A stretch of DNA of 64,000 nt from a virus. Both the position numbers and the translations under genes were made by a program. The notes under the pieces were generated by a model. It did no database searches, was not told the origin of the DNA, and worked only from the letters and a program-made list of their open reading frames with translations. The stretch lies in IMG/VR virus record IMGVR_UViG_3300025012_000054, positions 1-64,000 of that record; one strand, given 5' to 3'. Below, one piece after another: positions 1 to 64,000 of the stretch (within the stretch, counting starts at the first letter, position 1; each line of letters starts with the position of its first letter).

Positions 1-2
1 AC

Positions 3-341
3 ACACAGAATATTGAAAATCTGTGGTGGTCAGATATTGAAGAAGAACAACTCGATAACTTCGTTCCGACCAGGATTGTTGAATATTATGCTGGAGCAAA
101 ACCTATGACGCTCGAAGAGGCGGATGTCGAATCCAAAAGGCTATATGACGAGATTCTATCTGATGATTTTTGTCCCATTTGTGAATATGGTATTTGCCAC
201 TTTGCCATTGATAAAACGTGGGATGAAATTGTCGTAGAGGCCAAAGATTTGGCTGTGAAAGAGATGAAGAAATTAGAGTCTCATGTTGGAGATTTTTGGG
301 AATACGAAATAGAAGAATTACAAAAAATTATTGATATGTAA
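3..341 (+). CDS. hypothetical protein, 5' partial
   Basis: The frame is open from the first bases of the window through to the TAA at 339-341, so this is the C-terminal part of a gene that begins upstream; an internal ATG at 105 is the only candidate start inside the window. The product is acidic and has a short Cys/His cluster (CPICEYGICHF) that could bind a metal. No family recognised. It is followed by a boundary box (346-363) and then the next gene. Confidence 0.6.
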   Translation, partial: TQNIENLWWSDIEEEQLDNFVPTRIVEYYAGAKPMTLEEADVESKRLYDEILSDDFCPICEYGICHFAIDKTWDEIVVEAKDLAVKEMKKLESHVGDFWEYEIEELQKIIDM

Positions 342-345
342 CACG

Positions 346-363
346 ATAAAAGTTAGATTTCAT
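346..363. repeat. boundary box ATRAAA-N6-TTTYAT
   Basis: ATAAAA, six free bases, TTTCAT. This is the first of 56 exact copies of an 18-bp interrupted palindrome that sits just upstream of the ribosome-binding site of most small genes in the window. Here it lies between a stop codon and the AAGGAA site of the gene at 383. Confidence 0.85.
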
Positions 364-382
364 TAACAGAAAGGAATAACAG

Positions 383-718
383 ATGCCCAAATATAATATC
401 AAGTTAGTAGATCCGCCAACCAATAAAGGCATATTATTTGAAGTAGACGGTACGGAATTAACCGATGTTCCTATCAGATGTTTTGTCCATCATAAAGTCT
501 TTGAAAATGAAATCATGAAATCTTGGATGGTATCGGAATTCTTTTCTGGTATGGCTATGACTTCAGAGTGGCCGACGAAAAACGCAGCCATAGATGCCGG
601 TCATAGGGTATTCGCTAAAATGCAATTGGCAGATATAAAAGAAATTGTAAATGGTCGTGTCAAAATATATGGATACGCTAATACCGATGGAACAGAAAGG
701 AGTAAGAAGAATGGATAG
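383..718 (+). CDS. hypothetical protein, 111 aa
   Basis: Starts with ATG after AAAGGAA and ends 8 nt inside the next gene, so translation is probably coupled. Basic/acidic mixed soluble protein with no motif I recognise. Confidence 0.7.
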   Translation: MPKYNIKLVDPPTNKGILFEVDGTELTDVPIRCFVHHKVFENEIMKSWMVSEFFSGMAMTSEWPTKNAAIDAGHRVFAKMQLADIKEIVNGRVKIYGYANTDGTERSKKNG

Positions 719-953
719 TTTTTACTCACCTGGTTTTGAGGCAAAATATCTCGAAAGATATCAAGAAATAGAATTTAGTGATGATGAACGATCTGTTAGA
801 ATTTTTGACGGTAAGTATATTCACCAGTTTCGCCAGTGGCTAGACAATTTGGATGATGAACTTAACAGGCGCAAGGTTTTGAATACCAATGGCGACCACG
901 AAGCACCAGAAGATATTTATGGTGCAGGAAAAATATCAGATAGTGTTGAATGA
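711..953 (+). CDS. hypothetical protein, 80 aa
   Basis: The ATG at 711 has AAAGGAG about 7 nt upstream, inside the end of the preceding gene; an in-frame ATG at 651 lacks a site, so 711 is preferred. Acidic soluble protein with an R-Q-W-L-D-N-L-D-D-E-L helix. The TGA stop lies within the left arm of a boundary box. Confidence 0.65.
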   Translation: MDSFYSPGFEAKYLERYQEIEFSDDERSVRIFDGKYIHQFRQWLDNLDDELNRRKVLNTNGDHEAPEDIYGAGKISDSVE

Positions 954-967
954 AATCAAAGTTTTAT
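950..967. repeat. boundary box overlapping a stop codon
   Basis: ATGAAA-N6-TTTTAT. The TGA of the left arm is the stop codon of the upstream gene, and the right arm runs directly into TAGGAGG, the ribosome site of the gene at 980. This is the commonest arrangement of the box. Confidence 0.85.
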
Positions 968-979
968 TAGGAGGATATA

Positions 980-1207
980 ATGGGAATGTTTGTTAGGGGA
1001 TTTCTTGTGGGTGTGACTTGTATGCTTGGTTTTGTTGCTCTTGTACCTACGGCTGAATCTAGGGAATTGACTAGATGTAAAGATGCGGTAATTGCAAATA
1101 TTCCCATTGTTTGGGAAGAAAATTATCCGTTTTGCAAAGTCGAAGTAACAATAAACGGTAAGGTCAAAGAGGTAACGCTTAAAGAGTTTTACGAATATAC
1201 TAAATAA
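980..1207 (+). CDS. small exported or membrane-anchored protein
   Basis: 75 aa. Residues 3-22 form a hydrophobic N-terminal segment after an initial Arg, followed by P-T-A-E-S, which looks like a signal peptide with possible cleavage near residue 27. The remainder is a small domain with two Cys that could form a disulphide outside the cytoplasm. Strong GGAGG site. Function unknown. Confidence 0.65.
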   Translation: MGMFVRGFLVGVTCMLGFVALVPTAESRELTRCKDAVIANIPIVWEENYPFCKVEVTINGKVKEVTLKEFYEYTK

Positions 1208-1221
1208 AATCATACTTTTAT
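1204..1221. repeat. boundary box
   Basis: ATAAAA-N6-TTTTAT. It shares the TAA stop of the preceding gene and is followed immediately by TAAGGAG for the next gene. Confidence 0.85.
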
Positions 1222-1233
1222 TAAGGAGAAAAA

Positions 1234-1419
1234 ATGACTGACAGAAGTGTCGATATTACTAAAATAATTTCACAGCTTGTATTAAATGAAATACTTTCTG
1301 GGAAAATCAAAACGCCCAAAGAAATTGAATGGCTAACATCTTACACGACGGAAGCACTATCTAGGATGCTTGCATATGTTATACAAATACAGGAAGAAAA
1401 GATCGACATAAAATCGTGA
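1234..1419 (+). CDS. hypothetical protein, 61 aa
   Basis: Small, mostly helical, soluble protein after an AAGGAG site. The stop TGA lies in the spacer of the boundary box at 1408-1425, so the box overlaps coding sequence here. No family recognised. Confidence 0.6.
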   Translation: MTDRSVDITKIISQLVLNEILSGKIKTPKEIEWLTSYTTEALSRMLAYVIQIQEEKIDIKS

Positions 1420-1438
1420 TTTTATTAAGGAGGTATGA

Positions 1439-1636
1439 ATGAACGGAATAATGAACACATTTCCAAATATAAACAAAATAACAGAAGAGATGGCTATTCT
1501 TCAAGAGGGATATGATATTCTTGAATCCTTGTACCTTGCCATGGATTCATACCACCCAGCGATTGATGGAAAACCAGTAGATACTGTTTTAGTAAACAGA
1601 ATGCAGAGGTTGTTTGGGTTTGATGACGGTGAATAA
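1439..1636 (+). CDS. hypothetical protein, 65 aa
   Basis: Follows TAAGGAGG. ATGs at 1435 (other frame), 1439 and 1451 compete; 1439 is chosen for spacing. Predicted helical and acidic; no recognised family. Confidence 0.6.
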   Translation: MNGIMNTFPNINKITEEMAILQEGYDILESLYLAMDSYHPAIDGKPVDTVLVNRMQRLFGFDDGE

Positions 1637-1663
1637 AATGAGGATTCTATTAAGGAGGTAATA

Positions 1664-2059
1664 ATGGAAAAAGATTTTGAGTATAACAGTTTTACAAATG
1701 AAGAACTGGCTAAACTACCAAAATGGGCATTAGAAAAAATTGAGGATTTAACACGAGAGCGAAAAGAATCCGTTAGGGAATTGAACGAATATTTAGATTC
1801 TCAAACTCCATCGTCTTTTTATACGGATGAATTTGCCTGTTTGGGATTAACAGAAAAAGGTACTCCAAATTCTCAAAGACGGTTTTTTCAAACTGATAGA
1901 ATTGAAGCCGATCACAAAGGCGTTCACTTGTCCGTTTATCTTGGTGTAGATGGAATTGAAATTAGTTGGGGGGCAGGAGCTAAACACGGGCGAGACGTTG
2001 CGTTTATTCCCCGAAGCTACCAACACGCATGGCTTATATCAAAAGACAGTATGCGATAG
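1664..2059 (+). CDS. hypothetical protein, 131 aa
   Basis: Good AAGGAGG site. The N-terminal third is charged and helical (E/K/R rich), the C-terminal part is Gly/aromatic rich. Ends with TAG; a boundary box follows at 2063-2080. No family recognised. Confidence 0.7.
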   Translation: MEKDFEYNSFTNEELAKLPKWALEKIEDLTRERKESVRELNEYLDSQTPSSFYTDEFACLGLTEKGTPNSQRRFFQTDRIEADHKGVHLSVYLGVDGIEISWGAGAKHGRDVAFIPRSYQHAWLISKDSMR

Positions 2060-2062
2060 ATA

Positions 2063-2080
2063 ATGAAAGGAGTGTTTCAT
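2063..2080. repeat. boundary box with the ribosome site in its spacer
   Basis: ATGAAA-GGAGTG-TTTCAT. Here the six-base spacer itself supplies GGAG and the final AT of the right arm is the start of the ATG at 2079, so box, ribosome site and start codon are fused. Confidence 0.85.
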
Positions 2081-2279
2081 GATACTAGGGCTTTATTTTA
2101 GCGCAGATAAGATTGACCTCATCAAAAACACGTGCAAATTAGAACATTTATTGCTAAGCGATTTTGAACATGATTTCGCCAAAAAACATTTGCTCATGAA
2201 CGCCTATTTGAGAAATAGGGATTTCATAACATATATAAACGCTATGGCTGATAAATTTATTGAAACGGGAACTATATAA
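2079..2279 (+). CDS. hypothetical protein, 66 aa
   Basis: Start codon overlaps the boundary box; GGAG lies 6 nt upstream. Helical soluble protein, no recognised motif. Confidence 0.6.
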   Translation: MILGLYFSADKIDLIKNTCKLEHLLLSDFEHDFAKKHLLMNAYLRNRDFITYINAMADKFIETGTI

Positions 2280-2315
2280 TAAAAGCGATTTTCATTATAA
2301 AGAAAAGGAGAAAAT

Positions 2316-2498
2316 ATGGGAAAAATGTTTGTTGGTGCAATTTGGGGAGCAGTTTTAGTTTTATCCATCTGGGCCTTAACTGTTTATTCTTTAGAAAGTG
2401 ACAGTGCTTTATCTGTGCTTGCCGTGTTTGGTTTGATAGGCTGTGGAGTAGCGCTTGTATGTTTTGTCTTAAAATTGATAATCGATAATCGGGATTAA
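2316..2498 (+). CDS. small membrane protein, two TM segments
   Basis: 60 aa with two hydrophobic stretches (about residues 5-25 and 31-53) joined by a short acidic turn, ending in a charged tail. AAGGAG site 7 nt upstream. Probably an inner-membrane miniprotein; role unknown. Confidence 0.65.
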   Translation: MGKMFVGAIWGAVLVLSIWALTVYSLESDSALSVLAVFGLIGCGVALVCFVLKLIIDNRD

Positions 2499-2526
2499 TG
2501 AAACAGGCATTTTATGAGGAGGAATA

Positions 2527-2742
2527 ATGGTTAAATATTTTTGTGATATCTGTAAGAAAGAAGTAAGCAATCCCGCTATGTCTTTAGATATGGCCGGAAA
2601 GGTTTTGTGCCACGAACATTTCTACCAGGCGCGAGAAGCCATGCATAAAACAATTTATACCTATACTAAAGAGGTAACAGAATCACCGTGCGATAATTGC
2701 GATATAGATTATCCCAGTTGCAATAACTGTATCGGTGCATAA
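2527..2742 (+). CDS. zinc-binding small protein
   Basis: 71 aa with two CxxC-type clusters: an N-terminal CDICKKEV with CHEH further on, and a C-terminal CDNCDIDYPSCNNC. The N-terminal part looks like a treble-clef or LIM-like knuckle. Likely binds one or two zinc ions; partner unknown. Confidence 0.65.
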   Translation: MVKYFCDICKKEVSNPAMSLDMAGKVLCHEHFYQAREAMHKTIYTYTKEVTESPCDNCDIDYPSCNNCIGA

Positions 2743-2768
2743 AACAAGAGTTTCATGGAGAATAATTT

Positions 2769-3473
2769 ATGAAATATATGGGATCTAAAAATCGTCACGC
2801 CAAAGAACTTTTATCTATCATCCTTAAAGATAGAAAACCCAATCAATATTATGTAGAACCTTTTTGTGGCGGATGTAATCTTATCGACAAAGTATCTGGT
2901 AATAGAATAGCAAACGATATTCACTTTTATTTAATAGAAATGTTTAAGGCTTTGCAAAACGGATGGCAACCGCCCGACAATATTTCAGAAAAAGAATGGT
3001 ACGATATAAAAGACAATAAAGATAAATACGATTCACGGCTAGTTGGTTTTGTTGGTTTCGGGTGTTCTTTTTCTGGCAAATGGTTTGGAGGTTATGCGCG
3101 AGGAAATCAGAACAACGGGCTACCACGCAACTATTGTTCAGAAAGCAAGAGAAATGTTTTGGCGCAAGTCCAAGGATTGCAAGGAATAGAATTTTTTAAT
3201 AAAAATTATTGGGAATTAGAAATACCGCATAACAGCATTGTGTATTGTGATCCCCCTTATGAAAATACCACGAAATACAAAGATTCTTTTGATCATAAAA
3301 AATATTGGGATTGGGTTAGGTTTGTTGCAAGAAGTGGTAGTAAGGTTTATTGTTCGGAATATGTCGCGCCAAATGATTTTGCTTGTGTGTGGTCAAAAAA
3401 GGTTAACAACACGCTAGATTTGAATACTGGTGCAAAACAGGGGTGGGAAAAACTGTTTGTTTTTACACAATGA
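2769..3473 (+). CDS. D12-class DNA adenine N6-methyltransferase (Dam-like)
   Basis: 234 aa, a little short for the Dam/DpnM family. The N-terminal MGSKNR matches the family's G-x-K SAM-binding start, FCGGCN near residue 40 is motif I (usual F-x-G-G-G), and DPPY near residue 160 is catalytic motif IV. It should transfer methyl from SAM to N6 of adenine in a short DNA site. No partner nuclease lies next to it, so it is an orphan methylase, probably protecting phage DNA from host restriction or marking it. Boundary boxes flank it. Confidence 0.88.
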   Translation: MKYMGSKNRHAKELLSIILKDRKPNQYYVEPFCGGCNLIDKVSGNRIANDIHFYLIEMFKALQNGWQPPDNISEKEWYDIKDNKDKYDSRLVGFVGFGCSFSGKWFGGYARGNQNNGLPRNYCSESKRNVLAQVQGLQGIEFFNKNYWELEIPHNSIVYCDPPYENTTKYKDSFDHKKYWDWVRFVARSGSKVYCSEYVAPNDFACVWSKKVNNTLDLNTGAKQGWEKLFVFTQ

Positions 3474-3499
3474 AAGACGAATTTTATTGAGGAGGTCTT

Positions 3500-4585
3500 A
3501 TGGCAAGGCAATTAGCAAGTATCCAAAAAATTATAAATATTGAACCCATTGAGGGTGCTGACGCTATTGAAAAAGCAACTGTTTTAGGTTGGCAGGTTGT
3601 AATTGCTAAAAAAGACAATTTTAAAATTGGTGATATGGCAATATATATTGAAATTGATTCAATTATGCCAGAAAAACCAGAATATGAATTTCTGCGTCAG
3701 CGTAAGTTTAGAGTGCGTACAATCAAGTTGCGCAATACGATTAGTCAGGGACTAATTCTTCCTTTATCTGTTTTGCCTAAAGGGAACTATCACGAAGGAA
3801 AAGATGTGACAGAACTTCTCGCGGTGAGAAAATATGATCCGCAGGCAGAAATCGAACAACGTTTATTCGATGAAAAAAACGCAAGGGAAAAGAATAAAAT
3901 TAAAAAGTTGTTGGGGAAAATGAAGTGGTATAGAAAACTTTTTGGAAAAAAGAGAGAGGGTTTTCCCTCTTTCATAAAAAAGACGGACGAAGATCGTATT
4001 CAATTATTTCCCGATATTTGCGAAGAAGAAAAAGATACGGCATTTCAAGTAAGCGAAAAAATAGATGGTCAGAGCGGAACATATTTTTTGGTCAAAAGCA
4101 AGGGGTGGTTTGGAAAAACCAAATTTGTTTTTGGGGTGTGCAGTAGAAATCTTTTATTGAGAAAACCCGATAATAGTTCATACTGGTCTATTGCGAGAAA
4201 ATATAATATTGAACAAGTGCTCAAAAACCTTATAGATAAAAGTAATTATGTTATTTTGCAGGGTGAAATTATCGGGACTAATATTCAAGGAAATAAATAT
4301 AAGGTATCGGACTATGAATTCTTTGCTTTCAACTTAATTTTTTCTGACCAAAAGCCAGATAATGATTTGGCAAAAAGCATACTTGAGTGGCACGCAATTA
4401 AGTTTGTACCACTACTTGATAACAACCTCAAATTAAGGTCTACAATTCAAGATATGGTTGAATATTCAAATGGAAAATCTCAAATATCTGACACGTTACG
4501 AGAAGGGGTTGTTGTAAGAAATTACGAAAAGGGAATTAGTTTCAAAATTGTAAGCCCAGAATTTTTATTGAAATATAATGAGTAA
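3500..4585 (+). CDS. RNA ligase, DRB0094 (Rnl5-like) family
   Basis: 361 aa. Residues about 1-110 form an OB-like N-terminal domain of the kind found before the nucleotidyltransferase core in the Deinococcus DRB0094 group. The core shows motif I K-I-D-G near residue 186, G-E-I-I-G (motif III/IIIa), R-E-G-V-V-V-R (motif IV) and S-F-K-I-V (motif V). The enzyme would be adenylated on the motif I lysine and seal RNA 3'-OH/5'-phosphate ends. It is one of two RNA ligases in the window, the other being RtcB at 42776. A basic linker (residues 130-155) is an insertion compared with short family members. Confidence 0.85.
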   Translation: MARQLASIQKIINIEPIEGADAIEKATVLGWQVVIAKKDNFKIGDMAIYIEIDSIMPEKPEYEFLRQRKFRVRTIKLRNTISQGLILPLSVLPKGNYHEGKDVTELLAVRKYDPQAEIEQRLFDEKNAREKNKIKKLLGKMKWYRKLFGKKREGFPSFIKKTDEDRIQLFPDICEEEKDTAFQVSEKIDGQSGTYFLVKSKGWFGKTKFVFGVCSRNLLLRKPDNSSYWSIARKYNIEQVLKNLIDKSNYVILQGEIIGTNIQGNKYKVSDYEFFAFNLIFSDQKPDNDLAKSILEWHAIKFVPLLDNNLKLRSTIQDMVEYSNGKSQISDTLREGVVVRNYEKGISFKIVSPEFLLKYNE

Positions 4586-4617
4586 CATAATAAAAGATTC
4601 GTTTCATGGAGTAATTA

Positions 4618-5265
4618 TTGACTAAAATCGTAGCATTTTCAGATATTCATGGTCAAATCAGCAATAAATTAACGCAGTGGTTTTTTGATCATCCTGGCGA
4701 CATATTAATATTTGCTGGAGATATTCAAAAGAATCATTTCGATTACGGCGAAGATTTCCTATTCTGGATATACAATCTACCGTATACCCATAAAGTAATC
4801 ACATTCGGGAACCATGACGGCAATTTTCAAGATATTACAAATACGGCTAAAAAATACGAGGATATTTATATTCTAAACCATGACAGCATAACAATAGATG
4901 GAATAAAAATATTTGCATCACCATATTCTCTACCGTTTAGAGAATGGTGGTTTATGAAAACCGAACAGGAACTAGAGAAATTATACCAACAGATTCCAGA
5001 TGATACCAATATCCTGATTACCCATGGTGCAGCTTTCGGAATATTAGATGAGGCAATAGGTGGACGAGCTACAGGAAGTATTTCCTTGGCTAAAAGAATA
5101 ACAGAATTAAAGAAATTAAAATATCATATCAGCGCCCATATCCACGAATCAGCGGGAAAACTAAAAGTAGGACGGGTAACACATATAAATGCAAGTATCC
5201 TGGATGAGCGATACAGGGTTGTAAATAATCCCGTTATTATCAATTACAGGCAACCTAAGCCTTGA
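4618..5265 (+). CDS. calcineurin-like metallophosphoesterase
   Basis: 215 aa from a TTG start with GGAG upstream. Metal-ligand motifs are in order: F-S-D-I-H-G, A-G-D-I (GD), F-G-N-H-D (GNHD), then T-H-G-A and S-A-H-I-H. This is the full set for a two-metal phosphoesterase. The substrate (phosphoprotein, nucleotide or nucleic acid end) cannot be read from sequence. Its position after an RNA ligase leaves room for a role in RNA end processing, which is inference only. Confidence 0.85.
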   Translation: MTKIVAFSDIHGQISNKLTQWFFDHPGDILIFAGDIQKNHFDYGEDFLFWIYNLPYTHKVITFGNHDGNFQDITNTAKKYEDIYILNHDSITIDGIKIFASPYSLPFREWWFMKTEQELEKLYQQIPDDTNILITHGAAFGILDEAIGGRATGSISLAKRITELKKLKYHISAHIHESAGKLKVGRVTHINASILDERYRVVNNPVIINYRQPKP

Positions 5266-5290
5266 CAAGTAACAGAAATTATGATATAGT
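5262..5290 (+). promoter_or_regulatory. sigma70-type promoter P1
   Basis: TTGACA at 5262-5267, 17-bp spacer, TATAGT at 5285-5290. It overlaps the stop of the preceding gene and drives the block starting at 5313. It lacks the GTGG before the -10 seen in the other seven copies (has ATGA instead). Confidence 0.75.
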
Positions 5291-5312
5291 TAGCATTAAG
5301 AAAGGATATCAT

Positions 5313-5684
5313 ATGGGAACGATTGAATTTTACGGCAAGCAAATGGATGATGTAGCCACTCTGAATACCGACACTATATTGGCATACAAAAAAGTTGTAC
5401 CCCATGCTTGTCATTGCGGAAAGCATGAGGATGATTATGTATCTGATTTTGGTGAATGGCAACCTGTTTTAGATCATAATCATACCTGGCAAGTTGTTAC
5501 ACTGCTCGAAAATTTTGGTTATACCGGATATGATTACGACACTGTTTTTTACACATTTTATCTGCAAGTTCCAGAATGTGCAAAACACGGCGAGTTTAAA
5601 TATGAGGGTGATGGGCTAAATTTTGGTCAAGCAGTTTGCAACACTCTGATTAAATTTGCCAGAGATTATAAATTTAGTAAATGA
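5313..5684 (+). CDS. hypothetical protein, 123 aa
   Basis: First gene after promoter P1. ATG at 5313 has AAAGGA 6 nt upstream; reading further upstream would place the promoter in the coding region, so this start is chosen. Contains CHCGKH and C-A-K-H-G clusters that might bind metal. No recognised family. Confidence 0.7.
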   Translation: MGTIEFYGKQMDDVATLNTDTILAYKKVVPHACHCGKHEDDYVSDFGEWQPVLDHNHTWQVVTLLENFGYTGYDYDTVFYTFYLQVPECAKHGEFKYEGDGLNFGQAVCNTLIKFARDYKFSK

Positions 5685-5698
5685 AAGAAGGATTTTAT
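5681..5698. repeat. boundary box with the ribosome site in its spacer
   Basis: ATGAAA-GAAGGA-TTTTAT, with the upstream TGA stop in the left arm and the next ATG two bases after the right arm. The spacer GAAGGA is the only plausible ribosome site for the gene at 5700. Confidence 0.85.
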
Positions 5699-5699
5699 A

Positions 5700-5921
5700 A
5701 TGAAAATTATAAGAGTTAGGAGATACTCTGGACACAAAGGCGGTAGCAATTTTTATCATCACGCTGATCTGTATGCGAATAATGCGAAAGAAGCAATTGC
5801 TAAAGCTAAAACCTGTACCAACTGGCGTTGGATTGATAAATTTGACGAATCAGACACCGATTATGTTAGATACGAATCTCTTGGCGAAATAACCCCAACC
5901 ACAGCCAAGAATCCACAATGA
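5700..5921 (+). CDS. hypothetical protein, 73 aa
   Basis: Short basic N-terminus with several His/Tyr, then a K/A-rich helix (N-N-A-K-E-A-I-A-K-A-K). The sequence pattern of sensing aromatic strands plus one helix resembles small phage beta-alpha folds but no family is assigned. Confidence 0.6.
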   Translation: MKIIRVRRYSGHKGGSNFYHHADLYANNAKEAIAKAKTCTNWRWIDKFDESDTDYVRYESLGEITPTTAKNPQ

Positions 5922-5936
5922 AAGAGAGATTTCGTG

Positions 5937-6170
5937 ATGTATTATAAAATACACTGTATGGCTAAAGACTTTTTAGGAAAACCCGAAATTCTATGTGGAA
6001 CACCTGCTGCTAATTATTTTGCAGTTCACGATCAGGACGTAACGTGTCGAAGATGTAAAAACTCCATGGGCATTATCCATAAAATTCCAAAAAACAAGAT
6101 AATCTCTTGCATAGAATGTGGAGAAAAACATATACACAAAACCTGTTGTAGTAAATTTACTCAGGATTAA
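5937..6170 (+). CDS. zinc-ribbon-like small protein
   Basis: 77 aa. CRRCK near the middle and CIECGEKH...CC near the C-terminus make two zinc knuckles. A GTG three bases upstream (5934) is a possible alternative start; ATG 5937 fits the GAGAG site better. Confidence 0.6.
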   Translation: MYYKIHCMAKDFLGKPEILCGTPAANYFAVHDQDVTCRRCKNSMGIIHKIPKNKIISCIECGEKHIHKTCCSKFTQD

Positions 6171-6185
6171 TAAAAGGATGATTTC

Positions 6186-6527
6186 ATGAGAAATGATTTT
6201 GACTTATCTTGGGGTGATATTATAGATATGTGTCACACTTGGGGCGTTTTTACCAGTCTGTCCTCAATCGTATTCGCAAAGGTTACACCGAAAGACACCC
6301 TTGAAGACCGGCTGACAAAGTTTGAGAAAAAATTATCCGAAACAACAAAGTTTCTAAGCAGTGTTTCAAATCAACTGAGTCAAAATAGTTTTTTAGCAAA
6401 TGCTCCAGACGATATTGTGAAGGGAAGAATTGATCAGTTGATGGAATTAGAAGAAACATATGAGGCGCAGTCTCACTTAGTTGATATGTTGAGATTTGCG
6501 AATCAATATAAATTACAGGAAGGGTGA
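6186..6527 (+). CDS. hypothetical helical protein, 113 aa
   Basis: ATG overlaps the right arm of the boundary box at 6170-6187, whose spacer carries GGATGA. Long amphipathic helix/coiled coil likely over residues 35-70 (L-x6-L spacing, K/E rich). Function unknown. Confidence 0.65.
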   Translation: MRNDFDLSWGDIIDMCHTWGVFTSLSSIVFAKVTPKDTLEDRLTKFEKKLSETTKFLSSVSNQLSQNSFLANAPDDIVKGRIDQLMELEETYEAQSHLVDMLRFANQYKLQEG

Positions 6528-6531
6528 TTTT

Positions 6532-6834
6532 ATGACAAAGATTATTAAGTTTAAACCGAGCTATCGTCTTATAGAAAACTGCAAATATTGCGCATTCTCA
6601 CACTATGAATACAAAAATAAGTGGTCTACGAAATCAAACTATTTTTGTTTACGATTGGCAACTGTTGCGACTATCGATGAGTTGAAAAAATTAAAAATTC
6701 CAGTTTATCAAGGCGATAAGGATGGTAAGTATGTTGACAAATTGACAGGCAATAGTTATGCGTATATTGAAAACCCAGATGAGATTTTGTCGGATTGCCC
6801 TCTGGAAGAATATAATGAAGCAGGAATTTCATGA
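6532..6834 (+). CDS. hypothetical protein, 100 aa
   Basis: ATG at 6532 follows GGAAGGGTGA. Contains C-K-Y-C-A-F and a later single Cys (YFC) and D-C-P-L, giving a possible Cys4 zinc site of the kind common in small phage proteins. Ends by overlapping the next start. Confidence 0.65.
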   Translation: MTKIIKFKPSYRLIENCKYCAFSHYEYKNKWSTKSNYFCLRLATVATIDELKKLKIPVYQGDKDGKYVDKLTGNSYAYIENPDEILSDCPLEEYNEAGIS

Positions 6835-6986
6835 TGTGTAAAATTAAAATAAAACAATTATTGTGTAAACACCCTTCTTTAGAAGAGGTTGTCGCAGTTC
6901 TTTGGGCTCTTATGATTATGATATTGATGGTTTGGGCGCTAGAGAAACCAGTTTCAATAATCTTAATGTGGCTGTTTGGCGTATAA
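6831..6986 (+). CDS. small membrane protein, 51 aa
   Basis: Starts in the stop of the preceding gene (ATGATG). Residues 20-35 and 41-50 are strongly hydrophobic (V-V-A-V-L-W-A-L-M-I-M-I-L-M-V-W). Ends with TAA inside a boundary box (6983-7000). Probable single-span membrane miniprotein. Confidence 0.6.
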   Translation: MMCKIKIKQLLCKHPSLEEVVAVLWALMIMILMVWALEKPVSIILMWLFGV

Positions 6987-7010
6987 AATAAGTCTTTTAT
7001 AAGGAGAAAA

Positions 7011-7148
7011 ATGAAAAATCTATTTATTATAACACTGTCAGATATTGTTGGGCTTGTATTTCTTGCTCTTATTCTTTTAAGCGCCCTAATTATTTTTGTT
7101 GGATCAAAACTTGAAGAGCGAAAACGCAGGAATCGTAGAAATAAATAA
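7011..7148 (+). CDS. small membrane protein, 45 aa
   Basis: AAGGAG site 6 nt before ATG. One hydrophobic span (about residues 10-30) followed by an Arg/Lys-rich cytoplasmic tail (K-R-R-N-R-R-N-K), so N-out/C-in by the positive-inside rule. Function unknown. Confidence 0.6.
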   Translation: MKNLFIITLSDIVGLVFLALILLSALIIFVGSKLEERKRRNRRNK

Positions 7149-7166
7149 AATGATTCTTTAAAGAGA

Positions 7167-7262
7167 TTGTTGTTGGTATTAGATTTATACACCGATATTG
7201 CCGTAAGAATCTTAGAATTTGTGGAAATGAAAAAAGAAGAAGATAAAATCAGCGTTTCATGA
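7167..7262 (+). CDS. possible 31-aa protein from TTG start
   Basis: The gap between two boundary boxes holds an open frame from TTG with AAAGAGA just upstream; it ends with TGA at the right arm of the box at 7243-7260, exactly as neighbouring genes do. Predicted helical. The unusual start and small size keep this tentative. Confidence 0.35.
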   Translation: MLLVLDLYTDIAVRILEFVEMKKEEDKISVS

Positions 7263-7268
7263 GGAAGT

Positions 7269-7520
7269 ATGAATAAGCCAACAAGAAATCCAGAGTATGA
7301 TAAACAATTAAAAATCTATAATAGTGCGTTTGGTAGGCATCAGTCCATGGGAATAGTTTCAAAAAAAATAACTACCAAAGAAGAAATGCTTGTGGCTTTT
7401 GAACAAATGAAAATCGAATGGGATAAATTGATGGAAATTAATCTGTTTATAGAATGTACGGAATGTGGTGTTGAAAAATCAAAATGTATTGACTGTATTT
7501 ATGCTTTTTACGGTAAATAA
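7269..7520 (+). CDS. hypothetical protein with CxxC pairs, 83 aa
   Basis: GAGGAAG site. C-terminal C-T-E-C-G and C-I-D-C form a likely zinc knuckle; the N-terminal two-thirds is helical and basic. No recognised family. Confidence 0.6.
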   Translation: MNKPTRNPEYDKQLKIYNSAFGRHQSMGIVSKKITTKEEMLVAFEQMKIEWDKLMEINLFIECTECGVEKSKCIDCIYAFYGK

Positions 7521-7558
7521 AATAGTTGTTTTATGAAGCAGAATAAAAGGAGAAGAAA

Positions 7559-7753
7559 ATGCAAGAATTTTGTAAAGTTAGTAATTTAAATGATTTGCTA
7601 TCGACGCTAGAGTTTTATTATGAGAAATATGGTAATCTTCCAATAGATATAGATTTGAGTTCGGGAAAAGAAGAAGGATGTTATAAGATTGATTCCGTTT
7701 TATATGCCACAGATGAAAAAGGGAACAGGTCAATTAGCTTTATTGTTTGGTAG
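7559..7753 (+). CDS. hypothetical protein, paralogue of the gene at 57847
   Basis: 64 aa. Shares with the product at 57847-58038 the pattern L-L/I-x-x-L-x6-YGNLP, a central GxY-x-I-D-x-VLY-x-TDE and the C-terminal I-x-F/L-I-V/I-W. The fold looks like a small alpha-beta domain. Function unknown; two copies 50 kb apart suggest an old duplication. Confidence 0.65.
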   Translation: MQEFCKVSNLNDLLSTLEFYYEKYGNLPIDIDLSSGKEEGCYKIDSVLYATDEKGNRSISFIVW

Positions 7754-7754
7754 C

Positions 7755-7772
7755 ATAAAATGATTGTTTCAT
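7755..7772. repeat. boundary box
   Basis: ATAAAA-N6-TTTCAT followed by GAGGAG. This A-left/C-right form is the most frequent of the four variants. Confidence 0.85.
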
Positions 7773-7782
7773 GAGGAGTGCT

Positions 7783-7965
7783 ATGAATAAATTAGAATGG
7801 ATTGAAGAACTTGCTAGGATTAGCAAAATGTCAAAGCAGGAACGCCTTGCTTATGATCTTGAGCAGATACCAAAGATCCACTGGAGCGACGATGAAGAAT
7901 ATGTGGTATTCGTTGATCGTAAACTTGATGTTTTAATTGGTTCTTTGATGGAGTTTTTATCATAA
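7783..7965 (+). CDS. hypothetical protein, 60 aa
   Basis: ATG 7783 sits 6 nt after GAGGAG; the ATG at 7771 contains that site and is rejected. Helical acidic protein with no recognised motif. Confidence 0.6.
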   Translation: MNKLEWIEELARISKMSKQERLAYDLEQIPKIHWSDDEEYVVFVDRKLDVLIGSLMEFLS

Positions 7966-8004
7966 AACAATTCTTTTATGTGGTAGATAAAATATTAGTT
8001 TTAT
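7962..8004. repeat. tandem boundary boxes without a gene between
   Basis: Boxes at 7962-7979 and 7987-8004 are separated by only seven bases (GTGGTAG), a remnant of a ribosome site. This is what would remain if recombination between two boxes removed the gene between them. Confidence 0.75.
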
Positions 8005-8015
8005 GAGGTGAAAAA

Positions 8016-8231
8016 ATGGAAATCATTCAATACAGCAACTATATAAATTTCAACCCAGACTGGTTTGATCCAACCATAGAAAAAGTATTTTTCGTTGAAA
8101 ATTTTGATGATAAATATGTGCGTGGTTTTAAATGGAATTATAATAATAACAATAAAATTCCAGTTAGAATATCTATGAAGAAATTCTTATCTGAATATCA
8201 ACCAAAACCAGAATTGGATTTTGGTGAATGA
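8016..8231 (+). CDS. hypothetical protein, 71 aa
   Basis: GAGGTG site 7 nt upstream. Asn/aromatic-rich (N-Y-N-N-N-N-K-I-P), compact beta-type sequence. No family recognised. Last gene before promoter P2. Confidence 0.6.
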   Translation: MEIIQYSNYINFNPDWFDPTIEKVFFVENFDDKYVRGFKWNYNNNNKIPVRISMKKFLSEYQPKPELDFGE

Positions 8232-8255
8232 AATCAACATTTCAAGTGAATGAAC

Positions 8256-8282
8256 TTCGCGAAAACAATACTTTATTCGCGA
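8256..8282. promoter_or_regulatory. paired TTCGCGA sites, candidate operator
   Basis: TTCGCGA occurs at 8256-8262 and again at 8276-8282, exactly 20 bp apart (two helical turns) and 11 bp before the -35 of promoter P2. The first copy extends to the palindrome TTCGCGAA. The arrangement suits a protein binding one face of the helix. A hairpin (CGCGAA/TTCGCG) is possible but lacks a U tract, so a terminator is unlikely. Confidence 0.4.
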
Positions 8283-8293
8283 CAATGAATAAC

Positions 8294-8322
8294 TTGACAA
8301 AATATCAAAATTGTGGTAATAT
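8294..8322 (+). promoter_or_regulatory. sigma70-type promoter P2
   Basis: TTGACA 8294-8299, 17-bp spacer ending TTGTGG, TAATAT 8317-8322. A boundary box (8332-8349) lies in the expected 5' leader of the gene at 8367. Confidence 0.8.
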
Positions 8323-8366
8323 TATAACGTAATAAAATTATACTTTCATGAGGAGACAATAGTTCA

Positions 8367-8951
8367 ATGACTTTAATTATCGGCGTAGATTTTACTTTGA
8401 GCAAAGATAAATATCTTTATATGGCTGGTGACAAATGCGGGAGCGACGGATTTACAAAAGATTTATATGTAAAACCCAAAATTTTTAAAAGGGATGATCT
8501 GGCGTTTGGGTATACATCTTCTTTTCGCATGGGTCAAATTTTAGAATATGCTAAAATCTCTAAAGATCTGCCAGATTGGAAAGAAGAAAAGAACGTATAT
8601 ACTTCCTTTGTGGATTGGGCTAAAACAGCCATGAAAGACGGCGGTTATCTACAAGACGATAAGGGCGTAGTCAGGGGAGGCAATTTTATTTTTTATAATG
8701 GAAAATCTTTATATGAAGTCCAAAACGATTTTTCCATCCTAGTTCCAGAAGACGGATTATTAGCCGTTGGTTCTGGTGAATATCATGCAAAAGCAATTAT
8801 GCGCACTTATATGGCCCTGGTCAAAAAGGAACAAATCAAGTTTGATATAGGCTTAATGGTATCGTTGGTTTATGATACCGTTAGTTCGCTAGTAACATCT
8901 GTTTCTAAAGAACATGATTTGTTTGATTTATATAAACCTGATAAAAATTAA
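8367..8951 (+). CDS. Ntn-hydrolase, proteasome/HslV-like
   Basis: 194 aa. The protein begins M-T-L-I-I-G-V-D, placing Thr2 as the possible N-terminal nucleophile after Met removal. Further on are a Gly-Asp turn (M-A-G-D-K-C), K-I-F-K and the late G-S-G-E-Y-x-A-K-A segment typical of the HslV/proteasome-beta fold. A phage copy could be a self-processing amidohydrolase or a peptidase; no HslU or other ATPase partner is adjacent. First gene after promoter P2. Confidence 0.65.
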   Translation: MTLIIGVDFTLSKDKYLYMAGDKCGSDGFTKDLYVKPKIFKRDDLAFGYTSSFRMGQILEYAKISKDLPDWKEEKNVYTSFVDWAKTAMKDGGYLQDDKGVVRGGNFIFYNGKSLYEVQNDFSILVPEDGLLAVGSGEYHAKAIMRTYMALVKKEQIKFDIGLMVSLVYDTVSSLVTSVSKEHDLFDLYKPDKN

Positions 8952-8968
8952 TTTTACAAGGAGATAAT

Positions 8969-9163
8969 ATGGATAAAATCAGGCGATGGAATAAACTTGC
9001 CGTGTGGCTTGCCATAAGTATTATAGACGTTGATGGCAAAACTCGCGACTATGGAACAGCGACGGATCATCGAGATTTGAGACAGCAATTGGAAACTTTA
9101 AAGTTGGTGCTGGATAAAATGCAAGAAATTGAAAAAGAAATTCCAGAGCCAGACAGTGAGTGA
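8969..9163 (+). CDS. hypothetical protein, 64 aa
   Basis: AAGGAG site; helical with an acidic C-terminal tail (E-K-E-I-P-E-P-D-S-E). Its stop overlaps the next gene's GTG. No family recognised. Confidence 0.6.
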   Translation: MDKIRRWNKLAVWLAISIIDVDGKTRDYGTATDHRDLRQQLETLKLVLDKMQEIEKEIPEPDSE

Positions 9164-9414
9164 CTAAGATGAAATATGAAGACCGCCACGATTTATTTCC
9201 GGACACCGTGATTATATCCTATCCTTTTCGATGGGGAGGGCAAAGAGGAGATGTTTGGATGTGGATGGCAGAAATGAACGGTGAGGTTTTAGACTATCAC
9301 AGCAAAGACATATTGATCATAAATGCTATTCTTGCAAATGAAAAATATGTGGTTTTACGAGTTCATAAAGATAAAGATATGACAATTACAGTAGTGGAAC
9401 ATAATGAAAACTAG
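9160..9414 (+). CDS. hypothetical protein, 84 aa
   Basis: GTG at 9160 gives a GTGA overlap with the upstream stop; ATG 9169 is an alternative start. Aromatic-rich N-terminus (F-R-W-G-G-Q-R-G-D-V-W-M-W-M) then alternating strand/helix. The stop lies in the boundary box at 9404-9421. Confidence 0.6.
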   Translation: MTKMKYEDRHDLFPDTVIISYPFRWGGQRGDVWMWMAEMNGEVLDYHSKDILIINAILANEKYVVLRVHKDKDMTITVVEHNEN

Positions 9415-9432
9415 ATTTCATGAGGAGACACA

Positions 9433-9621
9433 ATGTTGATGCAAGACATAAAAGCATATTGCCCTTTCTGTGAAAAAGAACAAACTTTTACCTATAAAGT
9501 TTATCTGAAGGATATTCACGGTGGCGACTATGAATATGGAACGCAACCTGGTTGTACCGTTGAGGTCGAATGGACTTGCCAAGACGGTTGGATTATAGAA
9601 ACAAAAGAATTTGATCTATAA
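9433..9621 (+). CDS. zinc-ribbon miniprotein
   Basis: 62 aa. CPFCEK near residue 10, then a beta-rich body with a single further Cys pair (G-C, T-C). It resembles half or a whole rubredoxin-like zinc ribbon. GAGGAG site. Confidence 0.55.
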   Translation: MLMQDIKAYCPFCEKEQTFTYKVYLKDIHGGDYEYGTQPGCTVEVEWTCQDGWIIETKEFDL

Positions 9622-9651
9622 CATAAAATTATCATTTTATAAAGGAGAAAA

Positions 9652-9828
9652 ATGAGAACTGAACTATTGGTCAAGCTAGAAAAAAACTTGTTAGAGTTTC
9701 TTGACGAGGCAAGCGGAGAATATTTTATACAAGTCAAAGAAGAACAGGTTCTTGCCAAAATTGTCGCAGATATTATAGAATCTATAAACAACGCTTATGA
9801 TACTGGCATAGAAGACGAATCATCATAA
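9652..9828 (+). CDS. hypothetical helical protein, 58 aa
   Basis: AAAGGAG site 6 nt before ATG. Acidic, helical (L-L-V-K-L-E-K-N-L-L-E-F-L). Bounded by boxes at 9623-9640 and 9828-9845, exactly like its neighbours, which supports it as a real gene. Confidence 0.55.
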   Translation: MRTELLVKLEKNLLEFLDEASGEYFIQVKEEQVLAKIVADIIESINNAYDTGIEDESS

Positions 9829-9856
9829 TAAAATGCACATTTCATAAAGGAGAGAT

Positions 9857-10036
9857 ATGAGTGAACTAGATGAAGTTGTAAAACAGGGAGTTGAGGGATT
9901 CCTGGAATTTATACATGAACACGGATATTTCGTTTATCGTAATCGTTCGGGCGATATGCTTATTTCTGAGGATGGTAGTATTGCCACTAAAGAGACAATG
10001 AATGAGCTAATTGCTAAGTTTTTGGAAAGGCAGTAG
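9857..10036 (+). CDS. hypothetical protein, 59 aa
   Basis: AAAGGAG site. Acidic protein with one helix, a short beta hairpin (Y-F-V-Y-R-N-R-S-G-D-M-L-I) and a second helix. Ends TAG three bases before the next ATG. No family recognised. Confidence 0.55.
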   Translation: MSELDEVVKQGVEGFLEFIHEHGYFVYRNRSGDMLISEDGSIATKETMNELIAKFLERQ

Positions 10037-10039
10037 AAG

Positions 10040-10429
10040 ATGAAATTCGTACAAAAACTAATTGATGATACCAATAAAGGTGATTGGGACTTTAAATGGA
10101 AATATAGCGATGGATCACAAACATATACATTTAATCAACCCAAGCATTATCTCAACGGCTTGAATTTTTCGCTGGCAGCCAACAAGAAATTGCTGATATT
10201 CCCCAATGGCTATGGTCTGGAAACCACTCTGCTTGAAAATCTCAAGAAGGCTATTGATGTATCCTTGGAACGCACGGTAGATGAAAGTATGCGGCTATAT
10301 GTTGAGGGCAAAGAAATGACTCAGGAGCAAGAAGACCTGGCTGCTGAGCAGGAAGCGATGAAAGCCGCCGGTAAACCTGAAGAAAAGAAAGAACCACAAG
10401 ATAAGAAGAAAACAGTAAAGCCAGAGTAG
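10040..10429 (+). CDS. hypothetical protein with charged tail, 129 aa
   Basis: Residues 1-80 look globular; the last 50 are E/K/A-rich (E-Q-E-D-L-A-A-E-Q-E, K-K-E-P-Q-D-K-K-K) and probably extended or coiled. No family recognised. Tight spacing to the preceding gene. Confidence 0.65.
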   Translation: MKFVQKLIDDTNKGDWDFKWKYSDGSQTYTFNQPKHYLNGLNFSLAANKKLLIFPNGYGLETTLLENLKKAIDVSLERTVDESMRLYVEGKEMTQEQEDLAAEQEAMKAAGKPEEKKEPQDKKKTVKPE

Positions 10430-10458
10430 ATAAAATCTTTATTTTATGAGGTAAAAAA

Positions 10459-11373
10459 ATGCACTTTGAACCAGAAAAATATTTAATTTTTGAATGTATC
10501 GTTGGTTCAAGGCTATATGGAACCAACACGGAAAATTCTGATACCGACTATCGGGGAGTCTGCAATACTCCCTTAAATGTTGTTTTGGATTTATTCCAGG
10601 GCTTTGAACAAAAAGATGGTGGTTTTGCAGAAAAGGATAGAACTATTTATGATCTGGGAAAATTTATAAGACTTTGCGCTGATTCCAATCCCAATATCAT
10701 AGAGATGCTTTTTATTCCGTCTTCGCATACCCTGATGTCTACTCCGTTGTGGGAAAAACTGATTGAAAACAAAGATTTGTTTTTGAGCAAGAAAGCCAAA
10801 TATACGTTTTCGGGATATGCGATGTCACAACTGAATGACATCAAAAATCATAGACAATGGTTTATCAATCCACCTAAAGAAAAACCGACCAGAAAAATGT
10901 TCGGACTAACAGATTCGCCTAAAGTTTCAGGAGAGGGTATTCAAACCATATCTAATATTAAGTTTGAATATCTTCGTGCCGACGTAGCAGACGAACTTCG
11001 CAGAGAATTAGAATACCGTGAAGAAAAAAGAAAATGGGACAACTATGTGTCTTGGCGTGATAATCGGAATCCAGAACGTAGACGACTGGAAGAGTTATAT
11101 GGATATGACGTAAAACACGCGAGCCATCTTTTCAGACTTATGACCGAGGGCAAAGAACTGCTACTCAACGGAAATATTACTTTTCCTCTTCCTAACTGCG
11201 AGGAAATTCGAGCAATCAAAAATGGCAAGTACCAATATGACGAAGTAATTGCCCTGTCTGAAATTATGGATAATGAATTTATCTTGTGGTATAATCAATC
11301 TCCTTTGTCGCATTCACCCAATAAGGTTAAATTATCGGAATTATATTGCGAAATAGTTATGGACGTAAAATAA
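10459..11373 (+). CDS. RlaP-type predicted nucleotidyltransferase
   Basis: 304 aa. The N-terminus carries the polymerase-beta-type signature G-S-R-L-Y-G-T with S-D-T-D-Y-R-G after it (GS plus DxD), followed by a helical domain with two charged loops. This matches the RlaP (YcgL) group of predicted RNA/nucleotide-modifying nucleotidyltransferases found in many phages. It directly precedes, and overlaps by one base, a CCA-adding enzyme, which suggests a shared role in RNA end processing. Substrate unknown. Confidence 0.75.
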   Translation: MHFEPEKYLIFECIVGSRLYGTNTENSDTDYRGVCNTPLNVVLDLFQGFEQKDGGFAEKDRTIYDLGKFIRLCADSNPNIIEMLFIPSSHTLMSTPLWEKLIENKDLFLSKKAKYTFSGYAMSQLNDIKNHRQWFINPPKEKPTRKMFGLTDSPKVSGEGIQTISNIKFEYLRADVADELRRELEYREEKRKWDNYVSWRDNRNPERRRLEELYGYDVKHASHLFRLMTEGKELLLNGNITFPLPNCEEIRAIKNGKYQYDEVIALSEIMDNEFILWYNQSPLSHSPNKVKLSELYCEIVMDVK

Positions 11374-12734
11374 TGGCTATTGTTATTCCAGAAGATGTTC
11401 AGAGTATTATAGATGAACTCAATGAAAGCGGGTTCAAGGCATATTTGGTAGGAGGCGCTGTCCGCGATTCGCTTTTAGGGAAGACCCCGAAAGATTATGA
11501 CATAGCGACTAACGCCAAGCCAGAACAACTGTTGGAAATTTTTGATGGTTTTCGCATTGTGGAAACCGGTTTAAAGCATGGTACAATCACCCTTGTCATA
11601 GATGAACGCAACTATGAAGTAACTACTTTTAGAGTTGATGGAAATTATTCTGACAATCGGCGACCAGATTCTGTTGAATTTGTAGATGATATTACCGACG
11701 ATTTAAGCCGAAGAGATTTCACCATTAATGCGCTGGCGTACAACCGAGAGGAAGGATTGATTGATCCTTTTGGGGGAAGAAAGGATTTGGCGGAGTCGCA
11801 TATCCTCTGTGTTGGTAATCCAGACGACAGGTTCAATGAGGATGCTTTGCGAATGCTAAGAGCTATTAGATTTGGAGCCGAATTGGGATTCCTCATAGCA
11901 GAGGAAACACAAGACTCAATTGCTAAAAATGCTAGGCTTATAGACAATATATCTAAGGAAAGAATAAATGCCGAATTGACTAGAGTTCTTATGAGCGACA
12001 ACAGTACATTCTTTCTTTGGCAATTGTATAGATTAAATCTGATGAAGCACATAGTTCCAGACCTGGATAAGTGTTTTGGTGTTGAACAGAAAAACAGATG
12101 GCACCATTTAGATGTCGGGACTCATATCCTTGGAACCATAGGCGATGCACCAAAGGATTTAGAGATACGCCTTGCGCTGATGTTGCACGATGTCGGTAAA
12201 CCAAACTGCAAAACCACAGACGATAATGGGTTTGATCACTTCTATCAGCACGAAATAGAATCTGCTAGATTAGCTACATCATGGTTGAAAGAGTATAAGT
12301 TTGAAAACGAAACCATAGAAAATGTGTCCAACTTAGTTTTGTACCACGACGGACTAATGAGTCCCACTAAGAAGAATGTGAAAAAATTATTAAACAAATT
12401 AGGAACTGCTCTGGTTGAAAAATTGTTTGAAATAAGAAATCAAGATATTTTGATGCATTCTTTGTATATGAGAGCAGAAAAGTTACAGGAATTGGATCTG
12501 GCTAAACATCTATTGGGGGAAATTGTTGTACACAATGAAGCGTTTCAAATAAAGGATTTGGCTGTCAACGGGGACAATCTAATCTCTTTGGGATATCAAC
12601 AAGGACGGCAAATCGGCGAGGCGCTCAACCAAATGCTGGATATGGTTATAGAATCTCCCGAACTTAATAAGAAAAAAGTGTTGACAGAGCTTGCTAAAAC
12701 GTGGTTATTACAGAAGAATAAAATCAGCCCTTGA
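11373..12734 (+). CDS. cca: CCA tRNA nucleotidyltransferase / poly(A) polymerase family
   Basis: 453 aa from ATG 11373 (TAATG overlap). Residues 1-60 have L-V-G-G-A-V-R-D and D-Y-D-I-A-T (the GG and DxD motifs), then the R-R-D-F-T-I-N-A-L-A and R-x-L-R-A-I-R-F segments of class II CCA enzymes. An HD domain follows (M-L-H-D-V-G-K-P near residue 272). It would add or repair CCA on tRNA 3' ends. The only tRNA in the window (42024) has no encoded CCA, so the two fit together. Confidence 0.9.
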   Translation: MAIVIPEDVQSIIDELNESGFKAYLVGGAVRDSLLGKTPKDYDIATNAKPEQLLEIFDGFRIVETGLKHGTITLVIDERNYEVTTFRVDGNYSDNRRPDSVEFVDDITDDLSRRDFTINALAYNREEGLIDPFGGRKDLAESHILCVGNPDDRFNEDALRMLRAIRFGAELGFLIAEETQDSIAKNARLIDNISKERINAELTRVLMSDNSTFFLWQLYRLNLMKHIVPDLDKCFGVEQKNRWHHLDVGTHILGTIGDAPKDLEIRLALMLHDVGKPNCKTTDDNGFDHFYQHEIESARLATSWLKEYKFENETIENVSNLVLYHDGLMSPTKKNVKKLLNKLGTALVEKLFEIRNQDILMHSLYMRAEKLQELDLAKHLLGEIVVHNEAFQIKDLAVNGDNLISLGYQQGRQIGEALNQMLDMVIESPELNKKKVLTELAKTWLLQKNKISP

Positions 12735-12759
12735 CAGAATGACGATTCTGTGGTAATAT
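12731..12759 (+). promoter_or_regulatory. sigma70-type promoter P3
   Basis: TTGACA 12731-12736 (overlapping the cca stop), 17-bp spacer ending CTGTGG, TAATAT 12754-12759. It heads the sugar island. Confidence 0.8.
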
Positions 12760-12782
12760 CTATATTATATAAAGGAGGACGT

Positions 12783-12947
12783 GTGGACAAAAAATATGCG
12801 GTAAAATCATTTGCTTTTTATCTTGGTGTGGGGAAAGAACAGGGCTTGGTTATTCGCAAAGTAATTGAAATCGGTAAAGATCTCAAATGGGAAGACGCTA
12901 AAAAATTACGCCGAGAAACTAAAGATAGTTGGATTACAGGAGGATAA
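12783..12947 (+). CDS. hypothetical protein, 54 aa
   Basis: GTG at 12783 lies 4 nt after AAAGGAGGA; upstream in-frame codons fall within promoter P3, so this start is preferred. Basic, helical; could bind nucleic acid, but no motif is recognised. Confidence 0.6.
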   Translation: MDKKYAVKSFAFYLGVGKEQGLVIRKVIEIGKDLKWEDAKKLRRETKDSWITGG

Positions 12948-13145
12948 ATGCATATCAAGCAGGTTTTTGATCAGAATGGTGTGGCTTATCGCTTGGGAGA
13001 ACAGGGCGTTACGTCTATTGAAGACGTAAATGCTAAGGACGTATTTATTCATTATCCCTGTTTTTTGATTTATAGGTTTGATAAGTTGTGGAAAACCGTA
13101 TATTTTCCGTATGCTACTGTGGAATTCGAAGACGAAAAGGAATAG
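12948..13145 (+). CDS. hypothetical protein, 65 aa
   Basis: Starts directly after the preceding stop with ACAGGAGGA as ribosome site. Beta-rich small protein. No recognised family. Confidence 0.6.
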   Translation: MHIKQVFDQNGVAYRLGEQGVTSIEDVNAKDVFIHYPCFLIYRFDKLWKTVYFPYATVEFEDEKE

Positions 13146-13149
13146 CCCT

Positions 13150-13698
13150 TTGAAAATTATTGACACGGAGATACCGGATGTAAAAGTTGTTGAACTAGAT
13201 CCTTTTGTTGATTCCAGAGGATTTTTTGTAAAAACATATAATCAAAAAACATTTGAAGAAAATATTAGTAGTTGTCAATTTTGCGAATGCGATATATCTG
13301 GGTCTTATCATAATGTTCTTAGAGGACTGCATTATCAGATTGATAATCCTCAAGGTAAATTTATAACTGTGCTACAAGGAAAGATATTCGACGTGGCAGT
13401 CGATATTAGAAGGTCGTCCCCCACGTTTGGAAAATGGGTTGGGGTTGTTTTGTCGGGAGAAAAAAAACAGCAGATTTGGATACCGCCAGGATTTGCGCAC
13501 GGATTTTATACCCTGAGCGCTTGGGCGGAAATTTTGTATATGACGAGTCAGCATTATGATCCCGCAAGTTATTATGCCATACTATGGAATGACCCATCAA
13601 TTGGTATCGAATGGCCAATACCAGAAGGAATTTTACCGGTTGTTTCTCAGAAAGATTTGTGCGGGAAGTTATTACAAGACGCAAATTGTTTTGAATAA
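13150..13698 (+). CDS. RmlC-like nucleotide-sugar 3,5- or 5-epimerase
   Basis: TTG start at 13150 with AAGG upstream; frames further up overlap the previous gene. The cupin shows the family marks D-S-R-G-F-F, R-G-L-H-Y-Q, V-D-I-R-R-S-S-P-T-F-G-x-W and W-I-P-P-G-F-A-H-G-F (catalytic His in R-G-L-H-Y). Families known: dTDP-4-keto-6-deoxyglucose 3,5-epimerase, and AscE, the CDP-3,6-dideoxy-4-hexulose 5-epimerase. The next genes are CDP-glucose type, so an AscE-like role is inferred, but sequence alone does not settle the nucleotide. Confidence 0.85.
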   Translation: MKIIDTEIPDVKVVELDPFVDSRGFFVKTYNQKTFEENISSCQFCECDISGSYHNVLRGLHYQIDNPQGKFITVLQGKIFDVAVDIRRSSPTFGKWVGVVLSGEKKQQIWIPPGFAHGFYTLSAWAEILYMTSQHYDPASYYAILWNDPSIGIEWPIPEGILPVVSQKDLCGKLLQDANCFE

Positions 13699-13718
13699 AT
13701 AAGGAGTATAAATTTAAT

Positions 13719-14441
13719 ATGACTAAAGTTGTGCTTTTAGCAGGTGGCAAAGGCTCAAGATTGAACGACGTTAACCCTAAGCCACTGGTGCGTTTAGGTG
13801 AAATACCCATGGTTCAACACGTTATGAATAGTTATAATCATTTCGGTTACGATGAATTTATTTTGGCTACAGGGCATCGCCATGAAGATTTTGAAGAGTA
13901 TTTTAATAATATAGATTTGCCATATGTTGTGCGCCTGATAAATACTGGTGAAAACGCCAACACCGGAGAAAGAATTCAGCGCCTTAGATTTGAAATAGGC
14001 GCATATCCGTTTTGCTTAAGTTATAGTGACGGATTAAGCGACGTAAATCTCGCCGATGTGGAACATTGTTTTTATGCAGATAAATCTTCACCAGATTTAT
14101 TGATAACCGCCGTTCATCCTCCCGAAAGATATGGACTTATGGTTTTGGAAGAGGGCGAAGGAAAAACGTCTCCGATAAAAACATTCAACGAAAAGCCCCA
14201 AAGAGATGATTGGATTAATGGGGGTTTTATGGTATGTAGTCCCAATATTTTTGATTATATCGAGAAAGACGATAGTTTTGAAGGCGACTGTATTCCACGA
14301 ATTGTACTTCATCAAAAGATGGTTGGTTACAAACATCTCGGTAATTGGGGGAGTATTGATACGCAAAAAGATTTAAATCTCTTTATGGACTTGTGGAACA
14401 CTGGAAAGGCTTTTTGGACAAATGGCGGAAATAACTTATGA
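13719..14441 (+). CDS. rfbF: nucleotide-sugar pyrophosphorylase, RfbF-like (glucose-1-P cytidylyltransferase)
   Basis: 240 aa. L-L-A-G-G-K-G-S-R-L starts the NTP-transferase fold, K-P-L-V-R-L-G is the second loop, and W-I-N-G-G-F-M-V is the signature shared with RfbF, the CTP:glucose-1-phosphate cytidylyltransferase. It would make CDP-glucose. The four-base overlap with the dehydratase gene downstream supports one operon. An RmlA-like dTTP specificity is the alternative; it is less likely because the next two genes are RfbG and RfbH types. Confidence 0.8.
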   Translation: MTKVVLLAGGKGSRLNDVNPKPLVRLGEIPMVQHVMNSYNHFGYDEFILATGHRHEDFEEYFNNIDLPYVVRLINTGENANTGERIQRLRFEIGAYPFCLSYSDGLSDVNLADVEHCFYADKSSPDLLITAVHPPERYGLMVLEEGEGKTSPIKTFNEKPQRDDWINGGFMVCSPNIFDYIEKDDSFEGDCIPRIVLHQKMVGYKHLGNWGSIDTQKDLNLFMDLWNTGKAFWTNGGNNL

Positions 14442-15379
14442 GTAAAGTATTGGTTACTGGCGCTTTTGGATTTGTTGGGCAATGGCTTGTGCAGGAATTG
14501 TTAAACCAAGGAATAGAGGTCGTTGCTACAAGCCATGATAACATGGAATTGGTTCATTTGTGGGACTTGGATGATGTAATATTGGAGTCAGGAGATATAC
14601 GGAACTACGATTTTACAACAAAAATACTTCAACGCCACCAGGTTGATACAATTTTTCATTTAGCCGCACAAGCACTTGTATCTGAGGCACTACAAAATCC
14701 AAGAGAAACAATGGAAACCAACGCCATGGGAACCGTCAATCTTTTGGAATCCGCTAGAATGAATAGCGACGTAAAACGCATTGTTGTTGCTTCAAGCGAT
14801 AAGGCATATGGTAACGAACAAGCACCATATAATGAAAAGACGGCGCTCAATGGCAGATTCCCATATGATTGCTCAAAATCGTGTACTGATCTTATGGCTC
14901 AGAGCTATCGTGATACCTATGGTATGCCTATATCTATTTTACGTTGTGGCAATATTTTTGGCGGTGGAGACTTGAATTGGAACAGGGTTTTTCCAGAAGC
15001 TATTCGTTCTTGTTATGTGGGTAGACCAATGGATATCCGTAGCGATGGCGTTTCCATGATGCGAGATTACATTTATATCGAGGATGTTATTTCTGCCTAT
15101 TTATTTATTGCAAACCTAGGACGCAACGAAATAGTCAATGTTTCCTATGGTAAAGCCAAGAATGTTGTAGAAATATTATCGGTTGCACAAAAGTATACTG
15201 GTGTTTGTATTACACCAGATATAAAAAATACTGCAAAATGCGAAATCGATATTCAGTGTCTTGATGGTGAGCACATGAATTCTTTGGGGTGGCAACCATC
15301 TTATAATTTTGAAAAAGGCGCAGAAAAAACAGTAAATTGGTACTATGATTATTTTATGAGGAATTCCTATCGTGATTAA
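14438..15379 (+). CDS. rfbG: CDP-glucose 4,6-dehydratase-like SDR (RfbG type)
   Basis: 313 aa extended SDR. G-A-F-G-F-V-G-Q-W is the NAD-binding loop, H-L-A-A-Q-A-L-V, S-S-D-K-A-Y-G and Y-D-C-S-K hold the catalytic Tyr/Lys, and C-G-N-I-F-G-G-G-D corresponds to the A-G-N-x-x-G-G-G-D block characteristic of CDP-glucose 4,6-dehydratases. It would give CDP-4-keto-6-deoxyglucose. Slightly shorter than RfbG (about 355 aa) at the C-terminus. Confidence 0.8.
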   Translation: MSKVLVTGAFGFVGQWLVQELLNQGIEVVATSHDNMELVHLWDLDDVILESGDIRNYDFTTKILQRHQVDTIFHLAAQALVSEALQNPRETMETNAMGTVNLLESARMNSDVKRIVVASSDKAYGNEQAPYNEKTALNGRFPYDCSKSCTDLMAQSYRDTYGMPISILRCGNIFGGGDLNWNRVFPEAIRSCYVGRPMDIRSDGVSMMRDYIYIEDVISAYLFIANLGRNEIVNVSYGKAKNVVEILSVAQKYTGVCITPDIKNTAKCEIDIQCLDGEHMNSLGWQPSYNFEKGAEKTVNWYYDYFMRNSYRD

Positions 15380-16622
15380 TAAAGATCAGTCCTTGGTTCC
15401 AAAAAGAGACTACCTGCCATCTTCTAGCAAGCTAATTACGCAAGAGGATTTGCTTACAACAATTGATGCCGTTCTTGATGTTCATTTTACAGAGGGCAGA
15501 TATAATGATTTATTTCAGAAATCTCTGTCCCAAATTTGTAACCGAAGATATGCCACCAGTTGTAATTCAGGATCTTCTGCAAGTTGGCTTGCAGTAAGCG
15601 CTTTGAAAAAAGCGTATGCCGACATAAAAGATGGAGATGAAATTATTACCGTAGCCTGCGGATTTCCTACAACGGTAAATCCAATCGTACAAAACAATTT
15701 AGTGCCGGTTTTTATTGATGTCAACTATGAAACTCTCAATATCGATACGGCGTTAATCGAAGCCGCAATAAGCCCAAAAACAAAAGCCATCTTTGTGGCT
15801 CACACGTTGGGCAATCCCGTTGACATAAAAGCCATCTCCGAAATAGCAAAAAGGCATAATTTACACATGATGCTGGACTGCTGCGATGCTTCTGGTGGCT
15901 TTTACGACGGCAATCCTATCGGACATTATGGGGAGATGGCTACGTTTAGTTTTTATCCCGCACACCAATCTACTATGGGTGAGGGCGGTGCTGTTGTTAC
16001 AGACAACCCCAAGTTATTGATGATGCTTAATAGCCTGAAATCCTGGGGAAAGGATTGTTTTTGCGAAACCGGAAGAGATAATACTTGTGGACATCGTTTC
16101 GACAAACAATATGGTACTTTACCTGTTGGATATGATCATAAATATGTGTTTTCTGAAATAGGCATGAACTTAAAAATTACAGATATGCAAGCCGCGTTAG
16201 GATTTAGCCAATTAAAAAAACTACAGGAATTTAAAGAAAAGCGACAAAAAAATTATAACATATTATCGAATGGAATGGAGTCCTTGGCTGATATTTTTAT
16301 TCCCCTACAATCTTTAGAGGAATCAGATCCGAGTTGGTTTGGATATCCGGTTATTTTTAGATCTGACGATAATGACATCGGCGGGCTAATCAATCATTTG
16401 GAAAATAACCGTAAAATAGGAACCCGAAGGGTATTTGCTGGGAATCTCTTAAGACATCCCGCATATATAAAATTACCAGAAGGAGCATATCGTGTAAGCG
16501 GGGAACTTACGAACACCGATAGAATCATGAATAACGTTTTTTGGGTAGGTGTTCATCCCGCATTAGACGACGACTGTATGAATTATATTTTTGAATCGAT
16601 ACGCGATTTTTACGGGAGATAA
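15372..16622 (+). CDS. rfbH: RfbH-type CDP-6-deoxyglucose 3-dehydrase (E1)
   Basis: 416 aa aminotransferase-fold enzyme. F-Y-P-A-H-Q-S-T-M-G-E-G-G has His where ordinary PLP aminotransferases have the Schiff-base Lys; this His is the hallmark of RfbH/AscC, which removes the 3-OH using PMP. D-C-F-C...N-T-C supplies three of the cysteines that hold the 2Fe-2S cluster in the family; the fourth position reads Arg (G-R-D-N-T-C). L-P-V-G-Y-D-H-K-Y is also typical. The reductase partner E3 (RfbI/AscD) is not in the window. Confidence 0.88.
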   Translation: MINKDQSLVPKRDYLPSSSKLITQEDLLTTIDAVLDVHFTEGRYNDLFQKSLSQICNRRYATSCNSGSSASWLAVSALKKAYADIKDGDEIITVACGFPTTVNPIVQNNLVPVFIDVNYETLNIDTALIEAAISPKTKAIFVAHTLGNPVDIKAISEIAKRHNLHMMLDCCDASGGFYDGNPIGHYGEMATFSFYPAHQSTMGEGGAVVTDNPKLLMMLNSLKSWGKDCFCETGRDNTCGHRFDKQYGTLPVGYDHKYVFSEIGMNLKITDMQAALGFSQLKKLQEFKEKRQKNYNILSNGMESLADIFIPLQSLEESDPSWFGYPVIFRSDDNDIGGLINHLENNRKIGTRRVFAGNLLRHPAYIKLPEGAYRVSGELTNTDRIMNNVFWVGVHPALDDDCMNYIFESIRDFYGR

Positions 16623-16623
16623 A

Positions 16624-17334
16624 ATGGAAAAATATTTGGTATTGGGATATGGAAGACTGGGCAAAGAAATTGTTGCACAAACCCAATGGGATTATATCAG
16701 CCGTAAAAAAGATGATTTTGATATTTGTAATATAGCAACATATGAAAAACATCTTTATGATTATAACGTCGTTATAAATTGTATAGCCAATACAGGTACA
16801 TATGCTAATGACTATCAGACTATTTTAGACGTAAACTTTAAAGCGGTGTGCAATCTTGTTGATTTTTGCAATCACCACAACAAAAAAATTATTCAGATTT
16901 CAAGCGATTATATTTATGGCGGATCTGTTCCAAATGCTTCAGAAGAGGATGTTCCCGTACACGCACGAACCTGGTATGCGTATTCGAAACTGGTATCAGA
17001 CGCCTACGTACAATCTTTTGCTAAAAACTACTTGCTTATCAGAACTTCTTTTAAATCAAAGCCATTTCCATACGAAAGGGCGCCTGTAAAGCAAGTTGGA
17101 AATTTTGATTACACTGATGTTATTGCGTCTTTAATCATACGCCTGATAAAAAATAATGCCCAGGGCATATTTAATGTTGGAACAGAATTAAAAAATGGCT
17201 ATCAACTGGCAGTACAAACAAAGCCCGATGTGGTAAGTTTCGAAGGCGTTATTGATCCCAATATGCCCCTTGATGTTTCTATGAATTTGGAGAAAATGAA
17301 TGACTTTATTGAGCATAGCTCTTCCAGTTTATGA
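16624..17334 (+). CDS. RmlD-like sugar nucleotide reductase (SDR)
   Basis: ATG 16624 two bases after the rfbH stop. G-Y-G-R-L-G-K-E NAD(P) loop, I-N-C-I-A-N-T-G, I-S-S-D-Y-I-Y-G-G and Y-A-Y-S-K-L (catalytic Tyr-x3-Lys). It resembles dTDP-4-dehydrorhamnose reductase, and in this setting may be the last 4-keto reductase of a dideoxyhexose pathway. At 236 aa it is short for the family. Confidence 0.78.
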   Translation: MEKYLVLGYGRLGKEIVAQTQWDYISRKKDDFDICNIATYEKHLYDYNVVINCIANTGTYANDYQTILDVNFKAVCNLVDFCNHHNKKIIQISSDYIYGGSVPNASEEDVPVHARTWYAYSKLVSDAYVQSFAKNYLLIRTSFKSKPFPYERAPVKQVGNFDYTDVIASLIIRLIKNNAQGIFNVGTELKNGYQLAVQTKPDVVSFEGVIDPNMPLDVSMNLEKMNDFIEHSSSSL

Positions 17335-17989
17335 AATGCAGGGCAGAGGAGTTGAAATGCTTCAATTCTCTCTGGCAAAATTACAGCAGCAAACCTTTTC
17401 AGATTTTGAAGTCATTATATCTGATAGTTCAACCGATAACTCCATACGTAAATACGCAGCAACCATCAAAAACCTAAATATAAAATATATTAAAGATGAG
17501 GACAATAACACCTTATCTAGCAATGTGAACAATGCGTTTAAACATTCTTCTGGCGATATTATTCATCTTATGTGCCAGGATGATTATTTTTATAGCAATG
17601 ACTCTTTACAAAAAATCGTGAATAATTTTGACGTCAATATTGGCTGGATGACTTCTATGTATATGCATACCAACGATAGAGTGGGATTATTCAAACCCCA
17701 AATTCCGTCTTGGAACAATCAAATTTACTTTGTTAATACCATAGGTACTCCTTCTTGCTTGACATTTTTAAATGGTAGTAATTTATATTTCGATAAAAAT
17801 TTAAAGTGGTTTGTTGATTGTGAATTTTATTGGCAGCTATACAAAAAATATGGAGAGCCAAAAATATTGAATGATCTTATCTTTGTCCAATACCTGTGGG
17901 AGGGACAAACCACTCAAGGAATTACGCAAGAACTTGTAGATACTGAAATGCTACATATAAAAAATAAATATAAAGGAGAAATTATTTGA
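17300..17989 (+). CDS. family 2 glycosyltransferase (GT-A)
   Basis: 229 aa. S-I-A-L-P-V-Y opens the fold, S-D-S-S-T-D-N-S binds the nucleotide, and C-Q-D-D-Y-F stands at the DxD position. Overlaps the preceding reductase by 35 bp. Transfers a sugar from a nucleotide donor; acceptor unknown. Confidence 0.8.
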   Translation: MTLLSIALPVYEMQGRGVEMLQFSLAKLQQQTFSDFEVIISDSSTDNSIRKYAATIKNLNIKYIKDEDNNTLSSNVNNAFKHSSGDIIHLMCQDDYFYSNDSLQKIVNNFDVNIGWMTSMYMHTNDRVGLFKPQIPSWNNQIYFVNTIGTPSCLTFLNGSNLYFDKNLKWFVDCEFYWQLYKKYGEPKILNDLIFVQYLWEGQTTQGITQELVDTEMLHIKNKYKGEII

Positions 17990-18627
17990 AAAAATATTTG
18001 AAAGATGTTACTCTTTTAGCATATAGTTCTCATGAAGTACCGCAAACTATCGCGTCTTTACAAAAATGTCAAGAGGGGCTAGATTTTGCTGAAATAAAAT
18101 TATTAAGTCATGAAAAACCATTTGAACTACCTGAAAATATTGTGTATGAGTTTGCTCCTGAAATAAATAATATCAATGATTTTAATCATTATATGTTTTT
18201 GGAGTTGGGAAAACATGTAAACACATCGCATGTCCTGTATGTTCAGGCACATGCATGGACATTACATCCAGAGCTTTGGGATGATGCGTGGCTACAATAT
18301 GATTGGATTGGTAGTCCGTGGAAGGTGATTCCCAATGCTTATCTTACTGACGATGGTGAAAGAATTAGAAATGGTAACGGCGGGTTCAGTTTAAGATCTA
18401 AGCGCTTATTAGATGCTCCTCATATTCTGGGTCTGAAATTGGAAGAACGTCAAGGATATTTTAATGAGGATGGCAATCTCGCCGTGTATCACAGAGCCAA
18501 GTTACTAGAATATGGGATAAAATATGCTCCCGTAGAAGTAGCCGCAAGGTTCGCATATGAGAATGCCGTTCCTGAAAACATAGGAATACCTCCATTCGGA
18601 TATCACAGAAATTTGCCCCCATGGTAG
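17986..18627 (+). CDS. DUF5672-like putative glycosyltransferase
   Basis: 213 aa from TTG with AAAGGAG upstream. The segment S-H-V-L-Y-V-Q-A-H-A-W followed by Y-D-W-I-G-S-P-W and G-N-G-G-F-S-L-R-S is the core of the DUF5672 group found in capsule and LPS loci. Likely GT-A fold; activity is inferred. Confidence 0.72.
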   Translation: MKKYLKDVTLLAYSSHEVPQTIASLQKCQEGLDFAEIKLLSHEKPFELPENIVYEFAPEINNINDFNHYMFLELGKHVNTSHVLYVQAHAWTLHPELWDDAWLQYDWIGSPWKVIPNAYLTDDGERIRNGNGGFSLRSKRLLDAPHILGLKLEERQGYFNEDGNLAVYHRAKLLEYGIKYAPVEVAARFAYENAVPENIGIPPFGYHRNLPPW

Positions 18628-19280
18628 AAAAATTATTTGTAGTAAGCCGGTATAAAGAAGATTATAATTGGATAACTGAATATACCAATGATTATCTTAT
18701 TTATAATAAGGGTGAACCTATAGAAGATGATAATCATATTGTAAATATAGGAAATTTAGGCGGCAACCAAAGAGATATTTGTAAATTTATTGCTGATAAT
18801 TATGATAATCTGCCAGATGTTACAATATTCTGTCAATCTTTTCCTTATGACCACTGTAAAAAAGACGTGTTTGACAACCTGATTCAAAATACTGAATTTA
18901 CATCACTAGAATATTATGGTAGCACCCCAGCGAATGCTTGGGAAGCCAGAGATCAAAACGGGGGATTTGCCGAAATTAATAACGCATGGTACATTCAAGC
19001 GCATAATTCAACTCACAGCCAAGGTTGTCGCTACTCTAGTTTTGATGAATTTATGAACCGATATTTTGAAAATTATAATCATCTAAACTTTATACGCTTC
19101 GCTCCCGGCAGCCAATATTTAGTGCCTAAACAAAACATTCTACAATATCCACAGCACTTTTGGGAAGACATTATGAATGAATTAAATTCTAGAACTCCTA
19201 CCGAGGGACATATTGTTGAAAGATCGTTGTGGTATATTTTTACCGGTAGTTATAATCTGAGAGAGGAGTTATATGAATGA
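18621..19280 (+). CDS. DUF3431-like protein, likely glycan-related
   Basis: 219 aa. V-V-S-R-Y-K-E-D at the N-terminus, I-Y-N-K-G, N-x-G-G-N-Q-R-D-I and F-C-Q-S-F-P-Y-D-H fit the DUF3431 pattern seen in sugar-transferase clusters. Seven-base overlap with the previous gene. Enzyme activity not established. Confidence 0.65.
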   Translation: MVEKLFVVSRYKEDYNWITEYTNDYLIYNKGEPIEDDNHIVNIGNLGGNQRDICKFIADNYDNLPDVTIFCQSFPYDHCKKDVFDNLIQNTEFTSLEYYGSTPANAWEARDQNGGFAEINNAWYIQAHNSTHSQGCRYSSFDEFMNRYFENYNHLNFIRFAPGSQYLVPKQNILQYPQHFWEDIMNELNSRTPTEGHIVERSLWYIFTGSYNLREELYE

Positions 19281-19872
19281 TGCTGAAATAATTGCACATG
19301 CAGTATCTTTTGGACATGGCGGGATGTCTGCACCAGAACTAACGAAGTTGATGGAAATATGTAGAAACAAAAAAATATTGGAATTGGGTAGCATGATAGG
19401 AATGTCAAGCTATGTTATAGGATCTGTTGCTAAGAGTCTGGATTGCGTGGATGTTTGGAGCGATACTCAGGAGCACCTATCTCACGATGAAGGACAATGT
19501 AATGTTTATAAGGCACTGGCTCAAAAAATTCCCAATATGTATGAATCGTTTACAAAAAATTGCAGAGAACTAATTGATAGCGGTAAAATAAAAATGCATA
19601 GGGGAAAAACTTCAGACATAGCGTCTGAATTTTCCGATAGCGGTTTTGACGTAATTATATTTGATGCCGACCATTCTTATCAGGGCGTATCAACTGATTT
19701 TTATAATTATGAAAACAAATTAAAAGATGGTGGCGTATTTCTTTTTCATGATTATAATGATGGAATGTGGACATCTATTTCCAAATTCTGTAATGAAATG
19801 GTAGAAGCCAAAAGATTAGTTTATATTACAAATGTTGAAAGGCTGGCTGTATTTGAAAAACAACCCAAATGA
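19273..19872 (+). CDS. class I SAM methyltransferase (family 24 type)
   Basis: 199 aa. L-E-L-G-S-M-I-G-M-S-S is motif I, and I-I-F-D-A-D-H-S-Y with a following L-K-D-G-G-V-F-L-F-H-D matches O-methyltransferase/Methyltransf_24 enzymes from surface-polysaccharide loci. Probably methylates a sugar or lipid-linked intermediate. Confidence 0.8.
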   Translation: MNDAEIIAHAVSFGHGGMSAPELTKLMEICRNKKILELGSMIGMSSYVIGSVAKSLDCVDVWSDTQEHLSHDEGQCNVYKALAQKIPNMYESFTKNCRELIDSGKIKMHRGKTSDIASEFSDSGFDVIIFDADHSYQGVSTDFYNYENKLKDGGVFLFHDYNDGMWTSISKFCNEMVEAKRLVYITNVERLAVFEKQPK

Positions 19873-20800
19873 TTTATCTCAATACCGTCCAGGAATTTTA
19901 AAGCTGGTTCATCACCAAGAGCATCTGAGAAAAATAGAGGCAGGTGAAGTCGTTGGGCCAATTCATTTATCCGTGTTCCCAAATAACCGTTGTCAGTTAT
20001 CATGTCCGTACTGTTGCTTTAATAAGACGCTGAGGAATGATGCTGAATTATCACTAGAAGATTTTACAACCGCTATAGATGTGCTTAAAAAATATGGGCT
20101 AAAAGCAGTAGAAATGTCAGGAGGTGGCGATCCGCTGTTATGGTCACATTTTAGTCCAGCGGTTTCTTATGCCTATGATAAGGGGTTGAAATTATCTCTG
20201 GTTACAAACGGTTTAGCTCTTAAAGATATTTTATCGGATATATTGAGTAAATTCAATTGGATTCGCGTATCTATTCAGTCTTTTGAATATGCAAAAAAAT
20301 TAGATTTATCTAATATTCCAACGACAGTAAAAACAAGTATGTCATATATAGTATATGACAATAAAAGTATTGCCGAAATTTCTAAACTATATGATTATGC
20401 CAAAGAAAACGATGTCATCATTAGAGTAACATGTATACGTCCTTGCACATTAGAATTTGAACAACGAGTTTATGATGAAGTACAACGATATGGCAAACCC
20501 CTGATTATGTTCAAGAAAGAACCTGGCGTCGTTGAGGGTTGCTATATGCTGTGGATACGTGCTGCTCTGGATTGGAATGCCAACTTTCTTCCGTGTCCTT
20601 CTATAGAACTTTCTCCTGAATATGCGGGAAAAATTCCTGCTGATTTTGGAGTTTGTAAAGTAGGGGGGATAGAAGAATATCTAATTAATAATAAGCCCCA
20701 TGATTTAGGATATAGGTGCAGTTTTTGTAATTGTGGAAAAGATTCAAATGATTACATTCATAATTTATTACAAAGAATAGAGGATGTGGATTTTGTATAA
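19832..20800 (+). CDS. radical SAM enzyme
   Basis: 322 aa; begins 41 bp inside the preceding gene (a TTG slightly downstream is an alternative start). C54-x3-C58-x2-C61 binds the 4Fe-4S cluster, M-S-G-G-G-D-P-L is the SAM GGE-like motif, and C-terminal cysteines (P-C-P-S, R-C-S-F-C-N-C-G) suggest a SPASM-like auxiliary cluster. In a sugar island this may be a sugar dehydrogenase, epimerase or dehydratase of the twitch/SPASM kind; substrate unknown. Confidence 0.82.
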   Translation: MLKGWLYLKNNPNDLSQYRPGILKLVHHQEHLRKIEAGEVVGPIHLSVFPNNRCQLSCPYCCFNKTLRNDAELSLEDFTTAIDVLKKYGLKAVEMSGGGDPLLWSHFSPAVSYAYDKGLKLSLVTNGLALKDILSDILSKFNWIRVSIQSFEYAKKLDLSNIPTTVKTSMSYIVYDNKSIAEISKLYDYAKENDVIIRVTCIRPCTLEFEQRVYDEVQRYGKPLIMFKKEPGVVEGCYMLWIRAALDWNANFLPCPSIELSPEYAGKIPADFGVCKVGGIEEYLINNKPHDLGYRCSFCNCGKDSNDYIHNLLQRIEDVDFV

Positions 20801-21434
20801 GGAATTTACTGGCGATTTTTATGATGAGGACTACTTCCAACGCGGGAAGCAGAGTAAAAAAGGGTGGTTGGAGAACTATAGGTTTTTGCCCAGAAGGACA
20901 TTCCGAGAAGCCTTTGGTTTCATAGATTATTTGGGATTAGATGACGACAGCTATGTTCTAGAGGTTGGATGTGCCATGGGGTTTTTGGTAAAATGTTTAC
21001 GAACATTAGAAATAAAAGCGGATGGCACAGATATCAGCACATACGCATTATCTTTTTCTCCCGAAAACTGTTGGAATAGTAGCGATCCTAAAACATGGGA
21101 CGAACATGCGGATACCGGTTATACACATATTATAATTAAGGATATGCTCGAACATTTATCTAAAGAACAACTTCCTGTGATGCTAGACAACTTCGCTAAA
21201 GTTTCTAAAAAGATGATGTGCGTAATCCCGATGGGGGATTTTGGGCGGTATAGGATACCTGAGTATCATTTGGAGATCTCACACCTCATTGCCGAGGATG
21301 AAAAATGGTGGGCTAATGTGTTTGAGTCCCATGGTTGGAAAATCGTTAAACATTGCAATCACGTTCAGTGGATTAAAGACAATTGGCAATATATTAGCAA
21401 CGGCAATCACGTATTTGTATTGGAGCATGAATGA
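20784..21434 (+). CDS. class I SAM methyltransferase
   Basis: 216 aa. V-L-E-V-G-C-A-M-G-F-L is motif I, D-G-T-D-I-S motif II, and I-I-K-D-M-L-E-H-L the post-I block of the UbiE/Methyltransf_11/23 type. Overlaps the radical SAM gene by 17 bp and the next gene by 4 bp. Likely glycan modification. Confidence 0.8.
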   Translation: MWILYKEFTGDFYDEDYFQRGKQSKKGWLENYRFLPRRTFREAFGFIDYLGLDDDSYVLEVGCAMGFLVKCLRTLEIKADGTDISTYALSFSPENCWNSSDPKTWDEHADTGYTHIIIKDMLEHLSKEQLPVMLDNFAKVSKKMMCVIPMGDFGRYRIPEYHLEISHLIAEDEKWWANVFESHGWKIVKHCNHVQWIKDNWQYISNGNHVFVLEHE

Positions 21435-22285
21435 TCACAACTTGGCTAACAGGAAATATTTCAGACCAATTATTTAGGCTTGCTATTTGTCGCACAGTAG
21501 CGGAAAAAAATAATTATAAATATGGTGTAAATAAAAAAACAAGCCATGATTATTTTGGCGGTATAGAGCAAATGACTTTTTTTGAAGATATTAATTATGG
21601 TGAAGAAAATCATATGGAATATGGTGAAACTTTACCAGATGTCGATAATATTTGGGAGGAAAAAAGGGAAGTACATGATGGCTATAATTTCCATCCGTTT
21701 CAACCCGATATTTTTGATGTGTCTCCAAACACTCATATTACGATTTTCTGCGGTCAAGACGCCAACTATCTCAACAAAGAAAAAGTGGCAAAATGGTATG
21801 CGGTAAAAGAAGAAGTTATTAGGGAATCACAGCAATTATTACGAGTAGCGAATATAGAATTGGATGAAAATCTTTGCATCTTGTCTGCAAGGGGAGGGGA
21901 ATACAGAGGTGTTCCGTCCTTGTTTTTAGGTCATAACTATTGGGACAAAGCAATGCAGATTATGTCAAAAAGAAATCCTCAGATGAAATTTATTGTTATT
22001 ACGGAAGATCCGCAATTCTATAAAACATTTTTTGATATTCCCGTAATGCATTTTTCTTGTGCTACAGATTGGTGGATTATCAATAATTGTAAAAACATTA
22101 TTGCCGCTAATTCTGGATTTAATATTTTACCAACCTGGTTGAATAAGAATAATCCCTATGCTGTTGCCCCTTATCTTTGGGCTAATCACAATTACGGAAA
22201 AAATGAAGAATGGGCAAATTCGAATATGAGAAGTTGGGGTTGTTTTAATTTTATGAATAGGGAAGGCGATATTGTTAATATCTAA
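21431..22285 (+). CDS. GT11-like glycosyltransferase, degenerate paralogue
   Basis: 284 aa. G-N-I-S-D-Q-L-F aligns with G-N-Q-M-F of alpha-1,2-fucosyltransferases and A-N-S-G-F-N-I-L-P-T-W-L with the family's S-N-S-x-F-S-x-W. However the donor-binding H-x-R-R-G-D segment reads S-A-R-G-G-E-Y, losing the His. The next gene keeps it. May be altered in specificity or inactive. Confidence 0.7.
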   Translation: MITTWLTGNISDQLFRLAICRTVAEKNNYKYGVNKKTSHDYFGGIEQMTFFEDINYGEENHMEYGETLPDVDNIWEEKREVHDGYNFHPFQPDIFDVSPNTHITIFCGQDANYLNKEKVAKWYAVKEEVIRESQQLLRVANIELDENLCILSARGGEYRGVPSLFLGHNYWDKAMQIMSKRNPQMKFIVITEDPQFYKTFFDIPVMHFSCATDWWIINNCKNIIAANSGFNILPTWLNKNNPYAVAPYLWANHNYGKNEEWANSNMRSWGCFNFMNREGDIVNI

Positions 22286-23150
22286 TTTTACGGCGGGGTT
22301 CGGCAACCAAATGGCTGTATATGCTATTACTAGGGCTATAAGCGAGCGTAATGGCTACGAGTGGGGGTTTAACCCCGTACCTGAATATGATATGCCCCAC
22401 AACTATCAGTCTGTTCCACAATTTGATTTTCTCGATATTGATTACGGTAAACAACATGCTTATAAACGAGATGAAAATCCTCCATTTATACAACAATATT
22501 GGTTTGAGCGTGTGGAAGAAACTCGCTATCCCGATGGCGATCTATTCCGATATTTTCCCTATCAGCCGGAAATATTTGACATTCCAGATAATACAAAAAT
22601 GTTTATTTCCAACTGCCAAGACGCCCGATATTATGAACCTATAAAAGACAACGTTCGTGAATGGTTTAGAATCAAACCGGAAAATATTAATCGTTATGAT
22701 CAAATATTATCTGGTCTAAATATTGTCTTAGATGATAATTTCTGCGCTATTCATGTACGAGGTAAAGATTTTTGTGGCGACACCAGAATATTATTACCGC
22801 TAGAATATTATCAAAACGCCATGAATATTATGTTGAAGAAAAACCCCAGGATGAAATTTGGGGTCTTGACAGATGACGTAAAGTATGGTAAACTTTTATT
22901 TGGTGATAGCATTCCCGTTATGCAGAATGAATTGGGATGCGATTATTATATTTTTAATGTTGCCAAAAATGTTATATTGTCTAATTCTAGTTTTACCCTA
23001 TTTCCTACGTGGCTGAGTGAAAATCAGCCAGATGTTATTGCTCCCAGATATTGGTGGCGATATAATAATTCCAGAGGGTGGTTGTCTTCTGATATTTGGA
23101 CATTCGGCTATAAATTTTTAGATAAGGATGGCTTATTATATGACAAATAA
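22272..23150 (+). CDS. GT11-like (alpha-1,2-fucosyltransferase family) glycosyltransferase
   Basis: 292 aa, tandem paralogue of the preceding gene with 14-bp overlap. F-G-N-Q-M-A at the N-terminus, I-H-V-R-G-K-D-F for the HxRRGD-like GDP-sugar site and S-N-S-S-F-T-L-F-P-T-W-L near the C-terminus are all present. Predicted to transfer fucose or a related deoxysugar. Confidence 0.78.
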   Translation: MLISNFTAGFGNQMAVYAITRAISERNGYEWGFNPVPEYDMPHNYQSVPQFDFLDIDYGKQHAYKRDENPPFIQQYWFERVEETRYPDGDLFRYFPYQPEIFDIPDNTKMFISNCQDARYYEPIKDNVREWFRIKPENINRYDQILSGLNIVLDDNFCAIHVRGKDFCGDTRILLPLEYYQNAMNIMLKKNPRMKFGVLTDDVKYGKLLFGDSIPVMQNELGCDYYIFNVAKNVILSNSSFTLFPTWLSENQPDVIAPRYWWRYNNSRGWLSSDIWTFGYKFLDKDGLLYDK

Positions 23151-23880
23151 ATTCAAAATTTATTATCGCGTATCTAGTCGGGGTAATCCGTTGGGACGCA
23201 CAGAACTTTCTAATACGGATCTGTCAGGTATTACTAGGCAAGACTGTTTTCGTAACTTGGTCAAAATATTCGGAACAGAGAATTTAATTGTAATAGCCGA
23301 TAATGCTGACGATGATGTCATATCGTTTTTAGTGTCTGAGGGAATAAAAAATATTGAACGAACATTTTTTGGAAACACGCTTAGTTTTCGCTATATTGTG
23401 GATAGAGCAGTTACAGAATTACAAGATGAAGATATCGCATATTTTGTAGAAGATGACTACGTACACGATTATGACGCCGAGAGAATTATTAGAGAGGGCT
23501 TGGAAATTTCTGATTATCTATCTCTCTATGACAGCATGGACAAGTACAAAGATAGCGATAAAGGCGGCTACAATCCCTTTATTTCTGGCGGTGGAGAAGA
23601 TACAAAAGTAATGATTACAGAAAGTTGCCATTGGAAAAAAACCAATGCAACTACTATGACGTTTGCAGCAAAGATTAAAACGCTGAAAGAAGACTACAAT
23701 GTTATTACAAAATATTGTCCCAATGGCGCACCTCATCCCATGGATTTCTTGATGTTTAGAGAACTGATCACGCAGAAAAATCGCATTCTTATTAATTGTA
23801 TGCCTGGTAAATCAGCACATATTGGATTAGAGATGTCGCCGTTTGTTCCATGGATTTCATTACTAAAAGGAGAATTATGA
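23140..23880 (+). CDS. predicted GT-A glycosyltransferase
   Basis: 246 aa from ATG 23140 (AAGGA 11 nt upstream; ATG 23128 is an alternative). Y-F-V-E-D-D-Y-V stands at the DxD position after an alpha-beta N-terminal domain with A-D-N-A-D-D-D. No named family; context supports a transferase. Confidence 0.65.
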   Translation: MTNKFKIYYRVSSRGNPLGRTELSNTDLSGITRQDCFRNLVKIFGTENLIVIADNADDDVISFLVSEGIKNIERTFFGNTLSFRYIVDRAVTELQDEDIAYFVEDDYVHDYDAERIIREGLEISDYLSLYDSMDKYKDSDKGGYNPFISGGGEDTKVMITESCHWKKTNATTMTFAAKIKTLKEDYNVITKYCPNGAPHPMDFLMFRELITQKNRILINCMPGKSAHIGLEMSPFVPWISLLKGEL

Positions 23881-24509
23881 GCAAGGACGTTGCTGTTGAA
23901 ATTTTAAAATATTTGAAGTTTAATGACGGCGTGTTTTTGGAGGTTGGAGCGAATGATGGAATTTTCCAGAGTAATTCCTTAGCGTTAGAACGTAATCAAA
24001 ATTGGACAGGCATATTAATTGAGGCGTCACCCTACGCTTATAATCAGTGTTTAGCCAACAGAGATAATGAAAAAAATATTATTATATTTGGCGCATTAGT
24101 TGCAGATGATTATGTAGGAGATACAATCAAGGGCGATTTTAATGGTCATCCCATGGGTAGTATTGGTGGAAAGCGGCTAAATAATCAGGCGAATGCTAAT
24201 ATCGAAGTTCCTGCATATACGATTACACAGATATTAAGTTATTTTGAAATTGAAAAAGTAGATGCAATGTTTATTGATGTGGAAGGCTATGAACTAGAAG
24301 TTTTAAGGGGATTAGATTTCGAAACTTGGAAACCTTCCTTTTTCCTAATTGAGTGGAACAAGGGTGAAGACGAGTTGTTCCCATTTATGGAGTCCAAGGG
24401 ATATGAATGTGTTGGAAATATTTCAGATTTCAATCTTGTGGACGATCCTCAGTGGCCCCAAAACCACCAAGATTTTGGCTTCAAATTAAAGGAGAAAGAT
24501 AATGCCTAA
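23877..24509 (+). CDS. FkbM-family methyltransferase
   Basis: ATG 23877 overlaps the preceding TGA and follows AAAAGGAG. F-L-E-V-G-A-N-D-G (motif I), I-L-I-E-A-S-P, M-F-I-D-V-E-G-Y-E-L-E-V-L-R-G and F-L-I-E-W are the standard FkbM blocks. Probably O-methylates a sugar in the glycan made by the surrounding enzymes. Confidence 0.88.
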   Translation: MSKDVAVEILKYLKFNDGVFLEVGANDGIFQSNSLALERNQNWTGILIEASPYAYNQCLANRDNEKNIIIFGALVADDYVGDTIKGDFNGHPMGSIGGKRLNNQANANIEVPAYTITQILSYFEIEKVDAMFIDVEGYELEVLRGLDFETWKPSFFLIEWNKGEDELFPFMESKGYECVGNISDFNLVDDPQWPQNHQDFGFKLKEKDNA

Positions 24510-25323
24510 AGTTTATGATGTAACCACGGGATTTAATGAATTGGATTTATATCTACTGCGTCTCCATATTTTAGATCCCTATGTAGATGAATTTATTTTG
24601 AATGAGTGTACAACAACTTTTACGGGTAAACCAAAACCACTTTTCTTTCAAGAAAATAAAGAAATGTTTAAGGAATTTGAGCATAAAATAATTTATCATA
24701 CATTTGACGAAAATCGTCCAGAATGGGATCAGTGGGATAGGGACAGGATTCATAAAAATGCTGCTATGCAAGCCTTGACAAATTTAGAAGATGATGATAT
24801 AGTTGTCTATGGCGATACGGATGAACTTTGGAATCCAGATGTGGTAAATTTTGATAATATCGATGAAGATACATTGTACATTTGTCATCAATCCTGTTAT
24901 TATTATTTTATTGATTGCCTTTGGGAAAATGTTGTAGATCCTACGGCAATATGGAGAGGTAATAGATATAGTTCTTATAAATTATTGAAACAACATAGTT
25001 TTGATGCCTTTAGAGCATACGATGGATATTTTTTCCAAAATAATTCATTCAAAAAAGAATATATAGATAAAGCGGGTTGGCACTTTTCATTTTTAAATGG
25101 TGCAGAAAATATTAAATTGAAACTAGCGTCATACGGACACTCCGAAATGAACATCCCCGTTATTACAGATAATCTTCAAGCCAACATCGATGCATTACGA
25201 GATCCATTTTTTAGACCTAATTTTAGAATTCGCCCAGTTCCTATTACAACGAAAACCCATCCAAAATATCTAGTTGATCATATTTCAGAATATCAAAAAT
25301 TTATTTATCAAAAAGGAGAATAG
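24502..25323 (+). CDS. GT17-like glycosyltransferase
   Basis: 273 aa. N-E-L-D-L-Y-L-L-R-L-H, F-I-L-N-E-C-T-T-T-F-T-G-x-P-K and V-Y-G-D-T-D-E-L-W match the GT17 (beta-1,4-mannosyl-glycoprotein GlcNAc-transferase) family widespread in bacterial polysaccharide loci. Eight-base overlap with fkbM-type gene. Confidence 0.82.
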   Translation: MPKVYDVTTGFNELDLYLLRLHILDPYVDEFILNECTTTFTGKPKPLFFQENKEMFKEFEHKIIYHTFDENRPEWDQWDRDRIHKNAAMQALTNLEDDDIVVYGDTDELWNPDVVNFDNIDEDTLYICHQSCYYYFIDCLWENVVDPTAIWRGNRYSSYKLLKQHSFDAFRAYDGYFFQNNSFKKEYIDKAGWHFSFLNGAENIKLKLASYGHSEMNIPVITDNLQANIDALRDPFFRPNFRIRPVPITTKTHPKYLVDHISEYQKFIYQKGE

Positions 25324-25326
25324 TAA

Positions 25327-25905
25327 ATGTATCAAGTCAATGTAAAAGTTCAAGGAACATCAGTTATGTTGCAACACCGTTTTCCCATTCCTACTTATGA
25401 GGAGATGGGTTCTGGTGGTACTAAATCAACTGGAGCAAAAGATTATCGAGAAGAATGGCGACAGAGTTTATATGTAGATGATAAAAACGGCGTTTATCAG
25501 CCAGCAAACCATTTTGAATTAGCCATGGTAAAAGCCGCCGTTAACTTTAAGGTTACTGGTAAGCGAGGAAAATCTTATAAAGATATGGTTAGCGCCAATG
25601 TGGTAATAGATCCAGAAAAAATTCTATTTGGTATTGAAAATCCTAAAGATTTAGATACAGATGCAGATAAGCCACTGTATTTGGATTTGCGCCCCGTCGT
25701 AATACAGAGGGCAAGAGTTGTGCGTATTCGCCCAGCATTTAAGCCAGGATGGGAATTGGAGTTTACAATCAATGTTTTGGATAATGAATTACCTGCAAAT
25801 ATGTTACAGGACATTCTGGTTCTCGCAGGAAAAACTGTGGGCATTGGTGATTATCGCCCCAAGTTTGGCCGTTTCTCTGTTGTAAAATTTGATGTGGTGA
25901 AATAA
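25327..25905 (+). CDS. conserved phage-type protein of unknown function
   Basis: 192 aa. Beta-rich with a striking C-terminal G-I-G-D-Y-R-P-K-F-G-R-F and an early V-M-L-Q-H-R-F-P-I-P. The Gly-rich loop and alternating strands resemble RAMP/ferredoxin-like folds, but I cannot assign a family. It sits at the edge of the AGGT-rich tract and is probably not a glycan enzyme. Confidence 0.7.
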   Translation: MYQVNVKVQGTSVMLQHRFPIPTYEEMGSGGTKSTGAKDYREEWRQSLYVDDKNGVYQPANHFELAMVKAAVNFKVTGKRGKSYKDMVSANVVIDPEKILFGIENPKDLDTDADKPLYLDLRPVVIQRARVVRIRPAFKPGWELEFTINVLDNELPANMLQDILVLAGKTVGIGDYRPKFGRFSVVKFDVVK

Positions 25906-26108
25906 ATTTGAGGTTAAGGTGTGGCGAGACTGAAGTAGGTGGTGCCAGGTCAGGTGATGTCTGATAAGGTGTGTTCCGGTCAATTAAGGTATGGCGAGGT
26001 AAAATTTGAAATAAGTTTGAGGTTTTGGACTGGGTAGGAGAGTAGCGGTAGGTAGCGGCGAGGTTAGGCAGTGTCAGGTTTGGTCAGGTGAGATAAGGTG
26101 AGGGCAAT
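25906..26108 (+). repeat. AGGT-rich low-complexity tract, non-coding
   Basis: About 200 bases with roughly fifteen AGGT tetranucleotides at irregular 8-20 base spacing, rich in G and T and very poor in C on this strand, unlike anything else in the window. All frames are interrupted. It ends just before the HNH gene, and a shorter similar tract lies on the gene's other side. Biological role unknown. Confidence 0.7.
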
Positions 26109-26189
26109 ATAAAAAATAATATTACTAAAACATATTTTGAACTACCCGAATTTCCTGGTAAAAAATTTCCGTGGTATAAAAGACCACCA

Positions 26190-26429
26190 GTGGATTTATG
26201 GCGAATACTGCGGCAATATGTTTACGAAAGAGATTTGGGCAGATGTCGATACTGTGGCAATGAAACAGAATTAACAGATTGTCATACTCATCACGTATTA
26301 GAATTAAATCAAGGTGGAACCAATCACCCCAGTAATTTAAAAACATCTTGTCGAGACTGTCATAAGAAAAGACATCCGTTTATGATGGACGCCAGAGACA
26401 AGATGAGATTGATTGAGCAAGAAAATTGA
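26190..26429 (+). CDS. HNH endonuclease
   Basis: C-R-Y-C-G...H-T-H-H-V...N-H-P-S-N-L...C-R-D-C-H-K-K-R-H-P is a complete HNH with two zinc CxxC pairs. GTG 26190 is the first standard start, but protein-like sequence (K-T-Y-F-E-L-P-E-F-P-G-K-K-F-P-W-Y) continues upstream in frame to a stop at 26094 without any ATG, GTG or TTG. An ATA (26109) or ATT (26121) start after GAGGG may be used. Likely a small mobile nicking or cutting enzyme, bordered by AGGT-rich tracts. Confidence 0.75.
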   Translation: MDLWRILRQYVYERDLGRCRYCGNETELTDCHTHHVLELNQGGTNHPSNLKTSCRDCHKKRHPFMMDARDKMRLIEQEN

Positions 26430-26515
26430 GGTTATGGAGCGGCAGAGTTAGCCAAGGTTATGCTTGGTCTGGTGTGGTAGGGCATGGTTAGGAAAGACCA
26501 GACAAGACGAGGAAT
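26430..26515 (+). repeat. second AGGT/GGT-rich tract
   Basis: GT-rich, C-poor stretch with G-A-G-G-T-T, A-A-G-G-T-T and several GGT units, matching the tract at 25906-26108. It follows the HNH stop directly, so the HNH gene is framed by the same kind of sequence. Confidence 0.6.
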
Positions 26516-26539
26516 GAATATTTTTATACAGGAGCTTCC

Positions 26540-27157
26540 ATGAAATTAGATAATTTTTTTGAACTGGGATATGTGATTAATCTCGATAAAAGACGCGACA
26601 GATTAGGTGCATGTGAACCTGAGTTTTATAAATTAAACTATTATCCTGAGCGGTTTAGTGCTATTGAGCATGAAAATCCATCGGTAGGGTGTAGACTTTC
26701 TCATTTGGCTATTTTAAAGAAGGCGCTCAAAGAAAACAAAAGTGTTCTTATTATGGAAGATGATCTTCAAATAATAAATTTTGAAGAACATCTTGTAGAA
26801 AAAGTGTTGGATGAACTTTGGGGATTAGATTGGGCTATGATATATTTTGGTGGGAATCTCATGCGCCCATGTTTTCAGGTAAGTGAACATCTTGCCAGAT
26901 TGACACACGCCCAGAGTACGCATTTTTATGGTGTATCAAAACGTTATTTGCCACAAATAGTCGATGTTATAGAAAAAAATGATTATTTTATAGATTGCCT
27001 ATATGCGGATGTGATTGTACCTCAATTGCCTTGCTATATTTCGGTGCCGATGGTTGCCATTCAGAGGAGCGATTTTTCGGATATCGAAAAAATAAATATG
27101 AATTATGACGTTCCTGTAGCCAGATATAATAAACAATTGATTCGGATGAAAAAATAA
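26540..27157 (+). CDS. GT25-family glycosyltransferase
   Basis: 205 aa. Y-V-I-N-L-D-K-R-x-D-R at the N-terminus, G-C-R-L-S-H-L-A-I-L and I-M-E-D-D-L are the classic GT25 (LPS galactosyl/glucosyltransferase) marks, with E-D-D as the metal site. CAGGAGC site upstream. Confidence 0.85.
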   Translation: MKLDNFFELGYVINLDKRRDRLGACEPEFYKLNYYPERFSAIEHENPSVGCRLSHLAILKKALKENKSVLIMEDDLQIINFEEHLVEKVLDELWGLDWAMIYFGGNLMRPCFQVSEHLARLTHAQSTHFYGVSKRYLPQIVDVIEKNDYFIDCLYADVIVPQLPCYISVPMVAIQRSDFSDIEKINMNYDVPVARYNKQLIRMKK

Positions 27158-27982
27158 ATGAAAAAAGTCGTTACTGTTATTTTTTCCAAGAATAGGGGTC
27201 TCCAGCTTGATTTGTGCCTGAGAACCCTGCAATTACACTGTGCAGATATCTACAAATCCGCATATGTGAATGTGTTGTATCGAGCAGATGATCATCACAT
27301 GGAATCATACGAAATATTAAAACGAGAATATCCACAGGTAAATTTCGTAGAAGAAAAATCATTTAAGGCGGATCTGCTGAATATTGTACGCGATAAAAGT
27401 GGTATTTTATTCTGTATCGTGGATGACACTGTATTCGTTGAAGATTTTCTTTTGGCTAATATCGTTAGTAATTTGGAAAGTAATCTAGATTGTTTGGGAT
27501 TCAGTTTACGTCTTGGCTTAAATTGCTCGTTCTGCTTTCCATACGGCAAACTCCAAGACATTCCTGCTACTACAAAAATAGACAATGGAGTTGTTAATAA
27601 ATATAATTGGCAAACGGCGCAACTGGACTTTGGCTACCCACTCGAACTATCAAGTTCTGCTTACAGGCTGGAAGATATAATGGAAATACTAGATAATTGC
27701 GATTATCATAATCCAAATTCCCTAGAGGATAGTATGACCAGTTGCCACATTCAGGTAAAACCAAATTTATTAATGTATGATAAAAGCGTGGCGTTTAGCA
27801 ATCCAATCAACAAAGTCCAACTTGATCATCCTAATAAAAGCGGCGATATAGATGCAGACGTATTGTTACAATATTTTATGGCTGGTTATAGAATAGACGA
27901 CAAGCTGTTCAATCATTATAAAAACAGCGGAGCACATGAATTAGTAGATATAGAGGTGAAGAAAATATATGAGCAGACATAA
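27158..27982 (+). CDS. GT2-like glycosyltransferase
   Basis: 274 aa, starts right after the preceding stop. V-T-V-I-F-S-K-N-R-G-L-Q-L-D-L-C-L-R-T and C-I-V-D-D-T-V-F (DxD position) indicate a GT-A enzyme. Overlaps the next gene by 14 bp. Confidence 0.7.
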   Translation: MKKVVTVIFSKNRGLQLDLCLRTLQLHCADIYKSAYVNVLYRADDHHMESYEILKREYPQVNFVEEKSFKADLLNIVRDKSGILFCIVDDTVFVEDFLLANIVSNLESNLDCLGFSLRLGLNCSFCFPYGKLQDIPATTKIDNGVVNKYNWQTAQLDFGYPLELSSSAYRLEDIMEILDNCDYHNPNSLEDSMTSCHIQVKPNLLMYDKSVAFSNPINKVQLDHPNKSGDIDADVLLQYFMAGYRIDDKLFNHYKNSGAHELVDIEVKKIYEQT

Positions 27983-28802
27983 ACCAAAACAACACACTAA
28001 AGAAAGCAATCCTTTGATTTCTGTGATTGTACCAGTTTATAATCGCAAAGAGTGGATACCCTTAACGCTGGAATCCCTGCGAAGTCAAACTTACAAGAAT
28101 GTCGAAGTGGCAATTTGCAACGATGGCGGAGAACCTATTGATGATATTCTAAGTCAATTTCAGGACTTGAACATTATTTATACTGCACACGCCGAGAATA
28201 AAGGGCTTCCTGCTGCCAGAAATACTGCCCTTAAAAGCTGCCATGGTGAATTCATAAGTTTTCTCGATTCAGATGATCAATATATGCCTTTGGCGCTAGA
28301 ATTTAGAATGTGGAATATCAAAAAATTAAATGCGGAAATAGTTTATACACGATCTTTGAGGAATATATATGATCCCATCATACAAGATAACCAAAAGAGA
28401 TATCGTCTCAAACATCAGGAACTATACTGGAACTCAGAATTTTCTCGTGACCAAATATTATGGATGAATATCTGTCCTTGTTGCAATACTCTTTTTTCAA
28501 GAAAATCGTGGGAAAAAACAGAATATTGGCTCGATGAAACGTTAACGTCAACCGAAGATCATGATTTTTGGATTGCATTAAGCAGAAAATTCGATTTTTA
28601 CAATCTCTCATTGTTAGACGCGGAATGCAGTTATAGGTTAGAGCCTGGAGGACAAATGACCGGCAATCGTGATTTTTCACAGAATTGGATTAAAGTCTTT
28701 AAGAAATGGAGGAACACCGCCGAGAATCTGACCCTTGTTACAAATACCCAAAACGCAATTTTAAAACAGGCGGGAATCGACCCTGAAAAATATGGCTTAT
28801 AA
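27969..28802 (+). CDS. family 2 glycosyltransferase
   Basis: 277 aa. I-S-V-I-V-P-V-Y-N-R, S-L-R-S-Q-T-Y-K-N-V-E-V, N-D-G-G, G-L-P-A-A-R-N-T-A and F-L-D-S-D-D form a textbook GT2 core. The E-D-H-D-F-W segment near residue 198 is the usual ED catalytic region. Confidence 0.88.
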   Translation: MSRHKPKQHTKESNPLISVIVPVYNRKEWIPLTLESLRSQTYKNVEVAICNDGGEPIDDILSQFQDLNIIYTAHAENKGLPAARNTALKSCHGEFISFLDSDDQYMPLALEFRMWNIKKLNAEIVYTRSLRNIYDPIIQDNQKRYRLKHQELYWNSEFSRDQILWMNICPCCNTLFSRKSWEKTEYWLDETLTSTEDHDFWIALSRKFDFYNLSLLDAECSYRLEPGGQMTGNRDFSQNWIKVFKKWRNTAENLTLVTNTQNAILKQAGIDPEKYGL

Positions 28803-29757
28803 AAGCAAATATATCAATCTCGACCTAACAGGGATGAGATTTGGAAAATTAACGGCAATAAAAAAATCGGAAACGAAAAAAACGCGAAAAACAACTTGGG
28901 AATGCTACTGCGATTGTGGAAATACCTCTTTAAGAACAGTTACAGAATTGCTGGTTTTAAATCTCCAAACATGTGGAAAGTGCCATAGAAATAAAGATAT
29001 TACAGGAAAGAGATTTGGTAGTTTGATAGTTCTATTCCTTGATCATTTTTATAGAAAACAGCCTTATTGGAAATGCAAGTGTGATTGTGACAACACTACT
29101 GTTGTTCGAGGGAGCAGTCTGGCGTCGGGATACACTAGGAGTTGTGGATGTAGGAGAATTATTGTTGGCAAAATGAGAATGATTGATTTAACTAACAAGA
29201 AGTTTGGTAGATGGACGGTGTTATCTTTAGCAGAAAGACCAGAAAATATAAAATCAGGAATATATTGGAATTGTATTTGCGATTGCGGAAATCCAGGTAT
29301 TATTAGAGGAGCAAATTTAGTAAACGGAAACACAATTTCTTGCGGATGTTACCTTAAAGACCATTTTGAGTCAGGACTCGAAAAAGCCAACATTCATAGG
29401 GCGTACATGTCATATAAAAAATCTGCAAGAAATAAAAATCAAGAATTCGAGTTAACTGAAAAAGATTTTTTATATTTGGCAAAACAAAATTGCTTTTATT
29501 GTAACGCTCCTCCTTCTAATATACAAAAAGGCGGAATGAATAGTGTTTTTTATTATTCTGGAATGGATAGGGTTGACAATACAAGAGGATATACTTTGGA
29601 TAATGCTGTTCCCTGCTGTAAAGAATGTAATATAGGTAAAAAAGCAAAAACCAAAGAAGAATTTTTAAATTGGATTAAGAGAATATATATGCATTCTATT
29701 CTCAATAAAGATGAAAAAGAAAATCCTGTAAGCCAATATAAAGCAAAGGAGAAATAA
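28792..29757 (+). CDS. HNH homing-type endonuclease with three zinc-like repeats
   Basis: 321 aa. Three copies of a module (L-T/x-G-x-R-F-G-x-L...W-x-C-x-C-D-C-G...S-C-G-C) occupy residues about 10-185, then a C-terminal HNH with C-F-Y-C, M-D-R-V-D-N, A-V-P-C-C-K-x-C-N. The repeats are the DNA-recognition part of many phage homing endonucleases. It is wedged between two glycosyltransferase genes, overlapping the first by 11 bp, consistent with insertion of a free-standing homing gene. Confidence 0.82.
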   Translation: MAYKSKYINLDLTGMRFGKLTAIKKSETKKTRKTTWECYCDCGNTSLRTVTELLVLNLQTCGKCHRNKDITGKRFGSLIVLFLDHFYRKQPYWKCKCDCDNTTVVRGSSLASGYTRSCGCRRIIVGKMRMIDLTNKKFGRWTVLSLAERPENIKSGIYWNCICDCGNPGIIRGANLVNGNTISCGCYLKDHFESGLEKANIHRAYMSYKKSARNKNQEFELTEKDFLYLAKQNCFYCNAPPSNIQKGGMNSVFYYSGMDRVDNTRGYTLDNAVPCCKECNIGKKAKTKEEFLNWIKRIYMHSILNKDEKENPVSQYKAKEK

Positions 29758-29759
29758 AT

Positions 29760-30875
29760 TTGGATATCGTAATGGTTTTCGCAGATTCGCCTGGTGAATT
29801 AAATTGTTCCATCCATAACATTTTAAATCCGGCAAAAGCAATTAATAAACTAGAAGGGCATCATGTCGATACATTTTTTATCAATGATTTTAATACCAAT
29901 ACAGAGGAGGTTCAAAAGGCTTGTGAAAAAGCAGATATTATCGTAATTGAACGCAATTTGTTTGGCGATGCCCTGGTAATGGAAATGTTTTGGTGGGTTA
30001 GAAATAAGACAATAGCGGTAATATTTGACGATGCCTATCATGTTATTGAGCCGGAAAACGTAGCCCATGGCTTCTGGCACGAAAGTCAGATAATGACCAA
30101 GAATGAAGACAATACGCTGAATACCCTGACTGTTGTGCCAAAGACGTTGACGCAGTTACGCAGGGGCGTTCGCACAGCTAAGGGCATGATTGCGCCATCT
30201 AAGGTGTTGACAGATGATTGGATGGCATATACAAAAACATATCGCACCCATAACTACCTGGATTTGAATCGCTACCCAGATGATACGCAGCCATTATTTC
30301 CCCACGATGACATTGTAATAGGCTGGTGTGGGAGTATGTCGCATGTTTCTTCTTTTACGGATAGTGGCGTTTTACCTGCTCTTACCTATGTGGGTAGAAA
30401 ATATCCTAATGTTAGAATTATGTGCGGTGGTGACAAAAGAGTTTACGATAAAATCAATCTTCCCGAAGGCAAGAAATTCTTCTCACCGTTTGTTCCAGAA
30501 GAACAATGGGCGTCCCTGTTGAAAAGCATTGATATTGGATTAGCCCCTTTGAGCAGTGAGTTCGACAAAAGGCGGTCATGGATTAAAGCCCTGGAATATA
30601 TGATAATGAAAACTCCATGGATTGCCACCAATTTCGAGACCTATCATGAACTCGGCGAGTATGGAACACTGGTGGAAAACGGCGTAGATAATTGGAAGAA
30701 GGCATTAGTGGACATGATCGAAAATATAGAAGATGCTCGTAAACTAGCAAACGGTAAAGCCTACGAATTTGCCTTGGAACAAACTTACGAAAAAAATATT
30801 CATAAACTATTGGATGTGTACCAACAAATTATCAGTTCTCCAGATCGTGATGACGTACATGATTACGGTAAATGA
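29760..30875 (+). CDS. GT4-like glycosyltransferase (GT-B)
   Basis: 371 aa from TTG after AAAGGAG. V-I-G-W-C-G-S begins the C-terminal Rossmann domain; S-I-D-I-G-L-A-P-L and S-W-I-K-A-L-E-Y-M form the E-x7-E-like donor site of GT4 enzymes. Last glycosyltransferase of the island. Confidence 0.8.
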   Translation: MDIVMVFADSPGELNCSIHNILNPAKAINKLEGHHVDTFFINDFNTNTEEVQKACEKADIIVIERNLFGDALVMEMFWWVRNKTIAVIFDDAYHVIEPENVAHGFWHESQIMTKNEDNTLNTLTVVPKTLTQLRRGVRTAKGMIAPSKVLTDDWMAYTKTYRTHNYLDLNRYPDDTQPLFPHDDIVIGWCGSMSHVSSFTDSGVLPALTYVGRKYPNVRIMCGGDKRVYDKINLPEGKKFFSPFVPEEQWASLLKSIDIGLAPLSSEFDKRRSWIKALEYMIMKTPWIATNFETYHELGEYGTLVENGVDNWKKALVDMIENIEDARKLANGKAYEFALEQTYEKNIHKLLDVYQQIISSPDRDDVHDYGK

Positions 30876-31083
30876 TTGGATAATCAAAACAGATATACAA
30901 ATAGAAGAAAAACGTGCTCGTCATAAAAATTCACTCTATGTCATGGAAGCAAAAATAATAGAAGATGGAATTAGTATCGAAGAACGTATAAGCGAATATT
31001 ATGACGCCAAAAATATCTGTACTAAAATCAAACGATGCCCGCTAAAACATGCTTATGAAATCGCCCTGTGGCAGAAAATATAA
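30850..31083 (+). CDS. hypothetical protein, 77 aa
   Basis: ATG 30850 or 30859, overlapping the end of the GT4 gene; charged helical protein. The ribosome site is weak, so the exact start is uncertain. Confidence 0.45.
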   Translation: MTYMITVNDWIIKTDIQIEEKRARHKNSLYVMEAKIIEDGISIEERISEYYDAKNICTKIKRCPLKHAYEIALWQKI

Positions 31084-31459
31084 GCCCCGAAGAACGTGTA
31101 AACATTGTGGTGGACTTTTGGTACAAATAGACGAGATGATGCTGCCCACTATTAGCCTGTTGAATAAGAAGGGATATCGTACCAGATTTTGTTGTAGCGG
31201 TCACGTATATGATGATTTTATTCATCCTTTTCTCTTGTTTCAAACATATGTGATTTTCGAAAAAAACATTATACTTCCATCAATACCTAAAGATTTTAGA
31301 TACGATGGCAACTATGAAGACGGAAGATCTTGCATTAGAAAAGATTCATATGATGGATGGACTGATAGTTATGCCCATTGCGAGTTACTAAGAGGAAATT
31401 TATCGCTGATAGAATGGGCAACAATGTTACCACAACATAATGAAAGCAACATTTTATAA
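31049..31459 (+). CDS. conserved phage-type zinc protein
   Basis: 136 aa. C-K-H-C-G-G-L-L, L-L-N-K-K-G-Y-R-T-R-F-C-C-S-G-H and a C-terminal H-C-E-L pattern; the F-C-C-S-G-H block recurs in small uncharacterised phage proteins. Overlaps the preceding gene by 35 bp. The final codons form a boundary box (31440-31457), the first after the sugar island. Confidence 0.6.
   Translation: MLMKSPCGRKYKPRRTCKHCGGLLVQIDEMMLPTISLLNKKGYRTRFCCSGHVYDDFIHPFLLFQTYVIFEKNIILPSIPKDFRYDGNYEDGRSCIRKDSYDGWTDSYAHCELLRGNLSLIEWATMLPQHNESNIL
31440..31457. repeat. boundary box within the end of a gene
   Basis: ATGAAA-N6-TTTTAT lies wholly inside the last codons of the gene ending at 31459. It marks where box-spaced genes resume after 21 kb without any. 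Confidence 0.8.
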
Positions 31460-31468
31460 AGGAGTTAT

Positions 31469-31669
31469 ATGTTGGAAAAAGATAAAGATCCAACCGGTAA
31501 AGATATAAAGAATATGCTATCAGATTTTCACGCTGAAACAGAAACAGACCTGGAAGAAAATCTGCTGAAAGATTGGAATATGGTAAGATGTGCGATATGC
31601 CATAGGCAACTGGATTTATTGGTAGCCGCTTATTTAGACGATGAACCCGTACACCAATATTGTTTATAG
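31469..31669 (+). CDS. hypothetical protein, 66 aa
   Basis: AAGGAG site. Acidic N-terminus; C-A-I-C-H-R in the middle and a single terminal Cys may bind zinc. No family recognised. Confidence 0.55.
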   Translation: MLEKDKDPTGKDIKNMLSDFHAETETDLEENLLKDWNMVRCAICHRQLDLLVAAYLDDEPVHQYCL

Positions 31670-31678
31670 GATGCCGAT

Positions 31679-31900
31679 ATGATTACCTTGGATTCAATAT
31701 TACAAATGATATATGATAAGCATGAATCTCTGGAGCGCAAAATGTCCGAAGGCAAATCTCGCGGAATGACCCAGATGGAAGAATTCGGATTACTGAGCGA
31801 GGATGTAGCTACTATGGAAATCTACAACACTATAATGAAAGATGTTATTGATTGCAATAAAGATTTAAACAACTATTCGGATTGGCTAAAGACAGCCTAG
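31679..31900 (+). CDS. hypothetical helical protein, 73 aa
   Basis: Short gap and weak AGGATG site. Long amphipathic helices, likely coiled coil. Function unknown. Confidence 0.55.
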   Translation: MITLDSILQMIYDKHESLERKMSEGKSRGMTQMEEFGLLSEDVATMEIYNTIMKDVIDCNKDLNNYSDWLKTA

Positions 31901-31908
31901 GAGAAAAA

Positions 31909-32121
31909 ATGGACACCATAAAATTTGAATTAAATACAGACACGGATTACCGCGTTGTTGCCGAAATATCTTTAAACGGCGTCAGTATTGATGACTATCT
32001 CATTGCTTTCAAAGCGTTTCTAATCGCTTGTAGTTTTACCGAACAAACAGTAGAAGAAATCCAAATGATGGAAAACGCCAGATATATTATCGACAGAGAA
32101 CAACAAGAAAACAATATTTAA
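31909..32121 (+). CDS. hypothetical protein, 70 aa
   Basis: ATG 31909 after TAGGAG (in-frame ATG 31882 lies in the previous gene and lacks a site). Beta strands then an acidic helix. Last gene before promoter P4. Confidence 0.6.
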   Translation: MDTIKFELNTDTDYRVVAEISLNGVSIDDYLIAFKAFLIACSFTEQTVEEIQMMENARYIIDREQQENNI

Positions 32122-32124
32122 CCC

Positions 32125-32153
32125 TTGACAAGAACGGCAATTGGTGGTAATAT
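32125..32153 (+). promoter_or_regulatory. sigma70-type promoter P4
   Basis: TTGACA 32125-32130, 17-bp spacer ending TGGTGG, TAATAT 32148-32153. It drives the recombinase gene. Confidence 0.8.
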
Positions 32154-32175
32154 TTATATATTCAAGGAGATGATT

Positions 32176-33051
32176 ATGCGAGAATATAATGAATTTATCA
32201 AAAATAAAAGCCACTTATCACCACATACGCTAAGAAGTTATAGTAGTACCATATCTAAATTCTTGGTGCATTACGACGTTAAAGACATTGAAGATTATCG
32301 ACGGTTACAACTCATTGACTTTGAAAATTATCTCAGCGAATTACCGGTACAAAACAGCAGTTACAACGCACATCTGCGCAATCTTCAGGTGTTTTCTTCC
32401 TGGCTGCATGATCATAAAATGACCGCTGAAAACATCATCCAGAATATGAAACCCCGCAAGGAAGAGCGCAAAGATAAGATATCTCTTACAGAAGCAGAAA
32501 GACAGGCGATGATTAGTCATGCAGATTCTCTTGACTTCAAACTTAGTCTGGCGCTGATGTTTTACATGGGGCTACGTCGTGAGGAATTAATCGGAGTAAA
32601 AGTGTCGGATATCGGGGGCGATTTCCTGACGGTTTTAGGCAAGGGTAAAAAGAAAGTTAAGTTAGAAATGCCTCCGATTGTAAAAACGCTGGTAGATGCT
32701 TATTTGTCCTTGCGTAAAAGCGATAGCGAATATCTTATTCTTTCAAAGGTAGGAAAGCACTCACTGTCTAGCAGCGGATCTATTTACAAGCGCGTAAAGT
32801 CTGTGGCTAAAAAGGCAGGGATTGCGCCGGAACGAGTTGAGATGATTGCACCCCATACTCTCCGCAGGACGTTTGCTTGCTTGGCGGTACAAAACAATGT
32901 GTCGCCATATATTGTGAAGGACATGCTCCGCCACAGCCAGTTCAGTACCACCGAGAGGTATCTTAAAGCCATGGGTTCCGATGTGGCTAACACAGCAATT
33001 AGGAATCAGCCGATGCCCAGCGAGGAGGCAATGCAATGGTCGAAGCTATAG
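32176..33051 (+). CDS. tyrosine recombinase (integrase/Xer-like)
   Basis: 291 aa from ATG 32176 (AAGGAG 6 nt upstream; upstream starts would include promoter P4). The N-terminal SAM-like core-binding domain (L-S-P-H-T-L-R-S-Y) precedes the catalytic domain: Arg in G-L-R-R-E-E-L (about 133), Lys in G-K-G-K-K-K, H-T-L-R-R (about 226), R-H-S-Q (about 253) and nucleophile Tyr in T-E-R-Y-L (about 262). All six catalytic residues are present. No att-like repeat is evident. A role in genome dimer resolution or integration is open. Confidence 0.88.
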   Translation: MREYNEFIKNKSHLSPHTLRSYSSTISKFLVHYDVKDIEDYRRLQLIDFENYLSELPVQNSSYNAHLRNLQVFSSWLHDHKMTAENIIQNMKPRKEERKDKISLTEAERQAMISHADSLDFKLSLALMFYMGLRREELIGVKVSDIGGDFLTVLGKGKKKVKLEMPPIVKTLVDAYLSLRKSDSEYLILSKVGKHSLSSSGSIYKRVKSVAKKAGIAPERVEMIAPHTLRRTFACLAVQNNVSPYIVKDMLRHSQFSTTERYLKAMGSDVANTAIRNQPMPSEEAMQWSKL

Positions 33052-33260
33052 AAATACGATCATGCTTCCTGTGGCAAAACGCCGTCACCTGGTATGAGGA
33101 AAAGTATGGAAAGTGTAGTTGGATTGCTAGTGAAAGCGGAGCAAATGTTATCAATAGTCTAACTGGTGACTTGGTTGCATATAAAACACATTTTCCCAAT
33201 CAATATTTTCTCGTTACAGAATATTTTCAAAAATCCCCATGGGGGAAAAAGACACAATGA
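33036..33260 (+). CDS. hypothetical protein, 74 aa
   Basis: Overlaps the recombinase end by 16 bp with GAGGAG upstream. Trp/Tyr-rich, possibly beta. No family recognised. Confidence 0.55.
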   Translation: MVEAIEIRSCFLWQNAVTWYEEKYGKCSWIASESGANVINSLTGDLVAYKTHFPNQYFLVTEYFQKSPWGKKTQ

Positions 33261-33284
33261 AACCTATCTTTTATTAGGAGTAAA

Positions 33285-33467
33285 ATGGACGAACATATAA
33301 AGAATCTTTGGGAAATAATCATTGAAGAAATGCCTCAAGGCTGTATTATAACTGATATCAAAACGAGGGATGAGATTGTAATTGCGTCAATGCACGATGC
33401 CCTAGCGCTTGCTCAATCACTACTAGAAATGGTTAAGGCGCAAATAGAGAAACGCGGAATAGAATAA
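33285..33467 (+). CDS. hypothetical protein, 60 aa
   Basis: TTAGGAG site after a boundary box (33257-33274). Acidic with two predicted helices around a short beta hairpin. No family recognised. Confidence 0.55.
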   Translation: MDEHIKNLWEIIIEEMPQGCIITDIKTRDEIVIASMHDALALAQSLLEMVKAQIEKRGIE

Positions 33468-33493
33468 AAGACTGATTTCATTAGGAGAGAATA

Positions 33494-34045
33494 TTGGACA
33501 GAGCGCATAGTTTGGTAGGTTTTAATCCAACAGATAGACCCCAAGACGATTTTTATCCAACGCCAGAGAATGCCACCATTTCATTATTAGACATATTCAA
33601 GCCATCTGGTAATATTTGGGAATGTGCTTGTGGCAATGGGGCAATTTCAGAAGTCCTTATACGAAACGGATATGATGTTATTAGCACAGATTTATATGGA
33701 CATGGATATGGAAAAGTTGGCGTAGATTTTCTGGAAACTAAAGAAAAATTATCAGACAATATCATAACCAATCCTCCTTTTAATTTGGCAAATGAATTTA
33801 TTGACCATGCAATCAACGGATTGAAAATTAAAAATATGGCTTTACTCTTGAAATTACAAGCGCTTGAGGGCGATAAACGAAGTAAACTCTTGCAGCAAAC
33901 CCGTTTATCATCAGTAAACGTTTTTAGAAAAAGATTAACTTTAACGCGCAATGGCGAAAAGATGAAAAATAGTGGAATGATTGCCTTTGCTTGGTTTGTT
34001 TGGAAAGAAGATTATCTTGGTTCACCTATCGTGAGATGGCTATAA
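33494..34045 (+). CDS. DNA N6-methyltransferase-like protein, copy 1
   Basis: 183 aa from TTG with GGAGAG upstream. F-Y-P-T-P-E, W-E-C-A-C-G-N-G-A-I-S (motif I), S-T-D-L-Y and T-N-P-P-F (catalytic motif IV, about residue 92) are ordered as in compact N6-adenine methyltransferases. Clear paralogue of the gene at 39153. The C-terminal W-F-V-W ending is shared too. No target-recognition domain, so it may be a small solitary methylase. Confidence 0.78.
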   Translation: MDRAHSLVGFNPTDRPQDDFYPTPENATISLLDIFKPSGNIWECACGNGAISEVLIRNGYDVISTDLYGHGYGKVGVDFLETKEKLSDNIITNPPFNLANEFIDHAINGLKIKNMALLLKLQALEGDKRSKLLQQTRLSSVNVFRKRLTLTRNGEKMKNSGMIAFAWFVWKEDYLGSPIVRWL

Positions 34046-34063
34046 TAAATCTTTGATAGCACA

Positions 34064-34186
34064 ATGAGAAAAATGGAAGATTGGAATGATATTTTTAAGG
34101 AAATAGCAGAAATGCTTATTAGGCTTGCCAAACAAATGGACATCTCAGTAGAAGAAGTTATTGAAGGTACAAAAAAAATGGATTGA
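34064..34186 (+). CDS. possible 40-aa helical protein
   Basis: Open frame filling the gap after the methylase. No clear ribosome site; helical acidic sequence. Tentative. Confidence 0.35.
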   Translation: MRKMEDWNDIFKEIAEMLIRLAKQMDISVEEVIEGTKKMD

Positions 34187-34262
34187 TGAGGGAAAAGATG
34201 CCTCATAAAATCTTGATTTCATTGTACGAGTGTTTTCAACATTTGTTGAAAGGATATATAGT

Positions 34263-34574
34263 ATGACCGTGCCGAATAAAGAATCGCGTGATTTATTTGA
34301 AGAACTCGTAAAAATCATTTTAATGCGGGGTACTATGTTTCCAAAAGAACATGGAAACTGGGCAAGGCTTCAAATTGGTGACGATGCGTATCTGTGTATG
34401 GATACTTGGAGTCAAGCAATTCACCTTAAGAAAAATGCAGAGTACAACAATAAATGGACTGGATTTGATGGAGAAGAAATGCAATATTTGGGACTGAATT
34501 TTGGCGGAATGGAACTCCATGTAGATGCTTATTATCTGGAAAATTTGTTAGAAGCAATAAAAAAAAGTACATGA
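34263..34574 (+). CDS. hypothetical protein, 103 aa
   Basis: ATG 34263 with AAAGGA upstream. Aromatic and Gly-rich C-terminal half (L-G-L-N-F-G-G-M-E-L-H-V). No family recognised. Confidence 0.6.
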   Translation: MTVPNKESRDLFEELVKIILMRGTMFPKEHGNWARLQIGDDAYLCMDTWSQAIHLKKNAEYNNKWTGFDGEEMQYLGLNFGGMELHVDAYYLENLLEAIKKST

Positions 34575-34599
34575 AAGTAAAATTTTATTAGGAGATATT

Positions 34600-34779
34600 A
34601 TGAAGCAAGCGATAATTCATTTCAAGAATGGAACAAAAGATTGGGTAGATCCAATCGATGACGAAGAAAAAGACATTTTCTATGGGAACGCCACTATTAT
34701 CATAACCAACGGGGCAAATCAAAGATATGTTTATGATAGGCAGTCCATATCGCTGATCGAAATTGTACATATTGATTAA
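34600..34779 (+). CDS. hypothetical protein, 59 aa
   Basis: TAGGAG site 7 nt before ATG; flanked by boxes at 34571-34588 and 34779-34796. Beta-rich (I-I-H-F-K-N-G-T, A-T-I-I-I-T-N-G), a compact single-domain pattern. Confidence 0.55.
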   Translation: MKQAIIHFKNGTKDWVDPIDDEEKDIFYGNATIIITNGANQRYVYDRQSISLIEIVHID

Positions 34780-34821
34780 TGAAATTGAACTTTCATGAGG
34801 TACATAAAACAATAATTTCAT
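34779..34821. repeat. tandem boundary boxes without a gene between
   Basis: Boxes at 34779-34796 and 34804-34821 with only GAGGTAC between them, which is a leftover ribosome site. A four-codon frame (ATG GAT AAA TAA) follows at 34833. Best candidate in the window for a cassette-loss scar. Confidence 0.8.
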
Positions 34822-34844
34822 AAGGTTTTGAAATGGATAAATAA

Positions 34845-35063
34845 ATGAAAATAGATTTTATATCAATTGAAAAAATGAAAAATCAAATACCAAATTGTAA
34901 TACGTTGCTGATATCACAGAAAACTTATGATGAAAATATTAAGAATTTTAAAAACGGATATTATGGTAAATTAAAAATAGAAATTGCAAAAAATGCAGAC
35001 GACAATAAGATGTTATTATATTGTTCGCCTAATGAGAAAGATATGACCGCCGGTAAATTATGA
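34845..35063 (+). CDS. hypothetical protein, 72 aa
   Basis: Lysine/asparagine-rich, helical. The ribosome site is weak (AAGG 20 nt upstream before a minimal frame), so translation may be coupled to that mini-frame. Overlaps the next gene by 4 bp. Confidence 0.5.
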   Translation: MKIDFISIEKMKNQIPNCNTLLISQKTYDENIKNFKNGYYGKLKIEIAKNADDNKMLLYCSPNEKDMTAGKL

Positions 35064-35251
35064 AATTTGATCTTTATTTTAAAAATAAAACTTTGTATAT
35101 TGGTTATATAAAAGGTTTTGACGATGGGTATATTGATGGAAAAAATGATTTGGGCTATAAACAAAAAGATAAAAATATAAATTTATATTGCCTAGGATAC
35201 TTTGAGGGGTATAATTATGGGAACAACCAATATAAAAAAATGGAAAGGTAA
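35060..35251 (+). CDS. hypothetical protein, 63 aa
   Basis: ATGA overlap with the previous gene. Repeated G-x-x-x-G-Y/F-D-D-G-Y pattern rich in Tyr/Gly/Asp. Unknown function; the region is the most AT-rich in the window. Confidence 0.5.
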   Translation: MKFDLYFKNKTLYIGYIKGFDDGYIDGKNDLGYKQKDKNINLYCLGYFEGYNYGNNQYKKMER

Positions 35252-35351
35252 AATTTTGTTACTTATAAATAGGGCAATAGACATAAAACGCCTATTATCC
35301 TAAACAAAAACTTATTAGAAAATTTTAAATAACAAATAAGAGGAGAAGATT

Positions 35352-35552
35352 ATGGCGCCAAGCAGAATAAGCATACTAAAAAATAAATATAATGAAGTGT
35401 CTTTATCTTTATATAATTGGACTTTACATGATTCTGTTCCAGTAATTACGATGGCATGTAATTCACCAGAAGAATTAATATCTGAGATAGATGAATTAAT
35501 TGAAAATTTAAAAGAAATAAAGATTAACGCTGAACAATATTTTATCACATAA
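35352..35552 (+). CDS. hypothetical helical protein, 66 aa
   Basis: AGGAGAAG site. Contains a long C-terminal helix (S-E-I-D-E-L-I-E-N-L-K-E-I-K). The preceding 100 bases (35252-35351) carry no visible signal. Confidence 0.55.
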   Translation: MAPSRISILKNKYNEVSLSLYNWTLHDSVPVITMACNSPEELISEIDELIENLKEIKINAEQYFIT

Positions 35553-35636
35553 AATATTCTTTTTTTATGAAAAATACGATAGGGTCTATAGATTATATTC
35601 TGGCAATAACCAAAAAATAAATGAAAGGACAAAATC

Positions 35637-36017
35637 ATGCGCAAAGAAAACGGTAAATTAATTGTTATAAAAAAAGAATTTCCAACGTATTTTGGTTTTA
35701 CAAGAAATGATATAGTTGCCTTATGTTCAGAAAATAACATATATTCAAATGAGGAATGTATGAAAAGAAAAATTCGAAGATTTCTAATGGGTTTGGAAAT
35801 ATCGCTGTTCAAAACATTCTGGTATTTTGACAGGGCAGGATTTTGGTTCTTGTACCATGGCGATGAGGTCTGTTGGATTTACCCATGGCGTAGAACCAAT
35901 AAAGATGAGAAATGGATTTCTTTATTTTTTAGTGGAAGTGGACAATTTGGCGATGCGGTCTACAAAACATTAAAAGATATTGACGATGAATATGATGCGT
36001 TTTGTGAAGCACAATAA
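35637..36017 (+). CDS. hypothetical protein, 126 aa
   Basis: AAAGGA site. Trp/Phe-rich middle (F-W-Y-F-D-R-A-G-F-W-F-L-Y) with acidic ends. No recognised family; a boundary box follows at 36014. Confidence 0.6.
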   Translation: MRKENGKLIVIKKEFPTYFGFTRNDIVALCSENNIYSNEECMKRKIRRFLMGLEISLFKTFWYFDRAGFWFLYHGDEVCWIYPWRRTNKDEKWISLFFSGSGQFGDAVYKTLKDIDDEYDAFCEAQ

Positions 36018-36039
36018 AATAACTGTTTCATAAGGTTTC

Positions 36040-36053
36040 AAATAGGTGGCAAC
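36040..36053. repeat. left arm of 14-bp inverted repeat around a gene
   Basis: AAATAGGTGGCAAC; its exact reverse complement lies at 36483-36496. Together they enclose a single gene (36075-36473). Confidence 0.75.
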
Positions 36054-36074
36054 AGAAAAGGTAGAGGTGAAGGA

Positions 36075-36473
36075 ATGGGTGTTACAGACGGTGATGGTGA
36101 TTTAAAAGCAGTAGATACAAATTTTATTAAGTATGTTTATAACGTGGATTATCAGAAATGCTACAAAAATAATTTTGGGAATAATGTGGAGCGAGCCGTT
36201 AGATTTTACTTGTCTGCCGAAGAAAGAGGATTTCGCAGTGGAGGAATAAGTAGCGACTCAAATGAAGTTTTTTATACAACAGAAGCAACCGGATTTGTGC
36301 TTTATCCACAGGCGCTAAATCCGTTCTTGAAAATTATGGAAACATTGAAGTTACATGATAAAATAATTATTCTTCCCGCATATAATCAAGATGAAGGAAT
36401 TAATCTTCCAGCATATATTATTGTGTGCTTATCGGATGGATATCCAATACAGATTGTAACTAAGAATATTTAA
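36075..36473 (+). CDS. hypothetical protein inside an inverted repeat
   Basis: 132 aa. Begins with a D/G-rich stretch (G-V-T-D-G-D-G-D) and has no recognised domain. It has AGGTGAAGG upstream and is framed by perfect 14-bp inverted repeats 22 nt before the start and 10 nt after the stop, unlike its neighbours. A single-gene mobile unit, or an mRNA whose ends pair, are both possible. Confidence 0.6.
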   Translation: MGVTDGDGDLKAVDTNFIKYVYNVDYQKCYKNNFGNNVERAVRFYLSAEERGFRSGGISSDSNEVFYTTEATGFVLYPQALNPFLKIMETLKLHDKIIILPAYNQDEGINLPAYIIVCLSDGYPIQIVTKNI

Positions 36474-36482
36474 TTAATTTAG

Positions 36483-36496
36483 GTTGCCACCTATTT
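36483..36496. repeat. right arm of 14-bp inverted repeat
   Basis: GTTGCCACCTATTT, exact reverse complement of 36040-36053. No U tract beyond three T, so not an ordinary terminator. Confidence 0.75.
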
Positions 36497-36512
36497 TAAA
36501 CCCAGGAGAAAT

Positions 36513-36869
36513 ATGAATAAACAATTTAATCCCTATGATTTGAATGATGTATCCAATATGGACAAGTTTATCAAAAACAAAAAGGAGAATAATATGAATC
36601 AGTTTCCAGAAATTAGATTTGATTTAGACGGTATTAAAGTAGGTATAATTCAAACGTTGTCAAAATACAATAAAGAGACGGAAGAATATGTCGGTGCCGA
36701 AATCGAGAAAATAATTCAATCTTATGATTTCGATAAAGTAATCCGTGAAACCGCCGCCGTTGCTATTAGATCTGGTATCGAAAAAGCACTTGAAGGTTAT
36801 TTTACTTATGGTGAGGGCTATAAGGCTATTCAGGATTTAGTCGCTAACAAATTATCACCTAGGCAATGA
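36513..36869 (+). CDS. hypothetical protein with two in-frame starts
   Basis: 118 aa from ATG 36513 (CAGGAG upstream). A second ATG at 36594 has an even better site (AAAGGAG). It would give a 91-aa form without the Asn/Lys-rich N-terminal 27 residues. Two products from one gene are possible. Domain unknown, alpha-beta pattern. Confidence 0.6.
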   Translation: MNKQFNPYDLNDVSNMDKFIKNKKENNMNQFPEIRFDLDGIKVGIIQTLSKYNKETEEYVGAEIEKIIQSYDFDKVIRETAAVAIRSGIEKALEGYFTYGEGYKAIQDLVANKLSPRQ

Positions 36870-36892
36870 AATGACCGTTTTATGAGGATGAT

Positions 36893-37078
36893 ATGAAAGA
36901 TAATTACGAGTGTATGCCTGGTGAATACGACGATTGTAAAAAAGAAAAAGAAGTGTTGCTTCGCGCATACAAGTTTTATAAACACTTTTTTGGACTATAT
37001 ATTAAATATCACGAAATTTTAGCTGACGAATATTCACAACATGAATATTTTCAAAATAAATTAGGCAACATAAAGTAA
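36893..37078 (+). CDS. hypothetical protein, 61 aa
   Basis: GAGGATG site. Helical, Tyr/His-rich (Y-K-F-Y-K-H-F-F-G-L-Y-I-K-Y-H). No family recognised. Confidence 0.55.
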   Translation: MKDNYECMPGEYDDCKKEKEVLLRAYKFYKHFFGLYIKYHEILADEYSQHEYFQNKLGNIK

Positions 37079-37097
37079 TCTTGCGTGAAGGAGCAAT

Positions 37098-37517
37098 ATG
37101 AGTAAAGAATACGATGATGTTCTGAAACAACTAATTGATCTCAATAAGCAAAATCGAGAAGCCAATAGCCACAACATGGAAATGTTTTCTCCGTCTGAAG
37201 CAGTATGGGAATACGGAGTAATACGTCTTGATATTGGTAGAGGCGTGGGTAAAACTACTTTTATTAAAAATAATGCCACATCAAAAGACTTAATAATTAC
37301 TTTTAACCGCGAGAGCCAAAAAACATTTGGTGAAATTCCGGCAAAAGTTATTGTTTCAGATATTGGAGAATTCCTTCGCGCACTACATCATGCAGAAGTG
37401 TTTGAGACGATTTATGTTGACGAGCCCATGCTTTCGTTTCGGCAATTAGATATGCGAGACGCGTTAAAAACACTTATTCATAACTACGATCAAACAATTG
37501 TCATTTTGGGTAAATAG
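37098..37517 (+). CDS. mini P-loop NTPase-like protein
   Basis: 139 aa. G-R-G-V-G-K-T-T is a Walker A motif (residues about 50-57) and T-I-Y-V-D-E-P a Walker B (about 98-104), as in the N-terminal half of helicase/ATPase domains. It stops where the sensor and arginine-finger half would begin, so it is either a truncated ATPase or a stand-alone small P-loop protein. Confidence 0.65.
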   Translation: MSKEYDDVLKQLIDLNKQNREANSHNMEMFSPSEAVWEYGVIRLDIGRGVGKTTFIKNNATSKDLIITFNRESQKTFGEIPAKVIVSDIGEFLRALHHAEVFETIYVDEPMLSFRQLDMRDALKTLIHNYDQTIVILGK

Positions 37518-37533
37518 AACAAGTATTTATGCC

Positions 37534-37562
37534 TTGACAAGACTCGGTTTGTGTGGTATAGT
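37534..37562 (+). promoter_or_regulatory. sigma70-type promoter P5
   Basis: TTGACA 37534-37539, 17-bp spacer ending TGTGTGG, TATAGT 37557-37562; one of the best matches to consensus in the window. Confidence 0.82.
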
Positions 37563-37585
37563 TACATTATAGAAAAGGAGAAAAC

Positions 37586-37699
37586 ATGATGAAAAAATTT
37601 AGTGAGGTAATGAACATTGTTACAAAAATGTGGAAGAAACTTAACGACGAAGAAAAGAATGTTTTGGCAATGCTCATTGCTGGCACTTATACTAAATGA
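37586..37699 (+). CDS. small protein, 37 aa, first gene after P5
   Basis: AAAGGAG site 6 nt before ATG (a second ATG follows at once). Basic/acidic helical peptide. Its stop is in the boundary box 37696-37713. Position right behind a strong promoter supports expression. Confidence 0.55.
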   Translation: MMKKFSEVMNIVTKMWKKLNDEEKNVLAMLIAGTYTK

Positions 37700-37721
37700 A
37701 AGGTGGATTTTATGAGGTGGT

Positions 37722-38108
37722 ATGAAACGATTTATTAGGCGCTTGCAGCTTCTATGGAATAGAATCAGATATCCTGAAAATATTTGGTATGGCGGTGGAT
37801 TAAAAAGAAAAACAGCTTTACACAGTGTGGGAGCAGGTTGGGCTAAACTTATTAACAATCTTTATGACGCCAAACCCAAACATGTCAAAGTGTGGCAGGT
37901 AAAAGAGAAATTCGCCGGACTCCGTTTTTACTTAGATTCTGCACCAGAATGGTATCATGACCTGATTGCTTATTACGAGAATCAGAGCTATAAAATTTGT
38001 GAACAATGTGGTGAAAAGGGTAAAGTGCGAGATGATTTAGGGTGGATCTTGACCTTATGTGATAAGCACTACCAGGAAACTATTGATCAAAGGAACATGA
38101 AACGGTGA
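37722..38108 (+). CDS. conserved phage zinc protein (QVKEKFAGLRFY type)
   Basis: 128 aa. G-W-A-K-L-I-N-N-L, Q-V-K-E-K-F-A-G-L-R-F-Y and C-E-Q-C-G-E-K-G...L-C-D-K-H are the marks of an uncharacterised protein common in tailed phages and prophages; the C-terminal Cys/His set binds zinc by inference. Confidence 0.7.
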   Translation: MKRFIRRLQLLWNRIRYPENIWYGGGLKRKTALHSVGAGWAKLINNLYDAKPKHVKVWQVKEKFAGLRFYLDSAPEWYHDLIAYYENQSYKICEQCGEKGKVRDDLGWILTLCDKHYQETIDQRNMKR

Positions 38109-38115
38109 TTTTATT

Positions 38116-38274
38116 ATGAATATTGAATTTTATAAAGAACCTTCTGGATTCAGTTGGAAGCCCCACTTTTTTAAGTGGACTGCAATAGATGAAGAATACG
38201 CTAATTATTCTGGATGGCATAAATATTATTTGATTTCTTGGTTATGGTTTAGTGTAGACATTTTGATAGGATGA
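38116..38274 (+). CDS. small aromatic-rich protein, 52 aa
   Basis: Starts right after a boundary box whose spacer CGGTGA is a weak ribosome site. Trp/Phe/Tyr-rich with a hydrophobic C-terminus (L-I-S-W-L-W-F-S-V). Possibly membrane-associated. Confidence 0.5.
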   Translation: MNIEFYKEPSGFSWKPHFFKWTAIDEEYANYSGWHKYYLISWLWFSVDILIG

Positions 38275-38286
38275 AAGAGATATTTT

Positions 38287-38496
38287 ATGATGGATGATAA
38301 ATATAATGAACTTGTAATGATTATTAGTTATTGGTGGCGCAGATTACTATGCAGATTGTTTGGATGCAAATTAGAATGGTGGTCAGAAAACGAATATGTA
38401 AATGGGGAATATTGTGTGAGATGTAGTGCTGCTGAAAGTCAAGCAGAGGGCGATACTCCGCATAAAATTATTTATAGAAGATGGAATAGTAGATGA
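38287..38496 (+). CDS. zinc-knuckle-like small protein, 69 aa
   Basis: R-L-L-C-R-L-F-G-C-K...Y-C-V-R-C gives four cysteines in a knuckle-like order; W-W-R-R and W-W-S-E flank it. Similar Cys patterns occur in small phage proteins of unknown role. Confidence 0.55.
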   Translation: MMDDKYNELVMIISYWWRRLLCRLFGCKLEWWSENEYVNGEYCVRCSAAESQAEGDTPHKIIYRRWNSR

Positions 38497-38508
38497 AAGG
38501 AAGATTTC

Positions 38509-38685
38509 ATGAGCAAATTAGATAGAATATTGTTTCAAGCCATGTATACTACTATCATCAAGGGTATTTGGGTTATCATTCTACTTTTACAAGGGCGTAC
38601 CCCAAAAGACGAGTTAATATTTTTCAGGATGGAAGACCAAAGTACTGAGAGCAGAGTTTACGATTGGGTAAATAAAAGCGAATAA
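38509..38685 (+). CDS. small membrane-type protein, 58 aa
   Basis: ATG fused to the boundary box 38493-38510, which supplies GGAAGA. One hydrophobic span (I-I-K-G-I-W-V-I-I-L-L-L) then a charged tail. Confidence 0.5.
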   Translation: MSKLDRILFQAMYTTIIKGIWVIILLLQGRTPKDELIFFRMEDQSTESRVYDWVNKSE

Positions 38686-38697
38686 AAGGAGTATTTC

Positions 38698-38874
38698 ATG
38701 ATACACAAAAAAAGATTATATGTTATGTTCGAATATGTCGATACCATCAAATTCGAAGATAGTTTTTATATACTTCCAATTTTAAGTTTAGTTTTTCCAC
38801 CAAGAGATTCGCGTATTATTTTAAAATTTGGATGGCTTATTTTTAAAGTTGGAATCTTCTTTGATTATATATAA
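38698..38874 (+). CDS. small hydrophobic protein, 58 aa
   Basis: ATG fused to the boundary box 38682-38699, with GGAGTA in the spacer. Two beta/hydrophobic stretches; ends V-G-I-F-F-D-Y-I. Function unknown. Confidence 0.45.
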   Translation: MIHKKRLYVMFEYVDTIKFEDSFYILPILSLVFPPRDSRIILKFGWLIFKVGIFFDYI

Positions 38875-38886
38875 AAGGATGGGGTT

Positions 38887-39099
38887 ATGATAACTAGTGC
38901 TACTATTGGTGGAATTTATAGCAATGAAGAAGAAATGGGCTTTCGTATAAGTTGGTGGGGCAGTAATGGATTTGGTCAAATTGGCATACGAAAATTTATA
39001 CATAGCGGTGTTATTAATATTGATTCTGAAACTATGTCCAGGGAATTTGTAAAAGAAGTCTTTGCAAAATTAGTTGATGATGCTCAGTATTGTGAATGA
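38887..39099 (+). CDS. hypothetical protein, 70 aa
   Basis: Preceded by AAAGGATG. Beta-rich N-terminal half (F-R-I-S-W-W-G-S-N-G-F-G-Q-I-G) then a helix. No recognised family. Confidence 0.55.
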   Translation: MITSATIGGIYSNEEEMGFRISWWGSNGFGQIGIRKFIHSGVINIDSETMSREFVKEVFAKLVDDAQYCE

Positions 39100-39134
39100 A
39101 ATAGCGATTTTATTGTATAAAATGAGTGTTTCGT
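39096..39134. repeat. tandem boundary boxes without a gene between
   Basis: Exact box 39096-39113 followed after three bases by a near-exact one at 39117-39134 (right arm TTTCGT). Another possible cassette-loss scar, just before a methylase paralogue. Confidence 0.65.
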
Positions 39135-39152
39135 GATGTAGGAGGATGATTA

Positions 39153-39695
39153 TTGGACAGTAGATACTTGGTAGGATCGAGCGAAAAAGATAGAGAGATA
39201 CAAGATTTTTATCGCACTCCAGCATATGCTACAAAAGAGTTATTAAAGAAGGAAAAATTTTCTGGATCTATTTGGGAGTGTGCATGTGGTGATGGTGCAA
39301 TATCTGAATTATTACCAAAAGAAAATTTGATAATTTCAACAGATCTATACGACAGAGGTTATGGGCAACCTAGCATAAATTTTTTGGAGACATTCAAACA
39401 AGTAAATAATATTATTACCAACCCTCCATATAAACAAGCCGAACAATTTTTAATTCACTCTTTTGATTGCGCTGATCATAAAATAGCCATGTTGTTGAAA
39501 CTGAATTTTTTAGAAGGACAAAAAAGGCACGGACTATTTAAACAATACCCTCCAAAAACTATATATGTTTTTTCTAAAAGATTGAGTTTTGATAAGGGCA
39601 ATGATCAAGGAAGGGGGAGCGGGCTTCTGGCGTACACTTGGATGGTGTGGGAAAAAGCATATTCAGGAGACCCAATTGTAAAGTGGATATTATAA
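39153..39695 (+). CDS. DNA N6-methyltransferase-like protein, copy 2
   Basis: 180 aa from TTG after AGGAGG. W-E-C-A-C-G-D-G-A-I-S (motif I), S-T-D-L-Y-D-R-G-Y-G and T-N-P-P-Y (motif IV) align with the product at 33494 through most of the length, including the S-K-R-L-S/T region and C-terminal W-x-V-W. The catalytic Tyr here is Phe in copy 1, so their activities may differ. Confidence 0.78.
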   Translation: MDSRYLVGSSEKDREIQDFYRTPAYATKELLKKEKFSGSIWECACGDGAISELLPKENLIISTDLYDRGYGQPSINFLETFKQVNNIITNPPYKQAEQFLIHSFDCADHKIAMLLKLNFLEGQKRHGLFKQYPPKTIYVFSKRLSFDKGNDQGRGSGLLAYTWMVWEKAYSGDPIVKWIL

Positions 39696-39728
39696 TAAAA
39701 CATAGATTCTATGTAGTAGGGATAACTT

Positions 39729-40196
39729 ATGAATTATGAAACCACAGCAGAAATGGAAATTGTTATTGCTAGATATTTTGATACTAGAAAAAACGTTATT
39801 GTTCCAAATGTAAGCCACGGCATGTTTAGATATGAAATGGATTTATGTATGCTTAATATGGTTGGAATGTATGCAAGCGAAGTGGAAATAAAAATTTCTA
39901 AATCAGATCTAAAAGCAGACGCTAAAAAACCACATCACCACGATTGCGCATCTATAAAATATCTGTGGTTTGCTATGCCTGAAAAATTAAAAGGCTGTGA
40001 GGAATATGTACCAGAACATGCAGGAATTTTATTTGTAAGTAGTAAGGGTATTGTTAGTGTTGCGAGAAAACCTGTATCTAATAAATCTGCACAAAAATGG
40101 GACTATAAAAAAGCATTCAGATTAGCCAGGTTAGGAACATTACGAGTTTGGAATTTGAAAGAATCCATTCATCGGATGATAAAATATAATAAATAA
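39729..40196 (+). CDS. PD-(D/E)XK nuclease-like protein
   Basis: 155 aa. Y-E-M-D-L and S-E-V-E-I-K-I-S-K-S-D-L spell the D-x(n)-E-x-K core of restriction-type folds similar to MmcB-like repair nucleases, followed by basic helices. It may cleave or repair DNA. Neighbouring methylases on both sides raise the possibility of a restriction-modification link, but spacing gives no proof. Confidence 0.55.
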   Translation: MNYETTAEMEIVIARYFDTRKNVIVPNVSHGMFRYEMDLCMLNMVGMYASEVEIKISKSDLKADAKKPHHHDCASIKYLWFAMPEKLKGCEEYVPEHAGILFVSSKGIVSVARKPVSNKSAQKWDYKKAFRLARLGTLRVWNLKESIHRMIKYNK

Positions 40197-40223
40197 AATC
40201 GGTATTTTATTAAAAGGAGAAAA

Positions 40224-40478
40224 ATGCAAAGATTTCAATTGAAAAAAGATAGCAAGAACAAATGGTTTATTTTCGATAATCAGCGCAAGACCGTTGTTAC
40301 AAGCCATATGGCTACTGGTATGGAGGGAGCAGAAACCTTAAAAGTTATCAAAACACTGCCTGAACCATTGCCTAAAATTAAAGAAGCGACTACCAATAAT
40401 GAACGAGTAGTAGCAGGACGATCTAAGAAAATGAAGATTTCTGTTGAAGAATACCGACGCAGGTTTCCGAAATCATAA
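40224..40478 (+). CDS. basic hypothetical protein, 84 aa
   Basis: AAAGGAG site. Lys/Arg-rich with W-F-I-F-D-N beta strand at the N-terminus and a basic C-terminal helix (S-K-K-M-K-I-S-V-E-E-Y-R-R-R). May bind nucleic acid. Confidence 0.55.
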   Translation: MQRFQLKKDSKNKWFIFDNQRKTVVTSHMATGMEGAETLKVIKTLPEPLPKIKEATTNNERVVAGRSKKMKISVEEYRRRFPKS

Positions 40479-40506
40479 TAAAATGCAAGTTTCATGAGGT
40501 GAATTA

Positions 40507-41538
40507 TTGAACTACGATGAGATTATAAATACACCATATACTGTTCTGGAAGCATTATCAGAATCTGAAATTTACGATATTGTTTCAACTCTGATTGAAC
40601 ATTACCGTAAAACCGGATTTCCTTATTTTGAAATCGATGACAACAAGATTAAAAAAGAATGTTTGTCTTTATCAAAATCAGACAGTTCAAAAATAGAATT
40701 GCCAAATAATGAACTTCAACAGGGAATGTTGGGACTTGCAACATGCAACATGTTTCATCAAGAAATGTATGCTGTAAATTGTAAAAACGCAAAATCACCC
40801 ATGGATATTTTTCTTGATGATGGTCTATTCCGTACCGCCCTAACGAAAAGAATCAAGTATAATGATCGCAATCTTAATCCCTCGTGTGTGCGCAGAACGT
40901 TGAGTGCTTTTGGCGGACAAGCTGCTTCAAATTTTAGACCATCTATTGCCAGGTGGGTTTACCAAAAATATGCTCCAATTGGTGGCAGCGTCTTAGATCC
41001 CTGTATGGGATATGGCGGAAGATTGATGGGTGCGTTTTGTTCTCAGGTGCGTCGCTATGTTGCAACAGATCCAAACAAGGTTTCTATTGCTGGGAATATC
41101 AATCTGCACAATCATTTGTTCGAGGCTCGCCCAGACAGACCGGTTTTTGAATTATCAACTTCTGCCCTACCTTTTGAGGATTTTGTCACCGATGAGAAAT
41201 TTGATTTGGTGTTTACGTCGCCACCATATTTTAATGTGGAAAAGTATGCCGCAGATGAAAAACAATCTTATGCGAGATACCCAACATACGAAAAATGGGT
41301 GGAAGGATTTTTGACGCCATTAATCAATCATTCTTTCGATTACCTAAAACCCAATGGATATTTGGTTCTCAACGTAGGAAAGCCGATTGACGAAGATACG
41401 TATAGAATAGGCACAAAAGTTTTTGGCAAAGAACCTGAAACTTATCACATGCGATTGAGTAAGTTTTTAGGACAAGGAAATAAAAAAGATGTATCGCATA
41501 AAGTTGAACCGATTTTTGTGTGGAAAAAGACCACATAA
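40507..41538 (+). CDS. DNA methyltransferase with SPPY motif
   Basis: 343 aa from TTG with GAGGTG upstream. V-L-D-P-C-M-G-Y-G-G-R (motif I), A-T-D-P-N (motif II) and T-S-P-P-Y-F-N (motif IV, about residue 238) fit N4-cytosine/N6-adenine MTases of the D-N/S-P-P-Y class. The N-terminal 130 residues could be target recognition. Orphan: no adjacent restriction gene. Confidence 0.8.
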   Translation: MNYDEIINTPYTVLEALSESEIYDIVSTLIEHYRKTGFPYFEIDDNKIKKECLSLSKSDSSKIELPNNELQQGMLGLATCNMFHQEMYAVNCKNAKSPMDIFLDDGLFRTALTKRIKYNDRNLNPSCVRRTLSAFGGQAASNFRPSIARWVYQKYAPIGGSVLDPCMGYGGRLMGAFCSQVRRYVATDPNKVSIAGNINLHNHLFEARPDRPVFELSTSALPFEDFVTDEKFDLVFTSPPYFNVEKYAADEKQSYARYPTYEKWVEGFLTPLINHSFDYLKPNGYLVLNVGKPIDEDTYRIGTKVFGKEPETYHMRLSKFLGQGNKKDVSHKVEPIFVWKKTT

Positions 41539-41573
41539 AACCCACATTTCATAACATGAAACTAAAATTTCAT
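41535..41573. repeat. tandem boundary boxes without a gene between
   Basis: Boxes at 41535-41552 and 41556-41573 are only three bases apart. Another possible cassette-loss scar, after the methyltransferase gene. Confidence 0.75.
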
Positions 41574-41588
41574 TAAGAAAGGAGTAAA

Positions 41589-41717
41589 ATGTTGGATACC
41601 ATTCTATTGATTTGCGCGTTTGTCAGTTTTCTTTTGAAAGCATTGGGCGTCCCCGTATGGCGACTTGACCTTATGAATCTTGGATTTGCTTTTCTAGTAT
41701 TGACTTTACTCGTATAG
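41589..41717 (+). CDS. small membrane protein, 42 aa
   Basis: AAAGGAG site. Two hydrophobic stretches (I-L-L-I-C-A-F-V-S-F-L-L and L-G-F-A-F-L-V-L-T-L-L-V) separated by a short polar turn. Last gene before the structured non-coding block. Confidence 0.55.
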   Translation: MLDTILLICAFVSFLLKALGVPVWRLDLMNLGFAFLVLTLLV

Positions 41718-41856
41718 TAGAACATGTCTTAGCACAGGGGTAGTTATGCCGATGATGGCGAGTGGGTTCGCGGTAGGGATTGCTGGGCGAATAGGTATAA
41801 TGTTTCGAGCAGGAGACATCCTCAAAATACATGTGCAAATATGAGGAGCAATACCC
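41718..41856 (+). ncRNA. possible structured RNA, upstream half of non-coding block
   Basis: No plausible frame. Complementary pieces nest: ATGTCT (41724) with AGACAT (41814), TTCGC (41767) with GCGAA (41787), and a GCC/GGC hairpin at 41748-41759. The stretch is visibly richer in G than its surroundings. Tentative; no named family. Confidence 0.3.
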
Positions 41857-41885
41857 TTGACAGATTTAAGATATTGTGGTATAGT
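41857..41885 (+). promoter_or_regulatory. sigma70-type promoter P6
   Basis: TTGACA 41857-41862, 17-bp spacer ending ATTGTGG, TATAGT 41880-41885. It would transcribe the tRNA block and perhaps the hammerhead/rtcB region. Confidence 0.8.
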
Positions 41886-41889
41886 TATT

Positions 41890-42023
41890 CAACAGAACGC
41901 ATCACGCGATAGGGCGAGCCTAGCGAACCGAGATTGGGATAATTCTAGAATAACCTCCCACAGAGACCGATTATTTCTGGCGTCATATAGATAACAACTA
42001 GATCGGTAGTATGTTATCACCCT
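41890..42023 (+). ncRNA. structured leader RNA 5' of the tRNA
   Basis: From the predicted start of P6 to the tRNA there is no coding frame. Several hairpins can form, notably TGGGA...TCCCA enclosing ATTCTAGAAT, and the seven-pair GATAACA/TGTTATC (with inner ACTA/TAGT) immediately before the tRNA. Could be a tRNA precursor leader or an independent RNA; no known family recognised. Confidence 0.4.
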
Positions 42024-42095
42024 AGCGGGTTAGAGTAGTGGATCACTCACGAGTCTCATAAACTCGATACGTTCGTTCAAATCGAACACCCGCTA
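42024..42095 (+). tRNA. tRNA with CAT anticodon (Met or lysidine-Ile)
   Basis: Perfect cloverleaf of 72 nt: acceptor 42024-42030/42088-42094 all seven pairs, D stem GAGT/ACTC, anticodon stem CGAGT/ACTCG with loop CTCATAA (anticodon CAT at 42057-42059), T stem GTTCG/CGAAC with loop TTCAAAT, discriminator A. Position 1-72 is a normal A-U pair, so it is not an initiator. CAT can mean elongator Met or, after lysidine modification, Ile-AUA; sequence alone does not decide. The 3' CCA is not encoded. Confidence 0.93.
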
Positions 42096-42229
42096 CAAGT
42101 GAGAGACAGGGGTTAAATTCCCCTATCTGTGAAAGCCCCAGCCCAAACAGATTAGCATAGTGCTAGTGCGCTCACCCAAAATGTAGTAAAATGTGATTTT
42201 ATGCAGTAAGTTAAAATAAGGATGGACGC
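42096..42229 (+). ncRNA. tail of the non-coding block
   Basis: A five-pair hairpin AGGGG/CCCCT with loop TTAAATT (42108-42124) imitates a T arm, but no matching acceptor or anticodon arm exists. A further TAGCA/TGCTA hairpin follows. A variant boundary box (GTAAAA left arm) lies near 42186-42203 before the next gene. Confidence 0.35.
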
Positions 42230-42550
42230 ATGTATTCTAGTATTTGGGTTGAACATATCAATATTTGCAGAATAATCCAATATATATCTATGTTACATGG
42301 ATTCGATATTGCTTTGCGAGATGCCGAAGAAGTATGGGAACATTACTCCGAATCTTTATCTGCGGGGTGGATGGTGGAAACATATGGAGATCTAGATAAT
42401 ATGTGGCAATTAATTAAGAATCAGTTTATTAGCAGCAATGAAACAACCCCAGAGTTTGATATTAGAGTCAAGGAACAGATGGTAGACACTGCTGAAATGA
42501 TTGAGAACGACGACGAATGTAATATACAATTCGTCATAAAAAATAATTAG
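42230..42550 (+). CDS. hypothetical protein, 106 aa
   Basis: ATG after AAGGATGG. Acidic helical protein. It lies between the tRNA block and the hammerhead-like element. No recognised family. Confidence 0.6.
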   Translation: MYSSIWVEHINICRIIQYISMLHGFDIALRDAEEVWEHYSESLSAGWMVETYGDLDNMWQLIKNQFISSNETTPEFDIRVKEQMVDTAEMIENDDECNIQFVIKNN

Positions 42551-42581
42551 TGTTAATGAAATTGTGCTTTTATTAAGTTTG

Positions 42582-42745
42582 TTCACAAAAGGCGTGGGTT
42601 GCCAATGAGCCGATATGCAGGCAACATCTTGTCTGGCACTTAAAGCGTCTGAAGAGAGAGTAACGCCTCGAAACCCGAAAGGGTAGCGCGGAGTATCCCT
42701 AGCCAGAGAATAACTGGATACCAGTCGGCTCACGCCTTTTGTGAA
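42582..42745 (+). ncRNA. stem-closed structured RNA upstream of rtcB
   Basis: The element is closed by a perfect 15-bp inverted repeat (42582-42596 with 42731-42745) that extends with wobble pairs to about 20. Inside are a GTTGCC/GGCAAC hairpin (42598-42625) whose loop GAGCCG can pair with CGGCTC at 42726-42731 (pseudoknot), a hammerhead-like core (42632-42707), and an ACTGG/CCAGT hairpin (42713-42725). It contains no reading frame and ends 30 nt before the RtcB start. Confidence 0.75.
42632..42707 (+). ncRNA. candidate type I hammerhead ribozyme
   Basis: All conserved core bases are present in order. Core 1 C-U-G-A-A-G-A is at 42649-42655. Stem II GAG/CTC has an 8-nt loop and the required G10.1-C11.1 pair. 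Core 2 GAA is at 42670-42672. Stem III A-C-C-C/G-G-G-U is capped by a GAAA tetraloop. The cleavage triplet GUA is at 42683-42685. Inner stem I is GCGU/GCGC, and an outer stem TCTGGC/GCCAGA (42632-42637/42702-42707) across an internal loop completes a type I layout. Predicted cut after A42685. Weak points: stem II has only three pairs and the 1.1-2.1 pair is G-U. Confidence 0.65.
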
Positions 42746-42775
42746 TAAGCAAAGTCATATATGGAAGGAGATAAT

Positions 42776-43918
42776 TTGAAAGTTATTGACAGCGAGAAAT
42801 TACCAATCAAAATGTGGCTAACAGATATTGAAGATGGCGCTTTACAACAAGCAAAAAACTTAGCCAATCTTCCATTTGTCTATAAATGGATTTCTATTAT
42901 GCCAGATAGTCACCAAGGTTATGGTATGCCCATTGGTGGCGTCATGGCTACCCAAGGCGTGATAGTCCCAAATGCGGTTGGTGTGGACATCGGCTGTGGT
43001 ATGGCTGCGATAAAAACTTCTCTGACAGATATTTCTACAGAAGAATTAAAATTGGTTATGGGTAAAATCCGTGATGTTATTCCTGTGGGATTTAATCATC
43101 ATCCAGAAGATCAAGAATGGGACGGATTCGATGACGCTCCAGATATTCAGACCATCCAGGATCAACTTCCGTCAGCCCGAAAACAGTTGGGAACGCTTGG
43201 GGGAGGAAACCATTTCATTGAAATTCAAAAAGGATCAGATGATCATATATGGATTATGATTCATTCTGGAAGCCGTAACTTTGGCAAGAAAACCGCTGAT
43301 ATATACCACAAACTTGCGCAAAAATTATGCGACAGATGGCATGTGCAATTACCGGATAAGGACTTGGCTTTTCTTCCTATTGAGACCTCGGAAGGAAAAG
43401 AGTATTTCCAAGCAATGAAATATTGCTTAAATTTTGCCGAGGGTAACAGGGATTTGATGGCTAGACGTACTCTACTTTGCTTATCTTCTGTAGTGGATTG
43501 CTATATGGAAGATGAAATTGATATTCATCATAACTACGCCGCATTTGAAAATCATTACGGCAAGGATGTTTTGGTTCATCGTAAAGGTGCCACAAAAGCC
43601 ACTCTGGGGCTACGAGGAATTATTCCTGGTTCTATGGGAACATCCAGTTATATCACCAAAGGATTGGGTAATCCAGAAAGTTTCGAATCTTGTTCCCATG
43701 GCGCAGGTCGTAGAATGGGACGCAAGGATGCCGTAAGAACCTTAAACCTGAAAGATGAACAAGATAAAATGACTGGTATTGTGCACGGCTTGCGAGATGC
43801 CTCTAATTTAGATGAAGCACCAGGTGCATACAAAAACATTGATGAAGTTATGAAAAACCAAGAAGATCTGGTTGAAATTAAAATATCACTAAAGCCTTTG
43901 GCGTCAATCAAAGGTTAA
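42776..43918 (+). CDS. rtcB: RtcB-type RNA ligase
   Basis: 380 aa from TTG 42776. The ATG at 42761 contains the GGAAGGAG ribosome site, so the TTG is preferred. V-D-I-G-C-G-M-A (metal-binding Cys), G-G-G-N-H-F-I-E-I, H-S-G-S-R-N-F-G-K and C-S-H-G-A-G-R-R-M-G-R (guanylylated His) are the RtcB hallmarks. RtcB joins 2',3'-cyclic phosphate (or 3'-phosphate) to 5'-OH RNA ends with GTP, exactly the ends left by hammerhead self-cleavage or by anticodon nucleases. Slightly shorter than host RtcB (about 400-480 aa). A homing HNH gene follows. Confidence 0.92.
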   Translation: MKVIDSEKLPIKMWLTDIEDGALQQAKNLANLPFVYKWISIMPDSHQGYGMPIGGVMATQGVIVPNAVGVDIGCGMAAIKTSLTDISTEELKLVMGKIRDVIPVGFNHHPEDQEWDGFDDAPDIQTIQDQLPSARKQLGTLGGGNHFIEIQKGSDDHIWIMIHSGSRNFGKKTADIYHKLAQKLCDRWHVQLPDKDLAFLPIETSEGKEYFQAMKYCLNFAEGNRDLMARRTLLCLSSVVDCYMEDEIDIHHNYAAFENHYGKDVLVHRKGATKATLGLRGIIPGSMGTSSYITKGLGNPESFESCSHGAGRRMGRKDAVRTLNLKDEQDKMTGIVHGLRDASNLDEAPGAYKNIDEVMKNQEDLVEIKISLKPLASIKG

Positions 43919-43944
43919 TGAAATTAGGCTTCTATCGGAGGTGA

Positions 43945-44499
43945 ATGAAAAATAAATATATTATCGAAAACGGTATAATAAAAATAATTCTCCATAGGCG
44001 AGAAGACAATGATTTAATAACGATTATTGATAAAGAAGATTTTGATAAAGTGAACGCATATGATGGTACGTTTTATGCTAGTAGATATATTAAACTAAAT
44101 GGGAAATTTTATGTAAAAATAACCTTATATCTAGGAACCATTGACGGAAAACCGAAATATAAAGTAATTAGGTTTCATAGGATTATTTTGAATTGTGAAA
44201 ACAACGATATTGTTGATCATATAAATGGAGACACTCTAGATAACCGAAAATCCAATCTAAGAATAACTGATTTTGGAGGAAACACAAAAAACAGATGTGG
44301 CGAGAACGCAAATAACACTTCTGGTGAACGCAACGTGTCTCTTATAAATGGGCAGTACGTAGTTCAAATTCAAGTCAATGGAAAAAATACTGTTTTAGGA
44401 AAATTTAATAATATCGAACAAGCGAGAATTATAGCAAACCAAGCAAGAAAAAAGTATTATGGGGACTATTCTGGAAATAGTACCACAATAGCCCAATAA
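43945..44499 (+). CDS. HNH homing endonuclease with AP2-like DNA-binding end
   Basis: 184 aa. R-F-H-R-I-I-L-N...V-D-H-I-N-G-D-x-L-D-N-R-K-S-N-L-R is the HNH_3 core, followed by N-T-K-N-R and N-x-S-G-E-R-N-V...V-Q-I-Q-V-N-G-K...L-G-K-F, an AP2-type recognition domain. Such free-standing enzymes spread between phages at conserved genes; rtcB next door may be its home. GGAGG site. Confidence 0.85.
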   Translation: MKNKYIIENGIIKIILHRREDNDLITIIDKEDFDKVNAYDGTFYASRYIKLNGKFYVKITLYLGTIDGKPKYKVIRFHRIILNCENNDIVDHINGDTLDNRKSNLRITDFGGNTKNRCGENANNTSGERNVSLINGQYVVQIQVNGKNTVLGKFNNIEQARIIANQARKKYYGDYSGNSTTIAQ

Positions 44500-44526
44500 A
44501 AGTATTATTTTATTAAGGAGCAAAAA

Positions 44527-44769
44527 GTGAAAATATATAGATTGTATACCGGATGCGATGGTGAATACTCCTGCGATTATTATAGGGGTTTGTTTAAAAC
44601 AGTTGAACCTATGCTCTCTTTTGTAGAAGAATATATGAAAGAAGAAAGAGGCAAAGAAAATATCTCTGCTATATTAACTGATGATGGAAAAATATTCGTC
44701 AACGGTATTGATAACGAATGGCACAATCCTTTCGGATATGAGATTATTGATACTGACAACTTGCAATGA
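44527..44769 (+). CDS. hypothetical protein, 80 aa
   Basis: GTG start after AAGGAG. Compact alpha-beta protein with G-C-D-G-E-Y-S-C-D near the N-terminus. No family recognised. Confidence 0.55.
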   Translation: MKIYRLYTGCDGEYSCDYYRGLFKTVEPMLSFVEEYMKEERGKENISAILTDDGKIFVNGIDNEWHNPFGYEIIDTDNLQ

Positions 44770-44794
44770 AATTATTATTTTATAAGGAGAAAAA

Positions 44795-45034
44795 ATGGAA
44801 CGATCAGAAGCATATCAACTAATCGACGAAGAACGCGAATATCAAAACAGCAAGCCCCCACGTCCCAAAAGCGATGCGGACACATCCGTTGGGGAATGGC
44901 TTATCTATATTGAGGAACAATTATCACGAGCTAAACATAACGTTTATAAATTAGATCAACTTCTTGCCATGGATAATGTGCTTAAGATTGCGGCGTTGGC
45001 TGTGGCTTGCATGGAAAACAACGAAGTTTCATAA
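44795..45034 (+). CDS. hypothetical protein, 79 aa
   Basis: AAGGAG site. S-V-G-E-W-L-I-Y-I-E-E-Q-L and a long C-terminal helix with A-L-A-V-A-C-M-E resemble an all-helical phage protein seen next to nucleotide genes; no firm family. Confidence 0.6.
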   Translation: MERSEAYQLIDEEREYQNSKPPRPKSDADTSVGEWLIYIEEQLSRAKHNVYKLDQLLAMDNVLKIAALAVACMENNEVS

Positions 45035-45062
45035 TAAAATATGTCATTCATGAGGTTGTAAT

Positions 45063-45452
45063 ATGCTAACAGAAAAAGAAAAACTATTTGATAAAATATT
45101 TGACTTTTGGTTGAAAAAATTCAATTTAACCGAATGGGATATTCAACTAGATTTTCTTGATAAAGATGAATTCAAAGCGCTGTTCTTAAAAAATAATAAA
45201 TTGGTTGAACTTGCCCCTGCTTGTTGCGAATCTCTGTGGCAATATCAACAAGCGAAAATCGGCGTTAATACCGACAGGTTAGAAACCGTGGATGACTCAG
45301 ATATAGAAAAAGTTGTAATTCACGAATTCATGCATATTTTTTTGAGTGAAATGAGGAATAATCATAAAGATGGTGAGCACGAAGAACGTGTTGCTACCAT
45401 GCTTGCCAGGGCTTTTATTGGAATAAATAACTTCAAGGAGGCACATATTTAA
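45063..45452 (+). CDS. SprT-like zinc metallopeptidase
   Basis: 129 aa. V-V-I-H-E-F-M-H-I-F is the HExxH zinc site, with E-H-E-E-R-V further on as possible third ligand region. Size and context match the small SprT/wss1-like or phage metallopeptidase-like proteins. Substrate unknown. Confidence 0.7.
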   Translation: MLTEKEKLFDKIFDFWLKKFNLTEWDIQLDFLDKDEFKALFLKNNKLVELAPACCESLWQYQQAKIGVNTDRLETVDDSDIEKVVIHEFMHIFLSEMRNNHKDGEHEERVATMLARAFIGINNFKEAHI

Positions 45453-45521
45453 CAACATAAAATAGTATTTTTATTAGGTTGCACATATTTGTAGTAAGTC
45501 TATTTATAAAAGGAGAAATAA

Positions 45522-46463
45522 ATGAGTTTTATTAAAGCCGTAAAAGGCAAGAAGCCTGTTCGAGTAGTAATAGGCGGGCCGTCTGGCGCAGGAAAAACCT
45601 ATACAGCGCTTACTTTTGCAAAGTATTTGGAAACAATAACCAAGAAACCAACCGCTGCAATTGATACCGAGCATTTTCGTATGAGTTTGTATGCAGATAA
45701 ATTCGCGTTTGATGTTGATGATGCAGATCCCCCCTTTCATCCCCAGCTACTAATAGACAATATCCATAAAGCTGAGAAGGAAGGATATGGACAATTAATT
45801 GTAGATAGTTCAAGTCACTTTTATAATGGCGAAGGCGGCCTGCTTGAGGTTGTCAATGACGCCGCTAAGTCCAAATTCGGTGGCAATATTTACGCAGGGT
45901 GGGCTGTAGGTACTCCACTCCAGAATTCCCTAATCGATGCTATTATTCGATCTCCTTTGCACATGATTTTCTGTACTCGTGCCAAACAAGGTTATGCTGA
46001 AACAGAAAAGAATAACCGCAAGGTTTACGAAAAAGTTGGTATGGAACTCCAGCAAAGAGATGGTTTTGAATTCGACTTCGATTTTGTATTGATGATGGAC
46101 ATGGATAACAATGCCACTGTGGATAAAGGTATGGGATATGTTTCTACAGGAATGTATATCAAAAAACCTGACGAAAAAACCATCGAATTAATTATGAAGT
46201 CTATTAATGAAAATACCGTAGACACTCCCGCTGTTCCTGCCGAAAGCAAGGCTACTATTTTCAAGAAACAGGAAGAAGTCTTGGTAGATCTTCAGGGAAA
46301 AGTTATCACCGAATGCAAGCGCCTGAATGCCAAGACCAATGAAAAGGTTATGACATTGTTAAAAACATATGAGCCTAGTGGTAATCCTAGCAAGATGAAG
46401 GATCAGGCTAAATTGATTGAATTATTGGGTAAACTTATTGAGATACCGGCAGAGGGAGAATAA
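45522..46463 (+). CDS. Sak4-like recombination ATPase
   Basis: 313 aa. V-R-V-V-I-G-G-P-S-G-A-G-K-T-Y-T is the Walker A at residues about 13-28, Q-L-I-V-D-S-S-S the Walker B, with an A-I-D-T-E-H segment between. This matches the phage Sak4/RecA-like single-strand annealing-recombinase ATPases. An SSB-like gene follows two bases later, the usual Sak4 partner arrangement. First gene of the replication module. Confidence 0.82.
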   Translation: MSFIKAVKGKKPVRVVIGGPSGAGKTYTALTFAKYLETITKKPTAAIDTEHFRMSLYADKFAFDVDDADPPFHPQLLIDNIHKAEKEGYGQLIVDSSSHFYNGEGGLLEVVNDAAKSKFGGNIYAGWAVGTPLQNSLIDAIIRSPLHMIFCTRAKQGYAETEKNNRKVYEKVGMELQQRDGFEFDFDFVLMMDMDNNATVDKGMGYVSTGMYIKKPDEKTIELIMKSINENTVDTPAVPAESKATIFKKQEEVLVDLQGKVITECKRLNAKTNEKVMTLLKTYEPSGNPSKMKDQAKLIELLGKLIEIPAEGE

Positions 46464-46464
46464 T

Positions 46465-46875
46465 ATGAATTTTAATAATATCAAAACCAAAGTACTTGCA
46501 ACCAAGGTTGAAAAGCGAGAAGGTTATTCCCTCGTTATGCTACGCGATAGTCGCCACGATAAAAAGACAGATACGTGGAAACGCAGCCCCTATCCTGGTA
46601 TTCATTTTGCCGCCAGTGCTCAGGCTAAAATCGACGAACTTATTGATGCCCTTGAAGGCGCAGATAAGTTTGAAGACGGCAATTCCAAAGGCGTTTGGAT
46701 TGTTCTCAAGAGCGCGTCGCTCACCAACGAAGTATTCAAAAATAAAGAAGGTGTAGACGTATATCCGAAGCAATTTACTGTATGGGATTGGGAATTTTTT
46801 GTCCCTGAAGAAAAATCAGATGCACAAGATGAAACCCCTGTCGTAGAGGAATCATCGGATGACCTCCCCTTCTAG
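46465..46875 (+). CDS. single-stranded DNA-binding protein (SSB-like)
   Basis: 136 aa. The C-terminal tail E-E-S-S-D-D-L-P-F is the classic SSB protein-interaction tip; the N-terminal 110 residues look like an OB-type fold but diverge from bacterial SSB. Paired with Sak4 directly upstream. ATG 46465 follows AGGGAGAA. Confidence 0.75.
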   Translation: MNFNNIKTKVLATKVEKREGYSLVMLRDSRHDKKTDTWKRSPYPGIHFAASAQAKIDELIDALEGADKFEDGNSKGVWIVLKSASLTNEVFKNKEGVDVYPKQFTVWDWEFFVPEEKSDAQDETPVVEESSDDLPF

Positions 46876-46896
46876 TAAGTTGTAGTTGCTATTAAT

Positions 46897-46925
46897 AAGG
46901 CGGAGCATAAAACCCTCCGCCTTTT
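46897..46925 (+). terminator. intrinsic terminator
   Basis: Nine-pair stem AAGGCGGAG/CTCCGCCTT with a 9-nt loop and a short T run. It sits between the SSB-like and primase-helicase genes, splitting the module into two expression levels. Confidence 0.85.
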
Positions 46926-46943
46926 AAAATAGAAAGGATGTAC

Positions 46944-48884
46944 ATGCTCGTTCCGAAGGAAACTGTACTTGGCGCGAAGGAAAAATTAGGAGAACAAGCC
47001 GCTGAGATTATAGCGGCGGACTTACAATTAGAAGGATGTGTAGAACCAGACTTTAAAGCACTATGTCCTTTCCATGCCGAGGATACTCCAAGTTTTGTTT
47101 TTAGCAAAAAAGACAATGCTTTCAAGTGCTTCGGCTGTGGTCGTAGATATGGCATTATTGATCATTACATTCAGCACAATGGTCTAACCTATTTGGGTGC
47201 TGTTCAAAAACTATTTGAATTAACTGAAACAAAATTTTCTTTTGGCGAAAAAGGAATAAAAACCGAAAGAGATTATCGCTATCCATCGCGAGAGCAAAAC
47301 GATTCTCGTCAAGAAGTAGAAGAATATTTACAAACTCGAAGTATTTCTAAAACCACTCTGGATATGGTTGATGTTCAACAAGACGGCAATCACAATATCG
47401 TTTTTCATTATTATGATACCAATGATGTGTTGACCCTAGTAAAATATCGTCCTGCGCGTAAAGTTGATAAAGGCGAAAAATTTAAATCTTGGTGTCAAAA
47501 AGACACTGATACCATGCCGTTGCTTTATAATATGAATAGAGTTGATTTTACCAATGGCCCACTTCTGATATGCGAAGGGGAAATTGACTGTCTTGCCGCT
47601 ATAGAGTCTGGATATAAAAATTCGGTGAGCGTTCCTTTGGGCGCCAACAATTATGGCTGGATAGAAACGAATTGGGAATGGTTGGAATTATTTGATAAAA
47701 TCGTGGTGTGGTCAGATAACGATGAAGCAGGACTAAAAATGCGCAAAGAGGTGTGCCAACGCCTAGGTGTATGGAGAACATTATATGTGGACGCACCAAG
47801 CAGGGTAATTGGCAAAAATGGAACAGAAGTAAAAGTCAAGGATATCAACGAAATTCTCCATTATTGCGGTAGTCAAAAAGTTTTAGATTTTATTAATGAC
47901 GCCAAAGAATTACCCATTACTGGTATTGACGACCTATCAACCGTAGATGATTTTGATATAGAAACCGCCGAAGGTCTTTATACCAACCTTGCGCCCCTGG
48001 ACAAAATCGTATATAAAATTTTGTATGGTAGCGTGGCTTTAATTACTGGTAAAAGAGGTGCGGGTAAATCAAGTTTTGTCAACCAGGTGTTTGTGTGTGA
48101 ACCCTTAGATCAAGGGCAAGATGTCTTTTATTTTAGTGGCGAATTGAGCGCACCTGTTCTAAAATCTTGGATTGAACTTACCATGGCGGGACGCGAACAC
48201 GTAAAAATGAAAGACAATAGCGACTTCGTGCGTATTATGGATGTCGATGCGAGAAAAGAAATGCGCCAGTGGTATAAAGGTCGCGTGTGGGTGTACAAGG
48301 AAGTTGACAACTCCGAAACCATCATTCTTGAAAAAGCCATCAGCGTTACTCGCAAATACGGGGTCAAAGTATGGATATTAGATAACCTAATGACGATAGG
48401 CTTGAATAACGCCAGCGAAAAAGACTTGTTACAAAAACAAAAAGAATTTATTGTTAAATTGAATCGCCTGTCGTTATTGTATGGTGTTTTAATTGTGTTG
48501 ATCGCGCATCCGAGGAAAACCATGACTGGTCAGGAATTAGGCAGTGATGACATTGCAGGTAGTGGCGATATACCTAACCTTGCTCAATATATTTTTTCCA
48601 TCAAGCGCTATAGCCAAAAAGAAAAAGATGGAGAAAAAGATGGTAAGGGAGGATATAGAAAAGGCAAGGAGCCAACACCCTATGATACCGAAGTAGAAAC
48701 AATGAAAAATAGATATTCGGGTAGAATAGGATTGGCTAAATTATATTTTGATTATACAAGTTATAGGTTCTATAATAATACCAAAGAATTATTTCGGCGA
48801 TATAAATGGAATAAAGACACATCGCCGTTGCCTACTCAAGATCCTAACCATCACGAACAACTTCCTGACCTTATGAGAGAATAA
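46944..48884 (+). CDS. primase-helicase
   Basis: 646 aa from ATG 46944 (AAAGGA 6 nt upstream; ATG 46938 overlaps it). N-terminal CHC2-type zinc finger: C41-P-F-H44...C62-F-G-C65. TOPRIM core L-I-C-E-G-E-I-D near residue 207. C-terminal DnaB/T7 gp4-like helicase: Walker A G-K-R-G-A-G-K-S-S near 370, Walker B V-W-I-L-D-N near 475 and L-I-A-H-P-R-K. It would prime and unwind at the phage fork. Confidence 0.92.
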   Translation: MLVPKETVLGAKEKLGEQAAEIIAADLQLEGCVEPDFKALCPFHAEDTPSFVFSKKDNAFKCFGCGRRYGIIDHYIQHNGLTYLGAVQKLFELTETKFSFGEKGIKTERDYRYPSREQNDSRQEVEEYLQTRSISKTTLDMVDVQQDGNHNIVFHYYDTNDVLTLVKYRPARKVDKGEKFKSWCQKDTDTMPLLYNMNRVDFTNGPLLICEGEIDCLAAIESGYKNSVSVPLGANNYGWIETNWEWLELFDKIVVWSDNDEAGLKMRKEVCQRLGVWRTLYVDAPSRVIGKNGTEVKVKDINEILHYCGSQKVLDFINDAKELPITGIDDLSTVDDFDIETAEGLYTNLAPLDKIVYKILYGSVALITGKRGAGKSSFVNQVFVCEPLDQGQDVFYFSGELSAPVLKSWIELTMAGREHVKMKDNSDFVRIMDVDARKEMRQWYKGRVWVYKEVDNSETIILEKAISVTRKYGVKVWILDNLMTIGLNNASEKDLLQKQKEFIVKLNRLSLLYGVLIVLIAHPRKTMTGQELGSDDIAGSGDIPNLAQYIFSIKRYSQKEKDGEKDGKGGYRKGKEPTPYDTEVETMKNRYSGRIGLAKLYFDYTSYRFYNNTKELFRRYKWNKDTSPLPTQDPNHHEQLPDLMRE

Positions 48885-48887
48885 TAG

Positions 48888-49673
48888 ATGCCAAAAAATA
48901 CTGATATCATCAACAAAATGACATTTAGCTACAGCAATATCAGCACATTTGAAACCTGTAAGTACGCATGGTTTCTTACCTATATAGAAAAACAAGAACG
49001 ACACACCAATTATTTTTCAGAATTTGGTAGTTATTGCCATAACATCTTGGAAGATTTTTTTCTTGATAAATTAGCAATTTATGAGTTGCTACCATATTAT
49101 AAAGAACATTATGCTGAAAATATTAAATCAGATAGTCCGTTTGGATTTGGTAAAAATTTAGGTGCGTTATATTATGATCAAGGATATAAATTTTTCGAAA
49201 ATTTTGATTTCGATAAAAGCAAGTTTGAAATTCTTCAAGCCGAAGAATTTACTATAGCACAAATCAGGGATATTAAAGTCACCATCAAACCAGATATTAT
49301 TCTGAAAAATAAAGATAATGGCAAAATAATTTTAATGGACTATAAATCCTCCAACCCATTCAATGCCAAGCGCCAAATCGTTCCTGCTAAAATCATACCC
49401 TACAGAAAACAATTAAATTTATATGCTGGTGTTTTATGGGCAAAGAAAAAAATCCAAGTGGACGAACAATGGCTATGGTTTTTTAGAACCGGAGGAATTG
49501 AAAGATTTCCTATTAGTGTAAAAAAAGTATCTGAAGATATTTTATGGTTTTTATCCGTAGTTGATAAAATCAAACAGGAAGAAAATTTTGAAGCCAATCC
49601 CAGTAATGAGTTCTTCTGTAATTCTCTTTGTTCAATGAGTTCAATTTGCCCCTATAAAATAGTCAAGGAATAA
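48888..49673 (+). CDS. PD-(D/E)XK exonuclease (Cas4/RecB-like)
   Basis: 261 aa. F-S-Y-S-N-I-S-T-F-E-T-C-K opens the PDDEXK_1 fold, G-S-Y-C-H-N-I-L-E, L-M-D-Y-K-S-S gives the D-x-K catalytic end and C-terminal C-x3-C-x5-C (S-L-C-S-M-S-S-I-C) with the early Cys fits an iron-sulphur Cas4/AddB-like nuclease. Likely DNA end processing for replication or recombination. Confidence 0.82.
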   Translation: MPKNTDIINKMTFSYSNISTFETCKYAWFLTYIEKQERHTNYFSEFGSYCHNILEDFFLDKLAIYELLPYYKEHYAENIKSDSPFGFGKNLGALYYDQGYKFFENFDFDKSKFEILQAEEFTIAQIRDIKVTIKPDIILKNKDNGKIILMDYKSSNPFNAKRQIVPAKIIPYRKQLNLYAGVLWAKKKIQVDEQWLWFFRTGGIERFPISVKKVSEDILWFLSVVDKIKQEENFEANPSNEFFCNSLCSMSSICPYKIVKE

Positions 49674-49674
49674 A

Positions 49675-52600
49675 ATGAATAATTATATCAATTACCATTC
49701 ACATTCTCAGTACAGCAACATCTCAACGCCCGACTCGACGATATCTAATCGAGATCGGGCAGTTCGAGTTTCTGAATTGGGACAATCTGTGTTTTCTGCC
49801 TTAGAGCACGGTTGGAGTGGGCGCGTAATTGAGGCGATGGAATTATCCAAAGAATTTAATGTTAAGCCACTGCTGGGAACCGAATCTTATTTTGTTAAAG
49901 ACAGGTTGGAAAAAGATAAAACAAACGCCCACCTTATTCTGTTGGCAAAAAATGAAAACGGTAGAAAAGGCATTAATCGTATTTTAAGCGAAGCAAATAT
50001 TTCTGGGTTTTATTATAAAGCAAGAATCGATCTTGAACTTCTGTTTTCTCTGCCAAAAAACGATGTGTGGGTTACAACCGCATGTATAGGTGGCATTTGG
50101 AAATATGAAGATGCTGAAAACTTATTACTACAAATGCAAGAATATTTTCAAAACAACTTTTTCCTAGAAGTCCAGAACCACAGTGTGGAATCACAAAAAG
50201 AATTAAATAAAAAAATATTAGATTTATCTAATCGATATCGTATTCCTATTATTGCAGGAATGGATAGTCACATGATATATCCCAACCAGGCTAAAGAACG
50301 AGATGATTACCTGCTATCACGTGGTATTGAATATCCAGATGAAGAAAACTGGTTTTTAGACTTTCCTTCTTATGAAGAAGTTCTTCAAAGATTTCAGGAA
50401 CAAGATGTTCTCAACAAAGTTGAAATTGGTGAAGCATTAGAAAACACGTTGATATTTGAATCAGTTGAACCATATGATTCCATCATATTCGATCCAGAAA
50501 TTATCAAGTTACCCACACTTTATCCTGACAAAACCCAAGATGAAAAAAATAAAATCTTGGAAAGTTTGGTATGGCAACAATGGAATGTCGAAAAAAATAA
50601 TATTCCCTTAAGTAGTTGGGCTTATTATGAAGGTGAAATCAAAAAAGAATTAGATACGGTTTGTGTTACCAATATGTCTGACTATTTCTTGCTTGATTAT
50701 GAAATTATTAAAAAGGGTAAAGCAATGGGCGGACATATTACCCTTACAGGACGTGGATCTGCTCCGAGTTTCTACCTCTCGAAATTGTTGGAATTTACCA
50801 CCATTGATCGTATCGCTGCTACCGTCAAGTTATTCCCCGAAAGATTCATATCATCAGAACGCCTACTGGAAACCAAGAGTCTTCCCGATATCGATTTGAA
50901 CCTAGGCAATCCAGAAGTTTTTGCTCAGGCACAAACTGAAATCTTGGGCGATGGACACAGCTATCCCATGATTGCTTTTGGCACGGTAAAAGCCAGTAGC
51001 GCTTGGAAATTATATTCTCGTATTTCCAACATTGATTTTGAAACCGCCAATATTGTGTCTGAACAAATTCGTAAATATGATATGGATATCAAGCACACAG
51101 AAAGCGAAGAAGAAAAAGAATCAATCAATGTTTTAGACTATATTGATAAAAAATATCACGATGTTTTTACAGAAAGCGAAAAATATCTTGGGCTGGTAAA
51201 CAGCCTGACTCCGCATCCATGTGCCCATTTAATGTATTCACATGGAGACATCAGAGAAGAATTTGGATTGATTAAAATCAAGACCGGCAACGTCGAACAT
51301 ATCTGCGTGTGTTGTGACGGTTTATTTGCAGAAAATTATAAGTTGCTAAAAAACGACCTGCTGAAAGTCAGCGTAGTTGAACTGATTTACAACACATATC
51401 ATCGTATTGGTAAAGAACCTCATACTATTCCAGAACTATTAAAATTGTGTGAAAACGACAAAGCGGTTTGGGATGTGTATGCCAATGGTTGGACTAAGGG
51501 CATCAATCAATTTGAGCAAACAGGAACTCGCGGTAGAGCTACAAAATATAAGCCACAAAACATATCAGATTTATCTGCATTTGTAGCAGCCATTCGACCT
51601 GGTTTCAAATCAAATTATTTCTTATTTGAAAGTCGTGAGCCATTTACTTATGGCATCAAATCTCTTGATGATTTGATTCAGACACCAGAATTTCCATATA
51701 GCTTTATGCTGTATCAAGAAACCGCTATGCAGGTTATGGCTTATGCCGGAATTCCGATTTCTAAAACATATGAGATTATTAAAAATATTGCAAAAAAACG
51801 TGTAGAAAAAGTCAAGAAATATAAAGATCAGTTTGTTGCCGGTATGAAAAAGAAATTAATTGAAAATGAAAATGCGGACGCCAAAGAAGCAAAACGTATT
51901 GCGGATATGACTTGGCAGATTATCAACGACAGTAGTGCCTATAGTTTTAATGCCAGCCATTCTTATAGCGTGGCAGGAGACAGTCTTTACGGTGCATATC
52001 TCAAGGCACATTATCCGATGGAATTTTATGAAGTATTCCTAAATATTCTTGAAGCCGATTCGGATAAAGACAGATTGTTCGAAGTCAAACTTGAGGCACA
52101 AGAAGCCTTTGGTATAAAGTTTCCATCTCTACAATTTGGTCAGGATAATCGTAAAATCGTAGCAGATGTAGAAAATAAAAGTATCACACAATCCCTGAAA
52201 ACTTTGAAGGGATTTGGAAATACAGTAGGCGATAGTTTTTATCAGTTGTCGCAAGTTTTTACCGATGGTGATTTTCTCGATCTGCTTATATTTGCAGAAG
52301 AAAACGATTATCTTTCTTCTAAATGGGCAACCCTGATAAAAATTAATTACTTCCAAAATTTTGGACACAATGGCAAATTGTTAAATATGTATAATGCATT
52401 TACAACTGGCGAAAATAAATATCAAAAGACCTATGTGGAAAAAACTAAAATTAAAAGACTAGATGCCCTCAAACAAATCTGGACGGAAACACCCAATTTA
52501 CGAATTCCTTTTTCTGATCAGTTGGCAAATGAGTTTGAAATACTGGGCACCATTCAATCCACCTATCCAGAACTTGATAGGAAATATGTTTATGTTAAAG

Positions 52601-52893
52601 AGTTAAAAATCCAGTTCGCAGACGATGGAAATCGTATTGCGCCAAGAATACAAATCTATGGGTTGCATAGTGGTAAACAAGCATCTTTAAAAATATATAA
52701 TAAAACTTATGACAACACGCCCTTTACGACTGGTGCTTTATTATATTGTAGAAATCTTGAAAGTCAATTTCCACAAAAAAAGATTGATGGGAAATTCGTA
52801 AAAGACACCCATGGAATACCACAATGGTGGATTACAAATTATAGTATCGTCAAACCAGAAGATCTGGATAAATTTTTAGAGGAGAAGAAATAA
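49675..52893 (+). CDS. C-family DNA polymerase III alpha-like
   Basis: 1072 aa. N-terminal PHP domain (Y-H-S-H-S-Q-Y, later D-S-H-M). Palm: G-R-G-S-A-P-S near 360 and L-P-D-I-D-L-N-L near 402, with two of the family's aspartates kept and the last D-F of the usual P-D-x-D-x-D-F changed to N-L; a third Asp lies in K-N-D-L-L-K near 560. Fingers Y-Q-E-T-A-M-Q-V-M and S-H-S-Y-S-V...Y-L-K-A-H-Y-P-M-E-F. It is the phage replicase, unusual because most large phages use family A or B polymerases. Confidence 0.92.
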   Translation: MNNYINYHSHSQYSNISTPDSTISNRDRAVRVSELGQSVFSALEHGWSGRVIEAMELSKEFNVKPLLGTESYFVKDRLEKDKTNAHLILLAKNENGRKGINRILSEANISGFYYKARIDLELLFSLPKNDVWVTTACIGGIWKYEDAENLLLQMQEYFQNNFFLEVQNHSVESQKELNKKILDLSNRYRIPIIAGMDSHMIYPNQAKERDDYLLSRGIEYPDEENWFLDFPSYEEVLQRFQEQDVLNKVEIGEALENTLIFESVEPYDSIIFDPEIIKLPTLYPDKTQDEKNKILESLVWQQWNVEKNNIPLSSWAYYEGEIKKELDTVCVTNMSDYFLLDYEIIKKGKAMGGHITLTGRGSAPSFYLSKLLEFTTIDRIAATVKLFPERFISSERLLETKSLPDIDLNLGNPEVFAQAQTEILGDGHSYPMIAFGTVKASSAWKLYSRISNIDFETANIVSEQIRKYDMDIKHTESEEEKESINVLDYIDKKYHDVFTESEKYLGLVNSLTPHPCAHLMYSHGDIREEFGLIKIKTGNVEHICVCCDGLFAENYKLLKNDLLKVSVVELIYNTYHRIGKEPHTIPELLKLCENDKAVWDVYANGWTKGINQFEQTGTRGRATKYKPQNISDLSAFVAAIRPGFKSNYFLFESREPFTYGIKSLDDLIQTPEFPYSFMLYQETAMQVMAYAGIPISKTYEIIKNIAKKRVEKVKKYKDQFVAGMKKKLIENENADAKEAKRIADMTWQIINDSSAYSFNASHSYSVAGDSLYGAYLKAHYPMEFYEVFLNILEADSDKDRLFEVKLEAQEAFGIKFPSLQFGQDNRKIVADVENKSITQSLKTLKGFGNTVGDSFYQLSQVFTDGDFLDLLIFAEENDYLSSKWATLIKINYFQNFGHNGKLLNMYNAFTTGENKYQKTYVEKTKIKRLDALKQIWTETPNLRIPFSDQLANEFEILGTIQSTYPELDRKYVYVKELKIQFADDGNRIAPRIQIYGLHSGKQASLKIYNKTYDNTPFTTGALLYCRNLESQFPQKKIDGKFVKDTHGIPQWWITNYSIVKPEDLDKFLEEKK

Positions 52894-53096
52894 TGGCAGA
52901 ATATCAATATCGATGTAAGGAATGTAAAACTGTTTTTACCGTTATAAAATCTATAACGGATGTAATTATTACATTTTGTCCCAGTTGTAAAAGCGATAAA
53001 GTACAGCAAAAATACTTTGCGCCTCATGTTCTGTATAAAGGAAAAGGTTTCTATAAAACAGATAATACCAAAAAGCCCTTGACAGAAACCGAATAA
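52893..53096 (+). CDS. FmdB-like zinc ribbon protein
   Basis: 67 aa. Y-Q-Y-R-C-K-E-C at the start and F-C-P-S-C-K later form a two-CxxC zinc ribbon of the FmdB/putative regulatory type. TAATG overlap with the polymerase. Confidence 0.7.
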   Translation: MAEYQYRCKECKTVFTVIKSITDVIITFCPSCKSDKVQQKYFAPHVLYKGKGFYKTDNTKKPLTETE

Positions 53097-53107
53097 TGTG
53101 GTAAACT
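53079..53107 (+). promoter_or_regulatory. sigma70-type promoter P7
   Basis: TTGACA 53079-53084 (within the end of the FmdB-like gene), 17-bp spacer ending AATGTGG, TAAACT 53102-53107. The -10 is the weakest of the series. Confidence 0.7.
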
Positions 53108-53142
53108 TTAGATAATAAAATAAGACTTTTATGTGGAGGAAA

Positions 53143-53337
53143 ATGAAAGCAGACGACATTAAACTAAAATATGATTCTATGGAAGAACTAATGGCTGATA
53201 TGAATAATCTCATTGCCATGGGATTTGCCGAAGAAGTTGAAGATCCCAAGACCGGTAAGCCAGGTTATCGCATCACCCCTGCTGGTATCAAGATGTTTCA
53301 ATATTATCAGCAACTACAATCAGGGAAACTAAATTGA
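53143..53337 (+). CDS. winged-helix-like small protein
   Basis: 64 aa, ATG 53143 after GGAGG (ATG 53131 precedes that site). The sequence G-Y-R-I-T-P-A-G-I after a helix resembles the wing end of winged helix regulators (x-R-I-T-x-x-G). Could bind DNA; tentative. Confidence 0.6.
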   Translation: MKADDIKLKYDSMEELMADMNNLIAMGFAEEVEDPKTGKPGYRITPAGIKMFQYYQQLQSGKLN

Positions 53338-53528
53338 AAAAGGATTTTCGAGATAAGGTATTTCAGAAATTGGCTCATAAATTTCCATTGCGCCTGATTT
53401 GGTTCTGCATGTTCGAAGCCCTATCTATGCATCAACGCTTGACAAAGAATGCCAAGCTACCTAGTCAAGTCGGTATGATAGAAGCGATTCATCGCTTAGA
53501 TGAAAAGCGCTTCGATGAGTGGGAATAA
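53334..53528 (+). CDS. hypothetical protein, 64 aa
   Basis: TTG start overlapping the previous stop. Basic, helical protein. No family recognised. Confidence 0.55.
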   Translation: MKKDFRDKVFQKLAHKFPLRLIWFCMFEALSMHQRLTKNAKLPSQVGMIEAIHRLDEKRFDEWE

Positions 53529-53531
53529 ATC

Positions 53532-53993
53532 ATGGACATAAAATCGGGCAACGGATACCCTTCTTCTGCTCTATCAAATTTTGCTCCCCATCCATTCGAA
53601 ATCGATGGTGTTAAGTGCTCAAGCATGGAAGGATTTTTACAATCGCTAAAATTTGAAAATCCAGAAATGCAAAAACACGTTTGCACACTCGTGGGGATGC
53701 AGGCAAAATATAAAGGCAAAGATAAGAAATGGTGGAAAACTCAAACTCTCTGGTGGCAAGGCAAAGAAATTGATAGGCACAGCCAAGAGTACCAAGACCT
53801 GCTGGACAGAGCATATAACGAGATTTCTAAAAACACCGGTTTCCAACGTGCTTTGTTGGCTACAAAGGATTCATCCATTACTCATTCTATAGGAAAGTCA
53901 GATGCCAGTCACACAGTCTTGACACAACGAGAATTTTGTGGTAGACTTGAAAAGATAAGAAAAATCCTACAGGATAAAACTAGCGTTTCATGA
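53532..53993 (+). CDS. NADAR-domain protein
   Basis: 153 aa. L-S-N-F-A-P-H-P-F-E-I-D-G-V-K-C-S-S-M-E-G-F-L-Q (residues about 14-37) followed by K-W-W-K...W-W-Q-G-K-E-I and a late L-L-A-T-K-D. This is the phage branch of the NADAR superfamily. Characterised members remove ADP-ribose from nucleobases, including reversal of DarT-type DNA ADP-ribosylation. A counter-defence or NAD-metabolism role is inferred. A boundary box overlaps its end. Confidence 0.78.
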   Translation: MDIKSGNGYPSSALSNFAPHPFEIDGVKCSSMEGFLQSLKFENPEMQKHVCTLVGMQAKYKGKDKKWWKTQTLWWQGKEIDRHSQEYQDLLDRAYNEISKNTGFQRALLATKDSSITHSIGKSDASHTVLTQREFCGRLEKIRKILQDKTSVS

Positions 53994-54002
53994 GGTGAAA
54001 AT

Positions 54003-54221
54003 ATGAGATACGCACAAATTCATTCAGGAAATAAACTACATTTAGTCTATGAGCCAGGCGAAGGCGTTGATGATCAGCACCTTGTAAAAGCGGGGTATGT
54101 ATCTGCCCCTCTTTGCGGACAAAAATTCGAGGGCAATTATCGAATGACTATTAATGTTCCTCTTGCCCATGCTTGTAAAAGATGTTTAAAAGTTTATAAT
54201 AAAAGGAATCTTTTATCATGA
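54003..54221 (+). CDS. small zinc-binding protein, 72 aa
   Basis: GAGGTG site. L-C-G-Q-K and H-A-C-K-R-C-L-K-V-Y carry three Cys and two His that could hold zinc. No recognised family. Confidence 0.55.
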   Translation: MRYAQIHSGNKLHLVYEPGEGVDDQHLVKAGYVSAPLCGQKFEGNYRMTINVPLAHACKRCLKVYNKRNLLS

Positions 54222-54532
54222 CTGATGACGGAAGTTTGAAATTTGCAATGGTGTTGTGGCTAGACAAACATGATGATCTACTCGAATATGAGGATGTTGA
54301 TATCGTAACCGAAAGCGAATGCGTAAACGAATATTTAGAAATTGAATACGACATTGTTCCTCTGCTAAAAGAATCTCCCGTTATAAAAGATTTGGCTGAT
54401 GGAAAATGGCGTGTTTATATTGAAGGAGAAATGTTTTTTAGTCATGATGATTATCCCGAAGGCGGAACAGAATATGATTACAACACCACGATAAATCTTA
54501 TTACGCCCGAAAAGACTGATGGTTGGATATAA
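54218..54532 (+). CDS. acidic hypothetical protein, 104 aa
   Basis: ATGA overlap with the preceding gene. Strongly acidic (over 20 D/E), beta-rich. Could be a DNA mimic or antitoxin type protein but no family supports this. Confidence 0.55.
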   Translation: MTDDGSLKFAMVLWLDKHDDLLEYEDVDIVTESECVNEYLEIEYDIVPLLKESPVIKDLADGKWRVYIEGEMFFSHDDYPEGGTEYDYNTTINLITPEKTDGWI

Positions 54533-54565
54533 TAAAATGATGGTTCTATGTGGTATGGAGTAGTT

Positions 54566-54760
54566 ATGGACAAACTATTTTGGAAATATGACAAAAACTT
54601 AAAGGCATATATCATTTATTATGACAAGCCCTGGCCAAAACCATATGCTGGCGACATTACGGAAGTCTGGCGATTAGCGATGGAGCCAAACCGCTTTAAC
54701 GAACTTACCGTGGACGAAATTGTTCAAGCGCTTAATCACTATAAAATGGTAGTTTCATAA
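54566..54760 (+). CDS. hypothetical protein, 64 aa
   Basis: ATG 54566 after TGGAGT. W-K-Y-D-K-N-L-K-A-Y-I-I-Y-Y and P-W-P-K-P-Y patterns; aromatic-rich. No family recognised. Confidence 0.55.
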   Translation: MDKLFWKYDKNLKAYIIYYDKPWPKPYAGDITEVWRLAMEPNRFNELTVDEIVQALNHYKMVVS

Positions 54761-54838
54761 TGTGCAATATGTTGACTATTAACGTCATATTTAGGCAATA
54801 AAAGTCAATATGTTGTACGTTATTCGGAGGAATAAAAA

Positions 54839-55033
54839 ATGAATATATGCAGTTGCGATGAATTTAAGAAGAATATGCCAAGAATAGACGGAGCGGTTTC
54901 TAATGCTTGGATTCATGGCTATGAATTGGGAAAAGAATTCGTGTATTTCCGTTATTGCCCATGGTGTAGTAAAAAGATGGTTGATGTATATGTAGGGGAT
55001 AGTGATCATGAGCACGACGATAGGATATTATAA
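54839..55033 (+). CDS. zinc-knuckle-like protein, 64 aa
   Basis: GGAGG site. C-S-C-D-E at the N-terminus and Y-C-P-W-C-S-K-K later make a Cys4 candidate. Upstream 78 bases (54761-54838) hold no clear signal. Confidence 0.55.
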   Translation: MNICSCDEFKKNMPRIDGAVSNAWIHGYELGKEFVYFRYCPWCSKKMVDVYVGDSDHEHDDRIL

Positions 55034-55299
55034 TGCCATATGTTAAAAAAGAATTAGACAAGTTACAAGATCATGTTTCTGATTTTGGCTGGGAATTAAA
55101 TTCAGTAGAGTTTGACTTAGATATGCTGCCCGACATCGAAGAACCTTCTGAAATGGAGTTGGCTGAAGCCGACGAGGTAGCGTTGTCATATGCGATTTCG
55201 GCATATTTTAGAAATCATTTTATCGGCTATGACAATAAAGGCGAGCCTAAATGGAATATAGGCAAGAAAAAACAAGCACTATTAAGAAAATTTAGTTAA
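55033..55299 (+). CDS. acidic hypothetical protein, 88 aa
   Basis: TAATG overlap with the previous gene. Helical, acidic N-terminal 45 residues, basic end. No family recognised. Confidence 0.55.
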   Translation: MPYVKKELDKLQDHVSDFGWELNSVEFDLDMLPDIEEPSEMELAEADEVALSYAISAYFRNHFIGYDNKGEPKWNIGKKKQALLRKFS

Positions 55300-55326
55300 T
55301 AAAAGCAATGTTTTATGAGGTAAAAT

Positions 55327-55551
55327 ATGATTAAATATTTCCACGAATTATCAATAGAAGAATTCGACGAGTTGGTTAAGTCAGGAATGACTTGGAGCGA
55401 ATGTGCTGAAAAATATCCTGCGCCAGAGTGGTGTAGCTATCCCCAAGCAGTTTTAGGCGATTTTGGATGTTGGTCACTCATGTCATTCAAAATAAAAAAC
55501 AGACGGAACTGTATGCTGTGTGAGCATTATATAAAAGTTAATAAAAGATAA
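55327..55551 (+). CDS. small CxxC protein, paralogue of the gene at 61978
   Basis: 74 aa. F-H-E-L-S at the N-terminus, M-T-W-S-E-C-A-E-K-Y-P-A-P-E-W-C, a central G-D-F-G-C-W-S-L and C-terminal C-M-L-C repeat the layout of the 61978 product (V-S-W-D, P-Q-P-P-W-C, G-L-L-G-C, C-E-N-C). Cys positions suggest zinc. Unknown function. Confidence 0.62.
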   Translation: MIKYFHELSIEEFDELVKSGMTWSECAEKYPAPEWCSYPQAVLGDFGCWSLMSFKIKNRRNCMLCEHYIKVNKR

Positions 55552-55568
55552 TTTCATGAGGAAGAAAA

Positions 55569-55787
55569 ATGAAACGTGATAAAAACTGGTGGGCTAAATT
55601 TTCCAAAGAAGAACGATACACAATTTGGTGGTTCGAAAAAAACCAATATAAATCCGCAGGACTTGGTGGAGGTGGATATCTACCTTACGATTGTGGCGAA
55701 TGTGCTGTTTGCGGAAACACTTGCTATATGTATAGTCCTTGCCAAGACTGTTCAAATGAATATGATGCGTTAATTAATAGATCATAA
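55569..55787 (+). CDS. zinc-finger-type protein, 72 aa
   Basis: GAGGAAG site. C-G-E-C-A-V-C-G-N-T-C...C-Q-D-C contains six cysteines, enough for a zinc finger. W-W-A-K-F at the N-terminus. Confidence 0.6.
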   Translation: MKRDKNWWAKFSKEERYTIWWFEKNQYKSAGLGGGGYLPYDCGECAVCGNTCYMYSPCQDCSNEYDALINRS

Positions 55788-55810
55788 AAGTACAATCTTA
55801 ATGAGGTGCT

Positions 55811-56260
55811 ATGAATAAGGGATATCTTGCTGATCAAAAAACCATGGATATTTGGAACAATATTTTAGATTATAAAAAAGATATGGGTGACGTATCCATA
55901 CAATATCGAAGAACTTGGAATTCGTTTTGCCAAAATCTCATTCACAACGGTAAGAGAGTTGGATGCATTTATATTTTTGGGCTACAAGTAAATCCTCTTG
56001 ATAATCGATTTCATGGATATGTAGCCAGATTTTATATCAACAAAGAATTTAGGCACAGCGGATATGCTTTACAAATGATGCATGACATCATCGCGCATTT
56101 TGGTTTTTGTGTTTTGCACATGACTTCGGTAAGTCCAAACAGAATTGATGGTCTTGCTGATGACAACAGAGAAGAATATCGAAATCGACTTTATAAATTT
56201 TATGAACATTTTGGATTCAAGAGAACCAGCACAACTGCAACCGGAATGATTAGACAATGA
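55811..56260 (+). CDS. GNAT-family acetyltransferase
   Basis: 149 aa. The segment A-R-F-Y-I-N-K-E-F-R-H-S-G-Y-A-L-Q-M-M is the acetyl-CoA-binding strand-turn-helix (R/Q-x-x-G-x-A variant), and L-Y-K-F-Y-E-H-F-G-F-K-R is the C-terminal GNAT end. Substrate unknown; could modify a host protein or small molecule. Confidence 0.7.
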   Translation: MNKGYLADQKTMDIWNNILDYKKDMGDVSIQYRRTWNSFCQNLIHNGKRVGCIYIFGLQVNPLDNRFHGYVARFYINKEFRHSGYALQMMHDIIAHFGFCVLHMTSVSPNRIDGLADDNREEYRNRLYKFYEHFGFKRTSTTATGMIRQ

Positions 56261-56283
56261 AATTTAGATTCTATGAGGTAAAA

Positions 56284-56484
56284 ATGGAAAAGACGTTTAC
56301 ATTAGAAGAAATTAAAAAGGCGTTCTGGCTGGAATTTCATGAAAGTGGAGAACTGTGGTTTCCGTATAGGCATGATGAAGATGATGCCGAAGGAATAAGG
56401 GAAGGCGAACAAGTAACCGAGGAATTTTGGAAAGAGTTTGTTGATTACCTAAGCGTCGATCATCAACAGGACAATGAAATTTAA
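56284..56484 (+). CDS. acidic hypothetical protein, 66 aa
   Basis: ATG 56284 after GAGGTAA. Acidic (F-W-L-E-F-H-E-S-G-E, D-E-D-D-A-E-G), beta-rich. Its stop lies by a box-like motif (56474-56490) just before promoter P8. Confidence 0.55.
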   Translation: MEKTFTLEEIKKAFWLEFHESGELWFPYRHDEDDAEGIREGEQVTEEFWKEFVDYLSVDHQQDNEI

Positions 56485-56491
56485 TTTCATC

Positions 56492-56520
56492 TTGACAGAA
56501 TCGAGATAATGTGGTATAGT
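56492..56520 (+). promoter_or_regulatory. sigma70-type promoter P8
   Basis: TTGACA 56492-56497, 17-bp spacer ending AATGTGG, TATAGT 56515-56520. A 17-bp variant of the boundary box (ATGAAA-N5-TTTCAT, 56474-56490) abuts the -35. Confidence 0.82.
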
Positions 56521-56541
56521 TAGTTAATGAAAGGATGATCA

Positions 56542-56973
56542 ATGGATGATTTTGAAAAAGAATTTTATCAGCGCCTAACAAACGATATTGACACATCGTT
56601 ATTGTCTGGATTTGCTACCACATCTGCCGCTGAACCAACGGCTACTCTTACAAAAGATGATTGGTTAAAACTAGTAGAAGATTTTCATAATAAGTATCCT
56701 AAAATGTTAGACGGCATCTATGTTACTACATACGATGTTTTACCAACCAATACCGAAATATATGAAGTGGAAACATTGGATCATAAAAAATATATGTTGA
56801 TGCATTCCGGTGTTTGGGAAAAATTGCTTGAAACACCAGGTATAGTAAAAGAATGGTTGGGGTATCCCACCATGTACGGTATTCCGGTTAAACTCAACGA
56901 CCCCGAACTGATAAAAATTTGGATGGATATTGTTGAAAGAAATTATAATAAGGTGGTTAGCCATGGAGCATGA
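56542..56973 (+). CDS. hypothetical protein, 143 aa
   Basis: First gene after P8 with AAAGGATGA upstream. Acidic and aromatic, alpha-beta sequence. No family recognised. Confidence 0.6.
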   Translation: MDDFEKEFYQRLTNDIDTSLLSGFATTSAAEPTATLTKDDWLKLVEDFHNKYPKMLDGIYVTTYDVLPTNTEIYEVETLDHKKYMLMHSGVWEKLLETPGIVKEWLGYPTMYGIPVKLNDPELIKIWMDIVERNYNKVVSHGA

Positions 56974-57175
56974 AGACAAATTTAAAAATCTGAGAAATAG
57001 TATCGTTGATTTTAAATATATAAGCGCGGAAGAAGCACTAAGCCGTATCATTCTATTATGCGGAGAGGAAGAAGTTATTAATTATTTTTGGACATATTAT
57101 GGACAAAAATTTTTACCGTTTAGCTTCGAAACCTTTCTCGACGAAAATCAGCAACATAAAAGGACTATTTTATGA
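56963..57175 (+). CDS. hypothetical protein, 70 aa
   Basis: ATG 56963 after AAGGTGG, overlapping the previous gene by 11 bp and the next by 4 bp. Helical acidic with F-W-T-Y-Y-G-Q-K. No family recognised. Confidence 0.55.
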   Translation: MEHEDKFKNLRNSIVDFKYISAEEALSRIILLCGEEEVINYFWTYYGQKFLPFSFETFLDENQQHKRTIL

Positions 57176-57633
57176 AGGATATGAAACTATCTACTTTGGA
57201 TAAGATTCTTATGTGGCTTGAAGATATTGCAAGATATATTTATCGCATATCCTGGAAATTATTACATTTGAAATTATATCGAGATCCCGAACAATATGTG
57301 CCAAAAAATACTATCTACTGCTATGAATATACGGGAAACATCGTAACAAAAAATCATATGGCTAGTTTTGGTAAATTAATAGAAAGCAATCCATATCAAA
57401 TGCCAGAAACCAAACCCTGCGTCTTTCATAATTTTTTATGGCACATGGATATCTGTATGCTAGATGGTGGCGACTGTATGATGGATAGTTGTAAGACTTG
57501 TGGTATTAGCGAAGGATGGGAAGATGAGATTCCCAATGATGTTTCTATGCAGGCTATCCAGGAAGCAGACGCAGGGATTGGAACTACTACCGTACACAGC
57601 GTTGACGAACTAATAAAAGCGATGGAGGATTAG
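57172..57633 (+). CDS. hypothetical protein with cysteine cluster, 153 aa
   Basis: ATGA overlap. Basic amphipathic N-terminus (R-Y-I-Y-R-I-S-W-K-L-L) may touch the membrane; a central C-M-L-D-G-G-D-C-M-M-D-S-C-K-T-C cluster looks metal-binding. Acidic C-terminal helix. No family recognised. Confidence 0.6.
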   Translation: MKDMKLSTLDKILMWLEDIARYIYRISWKLLHLKLYRDPEQYVPKNTIYCYEYTGNIVTKNHMASFGKLIESNPYQMPETKPCVFHNFLWHMDICMLDGGDCMMDSCKTCGISEGWEDEIPNDVSMQAIQEADAGIGTTTVHSVDELIKAMED

Positions 57634-57636
57634 AAG

Positions 57637-57834
57637 ATGAATAAGGCGAAATATTTTTTAATCAATGGCGAAAACGTTATTGGTATTGTTTACGAAGATG
57701 AAAAATATGGTAGGACATTGATGATCAGAGAAAACCTTGATCCTAACTTTTCTCTCAAGATTTCAGATATTTTTGGTAATTTCGTTGACGATATTGACCT
57801 GATGAATTTTATCAGTAGTATGGTTCCACAATAG
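57637..57834 (+). CDS. hypothetical protein, 65 aa
   Basis: Short gap and AGAAG site. Beta-rich with N-F-V-D-D-I-D-L-M-N-F end. No family recognised. Confidence 0.55.
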   Translation: MNKAKYFLINGENVIGIVYEDEKYGRTLMIRENLDPNFSLKISDIFGNFVDDIDLMNFISSMVPQ

Positions 57835-57846
57835 AAGGATAAACCT

Positions 57847-58038
57847 ATGGATTTTTTAGACATCAAAGATGTAGACAGTCTGATACATGCGCTTCAAGTT
57901 CGCCGTCAGCAATATGGTAATCTTCCTGTTCGTATATGTCTGAGCGGAAATACAGAAGAAGGCGATTACGACATTGATGCCGTTCTTTACAGCACAGACG
58001 AAGATGGCGATAAATCAATCGATTTGATTATATGGTAG
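57847..58038 (+). CDS. hypothetical protein, paralogue of the gene at 7559
   Basis: 63 aa. Q-Y-G-N-L-P-V, E-G-D-Y-D-I-D-A-V-L-Y-S-T-D-E and a final L-I-I-W match the 7559 product block for block. Here the E-E-G-D-Y segment replaces E-E-G-C-Y, so the central Cys is not essential. Confidence 0.62.
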   Translation: MDFLDIKDVDSLIHALQVRRQQYGNLPVRICLSGNTEEGDYDIDAVLYSTDEDGDKSIDLIIW

Positions 58039-58084
58039 CGTCTTGATAAAACGTGGATTTCATTATATAAAAAAGGAGAATAAA

Positions 58085-58300
58085 ATGAAAAAACAAAAAG
58101 TAATTGCCACTAAGAATTTTGGTGCTCGTAGCCCCATACTAATGACAGCAGTTGCATATTTATTTCTAGATAAGTTTAATGCTGTTGGATGGGTGTGGGG
58201 AGTTGTTGCCACTTTATTTGTAATACTTTGGATTGGATATTTTGTTACTCTCGCTACAAGTGATCCGGTGGATATTTTTGAAGATAAAAAACCTACATAA
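58085..58300 (+). CDS. small membrane protein, 71 aa
   Basis: AAAGGAG site. Residues 17-32 and 35-55 are hydrophobic (M-T-A-V-A-Y-L-F-L, V-G-W-V-W-G-V-V-A-T-L-F-V-I-L-W), with a basic start and an acidic end: two TM segments. Function unknown. Confidence 0.6.
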   Translation: MKKQKVIATKNFGARSPILMTAVAYLFLDKFNAVGWVWGVVATLFVILWIGYFVTLATSDPVDIFEDKKPT

Positions 58301-58340
58301 TAAAACACGAATTTTATTATAACGTAAAGGAGAAATAGAT

Positions 58341-58598
58341 ATGGGAGCAGATACGGATAGTGGTAATTGCAATATCGATGTAGAATTAGAGAAATTTGCT
58401 GAGTCGCAAGAAGTACGTTTCAAAGAGTTTTTTGACTTTTTATCAGAAGAAAGAATTGTTACTAACAAAGACGTTGCCCTTGAATGGATTTTAGATATTG
58501 GTGTTGACTATGATGGAAAAAGATCTCCAGAAGATTTGATGCAACTAATAGATGAATTACTCGCCTATGCAAAAATAGCATTAGAGAAACCTGAATGA
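58341..58598 (+). CDS. acidic hypothetical protein, 85 aa
   Basis: AAAGGAG site. Helical, acidic, ends with E-K-P-E. Stop overlaps the next start. No family recognised. Confidence 0.55.
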   Translation: MGADTDSGNCNIDVELEKFAESQEVRFKEFFDFLSEERIVTNKDVALEWILDIGVDYDGKRSPEDLMQLIDELLAYAKIALEKPE

Positions 58599-58798
58599 AT
58601 GTTCCGATATGTTTCAAATGCAATTTGAGAATACCTGATTATAAATACCAGATGATACCATTGGAACGACCATATATGAATTTATTTTTTCATATTGATT
58701 GCTACAGACAGATTGAAAATATGGATGATTATTTGAAAGAAAATTCTGAAAGGATATTTGATTATGGGCAACCTACAGGTAAAAGCAATAAGAAGTAG
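58595..58798 (+). CDS. small protein with CxxC and C-terminal Cys, 67 aa
   Basis: ATGA overlap with the previous gene. C-F-K-C near residue 6 and H-I-D-C in the middle could form a small zinc site. No family recognised. Confidence 0.55.
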   Translation: MNVPICFKCNLRIPDYKYQMIPLERPYMNLFFHIDCYRQIENMDDYLKENSERIFDYGQPTGKSNKK

Positions 58799-59291
58799 AG
58801 AAAAGAAAAAGATTATTCTTCCCTGGATATTATACGATATTCAATTATTCTTTCGTAGAGTCATACAATTCTTCAAATGGATGCCTACGATTTGGGGAGA
58901 CGTCCAGTGGGATCACTCTTCTATTTTCGACTTGCTACAAAAGAAATTAGAATTAATGCACGAATTTTATTCCGGCGATATTCCTCATATTGCAGATAAA
59001 GATGATGTAGCCCAGGAGATAGAAGACGTGATTGTTATTCTTAGGCGCATCCGAGATAATAGATACCTTCTAGTTGCGTTGGAAGACTTTGACAAAAAAT
59101 ATCCTGATTACAATTGGAATCATTGGATGGACGAAGATGAAAACGGTTATTTGAGAATGGATAAAGATGACGCAGCCGATCAAAAGAAAATGAAGAATAA
59201 AGCATATCGACTATCTGACAAGATGGAAAAAGAAGATTTAGATAACTTATTTATTCTTTTGCGCAAGAATATTCAAAATTGGTGGGACTAG
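58764..59291 (+). CDS. hypothetical protein, 175 aa
   Basis: ATG 58764, overlapping the previous gene by 35 bp, with AAAGGA 9 nt upstream. Basic N-terminus with W-I-L-Y-D-I-Q-L-F-F-R-R and W-G-D-V-Q-W-D-H; the rest is helical and acidic (D-E-D-E-N-G, K-M-E-K-E-D-L-D-N-L). The W-D-H-x-S-I-x-x-L-L-x-x-K-L pattern recurs in unassigned phage proteins. Confidence 0.65.
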   Translation: MGNLQVKAIRSREKKKIILPWILYDIQLFFRRVIQFFKWMPTIWGDVQWDHSSIFDLLQKKLELMHEFYSGDIPHIADKDDVAQEIEDVIVILRRIRDNRYLLVALEDFDKKYPDYNWNHWMDEDENGYLRMDKDDAADQKKMKNKAYRLSDKMEKEDLDNLFILLRKNIQNWWD

Positions 59292-59319
59292 ATAAAAGAT
59301 TACTTTCATGAGGTGAATA

Positions 59320-60120
59320 TTGAATAAAAATTCCAACAAATTAAATTTAGATCAATATTATACATCTGAAGAAACTGCCTCCTATTGTCTATCTGTTGCT
59401 CGTAAAGTTCTCAAAAACGAAAAAATCTCGGAAGTAATTGAACCATCTGCTGGCAATGGAGTGTTTAGTAAAAAAATTAAAAATTGTATTGCATATGACA
59501 TTGATCCAAAAGATGAATCTATCCTTCAACAAGATTTTTTACAACTGAACATGCCGTATAAAACAGGCAGACTTTTTATAGGAAATCCTCCTTTTGGCAC
59601 TAGAAATACATTATCTGTAAAATTTTTTAAAAAGTGTATCCAATTAGGTGATTACGTGGCTTTTATTTTACCCATCAGTCAATTAAACAATACTCAACAA
59701 ATGTATGAATTTGATTTAATACACAGCGAAGATTTGGGCGATAAATTTTATACAGATAGGAATCTGCATTGTTGTTTTAATATCTACAAAAAACCAGGCA
59801 ATGGAAATAACCAAAAGAAAAAATACCAGTTCAAGGATTTTAAAGTTACAGAATATCGCCGAGGAGGAAGTTATAAGAAACCAGAAAATTATGACATTGG
59901 GTTTTGTGCTTGGGGACATTTAGGGAAAAAGATAGATTTTGTAGGACAATACGCACAAGAATTATATGTTATTGTATACAATGATAAGTTTAAATCAAAG
60001 ATATTAGAATTATTAACAGAAGAAAACTTAAAAAATATTAAATCACAGATAAGTACTCCCAAACTACAAGCATGGAGAATTTATGAATATATCAAATCTA
60101 ACATACCTGAAATTATATAA
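59320..60120 (+). CDS. DNA N6-methyltransferase-like protein, copy 3
   Basis: 266 aa from TTG after GAGGTG. L-D-Q-Y-Y-T-S, I-E-P-S-A-G-N-G-V-F-S (motif I), A-Y-D-I-D-P-K (motif II) and G-N-P-P-F-G (motif IV, residue about 88). Longer than copies 1 and 2, with a C-terminal extra domain that may recognise DNA. Close to Eco57I/N6-MTase class by motif order. Confidence 0.78.
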   Translation: MNKNSNKLNLDQYYTSEETASYCLSVARKVLKNEKISEVIEPSAGNGVFSKKIKNCIAYDIDPKDESILQQDFLQLNMPYKTGRLFIGNPPFGTRNTLSVKFFKKCIQLGDYVAFILPISQLNNTQQMYEFDLIHSEDLGDKFYTDRNLHCCFNIYKKPGNGNNQKKKYQFKDFKVTEYRRGGSYKKPENYDIGFCAWGHLGKKIDFVGQYAQELYVIVYNDKFKSKILELLTEENLKNIKSQISTPKLQAWRIYEYIKSNIPEII

Positions 60121-60147
60121 TAAAATCACACTTTCATGGAGTAAAAT

Positions 60148-60339
60148 ATGACAATTGTTATCTGGATTGCATTAGGAATTCTTGGATGGGTTTTATTAGG
60201 CGCTATGATTTTATCATTTATTGATCATAAAGGCGAACTAGCCATCTGGAAAATGCAAGCACCGTCCTTATTGGTTTTTATTGCTAATTTGTTGTGGCCG
60301 ATTGTGGCGCTATTATATCTGACTAAAAAGGATAAATAA
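60148..60339 (+). CDS. small membrane protein, 63 aa
   Basis: GGAG site. Residues 2-25 (I-V-I-W-I-A-L-G-I-L-G-W-V-L-L-G) and 38-58 are hydrophobic: two TM segments. Function unknown. Confidence 0.6.
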   Translation: MTIVIWIALGILGWVLLGAMILSFIDHKGELAIWKMQAPSLLVFIANLLWPIVALLYLTKKDK

Positions 60340-60746
60340 TGTATAATTACCTCGCGGATATTATCGACAAATTAGGTGAACCAATTTGGTGGGATTCCGA
60401 AGCAGCTATTCCTAGGTATTGCCAATTCCATCCAGACGAGTTAAATAATATTTATGCCAAGGAAGCCGCATTAATATTAATTGAATGTCAGAATTGTGGG
60501 CATCGATTTAAAATATCAGAAGATTGGGAAATAATGGATGCCGTCCGTAATCGCAAACGCTTATCCGAAAGCATTAAGGAGGGATATACGTTGGGGTACG
60601 CAGATCCACCAAATATTAGATGCTGTGGTTCGGGGCCGACAATGACTTCCAACGTATTAAAAATCTTGGAATTTTGGAAATACGGTGAAGAAACAGGATA
60701 TTATTGGGCAAGATGCCCAGAATTAGAAATAATATTTGAACCATAA
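60339..60746 (+). CDS. conserved phage zinc protein (GEPIWWDSEA type)
   Basis: 135 aa, TAATG overlap. G-E-P-I-W-W-D, I-P-R-Y-C-Q-F-H-P-D, I-Y-A-K-E-A-A-L-I-L-I-E-C-Q-N-C-G-H-R-F and C-C-G are those of an uncharacterised protein common in phages. The Cys positions fit zinc. Role unknown. Confidence 0.68.
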   Translation: MYNYLADIIDKLGEPIWWDSEAAIPRYCQFHPDELNNIYAKEAALILIECQNCGHRFKISEDWEIMDAVRNRKRLSESIKEGYTLGYADPPNIRCCGSGPTMTSNVLKILEFWKYGEETGYYWARCPELEIIFEP

Positions 60747-60769
60747 AATAAATGTTTCATGAGGTAAAT

Positions 60770-60949
60770 ATGGAAAATATAATTATTAGGGGATTCAAAC
60801 AATGTTTGCATTGTGGCGACTATGCTCCATATTCTGATTTTACCCTTGACGACAGAGAATGCGACTGGTGTGTTCGAGAACAGGAAGAAGACGATGAAAG
60901 AAACTATGAACGGCAAGAGTCAATACGAATTGGTGAAACGATTTTATAA
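60770..60949 (+). CDS. zinc-ribbon-like protein, 59 aa
   Basis: ATG 60770 after GAGGTAA. C-L-H-C-G-D-Y-x4-Y-x-D-F and C-D-W-C-V-R form the CxxC pair typical of short zinc ribbons; acidic C-terminus. Confidence 0.6.
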   Translation: MENIIIRGFKQCLHCGDYAPYSDFTLDDRECDWCVREQEEDDERNYERQESIRIGETIL

Positions 60950-60984
60950 TAAAAGGATTTTTTTATTACAAAAGGAGATTGTTT

Positions 60985-61194
60985 ATGGTTAAAAGAATGT
61001 TATCATTTTTATGGGGGCTCATGGTTGGTATTTCTATCCTTCAAACCATTCATTATCCAGTCGCCGTATCAGAGGATGGGGCTAACATTGTTGATGGTTG
61101 GAGCTTTTTTTGCTATTCAGTTATTATAGTTTCTTTTGTAACAATATTTATGTTTGCTTTGAAGCATATAGTTGAACATTGGGACGACAAATAA
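60985..61194 (+). CDS. small membrane protein, 69 aa
   Basis: AAAGGAG site. Residues 5-25 (L-S-F-L-W-G-L-M-V-G-I-S-I-L-Q) and 42-60 (F-F-C-Y-S-V-I-I-V-S-F-V-T-I-F) hydrophobic, with polar loop between: two TM. Confidence 0.6.
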   Translation: MVKRMLSFLWGLMVGISILQTIHYPVAVSEDGANIVDGWSFFCYSVIIVSFVTIFMFALKHIVEHWDDK

Positions 61195-61208
61195 AATGAA
61201 TATTTTAT
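61191..61208. repeat. boundary box
   Basis: ATAAAA-N6-TTTTAT sharing the TAA stop of the gene before; TAAGG follows as the ribosome site for the lipoprotein-like gene. Confidence 0.85.
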
Positions 61209-61219
61209 AAGGATAATAA

Positions 61220-61501
61220 ATGAAAAAAATTATATTGATAGTTGCTATATTGTGCGCATTGCTTTGTTCTTGTTCTAAGAATCCACCAGATTTTTGTTAT
61301 GGAGATTCGTTGGGAAAAATTGTTTCATTAGATATGAAGATGGGAGCATTCAATTCTTCAGATTATCTTATCATAAATCTAGATAGTGGTGATCAATATG
61401 TTCTTCCATCCGCTGGAAGAATTCATAGTACAAATGAGTTTTTATTTTATGATAAGGATTGCTCACCACATTATTATATATCAACAGATAGAGAACGATA
61501 A
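61220..61501 (+). CDS. lipoprotein-like exported protein
   Basis: 93 aa. M-K-K-I-I-L-I-V-A-I-L-C-A-L-L-C-S-C-S-K has the lipobox L-C-S-C (modified Cys at residue 18), pointing to an outer- or inner-membrane anchored lipoprotein in a Gram-negative-like host. The mature part is beta-rich with cysteines. May act in surface exclusion, but that is inference. Confidence 0.7.
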   Translation: MKKIILIVAILCALLCSCSKNPPDFCYGDSLGKIVSLDMKMGAFNSSDYLIINLDSGDQYVLPSAGRIHSTNEFLFYDKDCSPHYYISTDRER

Positions 61502-61526
61502 AATAGGTATTTCATAAGGAGATAAT

Positions 61527-61772
61527 ATGAGTCAAAGATATGAGGATTCGCTTGATAACCTCGATATAAAAACTGATTTAGAAATGCTACCCCATAGAGG
61601 TCAATTGCCGAAATTAGGTGAACTACCTGAAGGTCATTATTTTGTTTATTGGCGTAATCATACAGATGAATATTACGAAAGTATTGAAACCAAGAGTCGG
61701 GACACAATCAAAAAAGCAGTTGGTGTTTGGAATAAAACCATAAAGAAACTAAATAAAACACTCGTTTCATAA
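61527..61772 (+). CDS. hypothetical protein, 81 aa
   Basis: AAGGAG site. G-H-Y-F-V-Y-W-R-N-H-T-D-E-Y-Y-E-S beta hairpin then a basic helix (V-W-N-K-T-I-K-K-L-N-K). No family recognised; ends inside a boundary box. Confidence 0.55.
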   Translation: MSQRYEDSLDNLDIKTDLEMLPHRGQLPKLGELPEGHYFVYWRNHTDEYYESIETKSRDTIKKAVGVWNKTIKKLNKTLVS

Positions 61773-61783
61773 GGAGAACGATA

Positions 61784-61984
61784 TTGATAGGATCAATTCT
61801 TAGTTACGACGACATCTCATTTTTATACGATGAATATTTGAAAACAGAAGATATAAATTTATTCGTCAAAAATACAGATGGCAAATTTAGAGTAAACCGA
61901 TCTGAATTGGAAATGATATGGCAAGCCTTCGATAAGGTTAGCGAATATCATCCGAGAAAGCAGTGGTGGAGCGACTCATGGTAA
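61784..61984 (+). CDS. hypothetical protein, 66 aa
   Basis: TTG start after AAGGAG. Acidic, helical; C-terminal W-W-S-D-S-W. Overlaps the next gene by 7 bp. Confidence 0.5.
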   Translation: MIGSILSYDDISFLYDEYLKTEDINLFVKNTDGKFRVNRSELEMIWQAFDKVSEYHPRKQWWSDSW

Positions 61985-62202
61985 AATTTTATCACGAACT
62001 CACAATAGGTGAAAGATTCGATATTTATAATATGCGAGTGTCTTGGGACAGGACGGCTAAAAAACATCCACAACCTCCGTGGTGTGGGCACGAGAACGCC
62101 GTTGACGGATTACTGGGATGCGACGATCTGGTGATTCTGGGAACTGTAAAATCAGAAGCAGATTGTGAAAATTGTCCACTTCATAAAGGAGAGAAATTAT
62201 GA
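61978..62202 (+). CDS. small CxxC protein, paralogue of the gene at 55327
   Basis: 74 aa, ATG 61978 within the previous gene. F-Y-H-E-L-T, V-S-W-D...P-Q-P-P-W-C, G-L-L-G-C-D-D-L and C-E-N-C-P-L-H correspond to the 55327 product in the same order. Metal binding likely. Confidence 0.62.
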   Translation: MVKFYHELTIGERFDIYNMRVSWDRTAKKHPQPPWCGHENAVDGLLGCDDLVILGTVKSEADCENCPLHKGEKL

Positions 62203-62468
62203 TTACGCCAAAAGAGGCATATGATCAATCAACTGTGTCGAAAAAAGAAGTGATGGATAGATTTGAAATCGAAAATCCTGAAATTATAGAGAAAATTGAA
62301 ATAGCCATTGACGAAGGCATAAACAGCGGTAAGATCTATACCTATTTTGATTCTATAGGCTATAGTTCGGACAAAGTTAAAGAAATTACCGATTATCTTC
62401 ACTTTCTTGGCTATGATGCAGAGCATAATTTGCAGAGAGAATCTATTTGGATAAATTGGTCACAATAA
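62199..62468 (+). CDS. hypothetical protein, 89 aa
   Basis: ATGA overlap. Acidic, helical (V-S-K-K-E-V-M-D-R-F, I-E-K-I-E-I-A-I). Its end carries a boundary box. No family recognised. Confidence 0.55.
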   Translation: MITPKEAYDQSTVSKKEVMDRFEIENPEIIEKIEIAIDEGINSGKIYTYFDSIGYSSDKVKEITDYLHFLGYDAEHNLQRESIWINWSQ

Positions 62469-62493
62469 AATTTACATTTCATAAGGACATATA

Positions 62494-63327
62494 ATGGCAG
62501 ATATTAAAGCAGAATGTATTCTAAAGACAGCGCCACAGAAGGAATTAGATCAATGCGCTCTAATTACTTGTAAAATTACTGTGCCTTTGTACATTTGGAC
62601 AGAAATTTTGACTTCGAAACGATTTGCTCGTAATGCCAGTAGTAACCGCGCCATGACGGTAGAAAAGAATATCGACAGTCTTGGTTACTATATGCCGGAG
62701 ATGTTTTTCAATCAGGGTGAGGGAATGTCCAGCGGATTTCCAACCGATATGGAAACCCAAGAAGAAGCCGAAAAGATATGGCAATCGGCCTGGCGATATT
62801 GTAGCAAAAAAGCTAAGGCGTTAGCCGATTTAGGTATTGCTAAAGAACAAAGTAGCAGGGTTCTTCCTACTTTCAAGATGATGAGGGGCTTGGTTACTGG
62901 TACGGCAGATGCATGGCAACGATTTTACGACCTCAGATCTTCTCCTTTAGCCGATGCTGCTATGCAGGAATTTGCTCAAGCAGTAATGGGCGCTATTGAA
63001 AACGCTGAAACCAAGTATGGTGTTTTACACCTACCTTTCATTACCGCTGAAGAGTTAGACGCGGAAGTTTTCAGTGCGGAGGAAATTATCTCTGTAGGGG
63101 CTGGCAGAATTGCTAGGATTTCTTATGGCGATGTTTCTACCAAAAAGAACGACATGGAGTTGGGGCAACGCCTGAAAGCCAACGGGCACCTCAGTTGTTT
63201 CGAGCACAGCGCCGGATGGATTGAATTCCCATGGTCAAATGCATTATGCAGTAAGCCTGAAGACATGGATAATAATTGGGGATGGGAAAACGCCAGAGCT
63301 AGTTTTGAAAGGGAAGACAGTAAATGA
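62494..63327 (+). CDS. ThyX-like (flavin-dependent thymidylate synthase family)
   Basis: 277 aa. F-A-R-N-A-S-S-N-R-A-M-T (residues about 45-56) and A-D-A-W-Q-R-F-Y-D-L-R are shared with phage ThyX-like proteins. However the signature R-H-R that normally precedes F-S-R-N-A-S-S-x-R-A reads T-S-K here, so the classic FAD/dUMP-binding triad is lost. Either the family has shifted function or the flavin is bound differently. Downstream genes are for nucleotides, which fits a role in dNMP metabolism. Confidence 0.72.
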   Translation: MADIKAECILKTAPQKELDQCALITCKITVPLYIWTEILTSKRFARNASSNRAMTVEKNIDSLGYYMPEMFFNQGEGMSSGFPTDMETQEEAEKIWQSAWRYCSKKAKALADLGIAKEQSSRVLPTFKMMRGLVTGTADAWQRFYDLRSSPLADAAMQEFAQAVMGAIENAETKYGVLHLPFITAEELDAEVFSAEEIISVGAGRIARISYGDVSTKKNDMELGQRLKANGHLSCFEHSAGWIEFPWSNALCSKPEDMDNNWGWENARASFEREDSK

Positions 63328-63863
63328 CCATACTCGCGCTCGATATAGATGACGTCTGCGCCAGCCTCATTCCAGCCTGGCTTGAAATATACAAACTTCG
63401 TAGCGCCCATGTGCTAAAGCGCGAAGACATCACGGATTGGAATATTTCGTTATTTGTCAAACCAGAATTCCGAGAAGAGATATATTCATATATCGAAATG
63501 CCCAATTTATACAATATGGTAAAACCAGTTGAAGGTGCTCTGGAAGGATATAACTACCTAAAATTGATGGGATATGATATTGTGTTTGTGACACACGCAA
63601 CACCCGGTAGCGCTGGTAGAAAATTTGAATGGCTAATAGATAATGGATTTGATGTCAACCATAGAAATTATATCGAATGTCAGAGGAAAGAGTTGATTAA
63701 TGTGGATATTTTAGTGGATGATAAATGGGAAAATGTTAGAGACACAACTGGGGTTGGCATTCTTTTTAATACTCCGTGGAATGCCAAATACGACTGGTCA
63801 CTACGAGCGTCTGATTGGAAGCAGGTTGTTACTATCATCGAAGGAAAAGCGGGGTTGGCGTGA
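63324..63863 (+). CDS. 5'(3')-deoxyribonucleotidase-like HAD hydrolase
   Basis: 179 aa. L-A-L-D-I-D-D-V-C-A (HAD motif I, DxD), V-F-V-T-H-A-T (motif II), and V-D-I-L-V-D-D-K-W-E-N-V (motif IV) match the NT5C family. It would dephosphorylate deoxynucleoside monophosphates. ATGA overlaps at both ends show coupling with its neighbours. Confidence 0.85.
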   Translation: MTILALDIDDVCASLIPAWLEIYKLRSAHVLKREDITDWNISLFVKPEFREEIYSYIEMPNLYNMVKPVEGALEGYNYLKLMGYDIVFVTHATPGSAGRKFEWLIDNGFDVNHRNYIECQRKELINVDILVDDKWENVRDTTGVGILFNTPWNAKYDWSLRASDWKQVVTIIEGKAGLA

Positions 63864-64000
63864 TTATTATAATCGGTTGTTCTGCTTCGGGAAAAAGTAC
63901 AATAGAAAAAAAATTAACAGAAAAAGGTTATAATCGGATTATTAGTTATACGTCTCGTCCAATAAGAAAAAATGAAATAAATGATATTGATTATCATTTC
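63860..64000 (+). CDS. guanylate kinase-like, 3' partial
   Basis: GTG at 63860 gives a GTGA overlap. I-I-I-I-G-C-S-A-S-G-K-S-T is the Walker A loop and Y-T-S-R-P-I-R-K-x-E-I-N-D-I-D-Y-H-F is the guanylate-kinase (d)GMP-binding region. The window ends at residue 47. It extends the nucleotide-metabolism cluster of the two preceding genes. Confidence 0.8.
   Translation, partial: MIIIIGCSASGKSTIEKKLTEKGYNRIISYTSRPIRKNEINDIDYHF

What the first reader, a model, noticed from the sequence alone, without database searches (positions are those of the whole stretch)
346..62482. A genome-wide 18-bp boundary box, ATRAAA-N6-TTTYAT, in at least 56 exact copies
By reading I found 56 exact copies, with near-variants besides. 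Box starts: 346, 950, 1204, 1408, 2063, 2498, 2739, 3470, 4590, 5681, 6170, 6983, 7243, 7517, 7755, 7962, 7987, 8332, 9404, 9623, 9828, 10430, 31440, 33257, 33464, 34205, 34571, 34779, 34804, 36014, 36866, 37696, 38097, 38271, 38493, 38682, 39096, 40193, 40478, 41535, 41556, 42556, 44496, 44766, 53974, 55299, 58046, 58300, 59292, 60120, 60743, 60949, 61191, 61498, 61753, 62465, plus near variants (e.g. 1633, 2279, 5918, 39117). Chance expectation is well below one. It abuts stop codons and ribosome sites of small genes. It could be a late promoter, a regulator site, an mRNA-processing site or a recombination junction.
Basis: seen in the sequence. Interest (0 to 1): 0.88.

Follow-up and report, generated by a model that had tools for sequence, protein, structure and literature searches.

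The report
Addressed gene-swapping sites in SPβ-like phages
The repeated 18-letter box is most likely a DNA swap point: every copy carries its own 6-letter address that keeps its place along the genome while the genes beside it differ between phages, so the phage looks like a rack of numbered slots whose gene cartridges are exchanged with other phages.

Summary
In detail: all 56 claimed boxes are present and there are 62 in the window, against fewer than 1 expected. The box is its own reverse complement, so it has no strand. It is not best read as a promoter, operator or mRNA site. It looks like a site-specific recombination site: inverted arms ATRAAA/TTTYAT around a 6-bp overlap (N6). Evidence: (1) across 974 boxes in 19 SPβ-lineage genomes, N6 is almost never repeated within a genome (1 pair; 15-33 expected), never the reverse complement of another (0; 13), and almost never palindromic (1; 21). 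(2) The same N6 recur in the same order in different phages although flanking genes are unrelated (18 of 18 collinear with one relative; 15 of 18 in an independent pair). (3) Homology breaks at boxes, and arm variants follow their own flank, placing crossovers inside N6. The same boxes exist in SPβ and φ3T. The likely enzyme is the YomM-family tyrosine recombinase (genome 80,919-81,932, outside the window), whose catalytic residues are conserved; this assignment is inferred. Closest precedent: XerCD pdif modules of Acinetobacter plasmids.

The parts
346..363 (.). box, N6 GTTAGA
   Evidence: same N6 in G009; left flank homologous, right unrelated
950..967 (.). box, N6 TCAAAG
   Evidence: same N6 in G009; both flanks unrelated
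1204..1221 (.). box, N6 TCATAC
   Evidence: same N6 in G009; both flanks unrelated
1408..1425 (.). box, N6 TCGTGA
   Evidence: same N6 in G009; both flanks unrelated
2063..2080 (.). box, N6 GGAGTG
   Evidence: same N6 in G009; both flanks unrelated
2498..2515 (.). box, N6 CAGGCA
   Evidence: same N6 in G009; both flanks homologous
2739..2756 (.). box, N6 CAAGAG
   Evidence: same N6 in G009; left flank homologous, right weak
3470..3487 (.). box, N6 GACGAA
4590..4607 (.). box, N6 GATTCG
   Evidence: same N6 in G009; both flanks unrelated
5681..5698 (.). box, N6 GAAGGA
   Evidence: same N6 in G009; both flanks unrelated
6170..6187 (.). box, N6 GGATGA
6983..7000 (.). box, N6 TAAGTC
   Evidence: same N6 in G009; both flanks unrelated
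7243..7260 (.). box, N6 TCAGCG
   Evidence: same N6 in G009; both flanks unrelated
7517..7534 (.). box, N6 TAGTTG
7755..7772 (.). box, N6 TGATTG
   Evidence: same N6 in G009; right flank homologous, left unrelated
7962..7979 (.). box, N6 CAATTC (tandem with 7987)
7987..8004 (.). box, N6 TATTAG
   Evidence: same N6 in G009; right flank homologous, left unrelated
8228..8245 (.). box variant (outer base changed), N6 TCAACA
   Evidence: same N6 in G009; left flank homologous, right unrelated
8332..8349 (.). box, N6 TTATAC
   Evidence: TTCTAC in G009, left flank homologous
9404..9421 (.). box, N6 ACTAGA
   Evidence: same N6 in G009; both flanks unrelated
9623..9640 (.). box, N6 TTATCA
9828..9845 (.). 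box, N6 TGCACA
   Evidence: same N6 in G009; both flanks unrelated
10430..10447 (.). box, N6 TCTTTA
   Evidence: same N6 in G009; left flank homologous, right unrelated
27393..27410 (.). motif match, N6 GTGGTA, inside a coding sequence (27158-27982); may not be a functional site
   Evidence: same N6 in G009 with both flanks homologous, so ordinary descent
31440..31457 (.). box, N6 GCAACA
33257..33274 (.). box, N6 CCTATC
33464..33481 (.). box, N6 GACTGA
34205..34222 (.). box, N6 TCTTGA
34571..34588 (.). box, N6 GTAAAA
34779..34796 (.). box, N6 TTGAAC (tandem with 34804)
34804..34821 (.). box, N6 CAATAA
36014..36031 (.). box, N6 TAACTG
36866..36883 (.). box, N6 TGACCG
37696..37713 (.). box, N6 GGTGGA
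38097..38114 (.). box, N6 CGGTGA
38271..38288 (.). box, N6 GAGATA
38493..38510 (.). box, N6 GGAAGA
38682..38699 (.). box, N6 GGAGTA
39096..39113 (.). box, N6 TAGCGA
40193..40210 (.). box, N6 TCGGTA
40478..40495 (.). box, N6 TGCAAG
41535..41552 (.). box, N6 CCCACA (tandem with 41556)
41556..41573 (.). box, N6 CTAAAA
42556..42573 (.). box, N6 TTGTGC
44496..44513 (.). box, N6 GTATTA
44766..44783 (.). box, N6 TTATTA
45457..45474 (.). box, N6 TAGTAT
53115..53132 (.). box, N6 TAAGAC
53974..53991 (.). box, N6 CTAGCG
54199..54216 (.). box, N6 GGAATC
54741..54758 (.). box, N6 TGGTAG
55299..55316 (.). box, N6 GCAATG
57156..57173 (.). box, N6 GGACTA
58046..58063 (.). box, N6 CGTGGA
58300..58317 (.). box, N6 CACGAA
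59292..59309 (.). box, N6 GATTAC
60120..60137 (.). box, N6 TCACAC
60743..60760 (.). box, N6 TAAATG
60949..60966 (.). box, N6 GGATTT
61191..61208 (.). box, N6 TGAATA
61498..61515 (.). box, N6 TAGGTA
61753..61770 (.). box, N6 CACTCG
62465..62482 (.). box, N6 TTTACA
32125..33051 (+). second tyrosine recombinase (P0001, 308 aa), catalytic residues intact; probable integrase and alternative candidate for the box recombinase. The preferred candidate (YomM family) lies outside the window at genome 80,919-81,932, minus strand (L006:919-1932)
   Evidence: YomM:

Best explanation
Each box is a site-specific recombination site: two inverted arms (ATRAAA and TTTYAT) around a 6-bp overlap, N6, that must match in two partner sites. 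Within a genome every N6 is different, not the reverse complement of another, and not palindromic. A box therefore cannot delete or invert against its neighbours, but it can cross over with the box of the same address in another phage in the same cell. Two crossovers at two matching addresses swap the gene cassette(s) between them. The result is an array of numbered slots whose order is kept while the small early genes in the slots turn over. SHOWN from sequence: the uniqueness, reverse-complement and palindrome constraints; collinear address sharing with unrelated flanks; breakpoints at boxes; arms segregating with flanks. INFERRED: that the enzyme is a tyrosine recombinase (N6 matches the 6-bp Xer overlap), that it is the YomM-family protein, and that exchange occurs during co-infection or in polylysogens.
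For: Uniqueness: 974 core boxes in 19 genomes give identical N6 pairs 1 (14.7 expected), reverse-complement pairs 0 (12.5), palindromes 1 (21.3). A position-specific Markov null gives 33/13/21; adjacent 6-mers show no depletion of duplicates or reverse complements (60 v 36 and 10 v 10 on the 5' side; 172 v 48 and 16 v 6 on the 3' side) and only mild palindrome depletion. Address sharing: window record v G009, 18 N6 shared, all 18 collinear (2.3 expected), both flanks unrelated at 10; G001 v G010, 18 shared, 15 collinear, 14 of these with both flanks unrelated; also G001-G036, G010-G036, G001-G002. SPβ group: 103 of 1118 homology ends within 12 bp of a box centre v 8.0 expected; a 3.2-kb SPβ/φ3T segment, 99.97% identical, bounded by boxes TGTAAG and GTAAAA. 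Arms follow their flank in 17 slots v 3 (p=0.0026). Homology switches more often at box than at non-box early junctions (38:20 v 72:101, OR 2.7, p=0.002). Enzyme: the YomM clade is in 18 of the 19 genomes examined that hold the structural module, the exception being box-less TR-TP1; R, K, H and Y are invariant; profile and fold nearest Xer.
Against: No experiment was seen. The three sequenced laboratory φ3T-SPβ hybrids have junctions inside long shared segments, which ordinary homologous recombination explains. Lactococcus phage φL47 has a YomM relative but no such boxes, so YomM may not be the box enzyme or uses other sites there. YomM lies in the late module while boxes flank mostly early genes. 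SPβ-group YomM has K in place of the second catalytic R. Part of the breakpoint signal could come from alignments extending through the shared 18 bp. Pairs of phages are not independent.
Confidence: 0.86

Rival explanations
1. Boundary sequences for ordinary homologous or single-strand-annealing recombination (phage Sak4-type annealing protein): the box is merely the short conserved linker between modules, and N6 stays the same because any exchange there preserves it.
For: Module exchange at short conserved boundaries is a classical idea for lambdoid phages (own knowledge); SPβ has a Sak4-like protein, YorG; laboratory hybrids join in shared homology.
Against: Uninterrupted identity between partner boxes is often only 12-14 bp because the arms differ. 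Such recombination gives no reason to avoid reverse-complement or palindromic N6 (0 v 12.5; 1 v 21), nor for near-identical arms at every slot in distant phages.
Confidence: 0.08
2. Operator or 'stoperator': a phage repressor binds the palindrome in each gene gap and blocks transcription, as in cluster A mycobacteriophages, or as MrpR does at SPBRE in SPβ.
For: Dyad symmetry; many copies in short intergenic gaps upstream of ribosome sites; SPβ carries a tyrosine-recombinase-fold repressor (PMC10516654).
Against: MrpR's SPBRE is a different motif (ATACA-N7-TGTAT) and MrpR is not found in several box-rich lineage genomes. Operators do not need unique, non-palindromic centres conserved slot by slot between phages with unrelated genes. 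Boxes are uncommon in divergent gaps, where promoters lie.
Confidence: 0.03
3. Promoter for the phage RNA polymerase YonO or a phage-specific factor.
For: YonO-type polymerase occurs in 17 of 21 lineage genomes; boxes lie just upstream of genes.
Against: No box at the mapped YonO start (SPBc2 60451); three box genomes lack YonO and TR-TP1 has YonO without boxes; boxes are rare before the late genes; the ribosome site follows the box directly.
Confidence: 0.01
4. RNA hairpin or mRNA-processing site upstream of the ribosome site.
For: Position directly before Shine-Dalgarno sequences.
Against: No covariation between halves in 529 boxes (OR 1.07, p=0.76); A-C mismatches in 27%.
Confidence: 0.01
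5. Site-specific recombination as proposed (a sub-case of the best explanation), but catalysed by another enzyme: the early-region tyrosine recombinase (P0001 here, YopP in SPβ) or host Xer proteins.
For: P0001 keeps all catalytic residues and YopP-type proteins most of them; Xer proteins use 6-bp overlaps (PMC13141974).
Against: P0001 and YopP belong to separate clades of patchy distribution, while YomM is present wherever the structural module and boxes coexist.
Confidence: 0.3

Closest known systems
pdif / dif modules of Acinetobacter Rep_3 plasmids (XerC/XerD sites; PMC13141974)
   Same: Gene modules flanked by short tyrosine-recombinase sites with a 6-bp spacer; [quoted passage not shown] modules shuffle between replicons.
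   Different: pdif arms are longer (11 bp), distinct (XerC/XerD) and recombined by host enzymes, and identical spacers recur within one plasmid, causing inversions and deletions. Here arms are symmetric and short, tens of mutually different spacers form an ordered array, and the likely enzyme is phage-encoded.
Integron gene cassettes (IntI / attC)
   Same: Tyrosine recombinase moving small gene cassettes bounded by inverted-repeat sites (own knowledge).
   Different: attC sites are folded single strands and cassettes enter at one attI site with no address; here N6 addresses fix the slot and there is no single entry point.
SPBRE elements bound by MrpR in SPβ (PMC10516654)
   Same: Repeated dyad in the same phages; a tyrosine-recombinase-fold protein binds them.
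   Different: ATACA-N7-TGTAT, about ten promoter sites with a near-constant centre, repression without recombination; motif and protein distribution differ.
Stoperators of cluster A mycobacteriophages (PMC9283540)
   Same: Many copies distributed across a phage genome.
   Different: One fixed asymmetric sequence bound by an immunity repressor; no variable address.
Boundary sequences of lambdoid phages and PeSL cassettes of T4-type phages (own knowledge)
   Same: Short conserved sequences at module borders linked to mosaicism.
   Different: Homology-driven, few or promoter-bearing elements, no per-slot overlap code.

Membership tests
Tyrosine-recombinase site (Xer/dif-like) | Inverted arms flanking a 6-8 bp overlap | tested here: met
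   ATRAAA-N6-TTTYAT, gap fixed at 6 (gap 5 and 7 at background)
Tyrosine-recombinase site (Xer/dif-like) | Overlap identity required between partners, so overlaps that would cause deletion, inversion or orientation loss are avoided | tested here: met
   Duplicates, reverse complements and palindromes nearly absent; recombination itself not tested
Tyrosine-recombinase site (Xer/dif-like) | Crossover between the arms | tested here: met
   Arm on the unrelated side changes, arm on the homologous side does not: 17 slots v 3
Tyrosine-recombinase site (Xer/dif-like) | Binding and cleavage by a tyrosine recombinase | not testable with these tools
   needs biochemistry
pdif / dif modules | Distinct XerC and XerD 11-bp arms | tested here: not met
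   Arms are symmetric 6-bp half-sites
Tyrosine recombinase (YomM, genome 80,919-81,932) | Catalytic R-K-H-R-H/W-Y | tested here: met
   R, K, H, Y invariant in 16 members; second R is K in SPβ, G025 and G036; PF00589 hit; fold match XerH/XerA/Cre
MrpR/SPBRE repressor system | SPBRE motif and MrpR present | tested here: not met
   Box differs from SPBRE; no MrpR found in the window record or several box-rich relatives
RNA hairpin element | Covarying stem | tested here: not met
   OR 1.07, p=0.76, n=529
YonO promoter | Lies at YonO start sites and co-occurs with YonO | tested here: not met
Stoperator | Bound by the immunity repressor and stops transcription | not testable with these tools
   no binding data; sequence pattern does not fit

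The most novel reading that the evidence does not exclude
SPβ-lineage phages carry an address-coded genome: tens of mutually incompatible recombination sites, each with its own 6-bp code shared across the phage population, let a phage-encoded recombinase swap single gene cassettes slot-for-slot between co-resident phages without scrambling gene order. Accessory and counter-defence genes (for example nip of φ3T) would be traded this way.
Probability: 0.7. Interest if true: 0.96.

Novelty: new variant of a known kind. Interest (0 to 1): 0.93.

Why it matters
Phage mosaicism is usually explained by illegitimate or homologous recombination followed by selection. Here the sequence argues for a dedicated exchange system with an error-proof code, in a large phage group that includes the laboratory phages SPβ and φ3T, so it can be tested at once in B. 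subtilis 168. It would explain how unrelated small early genes turn over at fixed positions, gives a direct way to find accessory (defence, counter-defence) genes by their slots, and offers tens of candidate orthogonal recombination sites for genetic engineering. It would also give the orphan recombinase YomM a role.

Tried and rejected
Calling the box SPBRE: rejected, SPBRE is ATACA-N7-TGTAT. YonO promoter: rejected. RNA stem: rejected. MrpR as binder: rejected by distribution. Recombination ruled out because N6 varies: my own first view, reversed when N6 proved to be shared slot by slot between phages. Relatives through the primase protein in IMG/VR: nothing found; nucleotide search in named phages: nothing. 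Laboratory hybrids Hyb1-3 as direct proof: uninformative, junctions lie in shared homology; another hybrid (PP526179) does not differ from its parent in the stretch read. A matching box in Lactococcus φL47 and Thomasclavelia TR-TP1: none found. None of the ten literature searches found a description of these boxes; preprints and many subscription papers are not held.


Full report
OBSERVATION. All 56 reported boxes are present; the exact count in the window is 62 and 65 in the 91,455-bp virus record that holds it. Markov simulations give fewer than one. The motif is its own reverse complement and the gap is exactly 6. Boxes sit in short gaps between co-directional genes of the rightward (early, replication and small-gene) half; the leftward structural module (66-91 kb) has very few.

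WHAT PHAGE. The record belongs to the SPβ lineage: it shares tape measure, structural-module and replication genes with SPβ and large IMG/VR phages. The box core TRAAA-N6-TTTYA is the strongest or nearly the strongest dyad found de novo in nearly every lineage genome examined, SPβ included: 23-84 copies in 19 genomes, with the backward-read control at 0-13. TR-TP1 has none above background and G003 barely. Most IMG/VR records were fetched because they hold at least one box followed by AGGAG, so these frequencies are not unbiased; the within-genome tests below do not depend on that.

NOT RNA, NOT PROMOTER, NOT SPBRE. The R and Y positions do not covary (529 boxes: A-T 240, A-C 142, G-T 90, G-C 57; p=0.76), so an RNA stem is not under selection. 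MrpR's site SPBRE (PMC10516654) is recovered separately as ATACA-N7-TGTAT, and MrpR is not found in several box-rich genomes. The YonO start mapped in PMC5467207 (converted to SPBc2 60451 from coordinates in PMC8270828) has no box, and three box genomes lack YonO.

THE ADDRESS. Comparing the window record with relative G009 (51 kb, 50 boxes), many window N6 reappear in the same order although the genes between boxes are often unrelated. 18 N6 are shared, all collinear, against 2.3 expected; at 10 of them both 150-bp flanks are unrelated, and at 5 one flank is homologous up to the box and the other is not. One of the 18 (27393) lies inside a conserved gene and is ordinary descent. An independent set repeats this: G001-G010 share 18 (15 collinear, 14 of these with both flanks unrelated), G001-G036 11 (10), G010-G036 10 (8), G001-G002 10 (9). 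In SPβ, φ3Ts, SPR, SPbetaL4 and Goe11, 15-28 collinear addresses are shared per pair; over all pairs 86 have both flanks homologous, 77 one flank, 55 neither.

THE CODE. If N6 is the overlap of a site-specific recombinase acting on symmetric arms, then duplicates (deletion), reverse complements (inversion) and palindromes (loss of orientation) should be avoided within a genome. Across 974 boxes in 19 genomes the counts are 1, 0 and 1 against 14.7, 12.5 and 21.3 expected from column shuffles and 33, 13 and 21 from a position-specific Markov null. Adjacent 6-mers used as controls show no depletion of duplicates or reverse complements; palindromes are mildly low there (11 v 19, 9 v 15). Five further named SPβ-group phages also show no duplicates or reverse complements. 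The window alone gives 0/0/0 where 1.5/1.2/1.6 are expected (P=0.01).

THE CROSSOVER. In SPβ-group genomes 103 of 1118 homology ends lie within 12 bp of a box centre against 8.0 expected; part of this could be alignments running through the shared 18 bp. But homology also switches more often across box junctions than across other early junctions (38:20 v 72:101; OR 2.7; p=0.002, with pairs not independent), and eight homologous segments are bounded by boxes at both ends, including a 3.2-kb SPβ/φ3T segment of 99.97% identity. Where one flank is homologous and the other unrelated, only the arm on the unrelated side differs in 17 slots, only the arm on the homologous side in 3 (p=0.0026). This places the crossover between the arms, in N6.

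THE ENZYME (inferred). SPβ integrates by a serine recombinase (PMC8270828), leaving its tyrosine recombinase YomM without a known role. YomM relatives are in 18 of the 19 genomes examined that hold the structural module, the exception being box-less TR-TP1. Catalytic R, K, H and Y are invariant in the clade, unlike MrpR. A profile of the clade matches XerA/XerC/XerD/XerH best (one better-scoring chain is filed under another molecule name), and the AlphaFold2 model (pLDDT 88) matches XerH-difH, XerA, IntI and Cre complexes with Foldseek probability 1.00 and query TM-scores of 0.45-0.64. Against it: φL47 has a YomM relative and no such boxes. P0001/YopP are alternatives.

MEANING. The counter-defence gene nip of φ3T, found by selecting φ3T-SPβ hybrids (PMC11984713), lies with its neighbour phi3T_121 between addresses GATAGT and TATTTA; SPβ's same slot holds about 360 bp with yoqT. 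The system works like the XerCD pdif modules of Acinetobacter plasmids, where sites with identical or near-identical 6-bp spacers recombine (PMC13141974), but its symmetric arms fail that family's definition and its ordered, non-redundant addresses are, as far as the held literature shows, undescribed. No paper found describes these boxes; that is a limit of the library as well as a result.

Noticed in passing
L324 (φ3T KY030782), record positions 83282-84650: The counter-defence gene nip and its neighbour phi3T_121 form a box-flanked cassette (addresses GATAGT and TATTTA); the same slot of SPβ holds only about 360 bp with yoqT.
   Followed up: partly
SPβ NC_001884 99497 and φ3T KY030782 89340: One box has N6 TGATAA in SPβ and its reverse complement TTATCA in φ3T, as if the box or slot had been inverted.
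   Followed up: no
window 7962-8004, 34779-34821, 41535-41573: Tandem boxes only 3-7 nt apart, two pairs with ribosome-site-like remnants between, look like emptied slots; a relative has 1.6 kb where the first pair stands.
   Followed up: partly
window 3500-4585, 10459-11373, 11346-12734, 42761-43918: RNA-repair set: RNA ligase, RlaP-type nucleotidyltransferase, CCA/poly(A)-polymerase-type protein and RtcB, with a tRNA-Met at 42024-42096.
   Followed up: no
window 13719-30875: Sugar-nucleotide and glycosyltransferase cluster without gene-gap boxes (one motif match inside a gene at 27393), partly shared with G009 and G023.
   Followed up: no
boxes of the window record and of G009: Heterotypic arm pairs (A/C or G/T) are in excess (p=0.028 and p<0.001), perhaps a preference for one A-type and one G-type half-site.
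   Followed up: no
N6 one-mismatch pairs, 19 genomes: One-mismatch duplicates are also depleted (156 v 219), mainly for mismatches at positions 2-4, hinting that some mismatches are tolerated by the enzyme.
   Followed up: partly
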